A stretch of DNA of 37,916 bases. Source: an uncultured Alphaproteobacteria bacterium. GTDB taxonomy: Bacteria; Pseudomonadota; Alphaproteobacteria; RF32; CAG-239. Both the position numbers and the translations under genes were made by a program. The notes under the pieces were generated by a model. It was not told where the DNA came from and did no database searches. It saw nothing but the letters and a program-made list of their open reading frames with translations. This document shows positions 1 through 37,916 of this stretch, piece after piece (position 1 is the first letter of the stretch; each line of letters starts with the position of its first letter). The stretch covers positions 1-37,916 of the forward strand of contig CALXTF010000011.1 in assembly GCA_944391335.1 (NCBI GenBank), read 5' to 3'.

Positions 1-1
1 T

Positions 2-43
2 CATACGGTTGGAGCCGGTGTTGTATCTAAGATCATCAAATAA
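2..43 (+). CDS. tuf: Elongation factor Tu, C-terminal end only (partial)
   Basis: The window opens inside a gene. Reading from base 2 gives HTVGAGVVSKIIK followed by TAA. This matches the near-invariant EF-Tu C-terminus (RTVGAGVVxKIIE type), the last strand of the beta-barrel that helps bind aminoacyl-tRNA. Only 13 codons are visible, so the identification rests on that signature alone. A strong terminator follows within 30 bases and the next gene is on the opposite strand, so tuf is the last gene of its operon here. It is not followed by rpsJ, as it is in the str-S10 arrangement. Confidence 0.8.
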   Translation, partial: HTVGAGVVSKIIK

Positions 44-67
44 TCTTTATAAAACAACAAAACTTGA

Positions 68-97
68 AAACTCCCGATATAATCTCGGGAGTTTTTT
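68..97 (+). terminator. Rho-independent terminator of tuf
   Basis: A 10-bp stem (68-77 with 85-94, core CTCCCGA/TCGGGAG) has a 7-base loop and runs into a T-tract. It lies 25 bases after the tuf stop. Confidence 0.9.
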
Positions 98-208
98 TCT
101 GGTTTAAACAAAATATTAACTGCTTAAAAACAAATGAACGAATTTCATCCTAAAATTGGAGAGTAGATAAACTAAATTCAAAAGTTTTTTATAAGCCAAA
201 AGAAAAAT

Positions 209-670
209 TTATGGGTTATTTTGATTATTGCCGCCGCCGAAAGGAGTAATTTGACCAACACCGCCAAAGTATTTGCGGAAAAAGCCTTGTTCCTGTTCAG
301 GAGCATTTGTTTCTTGCTGACTGATTTGAATTTGTTTTCCTTTTTGCTGATCTAAATGTTCAATATCGGTAATAGTACCATTTTGATTAAACTTAATGAC
401 TAAAAGTTTACGGTCGATTTCCTCAGGACGCATAAAAGCGATTTGCTCAATTTCTGATGACATATATATCCATGTGTCACGATCAAGAGTCACAATAGAT
501 GAGGGAGATCCTAAAAGCTCTTGCACTTGACTTTGTGTCATTCCCATTTTTAATTGTTCAATTTTTTCGTTTGAAGGCATATTGCCTGTATAAGTAATAA
601 AAGTGTCTTGAGCGCAAGCTGTAAGCCCTAGAAGAGCGGTACACCAAAAAAATTTTTTGTAGATTGACAT
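209..670 (-). CDS. bamE: Outer-membrane assembly lipoprotein BamE (SmpA/OmlA family)
   Basis: BamE is a small lipoprotein of the BAM complex, which inserts beta-barrel proteins into the outer membrane. The 153-residue product starts with a signal peptide ending in a lipobox (LTAC, lipidated Cys19). An SmpA/OmlA domain follows at about residues 35-110, with the family pattern KMGMTxxQVxELLGSPS and a conserved 'DTWIY' strand. The tail after about residue 115 is Gln/Gly/Asn-rich and probably disordered; it is longer than in enteric BamE, as is common in alphaproteobacteria. It is divergent from yceD, and the two share a 59-base intergenic region. Confidence 0.88.
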   Translation of the reverse strand: MSIYKKFFWCTALLGLTACAQDTFITYTGNMPSNEKIEQLKMGMTQSQVQELLGSPSSIVTLDRDTWIYMSSEIEQIAFMRPEEIDRKLLVIKFNQNGTITDIEHLDQQKGKQIQISQQETNAPEQEQGFFRKYFGGVGQITPFGGGNNQNNP

Positions 671-729
671 TTAAATTATCCTTATCAATATATTAAACTA
701 CATAATTATATAACACGGGGAATAAATTT

Positions 730-1248
730 ATGCAAAAAAAAATTTCATATCCGTTAATAGTGGCGGATCTATCGCAAACACAACAGAATTATCATCTTCA
801 AGCTAATAAAGAACAATGCCTGTATCTGGCAGAAGTTTTACAGCTTCCATCTGTTTTAGAATTTCAAGCAGATATGCTTCTTAAAAATAAATATACAGAA
901 AATACACTTATAATTCAAGGCCATATTATAGCGGTTGTTGAACTTGAAAGTGTCGTTTCATTAGAAAAATTTAATAAGAAGTATGATTTTGACTTTTCTC
1001 TGTGTTATGACACTAAAGCGACTTATGCAAGTCAACAAGAAGCAAGAGAAGATTGGAGGGCAGATGTCCCGGATATCATCGAAGATGGAAAAATAGATCT
1101 GGTGGATATTGCAATAGAACAAATAGCAATACGTTTGGATGATTATCCACGCCTACCGGGAGAAGTTTTTAATTTTACTCCGGAATTTGATGAAAATGAA
1201 AAAATAAAGGAAAATCCTTTTACCATGTTGGAAAAACTAAAGAAATAA
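730..1248 (+). CDS. yceD: YceD/DUF177 family protein
   Basis: This 172-residue protein belongs to the DUF177 family, which almost always sits just before rpmF and is linked to 23S rRNA/large-subunit biogenesis. Support is the position (154 bases before rpmF), the length (about 170-190 in alphaproteobacteria) and the C-terminal pattern in which an acidic 'DLVDIAIEQIAI' helix is followed by 'YPRLPGE'. No catalytic motif or membrane segment is visible. Its biochemical role in this lineage is not known from sequence. Confidence 0.82.
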   Translation: MQKKISYPLIVADLSQTQQNYHLQANKEQCLYLAEVLQLPSVLEFQADMLLKNKYTENTLIIQGHIIAVVELESVVSLEKFNKKYDFDFSLCYDTKATYASQQEAREDWRADVPDIIEDGKIDLVDIAIEQIAIRLDDYPRLPGEVFNFTPEFDENEKIKENPFTMLEKLKK

Positions 1249-1293
1249 AAAATTATGCTTGCAAAATATATTTTTTTTGAGTAAAAGAGCTTT

Positions 1294-1363
1294 AACCATT
1301 TCAGAAATTGTGTAAATTATGTTGCAATTGGAAAAAAATTGTAGTAAAACCATTTCTGAAATT
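1294..1363 (+). promoter_or_regulatory. Paired near-palindromes upstream of rpmF-plsX-fabH
   Basis: Two 16-base boxes, AACCATTTCAGAAATT (1294-1309) and AACCATTTCTGAAATT (1348-1363), differ at one base. Each contains the odd palindrome ATTTCnGAAAT. They are 54 bases apart centre to centre, about five helical turns, and lie 39-108 bases before the rpmF start. They look like a protein-binding pair, but no regulator is identified. Confidence 0.4.
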
Positions 1364-1401
1364 TTTTGAAATAACAATGTTTTTATGAAAAGAATAAGAA
1401 A

Positions 1402-1587
1402 ATGGCAACACCAAAACATAAAACTTCAAAATCACGTCGTGATATGCGTCGTTCTCATGACGCGCTAAGCGCAAATGCTTATCATGAATGTTCAAATTGC
1501 GGCGAACTTAAAAGACCGCACCATGTTTGTCCGTCTTGCGGTCAATACGATAAACGTGAGGTCATAACCAAAAAAACAGCCGAATAA
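1402..1587 (+). CDS. rpmF: 50S ribosomal protein L32
   Basis: L32 is a small basic protein of the large ribosomal subunit. The 61-residue product has the canonical N-terminus [20 protein letters not shown] and a complete zinc ribbon with Cys30, Cys33, Cys43 and Cys46, so this is the zinc-binding form. Length and gene order (yceD-rpmF-plsX-fabH) are typical of proteobacteria. It is probably cotranscribed with plsX, whose start is 30 bases downstream. Confidence 0.97.
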
Positions 1588-1616
1588 AATTGTTATAAAT
1601 AAGATGGAGCAGGGCT

Positions 1617-2672
1617 TTGTCCGATAATCTTGTTATATCTGTCGATGCAATGGGGGGAGATAATTCCCCTCGAGTCGTCATTGAAGGAGTCAATATAGCC
1701 GCCAAAAAAAATCCGGATGTGCGTTTCCTCTTGTTCGGTGATGAAACTAAAATAACACCATTGCTTAAACAATACCCTCGATTGGCAAAAGTATGCAAGA
1801 TATGCCATACCGAAGAGTGGGTTAAAAATGAAGATAAACCTTCTCAAGTAATCCGTAACCGAACAACCAGTATGTATATGGCAATCGATGCCGTCCGTTG
1901 CGGACGCGCACAAGCAATTGTTTCTGCTGGAAATACAGGCGCGTTAATGGCAATTTCAAAAATGCTTCTGAAAACAATACAGAAAATCCATCGCCCCGCT
2001 ATTGTAACAATAATGCCTCATATTAATGGACGCTATGTCATGCTCGATTTGGGAGCAAACACGGAATGCGACGCTATTAATCTTGCAGAATTCGCTATTA
2101 TGGGAAATGTCTTTGCAAAACACGCATTGGATATTAAACACCCTAAAGTGGCTCTCCTAAATATTGGAGCTGAAGCCATGAAAGGTAAAGAAGAAATACG
2201 CCATGCCTCAAGAATGCTTCGTCATTCACAGATAGATATCAATTATACAGGATATATAGAACCTCATGAAATATCAAATGGTGCCGCTGATGTGATCGTT
2301 GCCGATGGATTTACAGGTAATGTCGCCCTTAAAACAACTGAAGGTACAGCAAAACTTGTCGTCCGTTTGATAAAAAAAATAATTAAACGCTCATTCTTGG
2401 CTAAATTAGGTTTACCGTTTATGCTCGGGGTGATTTATAAAATTAAAAAGAGTATGGATCCACGTCTTTACAATGGTGCAATGCTTATCGGCCTTAACGG
2501 TTTAACCGTTAAAAGCCACGGCGGCACCGATGCTTTGGGATATTCCGTCGCTCTTGATAATGCCGCTAAACTGGTAAGACAAGATTTTGTGGCAACAATA
2601 CGAAAAGAAATAGAAAAAATCGATTTAGATGAATTAAATCAAGAAAATATTTATGAAGGATACTACGTATGA
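1617..2672 (+). CDS. plsX: Phosphate acyltransferase PlsX (TTG start)
   Basis: PlsX converts acyl-ACP and phosphate into acyl-phosphate for the PlsY step of phospholipid synthesis. The 351-residue product has the PlsX N-terminus 'SVDAMGGDNSP' and conserved inner motifs including 'SAGNTGA', 'DLGAN', 'LNIGAEAMKG' and 'VADGFTGNVALKT'. The start is TTG at 1617: a GGAG at 1606-1609 sits seven bases upstream, and the nearby ATG at 1604 is in another frame and encodes only seven residues. The last four bases (ATGA) overlap the start of fabH, implying translational coupling. Confidence 0.95.
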   Translation: MSDNLVISVDAMGGDNSPRVVIEGVNIAAKKNPDVRFLLFGDETKITPLLKQYPRLAKVCKICHTEEWVKNEDKPSQVIRNRTTSMYMAIDAVRCGRAQAIVSAGNTGALMAISKMLLKTIQKIHRPAIVTIMPHINGRYVMLDLGANTECDAINLAEFAIMGNVFAKHALDIKHPKVALLNIGAEAMKGKEEIRHASRMLRHSQIDINYTGYIEPHEISNGAADVIVADGFTGNVALKTTEGTAKLVVRLIKKIIKRSFLAKLGLPFMLGVIYKIKKSMDPRLYNGAMLIGLNGLTVKSHGGTDALGYSVALDNAAKLVRQDFVATIRKEIEKIDLDELNQENIYEGYYV

Positions 2673-3649
2673 CAATTATTCGTTCACATTTGATTGGTAC
2701 CGGATATAAATTACCGGCAAAAATATTAACTAATGATGATTTATCCCAAATGGTCGATACAAATGATGAGTGGATTAGTACGCGTACTGGAATAAAAAGC
2801 CGCCATATTGCAGCAGAAGGTGAATTAACTTCTGATTTATCTTATGAAGCAGCACTTATGGCTATTCAAAACGCTCAAATAAAGAATCAAGAAATAGATT
2901 TTATCATTGTGGCAACAGTTACTGGTGATCATACTTTTCCGGCAACAGCCGCTAAATTGGCTAAAAAATTAGGTCTTAAACCCGGAACTCCCGCTATGGA
3001 TGTTAACGCCGCTTGTTCCGGTTTTGTCTACGCTTCGCAAATTGCCGATAACATGATACGTTTAGGACAAATAAAAACAGCTTTGGTTATCGGTGCCGAA
3101 ACTCTTTCAAGAATTACAGATTGGACGGATCGAAATACTTGCGTTTTATTCGGCGATGGAGCCGGAGCAGCAATTTTTCAAGCCGTAGAAGGTCTTGGAA
3201 CAAAAGATGATACCGGTTTGTTGGCAACTAAAATATATGCCGATGGTGAACAATTTGATCGTTTATATTCTGCAAGCGGTGTTTCTATAGATCAAAAAGC
3301 AGGTTATATCCATATGGATGGAAAAGAAGTATTTAAAGTCGCTGTTCCAAGCCTCGTGCAAGGTGTTGAGGAAAGTCTTAAAATCGCGGGTCTTTCAATA
3401 GAAGATGTTAATTGGTATGTTCCTCATCAAGCAAATTTACGAATTATAGATTCAGTTGCTAAAAAATTAAATATAGATATGGAAAAAGTTATCGTTACAG
3501 TCGATCACCATGGTAATACCTCCGCAGCCTCTATTCCTTTAGCCTTGGCTGAATCTTTTGCCGCCGGTAAATTTAAAAAAGGCGATGTTATTGCTATTAG
3601 CGCAATGGGAGCGGGATTTACATGGGGCGGAATGATTTTGCGTCTGTAA
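2669..3649 (+). CDS. fabH: 3-oxoacyl-ACP synthase III (KAS III)
   Basis: FabH condenses acetyl-CoA with malonyl-ACP to start each fatty-acid chain. The 326-residue length is standard. The thiolase-fold catalytic triad is intact: Cys116 in 'NAACSGF', His253 in 'VPHQAN' and Asn283 in 'HHGNTSAAS'. The C-terminus 'GAGFTWGGMILRL' is typical. The start codon overlaps the plsX stop (ATGA), so plsX and fabH are made together, linking chain initiation with acyl-phosphate formation. Confidence 0.96.
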   Translation: MTIIRSHLIGTGYKLPAKILTNDDLSQMVDTNDEWISTRTGIKSRHIAAEGELTSDLSYEAALMAIQNAQIKNQEIDFIIVATVTGDHTFPATAAKLAKKLGLKPGTPAMDVNAACSGFVYASQIADNMIRLGQIKTALVIGAETLSRITDWTDRNTCVLFGDGAGAAIFQAVEGLGTKDDTGLLATKIYADGEQFDRLYSASGVSIDQKAGYIHMDGKEVFKVAVPSLVQGVEESLKIAGLSIEDVNWYVPHQANLRIIDSVAKKLNIDMEKVIVTVDHHGNTSAASIPLALAESFAAGKFKKGDVIAISAMGAGFTWGGMILRL

Positions 3650-3717
3650 CAATTTTAATACTAAAAATATTCTCAAGGTTAAATATTAACTTAAACATAT
3701 ATTAAGAGGGAAAAATA

Positions 3718-4008
3718 ATGAAAACACTTACTCGTGCCGATATTACTGAAACTCTATTTCAAGAAATTGGTTTGACACGCAAAGATTCTGGAGAAATTCT
3801 AGATATGATTCTGGAAGAAATTTCTGATAACCTTTCTCAAGGAAACGATGTAAAATTATCATCTTTTGGAACTTTTTCTTTACGTGATAAAAAATCTCGA
3901 GTAGGTCGAAATCCTAAAACCGGTGTTGAAGCAGAAATAACATCGCGCCGCGTCATTTCTTTTAAACCTTCACAAACAATGCGCAAGATTATTAACCGTA
4001 AGAAATAA
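3718..4008 (+). CDS. ihfA: Integration host factor subunit alpha
   Basis: IHF-alpha is a DNA-bending protein of the HU/IHF family and works as a heterodimer with IhfB. The 96-residue product has the helical N-terminus beginning '[19 protein letters not shown]' and the beta-arm signature GRNPKTG (residues 63-69). The Pro at its tip intercalates into DNA. Placement between fabH and a MerR-type gene is the usual alphaproteobacterial order and favours alpha over beta or HU. A good ribosome-binding site (AGAGGG) precedes the ATG. Confidence 0.9.
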
Positions 4009-4010
4009 AT

Positions 4011-4388
4011 ATGGTCGTCAATAAATCTAAAGCCGCTTTTCGTACAATTGCCGAGGTTGCAGAAGAACTTGGTGTAGGAACTCATGTACTCCGTTTTTGG
4101 GAAACAAAATTCCTGCAAATTCATCCCATGAAAAGAAGCGGTGGACGACGTTATTATCGACCGGATGATGTGGCGATACTTAAATATATTAAATATCTTT
4201 TGTATGTACGTCGTTTGACTATTGAAGGGGCGCAAAAAGAGTTAAAAAGTAAAAGTATTAAAACGTTAATCGGTCAAACAATACAAGATGACTTTTTTAT
4301 TGATGAAAAAGAAACTGTAAATAACAATGATGTTATCAAAGAACTTTTAGAAATAAAAAATGATTTGGTTAAAGCATTGAAATCCTAA
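4011..4388 (+). CDS. MerR-family DNA-binding protein
   Basis: The 125-residue protein has a winged-helix MerR domain at about residues 13-80 ('[21 protein letters not shown]', with '[12 protein letters not shown]' as the wing). The rest is a short acidic/basic tail, and there are no metal-binding cysteines. It starts two bases after the ihfA stop, so the two are cotranscribed; this pairing is conserved across alphaproteobacteria. The effector and targets are unknown. It is shorter than sensor MerR proteins and resembles the chromosome-associated 'RacA-like' MerR type. Confidence 0.85.
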
Positions 4389-4394
4389 TATTTG

Positions 4395-4423
4395 AAACAG
4401 TCTGATTGAAGGCTGTTTTTTTT
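4395..4423 (+). terminator. Terminator after the ihfA-merR operon
   Basis: Stem AAACAGTCT/AGGCTGTTT (4395-4403 with 4410-4418, one G-T pair) is followed by a run of T. It lies just after the merR stop. Confidence 0.85.
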
Positions 4424-4483
4424 ATAAAATATAGCAGAATAAATCTAGTGATATTCTAAAAATATAAATCGATAAATAAAATA

Positions 4484-4987
4484 TTATTTTGTATCCTCAC
4501 TATTTATTTTGAAAAAAGTTTTTTCTTTTAAGTTTATTGTTTTGGCAACGAGAGAAGCCGGAAAAGTATGTAAAGCTGCATTATAATCTCTGACAGCAGC
4601 ATTATATCGGTGACGAAAATTTTGAAAATCATCTTCAGCAGAAATCCATTCTTTTTGCATTTGTTGAAACAATGGATTTGAACTTAAATTATTTGGGAAT
4701 TTATTAAGTAAATATTGAATATTTTTACTGCGTAAATATTCTAATTTTTGATATTCTTCAAAATCGTTTTTAATTTGCGGAGAGGGGAAAATAAAATTTT
4801 CTTCAGAAATTGAGAATTGCTGTTTTAAAAAAGAGACAATTATTTTATTTAAATCAGCACGTTGAGAGAGACATTTTTGAAGTTTATTTAAAGTATGATT
4901 AGAAAGGGCGTCAAGTTTTACAAGTTGATTATAGAAAAAAACATATCCAACTAATAAAATAATAAGAATAGAAACCCCAATTATCAT
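4484..4987 (-). CDS. LemA family protein
   Basis: This 167-residue protein has one N-terminal membrane segment (about residues 2-20) followed by a helical domain. It keeps LemA-family signatures: 'YNQLVKLDALS...LQKCLSQRADL' near the N-terminus and 'RHRYNAAVRDYNAAL' with 'FPASLVA' near the C-terminus. LemA proteins are membrane-anchored helical bundles of uncertain function, often paired with TPM-domain proteins or HtpX; neither is next to this one. It is somewhat shorter than the usual 180-200 residues. Confidence 0.85.
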   Translation of the reverse strand: MIIGVSILIILLVGYVFFYNQLVKLDALSNHTLNKLQKCLSQRADLNKIIVSFLKQQFSISEENFIFPSPQIKNDFEEYQKLEYLRSKNIQYLLNKFPNNLSSNPLFQQMQKEWISAEDDFQNFRHRYNAAVRDYNAALHTFPASLVAKTINLKEKTFFKINSEDTK

Positions 4988-5104
4988 AAGATTTTTCCTT
5001 ATAAAAAATAATTATAAAAATATAATAACGAAAAAATAAAAAAACAATTTCTTAAATATAATTATCATAAAATAATTTATAAATTTATTGTTGAAGGAGA
5101 ATTT

Positions 5105-5300
5105 ATGTTAAAAAATAATAATTATAGCGTGATGAAAATTATTGGAATGATAAGATATTCTTTACCGACTGTTTTTGCCGGCGGCGTTCTTTGACGAACA
5201 TATCACTTATATTTCGCAAGTTTTAATGATTTTGCTTATGAAATATCAAATTGTTTATACTTTCTTTCTTCTTGGTGAGCTTTCAATTTGGTATTGACTA
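5105..5300 (+). pseudogene. Possible decayed ORF, glycosyltransferase-like start
   Basis: The 440 bases between the LemA gene and the next ORF are AT-rich. An ATG at 5105, preceded by GGAG, opens a 29-codon frame (MLKNNNYSVMKIIGMIRYSL...) that ends in TGA inside 'TVFAGGVL'. A neighbouring frame then continues with 'FFDEHITYISQV' and a hydrophobic stretch until a stop near 5298. The 'MKIIGMIRYS' start loosely recalls putative rhamnosyltransferases (PF11316-like). This may be a frameshifted remnant of a sugar-transfer gene, but the match is weak and the frame may be chance. Confidence 0.25.
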
Positions 5301-5309
5301 GACGAAAAT

Positions 5310-5848
5310 TTTATGCCAACTTATATATGTAACTAAACAATTATATGTGAATTAAATTATTTATAAACAATTTTAAAAGGTTACGTATATCGGCAAGTAT
5401 TTTCAGGGCAACCTGATTAGAAACCGCGTGGCAAAAAATAAAATGGACAGACATCCAATCATTCAAGTAGAGAGAGTCAATAGCAAGTGGTATCATTTTG
5501 ATATCACCTTTAGAATCAATCTGAAGGCTATACTAAAGTTTATAATCCTGCTCGCCATATCGGCTGGTGTTATTTTCGTTGGCTACTGGCTGATGAAAGG
5601 GGCTGTTGCGCTTGCGGGATTGATATGGGAAGGTTTGTATTGGCTGAGCAGACAAGGGCTTTGGCTCCTCGGTGCAGTAGTTTTGGCATTTCTGATTTGG
5701 GCTTTAACGAAAGTCAACTGGTGCAATATCAAAGTCGGAGCGAATATATGGAAATATATTCTTCGGATTTTGGCTCTGATTGTGGCTATCCTCTGCCTTA
5801 TCTTTTGTTTCAGAAGTTGTAATAAAGAGGATAAGATCATTGATGATG
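5310..5848 (+). repeat. 539-bp direct repeat, copy 1
   Basis: This segment is repeated at 9567-10104 with four substitutions and a one-base deletion in the second copy, so it is about 99% identical. It covers 118 bases of leader and the first 140 codons of the membrane-protein gene that starts at 5428. Similarity stops abruptly after TTGATGATG at 5848. Confidence 0.95.
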
Positions 5849-6048
5849 GTGTGGTTGTAATTGACAATTCAAAAGATTTTGAGCGTCAGTTTGATGAAAC
5901 TTTTGATTATGTTGTAATTTCCCGCGCATATCTTGATGGTGTGCAAAACGCCGGCGATAAGATTAAGCGAGCGCTAGTTGGTCTTAAGTATGTTGATGGA
6001 AAGCCGGTTTCACCGGATGATTTTTCATATTCTCTGGCTAGTCAATAA
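5428..6048 (+). CDS. Small multi-span membrane protein with soluble C-terminus, unknown function
   Basis: I do not recognise the family. The 206-residue product (GTG start; the first ATG is at codon 6) has a basic N-terminus and three predicted membrane spans at about residues 33-56, 78-94 and 109-128. A 'FCFRSCNKEDK' boundary is followed by a roughly 65-residue soluble tail containing 'DETFDYVVISRAYLDG' and 'VGLKYVDGKPVSPDDF'. The first 140 residues lie in the 539-bp repeat; the tail is unique to this copy. In the second copy the same N-terminal module is joined to a GNAT fragment, so this protein may itself be the parent or another chimera. Coding status is moderately sure. Confidence 0.55.
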   Translation: MAKNKMDRHPIIQVERVNSKWYHFDITFRINLKAILKFIILLAISAGVIFVGYWLMKGAVALAGLIWEGLYWLSRQGLWLLGAVVLAFLIWALTKVNWCNIKVGANIWKYILRILALIVAILCLIFCFRSCNKEDKIIDDGVVVIDNSKDFERQFDETFDYVVISRAYLDGVQNAGDKIKRALVGLKYVDGKPVSPDDFSYSLASQ

Positions 6049-6218
6049 TATTGCATTTTTAATTTAAAACAAATTCTGGAATATATTCATACTCCAGAAT
6101 AAAAAAATAATATAAAATTAAAAAAAATCCTATTTGCTTTTTAGCAAGTTGTATCTGTATTTAAATTAGTTTTAAAAAAAACGATAACCTCAATAATCAT
6201 TCGTAACTCTTGAACAAC

Positions 6219-7250
6219 TCAAAACAAAATGTAAAAGTATTTTTGGCAATTGTCTTTATCCGTGTCTTTAAATACCCAACTGTTATTTTTTTCAAAAATA
6301 ACAAAATGAGAATGTCCGGAAAATTGTTTCTTTGTTTCTAAAAAGCCTGTAATATCTGGAGTTGTCAAAGGCTTGCCTGTAATATTCTCAACATATTTTG
6401 CATACTGCCTATATAAAAGCTCAGATTTTTTATATTCCACTATTGTAAGACCGTATTTTTGCGCAAGAAATTCAAAAGTCTGATAAGAAAAATCAAATTG
6501 GTGATGCGGTGGAAGATTTAACCATCCGTTTTCATTAATAGTTAAAATTCCCTCAGGATCTGGTGTGCTGAATATTATTTTTCCCTTTTTATGTAAAAGA
6601 TTTACACAATTTTGCATAAAGGTATCGTTATCCCATACATGTTCAAGAACTTCAAAAGCGCATACAATATCGAATTTATTTTGAATCTTTGCAATATCAA
6701 TAGGTATTGTTTTAATATTTTTTTGTAAACAAATTTTTGCGGCTTCCCGATTATATTCACTAGCTACAGTTTCAGGAACCATGTGTCTAATACGTTCTAT
6801 AAAATTTCCTGTTCCGGAACCAATTTCAATTAAACTTTGAGGTTTTAGTTTATCAATATATTGTGATGCATCTCCATATTCTTCACGATATTGAGGATAG
6901 TACCCTGTTTTTATTCTTTTTTCTAAAGTTGCATAAAAGATTTCACTATCAGGTAAATGATAATTATAAAAATACAATCCACAATTCATGCAACGACGTT
7001 TTTCCAAATAACAATGGCGATATACATCGGCGATTGGATTAAAGTTTATGCGTCTGACCCAAACGTCTATCATTGCATCAATGGAAAATTTACCGACCAT
7101 CATAAAGTTTTTTGAATGGCATATAGGACAGTCATATAATTCTTCTTTTGAAACAATATTTCTAAGGTTAGAATATGGCTTTTTATATTTGTATTTATGT
7201 TTCTTTTCAAAAAAGCGTGGACCAAGATATGTATTATAAAAAATACTCAT
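6219..7250 (-). CDS. Class I SAM-dependent methyltransferase with N-terminal zinc-binding-type cysteines
   Basis: The 343-residue protein has two N-terminal CxxC pairs (Cys41/Cys44 and Cys87/Cys90), which look like a zinc knuckle. A Rossmann methyltransferase domain follows, with motif I EIGSGTGNF (142-150), an acidic 'SEYN' at strand 2, 'FDIVCAFEVLEHV' as motif II and 'KGKIIFSTPDPEG' as motif III. This layout resembles Methyltransf_23-type enzymes of surface-sugar and small-molecule pathways. The substrate is unknown. Its neighbour on the same strand is an ELM1-like protein, so a role in glycan modification is possible. Confidence 0.8.
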   Translation of the reverse strand: MSIFYNTYLGPRFFEKKHKYKYKKPYSNLRNIVSKEELYDCPICHSKNFMMVGKFSIDAMIDVWVRRINFNPIADVYRHCYLEKRRCMNCGLYFYNYHLPDSEIFYATLEKRIKTGYYPQYREEYGDASQYIDKLKPQSLIEIGSGTGNFIERIRHMVPETVASEYNREAAKICLQKNIKTIPIDIAKIQNKFDIVCAFEVLEHVWDNDTFMQNCVNLLHKKGKIIFSTPDPEGILTINENGWLNLPPHHQFDFSYQTFEFLAQKYGLTIVEYKKSELLYRQYAKYVENITGKPLTTPDITGFLETKKQFSGHSHFVIFEKNNSWVFKDTDKDNCQKYFYILF

Positions 7251-7371
7251 AGATTTTATCCTTGTGTAAATAATATATAAAAAAATAAATGTTGTAAAAA
7301 TAAAACGGTGTCATAAATAAAAAGGCCATAAAAGCACATTTTATTTCTTTTCCTTGAATCAAAAAATAAAA

Positions 7372-8652
7372 TCAAGAAATACAATTTAAAATTGTTTTGG
7401 CAAATGTATGTGACGGACTTGGTAAAATCTTAGGCTTTAGATCTTGGGGTTCTATTTTCATATACAGACTAAAGTTAACAAAATCGTCCCACTCAATGGC
7501 GAATTTCGGACACAATATACGAACCAAATTATAACAATCAGGTCTGATTTTTGCATCTATTTCTATACCTTTTGTGCAAATCGCGGTGGTAATGGCGGCA
7601 TTTGCTGTTTCACAGCTAGAATAAGAGTCCATGGTATGTGCGACCAACAAATTGTCAAATCCTAAAATTCCGGGATATATATTACCGATCATCAACATAT
7701 GAGAAAATTCTTTTTCATATTTTCCAGAATAAATACGCCAATGTTGTGGGGTTCGATCTTCGTCACTTTGTGCTATATTTTTGCAGTTGTGAAAAACAAT
7801 ATTATTTTTTTTACATGTCTGTTCATAAAGAAAATCAGATACATCATTCGGTGTTCGCTGACTATTAACAAAAACAACGCTATAGCCGCATGAAACTAAT
7901 TTTTGAGCATCTGTTAGCAGTTTTTTTGCAAATTGCCGAGTAAATTTAATTTCATTACCTTCTACTCTTCCGCCTAAACAAATTACAACTTTTTTAGAGC
8001 AGATAATAAAGTTGGATAATTTTTGAATTTGCACCATTAATTCTGAATTATCTTTGTTATTTTGCAGCGAGGTGATAAAATCTTTTTTCTTGTCTTTTAC
8101 AAGATTGAGATTAAAATTATTTATTATTCCGATGGTAATTAAACTTTTTTTTCGTAAATCGGCGTCTTTTAATAAACGGATACGCGATTTCAAAGTTAAC
8201 AAGTGCTCGGGAACATTAATTAAATCAACATATTTATATTTATGAAGCCGGCTGGTGAGTACAGATGTAAAAATATTGCCTAAATCATGTTCTTTATAAT
8301 ATTCTTTAACGGCTCGACAAATTGCATTCACATTTTTTCCGGCAAGTTTGTTTTCTGCCTGATTGTATGTGACAATGAATACTTTGGGCGTGTTTTTTTT
8401 AGATTTTAAAAAGTTATCCAAGATAAAAAATACTTCTTTTTTAAAAGAGGGATAATTAGGAAATTTGCTTAAGTTCATATTTTCTTTTAAATCACGAACG
8501 TTGTTTATTCCGGCAGGTAACAAAAAGGCATTATCATAATCATAAGTATCACCGGTTAAATCTTCTAAAGCTTTAAATGCGCCGTATATTTGATTAAGAT
8601 AGCCACGATTAGCTGTTCCCCAGGCCATAACGTCAAAGTCGGTTTTCTCCAT
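7372..8652 (-). CDS. ELM1-like / GT-B-type protein
   Basis: The 426-residue protein shows motifs reminiscent of the mitochondrial-fission ELM1-like family (GT-B fold, common in alphaproteobacteria and linked to surface glycan genes). These are a strand-loop 'VICLGGRVEGN', then 'SVVFVNSQRTPNDVSDFL', then 'GNIYPGILGFDNLLVAHTMDS' where the family has NPYLA...DSVSMxSEA. No membrane segment or signal peptide is seen. It lies 121 bases upstream of the methyltransferase on the same strand and may be cotranscribed with it. The assignment is by motif resemblance only. Confidence 0.5.
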   Translation of the reverse strand: MEKTDFDVMAWGTANRGYLNQIYGAFKALEDLTGDTYDYDNAFLLPAGINNVRDLKENMNLSKFPNYPSFKKEVFFILDNFLKSKKNTPKVFIVTYNQAENKLAGKNVNAICRAVKEYYKEHDLGNIFTSVLTSRLHKYKYVDLINVPEHLLTLKSRIRLLKDADLRKKSLITIGIINNFNLNLVKDKKKDFITSLQNNKDNSELMVQIQKLSNFIICSKKVVICLGGRVEGNEIKFTRQFAKKLLTDAQKLVSCGYSVVFVNSQRTPNDVSDFLYEQTCKKNNIVFHNCKNIAQSDEDRTPQHWRIYSGKYEKEFSHMLMIGNIYPGILGFDNLLVAHTMDSYSSCETANAAITTAICTKGIEIDAKIRPDCYNLVRILCPKFAIEWDDFVNFSLYMKIEPQDLKPKILPSPSHTFAKTILNCIS

Positions 8653-8850
8653 AAAAAATCCTCACAAAATAGGTTACTTTATTTCTATTTTGAAAAAATG
8701 AATATTTCATTAAAAAGAAAACCATGAAGAAACATTATTCTAAATCAAAAACAACATCATAATTATGTCTCTCTTGATAAGTCATTATTGTAATTCTTGA
8801 TTATATTAATTAAAAGGCAAAACTCGCTGTTTTGGAAAATTTTTATATTT

Positions 8851-8894
8851 TTGACAAATTTTATATTGACAATTAAAATAAAATATGGTAATAA
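8851..8894 (+). promoter_or_regulatory. Two overlapping sigma70-type promoters
   Basis: The 358 bases between 8653 and 9010 are very AT-rich and hold no convincing gene. They contain TTGACA (8851-8856) with TAAAAT 17 bases further (8874-8879), and a second TTGACA (8866-8871) with TAATAA (8889-8894). Either could drive the small gene at 9011. Confidence 0.5.
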
Positions 8895-9010
8895 TCATAT
8901 ATATGAAAGAAATTATTATTCTATTATTATTGCCAAGTATTCAATAATGATAGATTATTTTATAAATCAAAGAGAATATACTTGGTATTCTTTATAAAAA
9001 TGTAATTATT

Positions 9011-9385
9011 ATGAATAATTCCGAAAAAATTGAAGAATTCGTGTCTCTAATGAGGAAAAGGGACTTCGTAAAACTAAAAGAGTTATTGGATGCAGGATTT
9101 GATCCAAACTCAGAGTATGAAGTTGAAGAAAGTTACAGCTATGATAATGGACTGATACATGGAACAGTAAAAGTGCCATATCAACTTTTGGATCTTTACC
9201 TATGTCAAAATTCTCCTGCTTTACAAAAGCTTTTACGTCATTATGGCGGAAAAACATGGGGTGAGCTTAATGAGGAAAAACGCCTCAAAGAGATTAGCGA
9301 AAGAAAAAAACGAGAAGACGAAGAAGAAGCTAGAAAATTGGCGGATTTGGCTGAGGTGGAAAAACTTATTAGTAATGCGGAGTAA
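9011..9385 (+). CDS. Small ankyrin-like protein
   Basis: This 124-residue cytosolic protein starts with a helix pair 'LMRKRDFVKLKELLDAGFDPN', which matches the core of one ankyrin repeat. 'LLDLYLCQNSPALQKLLRHYGG' resembles a second, degenerate repeat. Residues about 85-120 are highly charged (Lys/Glu) and likely form a single long helix or coiled coil. It is a single-gene unit with promoter-like sequence upstream and a perfect terminator directly after. The role is unknown; isolated ankyrin genes in host-associated alphaproteobacteria are often protein-binding accessories. Confidence 0.65.
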   Translation: MNNSEKIEEFVSLMRKRDFVKLKELLDAGFDPNSEYEVEESYSYDNGLIHGTVKVPYQLLDLYLCQNSPALQKLLRHYGGKTWGELNEEKRLKEISERKKREDEEEARKLADLAEVEKLISNAE

Positions 9386-9390
9386 AGATG

Positions 9391-9431
9391 AAAGTCCTGA
9401 AAATTGTGATAACAATTTTCAGGACTTTTTT
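9391..9431 (+). terminator. Perfect 17-bp terminator after the ankyrin-like gene
   Basis: Stem 9391-9407 pairs perfectly with 9412-9428 around the tetraloop GATA and is followed by T6. The 140-bp repeat begins at the last T of this tract. Confidence 0.93.
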
Positions 9432-9570
9432 ATGATTCGAACGTAACACTACCTGCGTAAGCAGGTAGATGTAGACATACCTGCCCAGCCGTTAGGTTCG
9501 CGAAGCCTTGGGGCAGGGAAAACGTAGTTCAAAACAGGTAATACCACTTGCGTTAGCTAGTGGAAGTTTA
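9431..9570 (+). mobile_element. 140-bp terminator-associated structured repeat, copy A
   Basis: The element runs from TATGATTCGAACG to AAGTTTA and has no ORF. Three hairpins can be drawn. H1 is CTACCTGC/GCAGGTAG with a GTAA loop. H2 has outer arms CCTGCCC/GGGCAGG and an inner arm AGGTT/AAGCCT with one wobble pair. H3 is CCACT/AGTGG plus GC/GC around GTTA. Its left end touches the T-tract of the preceding terminator, and its right end overlaps by four bases the start of the second 539-bp repeat. The ends are not inverted repeats and no target duplication is visible. The class is unknown; subterminal hairpins without duplication recall IS200/IS605-derived elements. Confidence 0.8.
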
Positions 9571-10104
9571 TGCCAACTTATATATGTAACTAAACAATTA
9601 TATGTGAATTAAATTATTTATAAACAATTTTAAAAGGTTACGTATATCGGCAAGTATTTTCAGGGCAACCTGATTAGAAACCGCGTGGCAAAAAATAAAA
9701 TGGACAGACATCCAATCATTCAAGTAGAGAGAGTCAATAGCAAGTGGTATCATTTTGATATCACCTTTAGAATCAATCTGAAGGCTATACTAAAGTTTAT
9801 AATCCTGCTCGCCATATCGGCTGGTGTTATTTTCGTTGGCTACTGGCTGATGAAAGGGCTGTTGCGCTTGCGGGATTGATATGGGAAGGTTTGTATTGGC
9901 TGAGCAGACAATGGCTTTGGCTCCTCGGTGCAGTAGTTTTGGCATTTCTGATTTGGGCTTTAACGAAAGTCAACTGGCGCAATATCAAAGTCGGAGCGAA
10001 TATATAGAAATATATTCTTCGGATTTTGGCTCTGATTGTGACTATCCTCTGCCTTATCTTTTGTTTCAGAAGTTGTAATAAAGAGGATAAGATCATTGAT
10101 GATG
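9567..10104 (+). repeat. 539-bp direct repeat, copy 2 (538 bp, damaged)
   Basis: This is the same segment as 5310-5848. It has lost one G of a GGGG run near 9859, which shifts the frame, and carries four substitutions, one turning a TGG codon into TAG near 10006. It ends after GATGATG at 10104, where unrelated GNAT coding sequence begins in the frame of the original protein. Confidence 0.95.
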
Positions 10105-10460
10105 AACTTTTTGCCAAAACCAAACGATTTTTGGAAGAACACTTAAACAAGGATTTGTTTATTTTTGCAGAATTTCAAGATAATATGATTGTTGCCACCT
10201 GTGGCTTATCCCTTCTTAAAACCTTACCGCAATGTTGCGATAATGGTGTTTACGGCTATGTTTGTAATGTTTTTACGCTGGAAAAATTCCGTTCTAAAGG
10301 AATACAAACCAATTTAATGGCTCATTTGATGGCTTTTGTAGAAAACAAGAAGATTAAAAGATTGCTTCTTTCTTCAGATAATCCAACAGCAATTCATATC
10401 TACCAAAAATTCGGCTTTAAGAAAGATGATTGGGGATATAAGTGGATGGCGATTTTTTGA
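9685..10460 (+). pseudogene. Chimeric pseudogene: repeat-borne membrane-protein start joined to a truncated GNAT acetyltransferase
   Basis: The 5' part is the damaged copy of the membrane-protein gene at 5428. After the frameshift it stops at 9879, and an in-frame TAG also interrupts the original frame. From 10105 the original frame continues as a GNAT domain: 'NVFTLEKFRSKGIQTNLM' (acetyl-CoA loop, here RxxGIQ), 'LLLSSDNPTAIHIYQKFGF' and 'WMAIF'. About the first 25-60 residues of a normal GNAT protein are missing, replaced by repeat sequence. A weak downstream TTG at 10026 could give a transmembrane-GNAT fusion of 144 residues, but the missing N-terminal helices make activity unlikely. Confidence 0.75.
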
Positions 10461-11008
10461 TGATTAGGGGATAAAAAGCTATCATCATATTCATCTTCTA
10501 AAACATTTTCCAAACTTCTTGATTTTATTAAATTATCTTTACATATTCTATACTGACATATCGCCAGAGAAAAGCAAGTACTTTTTAGGAAAATATTACT
10601 GGTTTTCAATGATTTAGGCTGTTTTTAGTTAAAAGTTTTGTCTTTTAGAATTTAAAATTTGTCTGAAAATACCAATTTTGTTATCTGCTTTAGGAGCATT
10701 TGATATTTCAGCTTGTGGCAATGGTTTTACATTATCAGCATTGGCATCAAATTTATCCATAAAGCAAATTAACTTTTCGTTAATATTCTAGTTTATGGGT
10801 GGACAGAAGCAAGCTCTTTTTTGTTAAAATCAATAACTTATATCTAAAAACAGCTTAATCCATAAAAATATGTTGATAAATTTGATGTGCGATATCCTAT
10901 TGAATTTTAATGGTAATTTCGGAGTGGTGGTAGCTCGGTGGTAGCTTGAGCCATAAAAAGGGGATAAAAACGCTATTTTTGAGTTGAATTTAATAGGCTA
11001 AATAAAAG
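10461..11008. other. Gene-poor stretch
   Basis: This region of about 550 bases between the GNAT pseudogene and tRNA-Thr holds no convincing gene apart from the short minus-strand ORF at 10629-10760, listed separately. A tandem 'GGTGGTAGCT' duplication lies near 10924-10946. Short minus-strand reading fragments such as 'KSRSLENVLEDEYDD' (about 10490-10540) may be remnants of lost genes. Confidence 0.4.
10629..10760 (-). CDS. Very short hypothetical protein (43 residues)
   Basis: An ATG at 10760 on the minus strand opens a frame starting MDKFDANADNVKPLPQAEI and ending '...RQILNSKRQNF'. Its composition is protein-like (few rare residues, hydrophilic), but no good ribosome-binding site precedes it and no family is recognised. 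It may be the end of a decayed gene rather than a functional small protein. Confidence 0.22.
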   Translation of the reverse strand: MDKFDANADNVKPLPQAEISNAPKADNKIGIFRQILNSKRQNF

Positions 11009-11034
11009 AAAAAGCCCTTGAAATTCAAGGGTTT
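11009..11034 (-). terminator. Terminator after tRNA-Thr
   Basis: On the minus strand, AACCCTTGAA and TTCAAGGGCTT pair and run into TTTTTCTTTT, directly downstream of the tRNA. Confidence 0.7.
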
Positions 11035-11040
11035 GGAAAC

Positions 11041-11116
11041 TGGTGCCGACACACGGACTCGAACCGCGGACCCACTGATTACAAATCAGTAGCTCTACCA
11101 ACTGAGCTATGTCGGC
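11041..11116 (-). tRNA. tRNA-Thr (anticodon UGU)
   Basis: The minus strand folds as a 76-base tRNA including an encoded CCA end. The acceptor stem is GCCGACA/TGTCGGC, the D-arm reads AGCTCAGTTGGTAGAGC, the anticodon stem ACTGA/TCAGT encloses loop TTTGTAA (anticodon TGT), and the T-arm contains GGTTCGAGTCC. It decodes ACA-type threonine codons, which are frequent in this AT-rich genome. Confidence 0.96.
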
Positions 11117-11170
11117 TTCAAAACTTTATCACTTATATACCTCCGCTTTGTGAAAGTCAATAATAATTTT

Positions 11171-11620
11171 TTATTTATTCGAAAATTGTTTATTAAATTT
11201 ATAAACAGACGCTTTTTGTTCTCTAATTTCTTTACATTCCATCGCTTTTTGTAAACTGCCGAGTTTAACTGCTTCTGTGTAAAGATTTATTTTATAATTA
11301 ATTTTTTTCATGTAATTGTCAAGTTGAAGCATTTGCCGTTCTAAATTCTTCTTTTGTTGCTTAAACATTTCCAAACGTTTAATAAGCGTACTATCTCCTT
11401 CTTTATTCCAATCAATATATTGTTTGATGTCTTTTAAAGACATGCCAACGCCTTTAAGACATTCTATAAGCTCTAACCAAATAATATCTTCATCAGAAAA
11501 AACTCTCAATCCAGAAAGGTTTTTGTGTACAAAGGGTAATAATCCTAGTTTTTCATAATAACGCAACGTGTATGTGGTCAAACCTGTTTTTTGAGCTGCT
11601 TGTCCAATAGAGTATCCCAT
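11171..11620 (-). CDS. MerR-family transcriptional regulator
   Basis: The 149-residue product begins with a canonical MerR helix-turn-helix and wing ('YSIGQAAQKTGLTTYTLRYYE', 'GLRVFSDEDI', 'GMSLKDIKQYI'; residues 2-72). A coiled-coil dimerisation helix spans about 85-125. There are no metal-binding cysteines of the MerR/CueR kind. The layout is like regulators of redox or aldehyde stress and multidrug efflux. It is transcribed away from the phosphoesterase gene at 11755, with 134 bases between; a link to the MATE gene beyond is only a guess. Confidence 0.85.
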   Translation of the reverse strand: MGYSIGQAAQKTGLTTYTLRYYEKLGLLPFVHKNLSGLRVFSDEDIIWLELIECLKGVGMSLKDIKQYIDWNKEGDSTLIKRLEMFKQQKKNLERQMLQLDNYMKKINYKINLYTEAVKLGSLQKAMECKEIREQKASVYKFNKQFSNK

Positions 11621-11754
11621 TAAATTTCTCCTTAACCTACCTTATTTATTATTAAATTCATTCCTTATTTCATCAAGATTGTTATAAAAATTGTTTATTA
11701 CTTGCCCTATGATAGATAATATGGTATTATAACATATCTTTTAGGAAAATTATA

Positions 11755-12747
11755 ATGAAATTTCTTATTTCAAAATCTGTATTTATAAAAATAAGCAAAA
11801 GCTTAATATTTAGTGGTTTGTTTTTCTTTGCCGTTCGCAGCATTGCCATAGAAGTATTTTTAATTCCTCCTGAAAATAATTATATTGTGCCTGCAGGACA
11901 AATAATGGAACCTCAAATTGAGAATTTTACATTTGCGGTTGCTAGTGATACAGGAGCTAAAAACGGGCCTATTGAACAAATCGTTAAAAATGCTCAAAAA
12001 CAAGGAAATAGTTTCCTTCTTTATTTAGGAGATTTAGTTCGTTATCGTAATATCAGCCATTTCCGTTGGATCATTTCTGAACTAGATGAAAAATTAGATT
12101 TTCCTTTCTATATGATACCAGGTAATCATGAAATTACAAATCGGTTTGGTCGAGACAATAAATATCTCTATAAAATGATTTTTGGTTCACCTTATTATTG
12201 GTTTTCTTATGGTAAAGTAATGTTTATCGGTTTAGATTCTTCCGAAGAAAAATATGATGAAAAACAGTTAAAATGGCTAGAGGATATTTTAATTAAAATA
12301 CGTCCTCATTTTAAATATTGTATTATTTATACTCATGTGCCGCCGACAAATAATATTTTATGGAAAAAGAAAATAAATATTGATCCTTCTGTAAAAAGAC
12401 TCGGTGATATTCTAAAAAACAACAAAATTGATTTACTTCTTGCCGGACATATTCATCAATATTCACAAACAACAATATGGGGAATTCCTCTGGTTACTTT
12501 AATGTCCTCAGGACAAAAAATCCGCTCGAATATTAATAAATACGGTTATGTTTCAATAGAAATAAATAAACAGGGTGTTAAATCAATTACACCTCATTAT
12601 TTGAAAGAAAATATAGATAATGAATATATTGAACTTTTAATTAGCAATATACTGGTGGATGATCGTTTTTTGGTCGTTTCTTTATCTTTATGCATCATAG
12701 GTTTTATTATGTTGATAATATCTGTTTTATTTTTGAGTGAGAGATAA
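11755..12747 (+). CDS. Membrane-anchored calcineurin-like phosphoesterase
   Basis: The 330-residue protein has an N-terminal membrane/signal segment (about residues 15-33), a metallophosphoesterase domain and a C-terminal membrane span (about 305-327). Metal-ligand motifs are in order: Asp65 in 'ASDTGAKNG' (where DxH is usual, so the His is missing), 'LYLGDLV' (Asp93), 'IPGNHEI' (123-126), 'YTHVPP' and 'LLAGHIHQY'. It therefore probably hydrolyses a phospho-mono- or diester outside the cytoplasmic membrane; the substrate is unknown. Its 3' end overlaps the convergent MATE gene by 21 bases. Confidence 0.85.
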   Translation: MKFLISKSVFIKISKSLIFSGLFFFAVRSIAIEVFLIPPENNYIVPAGQIMEPQIENFTFAVASDTGAKNGPIEQIVKNAQKQGNSFLLYLGDLVRYRNISHFRWIISELDEKLDFPFYMIPGNHEITNRFGRDNKYLYKMIFGSPYYWFSYGKVMFIGLDSSEEKYDEKQLKWLEDILIKIRPHFKYCIIYTHVPPTNNILWKKKINIDPSVKRLGDILKNNKIDLLLAGHIHQYSQTTIWGIPLVTLMSSGQKIRSNINKYGYVSIEINKQGVKSITPHYLKENIDNEYIELLISNILVDDRFLVVSLSLCIIGFIMLIISVLFLSER

Positions 12748-14100
12748 TCGATTATGCTGATATAAAGATTTAATTCGACGGATATTATAATAATATCCCA
12801 AGCTAACGACGATAGCTCCTCCAATCCAAGCAATTGGACTGGCATAACAAAGGCCAATATAACCGAATTTTGCGGCAAGATAAACAGCAGCAAATATTCT
12901 TAGACTTAGTTCAACCATACTCGAAATCATGGGAATGACCGCTTGCCCCATTCCTTGTAAACTGTTGCGAAAGATAAATATTTGTCCGAGAAAAAAATAA
13001 AATAAAATACTAATATGTAGATAAGTTTTAGCAATATCTATAACCTTGTGATGATCTTCAGAAACAAAAATAGCAATAATATTCGTGCCAAAGAAATACA
13101 TAATTAAAGCCAATAAAATACTTAAAGACAATGAAATCATTGAACATTGAAAAACACCGCGGCGAATCCGTCCAATAAGTTTAGCTCCGTAATTTTGAGC
13201 AACATATGTGGCCATGGCTACACCAAAAGAAACCATAGGTTGGGTGGCAAGTTGTTCAACGCGTAAAGCAGAAATAAACGCAGCAATGGTATCGGCGCCA
13301 AAAGTATTACAAACACTTTGAGTAATTGTAGTACTTAAAGCAATAATTGAAAACTGAATAGCCATAGGTAATGCAACAATTAAATGTTGTTTGCAAAAAT
13401 TCCAATTTAATTTCCAATCTTGTTTTCTTGGATGCAATAGAGGATATTTAAGTCCTATATACACCAGACAGCAAATGGCGGATACACTCATTGCGCAAAC
13501 TGTTCCTAAAGCAGATCCTTTTATTCCGAGTTTGAAATAATAAATAAAAATGACATTAAAAATTATGTTGAGTAAAGTTGTAAAAATAAGGAAATAAAGA
13601 GGGGTTTTGCTATCTCCCAACGCTCGCATAAAACCTGATAGTAAATTGAAAAAGATAATTATAATTACGCCATATGCGATGATACGCATAAAATTTTGGG
13701 CATCTTCCATAATTTCATCCGGAACATTCATCAACTTAAAAAGAGAATTAAGGAAAATCAACATAATAAAAGTCGCGGTTAAAGTAAAAATCGTACTAAG
13801 TATCGTTGCTGTGGTTACCGAACGACGCAACCCTCGATAATCATGGGCGCCAAAGCGTTGCGCGGTAATGACGGTTAATCCGTTTGTAAAACCGATACTA
13901 ACCATAACCAACATGAAAAATAAAGGAGTAGAGACGCCCACGGCAGCCAAAGCTTTAATACCAATCAAACGACCGACAATAATAATATCGGAAATACTGT
14001 ATAATTGTTGAAACAAATTACCGATTAATAATGGAATTGAGAATTTAATGATTAATTTAAGGGGAGTGCCCGAAGTCATATCCTGCATGATTTTCACCAC
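12727..14100 (-). CDS. MATE-family multidrug efflux transporter
   Basis: The 457-residue, very hydrophobic protein has about 12 predicted membrane spans and MATE-family features: N-terminal 'SIPLLIGNLFQQLYSISDIIIVGR', 'ALAAVGVSTPLFFMLV', 'GLTVITAQRFGA' and, in the second half, 'SFGVAMATYVAQNYGA'. MATE proteins export cationic drugs or metabolites using Na+ or H+ gradients. The 'LTVITAQRFGA...R' pattern fits the NorM/DinF-like group. The gene is convergent with the phosphoesterase and divergent from the ATPase gene at 14248. Confidence 0.92.
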   Translation of the reverse strand: MVKIMQDMTSGTPLKLIIKFSIPLLIGNLFQQLYSISDIIIVGRLIGIKALAAVGVSTPLFFMLVMVSIGFTNGLTVITAQRFGAHDYRGLRRSVTTATILSTIFTLTATFIMLIFLNSLFKLMNVPDEIMEDAQNFMRIIAYGVIIIIFFNLLSGFMRALGDSKTPLYFLIFTTLLNIIFNVIFIYYFKLGIKGSALGTVCAMSVSAICCLVYIGLKYPLLHPRKQDWKLNWNFCKQHLIVALPMAIQFSIIALSTTITQSVCNTFGADTIAAFISALRVEQLATQPMVSFGVAMATYVAQNYGAKLIGRIRRGVFQCSMISLSLSILLALIMYFFGTNIIAIFVSEDHHKVIDIAKTYLHISILFYFFLGQIFIFRNSLQGMGQAVIPMISSMVELSLRIFAAVYLAAKFGYIGLCYASPIAWIGGAIVVSLGYYYNIRRIKSLYQHNRLSLTQK

Positions 14101-14247
14101 TTTATTATACTTCGATTATGATGTAATGGGGTATAATCAATTTTAAAATATTGTCAATATGTATTTGTAATATAAAATTAATATAACATTTGTAAAAATA
14201 ATGTATATATAATATACATAATCAAAATTAAAACAGGAATATGTAAA

Positions 14248-15204
14248 ATGACATTAATAAATGATGAAGAATTTTCTGATTTATATGTTACCCCGCAAAA
14301 AGAGGCTTTTATATGGAGTAAAAAAACAGCGTATGGATTGCAGCCTGTCGTTTTTGACGATTATTCGGAATTTATAGAAGAAGTAGAAAATCGTTATGAA
14401 GGACAACCAAGTTATTTGGTCGTTTATAATGGATATAATTATCGTGTTGAAAGAACTGTTTCTCTTTACGGTGTTCAATATTGCATACGCAAAATGCCGT
14501 TATCGGTACCTGATTTTAATACTTTAGGTTTTCCACCTGTTATAGCCAAGCATTTATGTTCTTTAGGTCGTTCATCCGGTTTGTTATTAGTTTCCGGAGC
14601 GACAGGTTCGGGTAAAAGTACGACCATGGCATCTTTGCTCAAAACATTTTTAACAACGGAAGGAGGATATGCTTTTACGATTGAGAACCCTATTGAAATG
14701 CCTCTTGATGGAATTTATCGTTGTCCCAGCGGTGATTTTGGATTATGTAAACAAACTTCGGCACCTGGTGGAATGTGGGCAGAAGGGTTAAAAGCCGCTT
14801 TGCGTTCGGCTCCACGTTATATTTTGCTTGGTGAAATAAGAACTCCAGAAGTTGCTTGTCTTGCATTACAAGCGGCAATGTCCGGCCACTTAATATTTTC
14901 AACCATACATGCTAATAGTGTTCCCGATGCCGTAAACTCTTTAGTTAAATATGCCGCTTCCGGTGGAGTTAGCGAAGATATGGCTTATGAACTCGTTTCC
15001 GGAAGTTTGTTGGGTTGTATTCATCAAATATTGGTTGGTGTTCCCAAAATGTTAAAAGTAAGTAGTTTATTTACCAATCCAGATGTCACAAAACCGGATC
15101 AAGTTCGAGGGATTATTAAAAGCGGTAAGTTGAATTTTGCTACGGTTATGGAAGCTCAAAATATTAAAATGCTTAACGGAAAGCCATTATTTACAGAGAT
15201 ATAA
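14248..15204 (+). CDS. DotB/PilT-type secretion ATPase
   Basis: The 318-residue cytoplasmic protein is a GspE/PilT-superfamily hexameric ATPase. It has an N-terminal alpha/beta domain (1-95), Walker A GATGSGKST (117-125), an Asp-box-like 'TIENPIE', the Walker-B region 'YILLGEIR' with Glu196, and a His-box 'HLIFSTIHANS' (His221). Size and the ILLGEIR wording resemble PilT or the DotB/TraJ ATPases of type IVB secretion rather than full-length GspE/PilB. No other pilus or secretion gene lies in the window, so its partner complex is encoded elsewhere. Confidence 0.8.
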   Translation: MTLINDEEFSDLYVTPQKEAFIWSKKTAYGLQPVVFDDYSEFIEEVENRYEGQPSYLVVYNGYNYRVERTVSLYGVQYCIRKMPLSVPDFNTLGFPPVIAKHLCSLGRSSGLLLVSGATGSGKSTTMASLLKTFLTTEGGYAFTIENPIEMPLDGIYRCPSGDFGLCKQTSAPGGMWAEGLKAALRSAPRYILLGEIRTPEVACLALQAAMSGHLIFSTIHANSVPDAVNSLVKYAASGGVSEDMAYELVSGSLLGCIHQILVGVPKMLKVSSLFTNPDVTKPDQVRGIIKSGKLNFATVMEAQNIKMLNGKPLFTEI

Positions 15205-15244
15205 AAAAAATTATACCTTATAATAAAAAAGTAATACAAAATAA

Positions 15245-15273
15245 AAAACCTCGGTATAAGCCGAGGTTTTTTA
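15245..15273. terminator. Bidirectional terminator
   Basis: The perfect stem AAAACCTCGG/CCGAGGTTTT (15245-15254 with 15261-15270) is flanked by A and T tracts. It serves both the ATPase gene and the convergent gene at 15286. Confidence 0.88.
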
Positions 15274-15285
15274 TAGTTGTTATTG

Positions 15286-15747
15286 TTACCCGTTATTTCC
15301 TAAAAAGGAATCAACTCGATAACGAAAGTATTCGCTCAATGATGTTGGGTCAGAAATTTGATTTTGCAGATTATCCAATTTCTCATAACCAAAAGTAGAA
15401 CCATCATTGACTCTGACAAGAACAACACTAAGTGGTTGTGATAGATTATAAGTTTCGATGAAATTATATTCATCATCATCTTGGTAGTTAATTATAGAAA
15501 AAGTATATAGATTTTGATAATATTGATTATATATTTGTTCTATCAGTTCTATGGTTTGCGGACAAGCATAACAATCATCATTATTGTAAAAGACATAAAT
15601 TATGGAACGTTCATAAGTTGGATTTTCTTCTTCAAAATATTGTTCTATCGGTTCTGTTGGAGAGGATGTCCCTTCAAATTCCAGATTTTGTGCGTTTACA
15701 TTTACCGAAAACGGTATAGCCAATAAAAAACATATTAATTTTTTCAT
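15286..15747 (-). CDS. Periplasmic thioredoxin-fold protein (CxxC)
   Basis: The 153-residue product starts with a typical signal peptide (cleavage near residue 20, 'VNAQ'). After an acidic linker it has a thioredoxin-like strand 'IIYVFYNNDDCYAC' with the redox pair Cys59-Cys62, followed by a helix 'QTIELIEQIYNQY'. Later 'YNLSQPLSVVLVRVNDG' matches the cis-Pro strand of the fold. It resembles ArsF-like or nitroreductase-associated thioredoxin-like proteins. It probably handles disulfides in the periplasm; the partner is unknown. It lies 26 bases downstream of pepP on the same strand. Confidence 0.6.
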   Translation of the reverse strand: MKKLICFLLAIPFSVNVNAQNLEFEGTSSPTEPIEQYFEEENPTYERSIIYVFYNNDDCYACPQTIELIEQIYNQYYQNLYTFSIINYQDDDEYNFIETYNLSQPLSVVLVRVNDGSTFGYEKLDNLQNQISDPTSLSEYFRYRVDSFLGNNG

Positions 15748-15773
15748 ACTAAAATTCTCCGCTTAAAATTATA

Positions 15774-17471
15774 TTAAAGCGAGGAACATACCTTTTCCAA
15801 CCATACTTTTTCGTCTTCTTCCAAATAAGGTGAAATTTTTTGGTAAACATTTTGATGATAGTTGTTTAGCCATTGGATTTCCTCGCTTTCTAATAGATAT
15901 TTATCAATCAGGCGTTTATCAATAGGGGCTAAGCTGAGAATTGAAAAATTTAACATTTGAGAATGTTCGTCGTTTGAGATTTTTGCCAAATTTTCAATAC
16001 GGATTCCGAACTCTCCCTCTTGATAATATCCTGGTTCAATAGAAACAATCATATTTTTTGCAAGCGGATAAGCAGATTTTCCCATACTTAGATTTTGTGG
16101 TCCTTCATGAACATTTAAAAAGCAGCCGACGCCGTGTCCGCTTCCGTGTTTATAATCTAAGTTTTTTCGCCACATAACGCTGCGGCAAATAGTATCCAAC
16201 ACCGATCCCGATACACCAACTGGAAATTTTGCGGTAGCTAAAGCAATATGAGCTTTTAAAACAACAGTAAATTTTTCAATTATTTCTTTTGATGGCATAC
16301 CAATAGCAATTGTACGGGTAATATCTGTCGTCCCGTTAAAATATTGCCCGCCGCTATCGAGCAGTAAAACCGAGTTTTGAATAAGTGAAGAACAATTATT
16401 TTTTTCTGGTTGGTAATGAATAATAGCAGCGTTTGGACCGCTGCCGGCGATAGTAGGAAAACTTTCGGAGTAAAAAAGAGGTTGTTGATAACGTAGTTCA
16501 TGTATTTTTTCAACAATATCATATTCATTAAGCTTTTGATTTTTGTTTTGTTCCAACCAATATAAAAGTTTGCAAACGGCAATACCGTCGCGCAAGTGGG
16601 CATTGATAATACCTTTTAATTCTGTTTCATTTTTAATAGCTTTTAAAATTAAGCAAGGATCTGTCAGGTTGTGAAGTTTGATATTGTATTTTTCCGCAAT
16701 TTTACGAATAGCATCAGGAGTATATTCAAAATCCAAGGCTAAGTTTAATTCTTTGATATTTGCGATTTCTTTATCGATTTTTCTTAAAGATAAGACTTTA
16801 TGCGAATTATCTTTAGGAAATTCAAGATTATCGGCAAACAGTGTTAATTCTCCGTTATCTTTAAGTAAAGCCATTATACGAGCGACGGGTGTGTCGGGTA
16901 GGGCGTCGGAACGTAGATTCGTAAGCCAAGAAACACTATCTGCGGCCCCCAAAAAACAAGCTTGATAGTTATTATTTTTAAGGAAAGTAATAAGTTGTTC
17001 TTTTTTTTCTTCACAAGTTTTACCGCAATATTGTTGTTCATGAATAAAGATATGAGCTGTTTCAAGATCAAAAAGCTCAGGTTTAGCCACAAACTTAATT
17101 TTTGGCAGAAAAGTTTTCAAATCATCTATTTGTTTAGCAGACACACACCAAGAATTATATTCTATTTTAGCTTTTCCGTCAAAGTTTGCTTTAAGCCATT
17201 GAGTGATACCGTTTGCTTTGCAACAGATAACGTCAACTTCATTTGAATTAGTTTGTTGCTTGGCTTGGATTTCGTAACGACCATCAACAAATAAGAAAGC
17301 TTTTTGTTGGGTAATAATTAATGAACCGGCAGAACCTTTGAAACCGGTTAAAATTTCAATTTTATTTTCGCTGCTGAGGAGATCCTGTCCCAAAAATTGG
17401 TTATTGCGAGTAATAAGCAGTGCATCGTATTTTTTTTTGGTTAGATAGGTTTTGATTTCATTTATGTTCAT
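15774..17471 (-). CDS. pepP: Xaa-Pro aminopeptidase (M24B, aminopeptidase P)
   Basis: The 565-residue enzyme removes N-terminal residues that precede proline. It is the long three-domain form: two creatinase-like N-terminal domains and a pita-bread catalytic domain with the five metal ligands visible in 'LLLDSGGQYFNGTTDITRT' (two Asp), 'GHGVG' (His), 'VSIEPGYY' (Glu) and 'FGIRIENL' (Glu). The start codon overlaps the prmA stop by four bases (ATGA), so the two are translationally coupled. The long form is typical of alphaproteobacteria and eukaryotes. Confidence 0.93.
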   Translation of the reverse strand: MNINEIKTYLTKKKYDALLITRNNQFLGQDLLSSENKIEILTGFKGSAGSLIITQQKAFLFVDGRYEIQAKQQTNSNEVDVICCKANGITQWLKANFDGKAKIEYNSWCVSAKQIDDLKTFLPKIKFVAKPELFDLETAHIFIHEQQYCGKTCEEKKEQLITFLKNNNYQACFLGAADSVSWLTNLRSDALPDTPVARIMALLKDNGELTLFADNLEFPKDNSHKVLSLRKIDKEIANIKELNLALDFEYTPDAIRKIAEKYNIKLHNLTDPCLILKAIKNETELKGIINAHLRDGIAVCKLLYWLEQNKNQKLNEYDIVEKIHELRYQQPLFYSESFPTIAGSGPNAAIIHYQPEKNNCSSLIQNSVLLLDSGGQYFNGTTDITRTIAIGMPSKEIIEKFTVVLKAHIALATAKFPVGVSGSVLDTICRSVMWRKNLDYKHGSGHGVGCFLNVHEGPQNLSMGKSAYPLAKNMIVSIEPGYYQEGEFGIRIENLAKISNDEHSQMLNFSILSLAPIDKRLIDKYLLESEEIQWLNNYHQNVYQKISPYLEEDEKVWLEKVCSSL

Positions 17472-18346
17472 TTTAATTTCTCCATCAGCGCGGCGCGCCA
17501 GTTTTCGTTTGCGATAATTTTGATTAATTGTAAACCTTGTTTTTGATGTGCGTCAAGCACCCATTCAGATTGTTCATCAATAAAACCCGACAATATTGCA
17601 TATCCACCCGTATCCAAACAAGAAGAAAGTTGAGGAGCCATTTCTATAAGCGGACGTGCCAGAATATTGGAGAAAATTAGTTGATAAGGAGCATTTTTGA
17701 TGACCATATCATTATGATATCCATCGCCTGATTGAGCAAATATACGTTGTTGGATAAGATTATCTTCTGCGTTTTGCAGAGTTACAATAACAGCTTCCTT
17801 ATCAATATCTGCGGCAACAGCAATTGGTTTATCCCATAATTTCAAAGCACAAAGAGCTAAAATTCCCGATCCGCAGCCCATATCAAGGATTTTATCCGGA
17901 TAAAAACCCAAATGGTAAATTTCACTTAATAATTCAAGGCATAAACGTGTTGTTTGATGTTGTCCGGAACCAAAAGCGGTAGCGGCATATATTTTTAATT
18001 TGAGTTTATTGTTATCTGGAATTTTTTCTTCGTGAGTGCCATATATGTAAAAATCTTGAGTTTCAAGAGGTGGAAAATAAATAACGTTTTTTTTAAGCCA
18101 ATTTTCGGCAGGAATAAAATGACATTTGTATTTAGGTAATTTTATTCCCCAAGCTTTAGCATCATTTAACATTTGTGTTTCTTGTTTTTTATCAGCCAAA
18201 TATCCTGTATATAAGATTTTTCCGTTTGGAGAATAATCACAAGTACTCGCTATAAAGAAATTCTCAATAAATTCTTCAAATAAAGAATTATGTTCTGAAA
18301 GTTGTTCAAAAACGATTTGCCAACAGTTTCCGGATTGTATATTCAT
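17468..18346 (-). CDS. prmA: Ribosomal protein L11 methyltransferase
   Basis: PrmA trimethylates L11 using S-adenosylmethionine. The 292-residue product has an N-terminal substrate-recognition domain (1-100) and a Rossmann domain with 'AATAFGSGQHQTTRLCLELL', motif I 'DMGCGSGILAL', 'AADIDKEAV' and the PrmA-specific 'FSNILARPLIEMAP' (NxxA/P type). The C-terminal 'GYAILSGFIDEQ' is also family-typical. It is the first gene of a prmA-pepP-thioredoxin-like run on the minus strand. Confidence 0.92.
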   Translation of the reverse strand: MNIQSGNCWQIVFEQLSEHNSLFEEFIENFFIASTCDYSPNGKILYTGYLADKKQETQMLNDAKAWGIKLPKYKCHFIPAENWLKKNVIYFPPLETQDFYIYGTHEEKIPDNNKLKLKIYAATAFGSGQHQTTRLCLELLSEIYHLGFYPDKILDMGCGSGILALCALKLWDKPIAVAADIDKEAVIVTLQNAEDNLIQQRIFAQSGDGYHNDMVIKNAPYQLIFSNILARPLIEMAPQLSSCLDTGGYAILSGFIDEQSEWVLDAHQKQGLQLIKIIANENWRAALMEKLK

Positions 18347-18441
18347 AAAAATGTCCTAAAAATGATAATCAATTGTTTACTAAATAAAGTTTATAGTATA
18401 TAAAAGTTAAAAATTATGCAAATTTTTAAAGAGAAAAGCAG

Positions 18442-19215
18442 ATGAAAACACTAATCATATTGGGATTGGCAGTTATCTTAAACGGCTGTATTTATGCCGG
18501 AGAAATTTCATTTTTGCCAGAACGTAACGATTTAATCGCAGATCTTTCTAGTTATCATATTGAATATCTAAATAAAAGTGGTCCGAAATTAGTTAAAACA
18601 GAAACGGTTACCGAATCTGATTTTGCACCTAATAAAATGTTGACTGCTTATAAGGGATACTCAATAGCTGATACGAAAACCTATACACGCAACTATTATA
18701 CTCAAGAATCTATATTAGCACCAACCGATGCTGAATTAAATTCCGAACAAAGTCCCCTTTATATTAAAGCAGATAAAAAGTATGATATTATAGGACAAGT
18801 TGAAATCAATGGTTTAATTTATGCTGTTGTGCCTAATCCTAATGGTAATGAAGTCATGTTGGTTGATAATAATGGATATTTGTTTAATCAACTAGGCGTC
18901 ATACGCAACGATAGATTGGTATTATTAGAAGCAGAATATATCATACAACCTAAAGATTTTCATTTTGAACCGGTTACAACCAGTAAAGTTGTTCAAAGTG
19001 AAATGACATGGGGATTTGAAATCAAATATGCCGGTATAAAACTTGATCGTATTGTCTTTACGGTTATGGAATATAATCCAAATAATGACGATTCGGGGGA
19101 ATTTGTGAAATATAATTATCCGAACCGTCCTGGAGAAATTTCTATTCGAGGTCTGAAAATCAGAGTATATGAAGCCAATGATGCCAAAATCGAATATATG
19201 ATTATAACCGATTAA
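18442..19215 (+). CDS. Predicted lipoprotein, unknown function
   Basis: The 257-residue product has a short signal peptide ending in a lipobox, LNGC, with Cys16 as the lipidated residue. The mature part is rich in Asp/Asn/Tyr and predicted beta strands, with no transmembrane span or catalytic motif. It sits 46 bases ahead of yebC and could share its transcript, though yebC has its own ribosome-binding site. No family is recognised. Confidence 0.7.
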   Translation: MKTLIILGLAVILNGCIYAGEISFLPERNDLIADLSSYHIEYLNKSGPKLVKTETVTESDFAPNKMLTAYKGYSIADTKTYTRNYYTQESILAPTDAELNSEQSPLYIKADKKYDIIGQVEINGLIYAVVPNPNGNEVMLVDNNGYLFNQLGVIRNDRLVLLEAEYIIQPKDFHFEPVTTSKVVQSEMTWGFEIKYAGIKLDRIVFTVMEYNPNNDDSGEFVKYNYPNRPGEISIRGLKIRVYEANDAKIEYMIITD

Positions 19216-19261
19216 AATTTATCAAAAGATATAAACAATATATGTTATAGGAGAATTAATA

Positions 19262-20014
19262 ATGTCTGGACATTCCCAGTTTAAGAATATTATGTATAGA
19301 AAAGGGGCGCAAGACGCCAAAAAAGCCAAAGTTTTTGCTAAATTGGCGCGTGATATCACCATTGCCGCTAAAAGCGGGTTGCCTGAACCGGATAAAAATC
19401 CACGTTTGCGTTTAGCAATACAGGCGGCCAGAGCTGAAAGTATGCCGAAAGATAATATTGAACGCGCTATTGCTAAAGCAACACAAACAGCCGGAGGTGA
19501 TGATTATGTTTCCATGCGTTATGAGGGATTCGGTCCGGGAAAAGTGGCTGTTATCGTAGAAGCATTGACAGATAACCGTAATCGTACAGCAGGTAATGTT
19601 CGTACGATTTTTGGTAAACGAGGAGGTGCTTTGGGAGAAACAGGTTCGGTTGCTTTCAATTTTGAAAGAATTGGTTATATTAAATATCCTTCTGATGTCG
19701 CCGATGCGGACACAATGTTTGAAAGCGCATTGGAAGCAGGAGCTAATGATGTTTTTTCTGATGAAGAATTTCACGAAATTGAAACTATTCCTGATGATTT
19801 AGGTAATGTTACCGAGTCTTTAGAAAAGAAATTCGGTACGCCTTCTGCTTCTCGGTTAGATTGGAAACCTATGGTTAAAACCAATATTAATGATGTCGAA
19901 ACAGCTCAAAAATTGCTCGATTTTATTGATGCATTGGAAGATGATGATGATGTTCAACAGGTATATCATAATGCTGAGATAGCCGATGAAGTTATGAAAG
20001 TTTTAGAAGGTTAA
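19262..20014 (+). CDS. yebC: YebC/PmpR family protein
   Basis: YebC-family proteins bind the ribosome and/or DNA; they help translation through proline stretches and have been described as regulators. The 250-residue length is standard, and the N-terminus 'MSGHSQFKNIMYRKGAQDAKKAKVFAKLARDI' keeps the family pattern (usually SGHSKWxxIxxRKxxxD). 'RNRTAGNVRTIFGKRGG' and 'DVxDVYHNA'-type ends ('DVQQVYHNAEI') are also diagnostic. Placement directly before ruvC is conserved widely in proteobacteria. Confidence 0.95.
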   Translation: MSGHSQFKNIMYRKGAQDAKKAKVFAKLARDITIAAKSGLPEPDKNPRLRLAIQAARAESMPKDNIERAIAKATQTAGGDDYVSMRYEGFGPGKVAVIVEALTDNRNRTAGNVRTIFGKRGGALGETGSVAFNFERIGYIKYPSDVADADTMFESALEAGANDVFSDEEFHEIETIPDDLGNVTESLEKKFGTPSASRLDWKPMVKTNINDVETAQKLLDFIDALEDDDDVQQVYHNAEIADEVMKVLEG

Positions 20015-20036
20015 TAAATTTATTGTCATCCTTAAA

Positions 20037-20073
20037 AAGGGGCAGGCGTTTTAAGCTAATGCCCCTTATTTAT
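20037..20073 (+). terminator. Hairpin between yebC and ruvC (terminator/attenuator)
   Basis: AAGGGGCA (20037-20044) pairs with TGCCCCTT (20060-20067) around a 15-base loop. It is followed by a weak ATTTATT tract, so readthrough into ruvC is likely. Confidence 0.5.
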
Positions 20074-20087
20074 TAAAAGAGGAAAAA

Positions 20088-20588
20088 ATGGTTAGAATTT
20101 TAGGACTTGATCCGAGCTTGTCATCGACAGGATGGGGAATCATTGAAGCAGAAAATAATCGAATGCATTATGTGGCGGATGGATATATTAAAACTGATGC
20201 CAAAATGAGTATAGCCAACAGATTAGCCGTAATACACAATCGTTTGAATGAAGTGTTGACCACATATCATCCCGATGAAGCGGCAATTGAACAGGTGTTT
20301 TTAAATGATAATCCAACCTCCACCATTAAGCTTGGTATGGCGCGAGGCGTGGTTATTTTAGCTCCCTCTCTGTTTGGTATTGGAGTAACGGAATACGAAC
20401 CGAATAAAGTAAAAAAAGCAGTGGTCGGGGTTGGAAAAGCGGCAAAAAATCAAGTTGAAACTATGGTCAAAATATTGCTCCCTGGTTGTAAACCGAAAAA
20501 TAACGATTCATCTGATGCTTTGGCAATAGCTATTTGCCATTTTAATTATCGTGGAATGAATAAATTAGCCACAAAAACAGGAGACTAA
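20088..20588 (+). CDS. ruvC: Holliday-junction endonuclease RuvC
   Basis: RuvC resolves Holliday junctions together with RuvAB. The 166-residue protein has the four acidic metal ligands of the family: Asp8 ('LGLDPS'), Glu68 ('AAIEQVF'), Asp140 and Asp143 ('NNDSSDALAIA'). The basic loop 'VGKAAKNQVETMV' is also conserved. It heads a ruvC-HD-ruvA-ruvB run and is separated from the next gene by one base. Confidence 0.96.
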   Translation: MVRILGLDPSLSSTGWGIIEAENNRMHYVADGYIKTDAKMSIANRLAVIHNRLNEVLTTYHPDEAAIEQVFLNDNPTSTIKLGMARGVVILAPSLFGIGVTEYEPNKVKKAVVGVGKAAKNQVETMVKILLPGCKPKNNDSSDALAIAICHFNYRGMNKLATKTGD

Positions 20589-20589
20589 A

Positions 20590-21297
20590 ATGATTGAAAC
20601 AATAGTTGACGATGTTCGTTTATTAATGTCAAAAGATAAAAGCGGCCATGGTTTTGAACATATTGAAAGAGTTTTGCATTTGGCTCGAAAGCTTGCTGAA
20701 AAAGAAAATGTCGATATTGAAGTTGTTGAATTAGCGGCATTGCTGCATGATTGTGATGATTATAAATTGGTTGGAGAAGATAAAGCCAAAGAATTGTTAA
20801 ACACCAAGCGGATTATGGAAAACAATCAAGTGAGTTTGGAAACACAGGAAAAAGTCCTTAAGATTATCCGTTCAATGGGTTATTCCAAAAGTTTACAAGG
20901 TATCCGTCCGACAAGTCTGGAAGGAAAAATTGTATCTGATGCCGATATGCTTGATGCTATCGGGGCTTGTGGAATTGTACGCTGTATGCAGTTTGCCATT
21001 GAACGATGCAATCAATATAATGCGCCTGTTTTTGAAAAAGATGTATGGCCTAAACCGGATATGAGTGTTGTTGAATATAGATCTTATAATCGAAGAAATG
21101 ATAATTTTATTAATCATTTTTTTGAAAAATTGCTCAAAATAAAAAATATTATGTTAACCCCGATGGGAAAAAAAGAAGCAAAAAAAAGACACCAAATTAT
21201 GGTTGATTTCTTATATAATTTTTTTGAAGAACAAGAACTTGAGGATTGGAAAAACTATCTTAAAGATTATGAAAATAAAAATTCAAAAACCAGTTAA
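20590..21297 (+). CDS. HD-domain phosphohydrolase
   Basis: The 235-residue cytosolic protein has the HD-superfamily metal motif: an early His in 'GHGFEHIERVLHLA', then 'AALLHDCDDYKL' (HD doublet) and a later Asp in 'IVSDADMLDAIG'. This is the layout of YedJ/YpgQ-type small nucleotide or phosphoester hydrolases. Later 'TPMGKKEAKKRHQIMVDFL' matches the C-terminal helix of that group. It is wedged between ruvC (one base away) and ruvA, an unusual position. Confidence 0.85.
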   Translation: MIETIVDDVRLLMSKDKSGHGFEHIERVLHLARKLAEKENVDIEVVELAALLHDCDDYKLVGEDKAKELLNTKRIMENNQVSLETQEKVLKIIRSMGYSKSLQGIRPTSLEGKIVSDADMLDAIGACGIVRCMQFAIERCNQYNAPVFEKDVWPKPDMSVVEYRSYNRRNDNFINHFFEKLLKIKNIMLTPMGKKEAKKRHQIMVDFLYNFFEEQELEDWKNYLKDYENKNSKTS

Positions 21298-21381
21298 ATA
21301 TGTTCTGTTCTTGTTTCTAAAATCTAAAAAAGAGTTGCGAAAGATGCTTTTTTCTTATAAGCTCTAACCTTAAGGAGATAA

Positions 21382-22029
21382 TTGATGATTGCTAAGTTAA
21401 GAGGAATTGTAGATAGCTTTGGCGATGATTATGCCATTATTGATGTTAATGGCGTCGGCTATTTGGTTTTTTTATCTTCACGAACATTGTCTAAGTTAGA
21501 AAAAGGAACGGAAGTATCTTTATGGATAGAAACAATTGTCAGAGAAGACAGTATCAGTTTGTATGGATTTTTCTCACCATTGGAAAAAGAATGGTTTTTG
21601 ACTTTGACTAAAGTTCAGGGTGTAGGTTCTAAGGTTTGTTTGAACATTTTATCGGTTTTGACGCCTTCTCAACTTTCGCAAGCTATAGCCGCACAAGATA
21701 AAAATTCTTTTTCCCGCGCTAATGGCGTTGGTCCGAAACTGGCTGCCCGAATAGTTAGCGAGCTTAAAGGAAAAATAGTCTTGCTATCGGATAACGCCGA
21801 TGCTTCCGAGTTGGCAGGAGAGGTGGTTGATGTTATTCCGATAAAAGCAAAAACAGAAGAAAAAACGGCAAGAAACATAGAAGATGCTATTTCGGCTCTG
21901 GTTAATCTTGGTTATCAAAGAATTGAAGCTTATCACGCCGTTAATGCGGTGGCGGTAAAAATTCCTGAAGCCGATGTTTCGCAATTGATTAAAGCTGCTT
22001 TGAAAGAATTTGCAAATAAGGAAGTATAG
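21382..22029 (+). CDS. ruvA: Holliday-junction branch-migration protein RuvA
   Basis: RuvA tetramers bind Holliday junctions and load the RuvB motor. The 215-residue product has the OB-fold N-domain ('MIAKLRGIVDSFGDDYAIIDVNG'), two helix-hairpin-helix motifs ('TKVQGVGSKVCLNIL', 'ANGVGPKLAARIV') and a C-terminal RuvB-binding helical domain ('AISALVNLGYQRIEA'). It is separated by three bases from ruvB and has a good GGAG ribosome-binding site. Confidence 0.95.
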   Translation: MMIAKLRGIVDSFGDDYAIIDVNGVGYLVFLSSRTLSKLEKGTEVSLWIETIVREDSISLYGFFSPLEKEWFLTLTKVQGVGSKVCLNILSVLTPSQLSQAIAAQDKNSFSRANGVGPKLAARIVSELKGKIVLLSDNADASELAGEVVDVIPIKAKTEEKTARNIEDAISALVNLGYQRIEAYHAVNAVAVKIPEADVSQLIKAALKEFANKEV

Positions 22030-22032
22030 TCT

Positions 22033-23079
22033 ATGGAAGAAAGATTGGTATCCCCTAAACAATTACCCGAAGATGAATTACAAGGTTCTATGCCCGTAAG
22101 TTTACGTCCGACCTCTTTGGCGGAATTTGTCGGACAACGTCAAGTATGTGACAATTTGAAAGTTTTTATTGAAGCTGCGAAAATCAGAAAAGAAGCCCTT
22201 GATCATGTGTTGTTGTTCGGTCCTCCGGGATTAGGAAAGACAACATTAGCGTCAATTGTCGCTAAAGAGTTGGATGTTAATTTTAAAGCCACTTCCGCTC
22301 CGATGATTTCTAAATCCGGTGACTTAGCGGCAATATTGACTAATTTAGAAGCTAATGATGTTTTATTTATAGATGAGATTCATCGTTTAAATCCGGCGAT
22401 TGAAGAAGTTCTTTATTCGGCAATGGAAGATTTTCAACTTGATTTAATTATCGGTGAAGGTCCGTCGGCTCGTTCGGTTAAAATAGATTTGCAACCGTTT
22501 ACTTTAGTAGGTGCGACTACTCGTTCAGGTTTGCTATCGACCCCATTGCGCGAACGTTTTGGAATCCCGTTGAGGTTGGAATTTTATTCGCCCGAGGATT
22601 TAAAAAAAATAGTCTTGAGAGGAGCCAGACTCCTCAATGTTCCGATGACCGACGAAGGGGCGGAAGAAATTGCCTGCCGTTCACGTGGTACACCGCGTAT
22701 TGCCGGACGTCTACTGCGTCGTGTGCGTGATTTTGGAGCAATGGCCGCCGCCGGAAAAATTGACGCCGCTTTGGCGGATAATGCCTTATGCCGCTTAAAT
22801 GTCGATAAATATGGGCTAGATGCTTTTGATAAACGTTATTTAAATTGTATTGCCAAAAATTACGGTGGAGGGCCGGTTGGTGCCGATACTTTGGCGGCGG
22901 CGTTGTCAGAAGAAAGAGATACGATTGAAGAGGTGGTGGAGCCGTTTTTGCTTAAGCTCGGTTTTTTACAAAGAACGCCGCGCGGACGTGTGATTACCGA
23001 TGTCGGTTATGATTATCTCGGTTTACCAAAAGTCAGAAAAAATATTAAAAGTTATCAAGATGATTTATTTGAGGAGTAA
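22033..23079 (+). CDS. ruvB: Holliday-junction helicase motor RuvB
   Basis: RuvB is the AAA+ ring motor of branch migration. The 348-residue product shows 'SLAEFVGQ', Walker [10 protein letters not shown] (63-71), Walker B 'LFIDEIHRL', sensor-1 'VGATTRSG', the arginine finger region 'TPLRERFG' and a C-terminal winged helix ('[22 protein letters not shown]'). All motifs are intact. It is followed five bases later by ybgC. Confidence 0.97.
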
Positions 23080-23084
23080 GATAA

Positions 23085-23528
23085 ATGGAAAATTTGGTTG
23101 ATTCCCCAAAAGGAAAGTTGATTGACGATAAGTTTTATTTTCCGGCAAGAGTTTACTATGAAGATACCGATGCCGGTGGTGTCGTTTATTATGCCAATTA
23201 TCTCAAATTTGCGGAACGCGCGCGTACCGAATTTATTCGAATGCTGGGAATTAATCAACACGAAGGTCTGGCAACCGAGGATATGTTTGGGTTTATGGTC
23301 AGAAGCTTGAATATTGAATATAAAGCTCCGGCGATTTTAGATGATTTGTTGGCTATAAGTTGTGAAGTATTGAACGTGAGCGGAGCGCGTATGGAAGTTA
23401 AACAAGAGATTTTTTGTAAAGATAAGCTGTTGGTGACTTTGACGGTACAACTTGCTTATGTCAGTTTGAACCGCAAACGTCCGGTTCGTATTCCCGATGA
23501 GTTGGTTAAAAAAATAGAAAATTTGTAA
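23085..23528 (+). CDS. ybgC: YbgC-type acyl-CoA thioesterase (Tol-Pal associated)
   Basis: This 147-residue hot-dog-fold thioesterase belongs to the YbgC family and hydrolyses acyl-CoA. The signature 'VYYEDTDAGGVVYYANYLKFAERARTE' holds the catalytic Asp29; the common YH doublet is YY here. YbgC genes usually begin the tol-pal cluster, and here tolQRA follow 1.25 kb later, after two inserted genes. Its last base overlaps the start of the Nudix gene (23528). Confidence 0.92.
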   Translation: MENLVDSPKGKLIDDKFYFPARVYYEDTDAGGVVYYANYLKFAERARTEFIRMLGINQHEGLATEDMFGFMVRSLNIEYKAPAILDDLLAISCEVLNVSGARMEVKQEIFCKDKLLVTLTVQLAYVSLNRKRPVRIPDELVKKIENL

Positions 23529-24034
23529 TGTCGGAAACTGAATTAGTTGATGAAATTACGCTTTTACGGCAAAAGACAGGAAAAATTTTGCCGCGTGGTG
23601 AGTTTTTTAAACAGAAGAAAAATTTTTTAGCTGTTCATGTCTGGATAAAAAATTCGGATAACCTATTTTTAATGCAAAAAAGGGTGGCGTCAAAAAAAGT
23701 TGATTCCGGTTTGTGGTCGGTATGCGGAGGAGTAGTAGCGAGTGGAGAAACTTCTATTGAAGCAGCCGTAAGAGAAACGGAAGAAGAAATAGGGTTGAGA
23801 TTAAATACAGAAAATATGTATTTGCTTTACCAAAATCCAGAACCTGATCCATGGGGTGGCATGGTTGACGTATGGTTGGCTAAAACGGATGTTGAAATTA
23901 AAAATTTATCAATTCAACCGAAAGAAGTGGAAAAAGCTCGTTGGTTTTCATTACTTGAATTGCAGGATTTTATTCGGAAGGGCAAAGTTTCTCCGCATAT
24001 TATTTTTGCATTGTTTTCGATTTTACAAGTGTAA
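23528..24034 (+). CDS. Nudix hydrolase
   Basis: The 168-residue protein has a perfect Nudix box at residues 68-90 (Gx5Ex7REUxEExGU: G68, E74, R82, E83, E86, E87, G89). The second Gly-rich strand 'LWSVCGGVV' and 'FLMQKRVASKKVDSGLW' resemble isopentenyl-diphosphate-isomerase-like and MutT-like Nudix enzymes (IDI/YfcD type). It probably hydrolyses a nucleoside-diphosphate-linked compound. It overlaps the ybgC stop, so it belongs to the same operon. A strong terminator follows. Confidence 0.9.
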   Translation: MSETELVDEITLLRQKTGKILPRGEFFKQKKNFLAVHVWIKNSDNLFLMQKRVASKKVDSGLWSVCGGVVASGETSIEAAVRETEEEIGLRLNTENMYLLYQNPEPDPWGGMVDVWLAKTDVEIKNLSIQPKEVEKARWFSLLELQDFIRKGKVSPHIIFALFSILQV

Positions 24035-24070
24035 AAAAACTCTGTTTCTTTCAAGAAACAGAGTTTTTTT
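24034..24070 (+). terminator. Strong terminator after the Nudix gene
   Basis: A 16-bp stem (24034-24049 with 24054-24069, core ACTCTGTTTCT) with a TTCA loop is followed by T. The symmetric A and T tracts make it bidirectional, so it also serves the lipoprotein gene at 24086. Confidence 0.9.
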
Positions 24071-24085
24071 CTTTTGATTTATCAT

Positions 24086-24615
24086 TTAAAGAACACCTTG
24101 TTTTATAAAGTATGCAAGGATAAATCCCCATACCATAGATGCATATCCAATCAGTACCAGCAAGAACCTTACCCCTAACAAATCAGGCTGTGAAACATAA
24201 GAATTAAGCGTTTTACTGTCGAACTTTTGTTGAGTTATAAAGTAATCATCCTTATAACGATACACAAAAATTTGCTCTGCAGGCTTAATTTTCTGTCCGT
24301 TTCTGATATCAATGTTGTTAGGCAGAAGAATGGTATAAGTTATATTTTCTGCCTCAATATCGTCAGCAACAACTGATGTAAAATCAACCCAATAACTTTT
24401 GTCTTCGTAGTGACTGTTGCTTTTTTCGCATAAGTAGCCGTCAGTAACAAACTCATACTTTTTTATTTCTCCCTCTTTGAAAAGTGTTACGGATTTGTTT
24501 TTTCTATGACACAATGTTGCGCATAATCAATCAATTCGTAGTCATCTTCAAATTTATTACAAGATGCCATCAATAATGCTATTAGCAGACATGAAAAATA
24601 AAAAATGTGTTTCAT
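24086..24615 (-). pseudogene. Lipoprotein gene split by a one-base deletion in an A-run
   Basis: From an ATG at 24615 the minus strand encodes a lipoprotein start, MKHIFYFSCLLIALLMASC (lipobox LMAS-C), but this frame stops at 24487 after 42 codons. A second frame, open from 24514 to 24086, encodes a hydrophilic domain and a C-terminal membrane span ('LLVLIGYASMVWGFILAYF'). Adding one A to the A6 run at about 24498-24503 joins them as '...CVIEKNKSVTLFKEGE...', a continuous protein of about 175 residues. So the gene is frameshifted, phase-variable or affected by a sequencing error. No family is recognised. The remaining short ORF from a TTG at 24514 would lack the signal peptide. Confidence 0.65.
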
Positions 24616-24676
24616 AATGTAAAATTTAAATAATTAGACAACAATAAATTTTTTGTAAACAAATGCTAGCAAAAAT

Positions 24677-24705
24677 TTGTCAATAAAAAATACATTTTCT
24701 AAAAT
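24677..24705 (+). promoter_or_regulatory. Candidate tolQRA promoter
   Basis: TTGTCA (24677-24682) and TAAAAT (24700-24705) are separated by 17 bases, 78 bases before the tolQ start. A strong terminator separates ybgC-Nudix from tolQ, so an independent promoter is expected here. Confidence 0.5.
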
Positions 24706-24782
24706 TAATTGATTGTTTAATATTTTATGATATCCTACCTATTCATCAATAGGAGTATGTAATTAAAAATAAAGAGGTAAAA

Positions 24783-25520
24783 ATGGATACGCAAACTTTA
24801 GTGGAAACAGCACAACAAATGTCCATGTGGGATTTGGTTTGGAATTCTGATTTTGTAACTAAAACCGTAATGATTGGACTAATTGCGGCCTCTGTTTGGT
24901 CATGGGCAATTATTATTGAAAAAGTTGGGACTTTGCGCAAAGTTAAACAACTATCCCGCAGTTTTGAATCTAAATTTTGGTCGGGTGGCTCTCTTGATAG
25001 ACTCTACGATAGTATCGGTAATCGTCCCGAAGATCCGATGTCTGCCATGTTTGTAGCGGCAATGAGAGAATGGAAACGTACAAATATACTAAAATCCAAA
25101 ACAGATAGAGGTTTACGCGGTGTTTCCCTTCAGCAACGTATTGAAAAAGCAATGACAGTATCTATGGATAAAGAACTGGATGCGCTTGATACACGGATGG
25201 GCTTTTTAGCTTCTACCGGTTCTGTTGCTCCTTTGGTCGGTTTGTTCGGAACAGTATGGGGAATTATTAATAGTTTTAACGCTATTGCCGCCACTCAAAG
25301 CAATTCACTGTCCGCAATAGCCCCCGGTATCGCAGAAGCCTTGTTTACAACCGCTTTTGGTTTAATTGCCGCTATTCCGGCTGTCGTTGCATATAATAAA
25401 ATATCTTCTGATATTGATCGTTATGCAAATCGCTTGGAAAATTTTATGGCTGAATTTTCAAGTATCCTATCCCGTGAAATCGATGATACGGCAATAAGAG
25501 CCGATATGGCAGGTGAATAA
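24783..25520 (+). CDS. tolQ: Tol-Pal system protein TolQ
   Basis: TolQ is the inner-membrane proton-channel subunit that energises TolA with TolR during outer-membrane constriction. The 245-residue product has three membrane spans: about residues 25-45, and the pair at about 145-170 and 180-205. The MotA/TolQ/ExbB signature includes 'GFLASTGSVAPLVGLFGTVWGII' and 'PGIAEALFTTAFGLIAAIPAVVAYN', which keeps the channel Thr. The stop overlaps the tolR start (TAATG). Confidence 0.95.
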   Translation: MDTQTLVETAQQMSMWDLVWNSDFVTKTVMIGLIAASVWSWAIIIEKVGTLRKVKQLSRSFESKFWSGGSLDRLYDSIGNRPEDPMSAMFVAAMREWKRTNILKSKTDRGLRGVSLQQRIEKAMTVSMDKELDALDTRMGFLASTGSVAPLVGLFGTVWGIINSFNAIAATQSNSLSAIAPGIAEALFTTAFGLIAAIPAVVAYNKISSDIDRYANRLENFMAEFSSILSREIDDTAIRADMAGE

Positions 25521-25972
25521 TGATTTATTTTTCCTCTCCTTCTTCAAAACCACGTTCTAGACGTCCTAAACGTCGTAATGCTGATATCAATATCACTAAT
25601 TTAATGGATGTGATGATGGTGCTTTTAGTCGTTTTTATGGTGGCGGCTCCTTTAATGACCTCCGGAATAGCTCTGAATCTTCCTAAAGTCGGTGGTCAAA
25701 ATTTAACCGGCAAAGAGACTTCTCTTAATATTAGTGTCAGTAGTGAGGGCGATTATTATATTGGTAAAGAGGAAATTCCTGCTGATAAAATTATTGCTAA
25801 AGTCATGGCCGTTAGAAACGCTAATCCAGATATAAATGTCGTCATTTCCGGTGATACAGAGGCACAGTATGGAAGAGTTATCGGCCTAATGGCTATGCTT
25901 AAAAATGCCGGTTTTGAAAGAGTCGGGTTAAAAACGGAACCTTCACCACAACAAGTCATTGGAAAGAAATAA
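25520..25972 (+). CDS. tolR: Tol-Pal system protein TolR
   Basis: TolR pairs with TolQ and carries the essential protonatable Asp in its single membrane helix. The 150-residue product has the basic N-terminus 'RRPKRRNADINITNLMDVMMVLLVVFMVAAPL', with the conserved Asp in 'TNLMDVMMVLL', and a periplasmic ExbD/TolR domain ('VVISGDTEAQYGRVIGLMAML'). The Pro/Lys/Arg-rich start is longer than in E. coli. It directly precedes tolA. Confidence 0.94.
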   Translation: MIYFSSPSSKPRSRRPKRRNADINITNLMDVMMVLLVVFMVAAPLMTSGIALNLPKVGGQNLTGKETSLNISVSSEGDYYIGKEEIPADKIIAKVMAVRNANPDINVVISGDTEAQYGRVIGLMAMLKNAGFERVGLKTEPSPQQVIGKK

Positions 25973-25978
25973 AAGTAA

Positions 25979-26926
25979 ATGAAAGCGGCTTTATATAAAT
26001 CACTATTTCTGCATATAGTTGTCTTTTTACTATGTGTAATAGATTTGCCGCTTTTTGGGCGTCATGATATAATATTAAGCCAACCGCCGATTATTGTGGA
26101 TTTGGAACAAGTTAAAATTTCGGAAATAACCAATTTGCCCTCTAAAGCTAAATTTGCAGAAGAAAATAAAAGTCCACAAAAAGTAAAAAAAATCATTCCG
26201 TTGCCAGAGAATAAGCCTCAGGCTCAACCTAAACCGGAACCTATAAAAGAACCTACCGTTGTTGAGGATACAAAATCCGAGTCCCAAGAAGCTCCTTTGC
26301 CGCCTAAAAAAGATTTTATGGTTCCTCCTCAACCTTCAAAACCTAAACTACCAAATAAAAAATCAGAACCTAAAAAACCAACCCCTTCAAAACCGGTTTC
26401 TAAAACAGAAAATAAAAAAGTAGAAAAAAAACAAACAGTGGAAAAGAAAAAACCACAAATTAGCGCCTTAAAAAATCTAATGGATTCGGTTAACGCTTTA
26501 GAAAAAAATTTAGCCGATTCAAATACAGATGCAGCTATCAAAAAGGGAACAAAAGTCGCTAATATGGGAATTGAAGGGGGAACCGGAGGATCTTATTTTA
26601 GCGAATTATCTATATCTGAAACCGATGCAATTGCCGCCAGACTCCGTCAATGTTGGAATTTGGATCCCGGAGCTATGGGAATTGATGATATGATTATTGA
26701 AATTAGAGCTTACCTTAATCGAGACGGATCGGTTCGAGATGTTGATATTTTGGATAAATCCAGATATAATAACGATGTCTTTTTCCGTTCTGTCGCAGAT
26801 AGCGCGCGTCGCGCGGTTTACATCTGTCAACCATACGATATCTTAGCGCAAAAATATGGTGATAAGTACGAATTATGGCAAACTATGCTCTTGCGTTTTG
26901 ATCCGATAAATCATACAATAAAATAA
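25979..26926 (+). CDS. tolA: Tol-Pal system protein TolA
   Basis: TolA transmits energy from TolQR across the periplasm to Pal/TolB. The 315-residue product has one N-terminal membrane span ('SLFLHIVVFLLCVIDLPLF', about 9-27), a long Pro/Lys/Glu-rich middle (about 50-165) that replaces the Ala-rich helix of enterics, and a C-terminal TonB/TolA-like domain from about 205 ('AIAARLRQCWNLDPGA...'). This is the alphaproteobacterial form. tolB and pal do not follow. Confidence 0.88.
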   Translation: MKAALYKSLFLHIVVFLLCVIDLPLFGRHDIILSQPPIIVDLEQVKISEITNLPSKAKFAEENKSPQKVKKIIPLPENKPQAQPKPEPIKEPTVVEDTKSESQEAPLPPKKDFMVPPQPSKPKLPNKKSEPKKPTPSKPVSKTENKKVEKKQTVEKKKPQISALKNLMDSVNALEKNLADSNTDAAIKKGTKVANMGIEGGTGGSYFSELSISETDAIAARLRQCWNLDPGAMGIDDMIIEIRAYLNRDGSVRDVDILDKSRYNNDVFFRSVADSARRAVYICQPYDILAQKYGDKYELWQTMLLRFDPINHTIK

Positions 26927-26942
26927 AAAAAAGGACAATGTA

Positions 26943-27671
26943 ATGGTTGAAATTAAAACACTCCCGCTTAAAACTATTTGTCGGGAAAGTTTCTCTTATA
27001 TACACACCCACCTTCGTTCAATGGTAATATTTACTGTAATCCATATTGTACTATTGATCGTAGGATTTAAATTTTTGGATGGGTGGTATGATCTTTGTTT
27101 CTTACCTTGGTTAATAGTATATTATCTTTTTTGTTGTTTTTTCTTTCGTTTTTATTTTAAGAAAAAACCTTACCTTATAACACCTAAATTGATAGGAACG
27201 TTAGTCCCTTCAATGAAAATTTTTACTTTGTCTTTTTTGGTAATTACCCTATTATTGCTATTACCTCTGATACCGCTCTTCCTTGGAATAAAAACAGATT
27301 GGGGAAGTGCTTATGGAAATTACCTTCAACATTATATGGAAGAAGATACAAAAATGATGGATACCATTACGGTTTTTGTTTTACTTCTTATTAGTCCCTT
27401 TATTTATTTTCGACCAATAATGGCGTGGATAAGTTCTCTTATCGGTCGTAGCGGCGCGCTAAAAACCGCTTTTGCCCGAACAAAAGGAAATTATTGGCAA
27501 ATGTTTGCTCTTATGACAATTTTTGAACTGTTATTTATTGTCCTAAAATTTATGGGAGATGCGTTAGGAATTAACGATTGGTTGTTAATTATTATAGGTT
27601 CTCCGTTAATGATTTATTTTAATTTAATTTTGGCACAGACATATGATTATTTTTTCTTGGAGATTGAGTGA
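26943..27671 (+). CDS. Polytopic membrane protein, unknown function
   Basis: The 242-residue protein has about six predicted membrane spans, including 'VIHIVLLIVGFKF', 'LIVYYLFCCFFFRFYF', 'FLVITLLLLLPLIPLF' and 'ITVFVLLLISPFIYF'. 'ARTKGNYWQMFALMTIFELLFIVL' resembles the segments of glycerophosphoryl-diester/YciC-like membrane domains. No catalytic motif is visible. It starts 16 bases after tolA and overlaps the next gene by four bases, so all three are probably cotranscribed. Confidence 0.75.
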   Translation: MVEIKTLPLKTICRESFSYIHTHLRSMVIFTVIHIVLLIVGFKFLDGWYDLCFLPWLIVYYLFCCFFFRFYFKKKPYLITPKLIGTLVPSMKIFTLSFLVITLLLLLPLIPLFLGIKTDWGSAYGNYLQHYMEEDTKMMDTITVFVLLLISPFIYFRPIMAWISSLIGRSGALKTAFARTKGNYWQMFALMTIFELLFIVLKFMGDALGINDWLLIIIGSPLMIYFNLILAQTYDYFFLEIE

Positions 27672-28426
27672 TGAAAAAAATATTTTTCCCGTTAATCCTG
27701 TCTTTTTTATTAGCTTTTAATCTGTTTTACTTTGTTTTGACAGCAGATAGTTTCTATCAAGAATATGTGCTTGATCGCTTTGTCTATTGGGGATATCCTC
27801 AATGGGGATTACTATATGCGGATGCTCAAACTTATTTTTATTTTAATCTCTTTTATTTGATTGTATTGTTTGTTTTGATAATCGCAGGAGTTTTTTTCTG
27901 GAGCAGAAAATACTTTAAAATATCATTTATTATAATGTTTTTTCCTTTTTTGTCGGCTTTAATGTTTTTATATATGCCGACTTATAATTGGAATAGACAA
28001 TTTGCAGTATTTAATCAAGAACGCCATCATGAAAATAGTCGAATTCCGGAAGGTAAATGGTGGGTTTCTGTTGATCAAATGGAACGTTATTCCGATGTTT
28101 CGTTATGGGAAAAATTAAAAGGCTGCTTTGGACGTGGAGAATGGCCGGGAGGATATGCCATATGGGGAGATTATAGAGTATGGTTGTTACCGGATTTTAA
28201 GACAAATACACTTGGAAGAAGAGGTATGGTTTTTCATGGAGGCACAAAAAACAGTTCACCTTGGGGAATAGATTTAGGCGATCAAATTATTGATTTTGCC
28301 ATTCAATTAAGACGGGCTAAAGCGCCTCTTGAAATTAACATTAATTACGGAGATGCTAATAAAAACACAAGTGGAGAAACAATGGCTGATCCAATCAATG
28401 AGATTGTAAATAAGGAAGAAAAATAA
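27668..28426 (+). CDS. Membrane protein with a degenerate L,D-transpeptidase/Tlde1-like C-terminus
   Basis: The 252-residue product has two to four N-terminal membrane spans (about residues 5-25, 56-77, 85-105) and a domain at about 120-235, presumably outside the cytoplasm. The stretch 'GRRGMVFHGGTKNSSPWGIDLG' recalls the L,D-transpeptidase/DUF2778 (Tlde1) active-site pattern HGGx...SxGCIDL. The position of the nucleophile Cys is Trp/Gly here ('SSPWGIDL'), so catalysis is doubtful. It overlaps the preceding gene (ATGA) and ends just before a convergent gene. Confidence 0.55.
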   Translation: MMKKIFFPLILSFLLAFNLFYFVLTADSFYQEYVLDRFVYWGYPQWGLLYADAQTYFYFNLFYLIVLFVLIIAGVFFWSRKYFKISFIIMFFPFLSALMFLYMPTYNWNRQFAVFNQERHHENSRIPEGKWWVSVDQMERYSDVSLWEKLKGCFGRGEWPGGYAIWGDYRVWLLPDFKTNTLGRRGMVFHGGTKNSSPWGIDLGDQIIDFAIQLRRAKAPLEININYGDANKNTSGETMADPINEIVNKEEK

Positions 28427-28429
28427 GAT

Positions 28430-30076
28430 TTATGACTTATTGTAATAACGAGAAAATTTTTGTATAATATCTACATGAACTTGTTTATTTTCCTTTAGTT
28501 TTTCGCGAATTGCAATAATTTCGGAAGGTTCTGGCAAAGGCATATATGCAAAAATTTTCTTTTTTTGCTCTTTATCGCCCATTTTAATGTATTTATTCAA
28601 GCCTGATTGAATTTTAGGAGATAGTTTGGGAATAATTGTTTTTATGGCGGAACAACTAATTTCCGCGGCAAAAATCATATCGTCTCTTTTATGTCCGAAC
28701 TTTAATTTATTTTCTGGTTCAAGAGATTGATGCATAGAGCGTCCGATAACATATACAAAATTTCCCGAATAGTTATATAATCGATTACATTCATTAAGTT
28801 TGAACTTGAGAGCTTGATTAGGCAGCATATTTTTAAGACGATCGCTTCCAATAATCTGCTCAAAGAAATCGAGTGCGGAACCAATAGGATTTTTGTGATG
28901 AATAGAAATTATTTGTTTTTCGGCTGTTTCAGCTTTACATTCTTTGTTCATTTTATATTCTTTAGAAACACTTTCAAAAGGTTTATTGTTTACCGGATCA
29001 GGAAAGGCGAGAGCGCCGATATTATTGATGCCGTTTTTAACCATAGGTAAAATATATTGATAGTCAAATGTTTTAATAAAATCGTTATAATTAAAATTAT
29101 TGCAAAAAATAGAATGTTTATTTGCTTCGAATTTTTCAGATAAAACACCAGCTAATGTTTTAAAATATAATTCTTCACATTTATTTGTATAAGTTTGTTT
29201 TCGAATATTTTCTATATCAGAGGTATCGGATTTTTCTTGTGTGATACCAAGAGCTTTATCAATAATTTTAGGGGCATCTTCACCAAATTGTTTTTGCATA
29301 AGTTTACAAAAACTATCGTAATTACTACCAATATTTCCCCCTTGAGCAAGATTTCGGCCTTCCATTAACATTGTCCCGTACATTTTAAGGAACTCAGGTT
29401 TTGGGTATGCGTCGAACATACTTCTTAAATTTTTGCGAAAATCCTCATCCTTTTTTTTAACCATAAAAGTATAATCTTTGGTTTGGTTAGCATCAAAAAC
29501 GTATTCTTCGATATCTGGTCGGAGACTTTCGATTGCTGTATTTATAGTATTTTGTGAATTATAGACGGCAAAATCGGAAGCTAACCTTTTTTTTAGTAAA
29601 GCTTGTTTAGTTTCAATAATTGTTTTGAATTTAAGAGCGTCGTCTTCATTAAGTGATCCGCCACAAACGGCGGCAGAGATATCATCGGCATTTTTAATTC
29701 CTATTTCATATAAGAGTGTAGCGATAACTTTAGTGCCGTTTATTTTGCAGTTATTTAATTGCCCACCTGCCAAGCCGAACCATCCCAGTTGTTTATAGAT
29801 ATTAAGATTGCGATTTCTTCGAATTCGTTCACGTAAAAGATCAATATTTTTTATTTCATCCAATTCATGTTCAGCCACAATATTAAAAGCATGTTCGTTA
29901 TTATCTTCAAAAGTTTTTTTATTAAGAGAATTGATAGTATTATACAGATGATTTAGATCTTCTGGTTTAAGGTTATCGGCATCTGTATTACAAATATCGA
30001 GCATAGCAAGAGTTGCCAATATTCGAGTTTCGAGATTTATTTGTTCATTTTTAGATTTTGTTTTGATGGCGGCCAT
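28430..30076 (-). CDS. Large cytosolic protein, unknown; HNH-like His cluster
   Basis: I do not recognise the family. I place the start at the ATG of MAAIKTKSKNEQ (30076), which has a GGGAG seven to eleven bases upstream; an in-frame TTG at 30091 would include that site in the coding region. The 548-residue protein is mostly helical, hydrophilic, and has no signal or membrane span. Near residue 410, 'IHHKNPIGSALDFF', followed about 40 residues later by 'NRLYNYSGNFVYVIGRSMHQSLE', looks like an HNH-type nuclease core (HH, N, H). Gut alphaproteobacteria carry many such lineage-specific proteins. A nuclease role is speculative. Confidence 0.6.
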   Translation of the reverse strand: MAAIKTKSKNEQINLETRILATLAMLDICNTDADNLKPEDLNHLYNTINSLNKKTFEDNNEHAFNIVAEHELDEIKNIDLLRERIRRNRNLNIYKQLGWFGLAGGQLNNCKINGTKVIATLLYEIGIKNADDISAAVCGGSLNEDDALKFKTIIETKQALLKKRLASDFAVYNSQNTINTAIESLRPDIEEYVFDANQTKDYTFMVKKKDEDFRKNLRSMFDAYPKPEFLKMYGTMLMEGRNLAQGGNIGSNYDSFCKLMQKQFGEDAPKIIDKALGITQEKSDTSDIENIRKQTYTNKCEELYFKTLAGVLSEKFEANKHSIFCNNFNYNDFIKTFDYQYILPMVKNGINNIGALAFPDPVNNKPFESVSKEYKMNKECKAETAEKQIISIHHKNPIGSALDFFEQIIGSDRLKNMLPNQALKFKLNECNRLYNYSGNFVYVIGRSMHQSLEPENKLKFGHKRDDMIFAAEISCSAIKTIIPKLSPKIQSGLNKYIKMGDKEQKKKIFAYMPLPEPSEIIAIREKLKENKQVHVDIIQKFSRYYNKS

Positions 30077-30220
30077 TATATATACTCCCAACTATGTTTT
30101 TTATAGAATAAAGCAATATTATTTTTATGTCAATAAAATATACAAAATAATGTTGACATTAAAATAATTTTAAATTATATACCAATTAACACAATATTTA
30201 TCATTATTAAAATTATTTGT

Positions 30221-30589
30221 ATGAATTTTAGATTTTTTAATTCGTTTACTTTTCTGCGAAGGTGTTTCAATCTTCCCAGAAATAAAAAGTTGCGCTGGGG
30301 CATTGTTAAAGAAGTTTCGACATCTAAAGGAGAGGATCTTCGGCTTTGTGTTCTTATAGAAAACACAGATAAGTATATTGACATTGCTCAAAGAAGAATT
30401 TTTTCTAAGGTTGATAGTGGCCTTGTAAAGCGTATAGCTCTTCCGGCCAATCGTTATTGCGGTAAGACGGAATATGTTTATTTTACCAACAATGGCTGGT
30501 ATATCCATTTACCAAAAACTTTTATTATGGATATATATAGCAATTCGTGGTGGCAAGACGGGAAAACTGAGAAGGAGCTATTGATGTAA
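30221..30589 (+). CDS. Small basic hypothetical protein
   Basis: The 122-residue product is basic at the N-terminus ('FLRRCFNLPRNKKLRWG') and contains several beta-strand-like stretches ('LRLCVLIENTDKYIDIAQRR', 'TEYVYFTNNGWYIHLPKTF'). It has no signal peptide and no recognisable motif. It is a single-gene unit followed within five bases by a strong terminator, and the 140-bp repeat (copy B) begins in that terminator's T-tract. Confidence 0.55.
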   Translation: MNFRFFNSFTFLRRCFNLPRNKKLRWGIVKEVSTSKGEDLRLCVLIENTDKYIDIAQRRIFSKVDSGLVKRIALPANRYCGKTEYVYFTNNGWYIHLPKTFIMDIYSNSWWQDGKTEKELLM

Positions 30590-30594
30590 AAAGG

Positions 30595-30629
30595 ACCTGC
30601 ACATTTTAAAAATGTGCAGGTTCTTTTTT
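30595..30629 (+). terminator. Terminator after the small basic protein gene
   Basis: Stem ACCTGCACATTT/AAATGTGCAGGT (30595-30606 with 30610-30621) with a three-base loop is followed by TTC and T6. Copy B of the 140-bp repeat starts at the last T. Confidence 0.92.
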
Positions 30630-30759
30630 ATTATTCGAACGTAACACTACCTGCGAAAAAAGGTAGATGTAGACATACCGTTAGGCTTGCGAGGCCTTGG
30701 GGCAGGGCAAACGTAGTTCAAAACAGGTAATACTACTTGCCTTAGCTAGTGGAAGTTTA
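30629..30759 (+). mobile_element. Terminator-associated structured repeat, copy B (131 bp)
   Basis: Same element as 9431-9570, with a nine-base deletion after 'GACATACC' that removes one outer arm of hairpin H2. Two base changes in the paired regions (AAGCCT to AGGCCT in H2; CCACT to CTACT in H3) keep pairing as G-T wobbles. The flank is ATTA instead of ATGA. It forms an inverted pair with copy C. Confidence 0.8.
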
Positions 30760-30972
30760 GCAACTACCCGCGAAAAAAGTTTGTTATTAAACACAATATC
30801 CAAAAAACAATCCTTTATGCCTCCTAAAACCTAATATCACTTAAGTGTGAATGTTTGTTTTGAACATAAAGAATTGAAAGACTAGTGAAGTATAACGGGA
30901 AATTTAGACAAATTTTTGTTGGCTTAAATTTGCTTAGTGATATTATATTATTACATAACCAAAGGTAAAAAC

Positions 30973-32017
30973 ATGGATGAAAATATTAAAGATATAATTC
31001 AAATTTATTTATATAATAATAACTTTCGTGGTTATGATTCTCATGATCAGATGAGAGAAATATTATATAATCGACCGGACTTAGCACCAAGACATACTAA
31101 CAACAGTTCAAGAATTCTTAAAGTCTAATAAAAATGATAGTGATTCTTATGGGATTGCATATGAAACATTAGGAAAGATTGTAGAAATAAAACCGGAATT
31201 GATTGATTCTGCGATAAAAGGTGTTTTGGATGCAAAATCACAGACAAAAGAAACGTTATCTTTCTTGGCAAAGTGTATGAAAAAGCGTCAATCATATGAT
31301 ATATCAGGTATTTCAGACGAACAACGCAAGTTGTTGTTAGCGGCATACAATATGCGTTATTCACTTCAAGATGAGATATATTACTGCTATGATAGATTGG
31401 GTATAGACAAGATTTCGCAAATGAGATTTTCCGCACAACAAAGATGTATGAATGTAATGATGGGTCAGTTAGGTAAGGAACAGAAACTTCCTGCTGAAGA
31501 TGTTAATCAATATCGTAAAGATGCAGATAATAACGAAATGTATCAATCTAATGGAGATTGGTTGCTTCCTGCAAGTTTTAATGCAGCGGAAATTTTCGGT
31601 TGTTATTTTCCATCTTATATTAAAAGTACGGAAAAGCATTTGTCGACGCATGATGCGGTTTATTGGTTGCCCGAGGATTTACCGGCAAGCAAGAGAGAAA
31701 GTTTTCGTTTTTTTGTGCAAAGAAATTTGATTTATGATGATACTCACGGACAGAGAAAATCTCGTTCTTTAGCAGAAATGGAGGTTATATCTAAAAACTG
31801 GAAGTATTTGAAACTTGAAGACGAAAAGCTAAAATATAAAGACATTTTGGCAATCTGCCAAAGCCATAAATATGCTGAACAAGAATATGATAAATTTGCA
31901 ACTGAAGCCGCTAAATGGGGTGTAAGTGAAAGTGAATATAAACTTCCACTAGCTAACGCAAGTGGTATTACCTGTTTTGAACTACGTTCGCCCTGCCCAA
32001 AGGCTTCGCAAGCCTAA
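30973..32017 (+). pseudogene. Frameshifted hypothetical gene, 3' end replaced by repeat copy C
   Basis: A frame from ATG 30973 (MDENIKDIIQIYLYNNNFRG...) ends at 31128, while a second frame, open from about 31086, reads 'ILTTVQEFLKSNKNDSDSYG' and continues to 32017. Joining them near 31085-31100 gives one helical protein of about 345 residues of unknown family. From 31939 the frame runs into repeat copy C, so the last 26 residues ('LPLANASGITCFELRS...') are encoded by the repeat and the native C-terminus is lost. It has a frameshift and a truncation, so it is almost certainly a pseudogene. No known domain is recognised. Confidence 0.7.
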
Positions 32018-32078
32018 CGGCTGGGCAGGTATGTCTACATCTACCTTTTTTCGCAGGTAGTGTTACGTTCGAATCATA
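31939..32078 (-). mobile_element. Terminator-associated structured repeat, copy C (140 bp, inverted)
   Basis: This is a full-length copy in minus orientation. Its TATGATTCGAACG end lies at 32078 and abuts the minus-strand T-tract of the terminator at 32078-32113; its AAGTTTA end lies at 31939 inside a coding frame. H2 has the perfect inner arm AGGCTT/AAGCCT. With copy B it encloses 1,179 bases as inverted repeats. Confidence 0.8.
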
Positions 32079-32115
32079 AAAAACACCATCGGTATTAGCC
32101 AATGGTGTTTTTTTT
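32078..32115. terminator. Bidirectional terminator after the CoA-transferase operon
   Basis: AAAAAACACCAT (32078-32089) pairs with ATGGTGTTTTTT (32102-32113). On the minus strand it is downstream of the CoA-transferase genes. Confidence 0.85.
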
Positions 32116-32210
32116 AATCCTAAACGTTTTATTTTGATAAGTATGTTAATCATTATAAAAATTAAAGAAAAATTAGAACTTTAAAATTCTGAGAAGATGT
32201 TGGTATAGAA

Positions 32211-32873
32211 TTATATAATTTTTTGATTTAATGTTTCATCAATAATTAAATCAGCTTCAGTTGATTGAAGTACTTCTTCTAATGAAAAAAGAGGATTGAT
32301 TTCTTTTAAAAGCAAACCTTTGGGTGTTGGTTTAATAACTGCTCTTTCGGTAACAATTAAATCTACTTCTCCGGCGGCGGTAAGGGGTAAATTGCATTTT
32401 TTTACGATTCGTGGTTTTCCTTTATTTGTATGTTCCATGGCAATAATCACCTTTTTTGCCCCGACGACCAAATCCATAGCTCCGCCCATACCGGGAACAA
32501 AGGCACCTGGGATCATCCAATTGGCAAGATTACCTTTTTCGTCAACTTGTAAAGCACCTAAAACAGTAGCATTGACGTGTCCTCCGCGGATCATGGTGAA
32601 AGCCATTACCGAATCAAAAAAAACAGCTCCCGGTCGAATTGTTACGGGAACACCGCCGGCATTAGTAATTTTAGGTTTGTTTCCAGCGTGATTATCATGT
32701 GGACCGACGCCTAACAGTCCATTTTCGGATTGAAAAATAACGTGTATGTTATGTGGAATATAGTTGGCAACTTCAGTTGGCAAGCCGATTCCCAATGTAA
32801 TAACATCCCCTTGGGAAAGTTCTTTTGCAACACGACGGGCAATGGTTTCACGACATTGTTCTTTAGAAAGCAT
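32211..32873 (-). CDS. CoA-transferase subunit B (3-oxoacid/acetoacetate type)
   Basis: The 220-residue beta subunit of a class I CoA-transferase moves CoA between short acyl groups such as succinyl- or acetyl-CoA and acetoacetate. It has the catalytic glutamate motif 'SENGLLG', followed by 'GHVNATVLGALQVDEKGNLANW' and 'GMGGAMDLV', which are typical of ScoB/AtoA. It is paired with subunit A immediately upstream (six bases). Whether the acceptor is acetoacetate or butyrate cannot be read from sequence. Confidence 0.93.
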   Translation of the reverse strand: MLSKEQCRETIARRVAKELSQGDVITLGIGLPTEVANYIPHNIHVIFQSENGLLGVGPHDNHAGNKPKITNAGGVPVTIRPGAVFFDSVMAFTMIRGGHVNATVLGALQVDEKGNLANWMIPGAFVPGMGGAMDLVVGAKKVIIAMEHTNKGKPRIVKKCNLPLTAAGEVDLIVTERAVIKPTPKGLLLKEINPLFSLEEVLQSTEADLIIDETLNQKII

Positions 32874-32879
32874 ATTTCC

Positions 32880-33521
32880 TCACTTGACCAAATAGTCGAT
32901 AAAAATTCCTGGAATTGTAATTTCAGCAGGATTAAGGGGTTCATCACAAATTTCATCAGGTTCTGCAATTACCACATCTGCGGCTGTTGCCATGACTTGA
33001 TTAAAGTTACGGGTTGTACCGTCAAGGAATAAATTTCCATACGGATCGGCTTTAGTTGCATATATAATTGCAACATTAGCTTTAAGAGGTTTTTCAAGTA
33101 AATATTTACGTCCTTCAACATCAATAATTGCTTTTCCTTTTTCAACGACCGTATTAACGCCGGTAGGGGTTAAAAAACCACCTAAACCAGCCCCCGCGCA
33201 GCGAATTCTTTCAGCTAAAGTTCCAAGAGGCACCAGTTCAACTTCTAATTCGCCGGCATGCATTTGTATTCCGGTTTCAGGATTTGTTCCGATATGACCA
33301 ACAATAGCTTTTTTGACAAGTTTATTTGTGATTAATTTACCACGGTCGTATTCTGGAAAAGATGTGTCATTAGCAATAAGAGTAAGATTCCCGATTTTAT
33401 TGTTTATAATTTCATCAATGACTTTTTCAGGACTTCCACAGCGCAAAAATCCGCCAATCATAATTGTGTCGCCGTCATGAATTAGTTTTCCAGCTTCTAA
33501 AATTGAGATAAATTTTTTCAT
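32880..33521 (-). CDS. CoA-transferase subunit A (3-oxoacid/acetoacetate type)
   Basis: The 213-residue alpha subunit partners the gene downstream. It has 'DGDTIMIGGFLRCGSPEKVIDEI' (CoA-binding loop of the GGF type), 'GHIGTNPETGIQMHAGELEVELVPLGTLAERIRCAGAGLGGFLTPTG' pieces and 'ATKADPYGNLFLDGTTRNFN', as in ScoA/AtoD. The two genes form a compact operon that ends at the terminator at 32078-32115. Together they suggest ketone-body or short-chain fatty-acid metabolism. Confidence 0.93.
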   Translation of the reverse strand: MKKFISILEAGKLIHDGDTIMIGGFLRCGSPEKVIDEIINNKIGNLTLIANDTSFPEYDRGKLITNKLVKKAIVGHIGTNPETGIQMHAGELEVELVPLGTLAERIRCAGAGLGGFLTPTGVNTVVEKGKAIIDVEGRKYLLEKPLKANVAIIYATKADPYGNLFLDGTTRNFNQVMATAADVVIAEPDEICDEPLNPAEITIPGIFIDYLVK

Positions 33522-33636
33522 ATGTTTTAGTCTTTTAAATTAAAATGATAATTAAATATAACGTAATTTTATTTAAAGTCACCTTTTTTGTTTTGTTGTT
33601 AAATAGGGTATTAACAAGAAAGTTCATTATATAAAA

Positions 33637-34320
33637 TTAATGATAGCTTTTTGTAAGTGCAATAATTTTCCCAAGAGTGGTTAATTTTTCTGGTTTGGCA
33701 ATACTAATAGGCGGATAAAGAGGATTGTCCGAAATAATCAAAGCAGAATGGTTAAATTTGTCTAATTGAAGTCGTTTAATAAAAATTTCTCCTTTCATTG
33801 CAAAGATGTATAGTCCATCTTCTTCAGGAACTTTAATAGAAAAATCCACCCAAACGAAATCACCATCATAAATTGTAGGTTGCATAGCATCACCGTGAGC
33901 AATCAACATTTTAATATCAAGAGGATTTGAATTTGTGAGCATATTAAATATCATTTCACTAATCATTTGTTTTCCTATAATTTGAAAAGTTATTTTTTGC
34001 TCAAAAGTTTCATTTATTTGTGGAATAATAATATCAATTTCAGCCATGCGATTTTCTGGTTTTGAGAGAGGTTTTTTCCCTTCAACCAAGGGAATGTCTT
34101 TAGTAAAACCGGAGTTATATTTTGTTAATTCTTCAAGGTCTAGATTAAAAAATTTGGCAGCAGGAAAAACTTTATTGACAGGGAAATCACGCTTACCGCA
34201 TAGAAGTTCAGACACACGAGTTTTTTGCCATTGAAGAGCCTCAGCAACATCTGTTTGAGTGATGTTGTTTTTCATCATGTATTCTTTAAGCCAAAACCAT
34301 TTATTACCTTTAGTGTTCAT
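33637..34320 (-). CDS. Phage-type repressor, XRE helix-turn-helix plus S24-like domain lacking the nucleophile Ser
   Basis: I choose the ATG at 34320 (MNTKGNK...) because GGAG lies six bases upstream; the ATG at 34332 would include it. The 227-residue protein has an XRE-type helix-turn-helix (about residues 10-65, 'ITQTDVAEALQWQKTRVSELLCG') and a C-terminal S24/LexA-like fold. The S24 motif GDSMxPTI reads GDAMQPTI, with Ala145 in place of the nucleophile serine, while the Lys of the dyad (Lys182 in 'GEIFIKRL') is present. Self-cleavage is therefore not expected. It is divergent from the gene at 34445 across a palindrome-rich operator region, as in a phage immunity switch. Confidence 0.88.
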   Translation of the reverse strand: MNTKGNKWFWLKEYMMKNNITQTDVAEALQWQKTRVSELLCGKRDFPVNKVFPAAKFFNLDLEELTKYNSGFTKDIPLVEGKKPLSKPENRMAEIDIIIPQINETFEQKITFQIIGKQMISEMIFNMLTNSNPLDIKMLIAHGDAMQPTIYDGDFVWVDFSIKVPEEDGLYIFAMKGEIFIKRLQLDKFNHSALIISDNPLYPPISIAKPEKLTTLGKIIALTKSYH

Positions 34321-34341
34321 TTTCTGCTCCATTATTTTTAC

Positions 34342-34420
34342 ATTACAGATTATGTAATAAAAAAAAAAGTTTGTAAATTACAAAAAAAGTATTGACTTTC
34401 TTACATTAAGTGTATATTAA
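34342..34420. promoter_or_regulatory. Divergent operator/promoter region of the repressor
   Basis: Three palindromes share a TTACA/TGTAA half-site: ATTACAGATTATGTAAT (34342-34358), TTGTAAATTACAA (34371-34383) and TACATTAAGTGTA (34402-34414). A rightward promoter TTGACT (34392-34397) pairs with TATTAA (34415-34420, 17-base spacer) or TATATT (34413-34418, 15-base spacer). The third palindrome lies between these boxes, so bound repressor would block it. Confidence 0.65.
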
Positions 34421-34444
34421 TTAGAAATTAAAGAAAGGAAATCA

Positions 34445-34936
34445 ATGAAAGAAGAAAACTACATTAATAAAAAAGAATGCATACGCAGAGGCTATATAAG
34501 GAAAAATGGCTATATCTATAAAATGTCGCTTTTAGATAAATATGCACAAAAAGGTTGGCTTGAATATGGAAATCCACGTTTTTCGAAAGATGATCGCCTT
34601 CGTGCCGCCAGAAGATTCCAAAGCGACTATGAAATGTCGCATTTTGCTTCTGTGGGAATATCCGGAACGCATGAAAAAATTGATTTACAAACTCAAAAAC
34701 CAATAGATATTGAAGCTATTTGTAAAGCAAGAGAAAATTATTTTGCGGCAATTAAGCAGATACCAGAAGAATTTTTGCCGATAGTAAGAGCTGTTTGCTT
34801 AGAAAATAGGGAACTAAAAATTGACAGAAAAGAGCATAATAGACAAAGATCTGAGATGGTTTATGCACAAAGAAGAGATTTATGTAGAGGTTTAGATCGT
34901 TTAATTTCCTTTTATTGGTCGATTAAGTTTGAATAA
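34445..34936 (+). CDS. Phage-region protein (DUF6456-like), first gene opposite the repressor
   Basis: The 163-residue basic protein has an N-terminal winged-helix-like part ('YIYKMSLLDKYAQKGWLEYG', 'DDRLRAARRFQSDYE') and a C-terminal helical part ('REDLCRGLDRLISFYW'-like: 'RRDLCRGLDRLISFYW') that resembles DUF6456-type proteins of alphaproteobacterial prophages. Its position directly across the operator from the repressor suggests an early or regulatory role. It has a strong AAGGAAAT ribosome-binding site. Confidence 0.6.
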   Translation: MKEENYINKKECIRRGYIRKNGYIYKMSLLDKYAQKGWLEYGNPRFSKDDRLRAARRFQSDYEMSHFASVGISGTHEKIDLQTQKPIDIEAICKARENYFAAIKQIPEEFLPIVRAVCLENRELKIDRKEHNRQRSEMVYAQRRDLCRGLDRLISFYWSIKFE

Positions 34937-35048
34937 ATTCGCTTTGTCTAAAAAAAGATGTTATTATTTGTAATAAAATATTATTAAAAATAATGGTTGT
35001 GTATTAGATTACCTGTGATTTTATTTTTAGATGTAAAGGACTACAGTA

Positions 35049-35363
35049 ATGAATATTGAAAAATATAAACATCCAAATATTTCTGATAAATATCAGCAAC
35101 CTGAACAATTGCGAAGAGATTTTCGATGTTTGCTTGATATGGTTGAACATAAGAAAATTAAGACACCAGCAGCTATTCAAACATATAATCTGTTATGTGG
35201 AATAGAAGCATTACTCAATCGTTATGAAACAGTTAGTAAAGAAACCTTACTTATCATTGAAGCATTTGATAACTCACAAACAAGCGCAAAATATTTACAA
35301 CATTTGCATCAAGATGCTATGCATTGTGACGTTTTTAATCCTAAGATGATTATTGATGTATAA
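35049..35363 (+). CDS. Small hypothetical protein of the phage region
   Basis: The 104-residue soluble, helical protein ('QLRRDFRCLLDMVEHKKIKTPAAIQTYNLL...') belongs to no family I recognise. It has an AAAGGA ribosome-binding site and is followed by a terminator. It may be in the same transcript as the gene at 34445 (112-base gap). Confidence 0.55.
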   Translation: MNIEKYKHPNISDKYQQPEQLRRDFRCLLDMVEHKKIKTPAAIQTYNLLCGIEALLNRYETVSKETLLIIEAFDNSQTSAKYLQHLHQDAMHCDVFNPKMIIDV

Positions 35364-35393
35364 ATAAAATTTTTTTATTGATATTAACGTGAG

Positions 35394-35420
35394 CAGGCAA
35401 TAGTTATTGCCTGTTTTTTT
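35394..35420 (+). terminator. Terminator after the small phage-region gene
   Basis: CAGGCAATA (35394-35402) pairs with TATTGCCTG (35405-35413) and runs into T7. Confidence 0.88.
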
Positions 35421-35573
35421 ACTTTTCAATTGTATGATCCTAAAATAAAGAGAATATAAAGTTGGATAAAAACAAGTAGTAAGATTTAGAATAATAACTG
35501 GGAGATTTTAAAAAAATATCTTATTGTTTTTACTTGATAAAAATGAGTTATCCACAGATTGTGAAAAAAGAAC

Positions 35574-35602
35574 TTGCATTTTTAAACATATTGTGCTATG
35601 AA
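35574..35602 (+). promoter_or_regulatory. Extended -10 promoter in a gene-free stretch
   Basis: TTGCAT (35574-35579), a 17-base spacer and TATGAA (35597-35602), preceded by TGC (extended -10), give a good sigma70-type promoter. The first protein gene downstream is beyond two terminators. Confidence 0.5.
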
Positions 35603-35607
35603 TTTTC

Positions 35608-35736
35608 CCATAATAGGCGTCTTGTAACTATAAGAGTGAAGATGCCTCTTTTACTTTTAAAATACAAATATATTTGTGTTTAAAATTTCATAAATTAAAT
35701 ATTGGCGGTTGCTGGCAGTCAGCAGCCGTTTTTTTT
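35608..35736 (+). ncRNA. Candidate small RNA of about 130 nt
   Basis: The region 35364-35948 has no convincing protein gene. It holds the promoter at 35574-35602 and, 110 bases on, a strong terminator, which together define a short transcript. Inside are the perfect palindrome ACAAATATATTTGT (35664-35677) and a 13-codon ORF (35642-35683, MPLLLLKYKYICV) with a weak ribosome-binding site. It could be a phage-borne regulatory RNA, a leader peptide, or an untranslated remnant. Confidence 0.3.
35706..35736 (+). terminator. Terminator of the candidate small RNA
   Basis: CGGTTGCTG (35706-35714) pairs with CAGCAGCCG (35720-35728, one G-T) around GCAGT and is followed by T8. Confidence 0.88.
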
Positions 35737-35741
35737 GAGGA

Positions 35742-35767
35742 AAATTCCGATAAACACGGAATTTTTT
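35742..35767 (+). terminator. Second, tandem terminator
   Basis: AAATTCCG (35742-35749) pairs with CGGAATTT (35757-35764) and is followed by T. Copy D of the 140-bp repeat begins in its T-tract. Confidence 0.75.
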
Positions 35768-35906
35768 ATGATTCGAACGTAACACTACCTGTGAAAAAAG
35801 GTAGATGAGGACATACCAGCCCAGCCGTTAGGCTTGCGAAGTCTTGGGGCAGGGAAAACGTAGTTCAAAACAGGTAATACCACTTGCGTTAGCTAGTGGT
35901 AGTTTA
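35767..35906 (+). mobile_element. Terminator-associated structured repeat, copy D (140 bp)
   Basis: This copy has the same borders as copy A (TATGATTCGAACG to AGTTTA). A C-to-T change in the inner arm of H2 (AAGCCT to AAGTCT) leaves a G-T pair. It stands 43 bases upstream of the terminase small-subunit gene and so lies within the phage-derived region. Confidence 0.8.
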
Positions 35907-35948
35907 TGTGAAATCTAATGATCACGGTCTAAACATTCGTGAAAAAAT

Positions 35949-36509
35949 ATGGCGGAGAAAATGCGACAAAAAAAGGATAAATATCAAATTGAATATGCGG
36001 AAAAATTGATATCATGGTTTAAAAACGCACCTTTATATAATACGGAAACACATAAGATATATAGTAAAAAGTCAGATAAATGTGAAGAAGTTTATGAAAA
36101 AGTACCGGCCCCTTGTCCGACTTTTGTGCGGTTTGCAGATGAAATTAATGTTGCTGTTCATTCTCTTGAAATATGGAAAGAAAAATATCCTGAATTTGCC
36201 GAAGCTTATTTAAAAGCACAATTATATCAAGAGGAATGGTTAATGAATGCGGCGGGACTTGGCTTTTATAATTCATCAATGTCTATTTCAGCACTTAAAG
36301 CCAATCATGGTTGGGTGGAAAAAAGTGATAATAAAAATCGACTTAATGATGAATTAAAACAAGTATTGGTTCGTTTTGTGAATAACGAAGATATCAGACA
36401 AGAAAAACAAAGAAAAATAAAAGATAATCAAGGAGAAAGTAATGAAGAAGATAATGGCGCACATACCGGAGATTTTTGCACCATTGATGACACAAAAATA
36501 CCGAATTAA
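35949..36509 (+). CDS. Phage terminase small subunit (P22 gp3-like)
   Basis: The 186-residue protein recognises the packaging site and partners the large subunit. The middle, 'TFVRFADEINVAVHSLEIWKEKYPEFAEAYLKAQ' followed by 'NSSMSISALKANHGWVEK', is typical of gp3-like DNA-packaging proteins that bind DNA as rings. The acidic tail overlaps the next gene by 68 bases, a usual terminase arrangement. Confidence 0.82.
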   Translation: MAEKMRQKKDKYQIEYAEKLISWFKNAPLYNTETHKIYSKKSDKCEEVYEKVPAPCPTFVRFADEINVAVHSLEIWKEKYPEFAEAYLKAQLYQEEWLMNAAGLGFYNSSMSISALKANHGWVEKSDNKNRLNDELKQVLVRFVNNEDIRQEKQRKIKDNQGESNEEDNGAHTGDFCTIDDTKIPN

Positions 36510-37767
36510 ACTATATTACGGAGGAAGAGCAGGTGGTAAATCTTATGCTTTTGCCGATAGTCTTTTGTTATTGGGAAGAAAGAAAAAACTTTTAATAGCT
36601 TGTTTAAGAGAAATACAAGATTCTATTAAAGATTCGGTTCATAAGCTTCTTTGTGACCGAATAAATTATTATGGGTTATCTGATTATAAAATATATGAGG
36701 ACAGAATTGATAATAAACTTACTAAAACACGTTTTATTTTTAAAGGATTGCGAGAACAAGACAGTCAAAAAATAAAATCATTAGAAGGTGTCGATATTGC
36801 ATGGATAGAGGAAGCTCAAACAATTAGTAAAAAAAGTTGGGAAATTTTAGAACCAACAATTCGTAAAGATGGTTCGGAAATTTGGATTTCAATGAACAGA
36901 CTTTATGAAAATGATCCGATATGGATGGCTGTTGCCGCAAATCCTGATAATCGAACATGGGTTAGACGGGTTAATTATTACGATAATCCTTTTTGTCCGG
37001 AAGAAATGCTTTATTTAGCCGAAAAATGTAAACATGAAAATTCGAAAAATTATCAACATATATGGCTTGGAGCTCCGCTGACGCAAGGAGCCGAGAGACT
37101 TATAAATGCCTCTTGCGTTCGTGAAGCTTTTGTTCCTAAAATCGTTTCAACGACTTCACCATTGATTATAGGATTAGATATAGCCCGTTTTGGTGATGAT
37201 AAAACAGTGTTTTGTTTTCGTAAAGGTCGATTGGTGATGGGTTTTGAAAGTTATTCTAATAAGAGTAATGTTGATGTCGCTAATATTGCGACTAATTTGA
37301 TTCAAGAACAACATCCTTTAAGATTATTTATGGATATAGGCGGACAAGGAGCCGGAGTTTATGATATTTTGAAGGATCGTGGTTATGGAGAGATTATTCG
37401 AGGAGTTTATTTTGGTGAAAAAGCTCTAAAAACAGATAGGTATTACAATCGCCGCGTGGAAATGTGGGATAAATTGAATCATTGGTTAATGGAACTTCCA
37501 TTGCCGCAACTGCCCTGTGATGAAGATTTATTTGATGAGTTGACAATTGTTAATAAAAAATTTGATAGTCGTGGTCGATTGCAATTAGAAGATAAAGAGG
37601 AAATAAAAAAACGATTGGGACGTTCACCGGATAAGGCAGATGCTTTGGCTCTTACTTTTGCAGAACCTGTATATGATTATGGTATTCCGAAATTATATGG
37701 CAATGGCAAAGTTTCAGTAGAAGAAATGTTCTCTCTGGCGGAAAAAGAAAAAAATTACAGTTGGTAA
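36442..37767 (+). CDS. Phage terminase large subunit (P22/PBSX-type)
   Basis: The 441-residue motor-nuclease packages phage DNA. The ATPase half has Walker A GGRAGGKS (27-34), Walker B 'VDIAWIEEAQ' (117-126) and a coupling motif 'MNR'. The RNase-H-like nuclease half has 'GLDIARFGDD', 'FMDIGGQGAG' and 'KADALALTFA', giving the acidic triad. The start has a good AAGGAG site inside the small-subunit gene. Both halves look intact. A terminator 50 bases later, rather than a portal gene, is unusual. Confidence 0.92.
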   Translation: MKKIMAHIPEIFAPLMTQKYRIKLYYGGRAGGKSYAFADSLLLLGRKKKLLIACLREIQDSIKDSVHKLLCDRINYYGLSDYKIYEDRIDNKLTKTRFIFKGLREQDSQKIKSLEGVDIAWIEEAQTISKKSWEILEPTIRKDGSEIWISMNRLYENDPIWMAVAANPDNRTWVRRVNYYDNPFCPEEMLYLAEKCKHENSKNYQHIWLGAPLTQGAERLINASCVREAFVPKIVSTTSPLIIGLDIARFGDDKTVFCFRKGRLVMGFESYSNKSNVDVANIATNLIQEQHPLRLFMDIGGQGAGVYDILKDRGYGEIIRGVYFGEKALKTDRYYNRRVEMWDKLNHWLMELPLPQLPCDEDLFDELTIVNKKFDSRGRLQLEDKEEIKKRLGRSPDKADALALTFAEPVYDYGIPKLYGNGKVSVEEMFSLAEKEKNYSW

Positions 37768-37818
37768 TTAATCATTTTATAAATTGATACAAACTTAAAA
37801 ATAATATTTAAAAATCAA

Positions 37819-37846
37819 ACCACCTCATTAAAGGTGGTATTTTTGT
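37819..37846 (+). terminator. Terminator after the terminase genes
   Basis: ACCACCT and AGGTGGT pair around CATTAA and are followed by ATTTTTG. It directly ends the terminase transcript. Confidence 0.82.
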
Positions 37847-37853
37847 AACAAGA

Positions 37854-37900
37854 AAACTACCGGCTAGGCCGGTAGTTCCAAAGAGCTTATAGCTTTACAG
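37854..37900. other. Hairpins at the window edge, possible end of another element
   Basis: AACTACCGGC/GCCGGTAGTT forms a perfect 10-bp stem with a TAG loop, and AGCT...AGCT a second small one. This resembles the subterminal hairpins of IS200/IS605-type elements, but nothing beyond 37916 is visible to test it. Confidence 0.35.
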
Positions 37901-37916
37901 ATAAAAAACTCCTTTG

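Follow-up and report, generated by a model that had tools for sequence, protein, structure and literature searches.

A 138-bp IS200-type mini-element and its probable insertion into rho-independent terminators

Introduction

The described system closest to the repeat considered here is IS200, represented by IS200C of Escherichia coli, which bears a single Y1 HUH TnpA and subterminal hairpins, inserts without duplication on the 3' side of a short T-rich target and, as the analysis below shows, lies in terminator T-tracts. The length of IS200 is given as 710 bp in the available portion of PMC12594629, and 711 bp lie between the IS200C borders used here. The PATEs of Haloquadratum are, as far as the accessible text of PMC3119063 goes, non-coding sequences without terminal inverted repeats that have near-terminal palindromes in common with IS605-type transposons. 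IS608 and ISEfa4 possess a homologous TnpA; for IS608, the available sections of PMC5934647 describe guide-cleavage pairing and crystals in which 6-nt target oligonucleotides without a hairpin were captured. ISEfa4 differs from the present repeat in carrying tnpB, and its sites end in TTTAAC. Group IIC introns choose terminator hairpins as their targets and are retroelements with a ribozyme and a reverse transcriptase, neither of which was found for this repeat. In the literature searched, whose coverage of the key papers was incomplete, terminator targeting by IS200 is nowhere reported.

The repeat lies in a window of 37,916 nucleotides, the whole stretch of DNA analysed, from an uncultured alphaproteobacterium (contig CALXTF010000011.1). 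Judged by its sequence, it derives from an IS200-type element (IS200/IS605 family), of which it is a non-autonomous form (MITE/PATE) 138 bp long. Like PATEs, it is non-coding, lacks terminal inverted repeats and has near-terminal palindromes in common with its transposon partner, whereas PATEs are haloarchaeal and IS605-type and are not described as targeting terminators in the portion of PMC3119063 at hand. Unlike the MITE, IS200C is autonomous and has different ends, and its left flanks end in TTTTT, TTGTT, TTATT, TTCTT and similar words instead of TTTAT.

Identity of the repeat and structure of its ends

The MITE was assigned to the IS200/IS605 family because a longer relative with the same left end encodes tnpA. 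Three longer relatives (L008, L016 and L009) have their first ~56 bp in common with the MITE, and in L008 this common left end runs into a 146-aa open reading frame followed by a right end of the form hairpin-TTTCAT. The L008 protein matches Y1_Tnp (PF01797) at 1e-32, the NCBIfam model transpos_IS200 at 125.7 bits (cut-off 55) and the solved TnpA of ISHp608 at 8.3e-21. The sequence-only reading had found no match among known families, a statement that the tnpA-carrying relative overturns, and it had proposed a search for longer relatives within the same borders; L008, with its transposase and the same left end, is such a relative. An origin as REP or TnpA-REP (RAYT) was rejected, as REP_Tyr_transpos scores 25.1 bits for the L008 TnpA, below its cut-off of 80. 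No open reading frame of at least 80 aa lies wholly within any of the window copies, in keeping with the earlier remark that they contain none, and Y1_Tnp was not found in the source genome. The earlier suspicion of a non-autonomous element is likewise borne out by copies without tnpA and a longer relative that carries it. The MITE has no match in a plasmid collection and the left-end pattern none among viral contigs; in a phage collection, the MITE matches two unannotated faecal records at 75-78%.

When copy 1 is folded as DNA (9393-9571), subterminal hairpins appear at both ends, without terminal inverted repeats. The left-end hairpin (9446..9472, +) has a guide-like GTAA immediately 5' of it, and the right-end hairpin (9544..9563, +) is preceded by the guide TAAT and followed by the cleavage site TTTAT at 9567-9571. 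In 62 of 69 matched right ends TTTAT is accompanied by a TAA-type guide, in six TTCAT is accompanied by TGAT, and one pair is off pattern; at the right end, to which this comparison applies, the predicted guide would thus fit its cleavage site as in the IS200/IS605 family. On this reading the TTTATs flanking a copy are not a target duplication, the left one being host DNA and the right one the element's own end, as in IS200/IS605 elements, which agrees with the absence of a duplication in the sequence-only reading. No clean empty site for the MITE was found among the local flank BLAST matches listed or in a search of 57 genomes.

The window copies and their host terminators

All four copies noted earlier are present and are 87-100% identical to copy 1 across the aligned stretch, although the exact ends first given to them were off by a few bases. 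Copy 1 (9434..9571, +; 138 bp) starts where the left ends align and ends in the conserved AAGTTTAT; copy 2 (30632..30760, +) is internally shortened to 129 bp and begins with T, not G; copies 3 (31938..32075, -, inverted) and 4 (35770..35907, +) are each 138 bp long. The T6AT that had been taken as the start of each copy is host DNA outside the element: it forms the T-tract of a terminator that differs from copy to copy, and its last five bases are the target TTTAT. The host terminators, each comprising a hairpin and this T-tract, lie at 9393..9433 (+) for copy 1 (-21.1 kcal/mol, z -7.8), 30588..30631 (+) for copy 2 (-25.0 kcal/mol, z -9.1), 32076..32113 (-) for copy 3 (-19.7 kcal/mol, z -6.7) and 35740..35769 (+) for copy 4 (-8.8 kcal/mol, z -4.5). 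None of 200 dinucleotide shuffles reaches the fold energy of any of the four left flanks, and the earlier description of the T6 as the tail of terminators with differing stems holds.

The source genome contains 15 copies, made up of 14 located places and the shortened copy at 30632. All but one of these pass the hairpin test, defined as the presence, directly 5' of the insertion, of a hairpin that folds at -8 kcal/mol or lower; the exception (L024) has a weak hairpin farther upstream and then a long T-rich run. A second IS200-type element, distinct from the MITE, is truncated where the contig ends, at the right edge of the window; its left end, GTAACAAGAAAACTACCGGCTAGGCCGGTAG... (37845..37916, +), lies directly behind a host terminator with a hairpin of -9.5 kcal/mol (37819..37844, +; the same place as L193).

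Target word and hairpin across genomes

A scan of genome contigs yielded 131 distinct copies among the matches listed, selected on the left-end word without regard to the flank. One (L085) was dropped for a left flank shorter than 45 nt, although a hairpin is visible there, and matches in which the left end went undetected or started only after query position 8 (among them L015, L040 and the degenerate second copy of L006) were likewise excluded. In the resulting sample of 130 listed copies, orthologous insertions may count twice, as L007 and L137 have common flanks. The left flank ends in TTTAT, kept 5' of the element, in 125 of these 130. The hairpin test is passed by 110 of the 130 distinct copies listed, compared with 200 of 1418 intergenic TTTAT control sites. 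By type, the listed copies that pass are 76 of 91 for the MITE and 34 of 39 for the tnpA-carrying type, the latter (39 of the 130) being recognised by its left part, as many of its members are cut by contig ends. Six of the 130 listed copies adjoin the right end of another copy, and without these tandem copies the count is 105 of 124. The sequence-only reading had linked the repeat with the terminator structure as opposed to a common flank, and had named random placement, or a stem conserved within the element itself, as findings that would speak against it; the stems differ, and the 110 listed copies with a hairpin uphold its proposal.

The remaining 20 of the 130 listed copies fall below the threshold, 17 of them with hairpins weaker than -6 kcal/mol, and a few adjoin or sit within called open reading frames; for this reason the hairpin is regarded as strongly preferred but not strictly required. 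Two finer features were set aside as signatures. The spacing from stem to cut does not differ overall from that at unoccupied hairpin-TTTAT sites (KS p 0.42), so that a fixed distance resembling that of the right end is unproven, even though a spacing of 7-10 nt is found at 84 of 104 occupied and 121 of 200 unoccupied sites. The A-tract 5' of the stem, considered as a guide mimic, is richer than at all hairpin controls (5.7 vs 4.3 A in 8 nt), but against terminators without an insertion that lie downstream of genes only a trend is seen (p 0.09).

Other Y1 elements

The same test was applied to further Y1 elements. The second IS200 type, from the same bacterial family, passes at 23 of 23 sites; its 24 alphaproteobacterial loci are L190-L213, of which L204, a partial match without a left border, was left unscored, and L133 is a further copy outside the 23. 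IS200C of E. coli passes at 11 of 12 sites, the twelfth reaching -7.7 kcal/mol, and by eye all 12 flanks lie in terminator T-tracts; this set is 12 of 40 listed from 2714 matching records and was picked before any flank was seen. At two E. coli sites, comparison of the occupied and the empty form shows that IS200C inserted without duplicating the target. The terminator rule is present in three IS200 lineages.

The TnpB-bearing ISEfa4 is at a hairpin at none of its seven distinct sites, L226 being left out because it repeats an earlier flank. Two Y1 types from other families of the same class, scored at tentative borders, also lack hairpins (0 of 3 for L041, L057 and L064; 0 of 2 for L042 and L063), and their genomes hold no TnpB match above the cut-off. 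Because these two types have neither hairpin nor TnpB match, the rule is not general for tnpA-only elements and the reading is narrowed accordingly: location at terminators characterizes some IS200 lineages and not every Y1 element. Types L048, L050, L051 and others stand outside the scored set, as does an Enterococcus tnpA-only element (L219 and L220, a single flank), as two sites would be needed to place its left border. Strong hairpins are present at the tentative borders of the Y1 elements L047 and L059 (-17.3 and -26.3). L058 has a tnpA with a stop and a right end like that of L008, and apparently sits within a transposase gene with a hairpin 12 nt away.

Mechanism and alternative explanations

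The reading favoured here, with a probability of about 0.8, is that the repeat is a mini IS200-type element, mobilized in trans, that inserts 3' of TTTAT mostly in terminators. The MITE keeps the parts that TnpA needs, namely a hairpin with a 5' guide at the left end and a hairpin, a guide and the TTTAT cleavage site at the right end, and, having no tnpA, would be moved in trans by a related Y1 HUH TnpA that may be absent from the source genome or unassembled there. Insertion occurs directly 3' of TTTAT, mostly where this word forms the T-tract of a rho-independent terminator. TnpA would take as target a folded strand composed of a stem-loop plus a T-rich pentanucleotide, which is how its own right end is built; the terminator may then act as a mimic of that end, and be accepted because of this resemblance, with the target strand perhaps laid bare during replication or as transcription runs into the terminator. 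The right ends behind which the six tandem copies sit have just this form, hairpin-linker-TTTAT (TTCAT in one of the six). Recognition of the hairpin by TnpA itself is slightly favoured, and sensing of the structure in the form of single-stranded DNA or of RNA is plausible. The wider proposal, that in several IS200 lineages TnpA reads more than a short word, namely a stem-loop followed at ~8 nt by a T-rich word, as in its own right end, is put forward tentatively.

Could selection alone produce this pattern, with any TTTAT being hit and survival limited to insertions shortly after genes, where terminators happen to lie? The rarity of insertions within called open reading frames (3 of 130 among the matches listed) is what selection would give. 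With tandem copies left out, however, hairpins accompany 72 of 81 listed copies within 150 bp downstream of a gene compared with 59 of 306 controls in that setting (p 1.4e-31), and 28 of 31 listed copies between convergent genes compared with 45 of 185 controls; the downstream comparison argues against selection alone, as does the lack of hairpins at the ISEfa4 sites. The enrichment exceeds what selection gives, and this explanation is considered improbable. Still less credit is given to T-richness alone, by which terminators would be occupied simply as the main T-tracts between genes. The target TTTAT is indeed T-rich and supplied by terminator T-tracts, but hairpins are enriched at equal T content, contrary to what sufficiency of the T-tract would give: among listed TTTAT copies with 0-2, 3-4 and 5-7 T in the preceding 7 nt, hairpins are found at 21 of 29, 48 of 55 and 38 of 41, compared with 67 of 605, 77 of 604 and 56 of 209 controls. 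The logistic coefficient is 1.13 per 5 kcal/mol compared with 0.11 per T, and the hairpin thus counts over and above the T-tract.

A stronger rival, though one still judged unlikely, is that TnpA captures the non-template strand in the bubble of an RNA polymerase paused in the U-tract, the hairpin serving only as pause-maker. The called left gene points into the hairpin site in 84 cases and away in 15 (112 and 72 for control hairpins), and at all 11 IS200C sites of E. coli that have an annotated upstream gene, the nearest such gene is oriented towards the site, the twelfth site having none annotated. At symmetric hairpins (A-hairpin-T), the gene-side strand is favoured 48:10 compared with 43:30 in controls (p 0.004), a bias that hints that transcription may matter too. 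Against capture at a paused polymerase stand the insertions behind the element's own right end, where TTTAT is the sole T-tract, and some hairpin sites almost devoid of a T-tract beyond TTTAT. A retroelement or RNA-guided element of the group IIC intron or HEARO/IscB type that recognizes terminators, both of which had been named earlier as possible relatives, is given almost no weight. The habit of group IIC introns of inserting at terminators would favour it, but Rfam lends it no support: at gathering score the window contains one tRNA and nothing else, and for copy 1, up to E 10, matches are confined to the flanking terminator, with no HEARO, IscB or intron family among them. The longer relative L008 encodes a Y1 transposase instead, tnpA being its element-strand open reading frame.

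Implications

Terminators would be a safe landing place for IS200-type elements, one not described in the papers searched. In the available portion of PMC12594629 IS200 is treated as not mobile, and one genome study, in its accessible part, regards pseudogenes caused by stop codons or by IS200 insertions as mostly random; its repeated insertions in icdA and dacB count as genic (PMC3853940). A terminator rule would help to account for the mostly intergenic location of copies, would predict the landing places of new copies and would link single-strand transposition with transcript ends. If TnpA of several IS200 lineages reads a structure like that of its right end, terminators would therefore form a ready-made family of targets across bacteria, and IS200, long regarded as almost immobile, would be a safe-site transposon that parks at transcript ends. 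IS608 TnpA has already been engineered for targeting, according to the available text of PMC5934647, and a natural safe-site inserter would be offered alongside it, with a protein of 146 aa that makes the question of how a transposase sees a terminator testable.

Identity and ends of the element

The repeat is a miniature element (MITE) of 138 bp; alignment with relatives places its first base at the G of GATTCGAACG and its end at AAGTTTAT. All four copies claimed for the window by the sequence-only reading are present, with aligned borders at 9434-9571, 30632-30760 (shortened), 31938-32075 (minus strand) and 35770-35907. The T6AT that had been taken as the start of the element is host DNA, while the placement of the T6 in terminators of differing stems holds: the left flanks carry four different terminator hairpins of -21.1, -25.0, -19.7 and -8.8 kcal/mol, energies reached by none of 200 shuffles each. 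An ORF called at 31199-32017 extends into the third copy; the gene may therefore be truncated there, or its reading frame may end on sequence contributed by the element.

Three longer relatives (L008, L016 and L009) align with the left ~56 bp of the MITE and then continue into different DNA. L008 encodes a protein of 146 amino acids, followed by a hairpin and TTTCAT, that matches Pfam Y1_Tnp (1e-32) and the NCBIfam IS200/IS605 family transposase (125.7 bits, cut-off 55), the nearest solved structures being TnpA of ISHp608 (8.3e-21) and IS608 (9.4e-21). By homology this protein is a Y1 HUH transposase; the tnpA of L009 is disrupted. Since the MITE combines the L008-type left end with a right end (RE) of the same build, it is, on sequence grounds, an internal-deletion-type derivative of an L008-like tnpA element or of a relative. 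The L008 leader upstream of tnpA (CCATATCT...AAGGAGATATGG) could pair with the gene's ribosome-binding site and its start codon; translation-repressing stem-loops are described for IS200 of Salmonella (PMC2515195).

DNA folding of the first copy places the left-end (LE) hairpin at 9446-9472 and the RE hairpin at 9544-9563; a word containing TAA stands before both of them. Elements of the IS200/IS605 family carry guide words, located 5' of the foot of the hairpin, that pair with the cleavage site (PMC5934647, PMC6006769). RE guide and cleavage site co-vary in the 69 right ends matched (TAA-type guide with TTTAT, 62; TGAT with TTCAT, 6; off-pattern, 1), which fits this pairing rule.

Distribution

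Matches to the MITE occur in 9 of 57 genomes searched, all nine of the same bacterial family, and the window's genome holds it at 14 places, or 15 counting the shortened copy. A left-end-word scan of named genome contigs matched at least 100 stretches; the matches listed (80 rows) are nearly all from metagenome-assembled genomes that were deposited under the name of uncultured Alphaproteobacteria or proteobacteria, with the exception of one Gastranaerophilus-labelled record. The diverged copy L109 (DVJT01000189.1) lies in a non-proteobacterial record labelled Candidatus Avigastranaerophilus and reflects either horizontal transfer or a binning error. A faecal phage record that lacks annotation (MT836276.1, 3800-4400) holds a copy of 75% identity, outside the scored set, which follows TTTTTAT, no obvious strong hairpin being seen there. 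In one genome (G006), several MITE copies (L035, L036, L038, L039, L040) adjoin a different small repeat, whose hairpin resembles AAAACCCCGAGTTTACTCGGGGC and is followed by GAATGCC; it is probably another IS200-type miniature element.

Target sites

Among the matches listed, 130 distinct copies had enough flank to be counted; judged by the left part, 91 belong to the MITE type and 39 to the type that carries tnpA. The left flank ends in TTTAT in 125 of them, and in TTTGT (2), TTCAT, TCTAT or TTTTT in the other five. Each flank received the score of the best single hairpin that stops 0-12 nt short of the insertion point, with a threshold of -8 kcal/mol or better and 1418 unoccupied intergenic TTTAT sites of the same sequences as controls. 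Such a hairpin directly precedes 110/130 listed element sites compared with 200/1418 controls (105/124 element sites with tandem copies left out), a tabulation that bears out the terminator association first proposed from the four copies. The remaining 20 fall below threshold, 17 of them weaker than -6 kcal/mol; one, L024, sits behind a weak, more distant hairpin.

Selection for harmless sites would not alone account for this association, because the enrichment is kept at matched positions, both within 150 bp downstream of a gene (72/81 element sites versus 59/306 controls) and between convergent genes (28/31 versus 45/185). T-richness does not explain it either, as the bias persists where only 0-2 T occur in the preceding 7 nt (21/29 versus 67/605).

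The element's own right end is also a valid target, given that for six of the 130 listed copies the insertion immediately follows another copy's RE: hairpin-linker-TTTAT in five cases, the tnpA-type hairpin-linker-TTCAT in one. Loci L144, L165, L166, L156 and L146 are head-to-tail tandems of MITE and IS copies, with every insertion exactly at the preceding copy's right end. The RE shares the terminator layout of stem, short linker and T-rich word, and its stem-to-cut distance of 8 nt in the MITE compares with a mode of 8-9 nt at terminators. This spacing is compatible with the terminator acting as a mimic of the RE and is no proof of it, because unoccupied hairpin-TTTAT sites have the same mode of 8-9 nt.

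Other IS200 lineages

Another IS200 type from the same bacterial family has GTAACAAGAAAACTACCGGC and variants of it as its LE; 23 of 23 scored copies follow a hairpin that passes the threshold. Its left end occupies the last 72 bases of the window (37845-37916), in a terminator T-tract, and the contig ends inside it; contig C14 of the same genome begins inside this element, and a match on C5 also breaks off early. Given these breaks, IS200 copies that carry tnpA probably lie in gaps of the assembly; Y1_Tnp gave no match in this genome (99.89% complete), where one could be concealed by repeats at the ends of contigs.

In E. coli, 12 of 12 IS200C copies examined lie in a T-tract behind a hairpin as judged by eye, 11 at threshold and the remaining one at -7.7. 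In 11 of 11 cases the closest upstream gene with an annotation (kup, pyk, icd, fdnI, bhsA, phoR, exbD, plaP, carB, hrpA and one hypothetical) is directed into the site, none being annotated in the twelfth stretch. Joined flanks have matches that cover 80% or more of the query in 5260 (kup-rbsD) and 4879 (pyk-lpxM) of 5426 genomes, and base-by-base comparison with one empty site each shows the flanks rejoining without extra bases; insertion at these two sites thus occurs without target duplication.

As a control, the Enterococcus element ISEfa4, in which tnpB adjoins tnpA, has a hairpin at 0 of 7 distinct sites, all ending TTTAAC. Hairpins are also lacking at two other Y1 types, found in different families of the class and each with a left end common to its copies (0/3, L041, L057 and L064 in G046; 0/2, L042 and L063 in G052; borders tentative), and TnpB gave no match over the cut-off in their genomes. 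Terminator targeting is therefore a trait of some IS200 lineages and not of tnpA-only elements as such.

Mechanism and significance

The family of TnpA, the ends, the target word, the hairpin preference and insertion behind the element's own RE are established here. TnpA, a hairpin-binding enzyme, would dock the target stem as it does its own RE. Alternatively, the non-template strand would be captured at RNA polymerase paused in the U-tract, which finds some support at symmetric A-hairpin-T sites, where the strand of insertion matches the direction of the upstream gene in a ratio of 48:10 versus 43:30 in controls (p 0.004); docking by TnpA and such capture can act jointly. In IS608 the left guide recognises the target through base pairing, and the crystal holds a captured target oligonucleotide of 6 nt (PMC5934647), so that a hairpin at the target, as proposed here, would be an added feature.

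Published observations on IS200 include over-representation between convergent genes as one of several such families (PMC9208149), a terminator stem-loop of its own and, for Salmonella copies, two small RNAs arising just upstream (PMC2515195), which fits terminated 3' ends. In Typhimurium, 27 of 32 locations are intergenic, the genic ones being dacB (three times), icdA (twice), rnd, accA and brnQ (PMC3853940). Terminator targeting by IS200 is not stated in the literature searched, and an earlier mention elsewhere is possible. The MITE is new and of an ordinary kind, derived from an IS200-type element. The point of interest is the terminator target rule, which extends beyond the MITE to IS200 itself and seems unreported in the literature searched.
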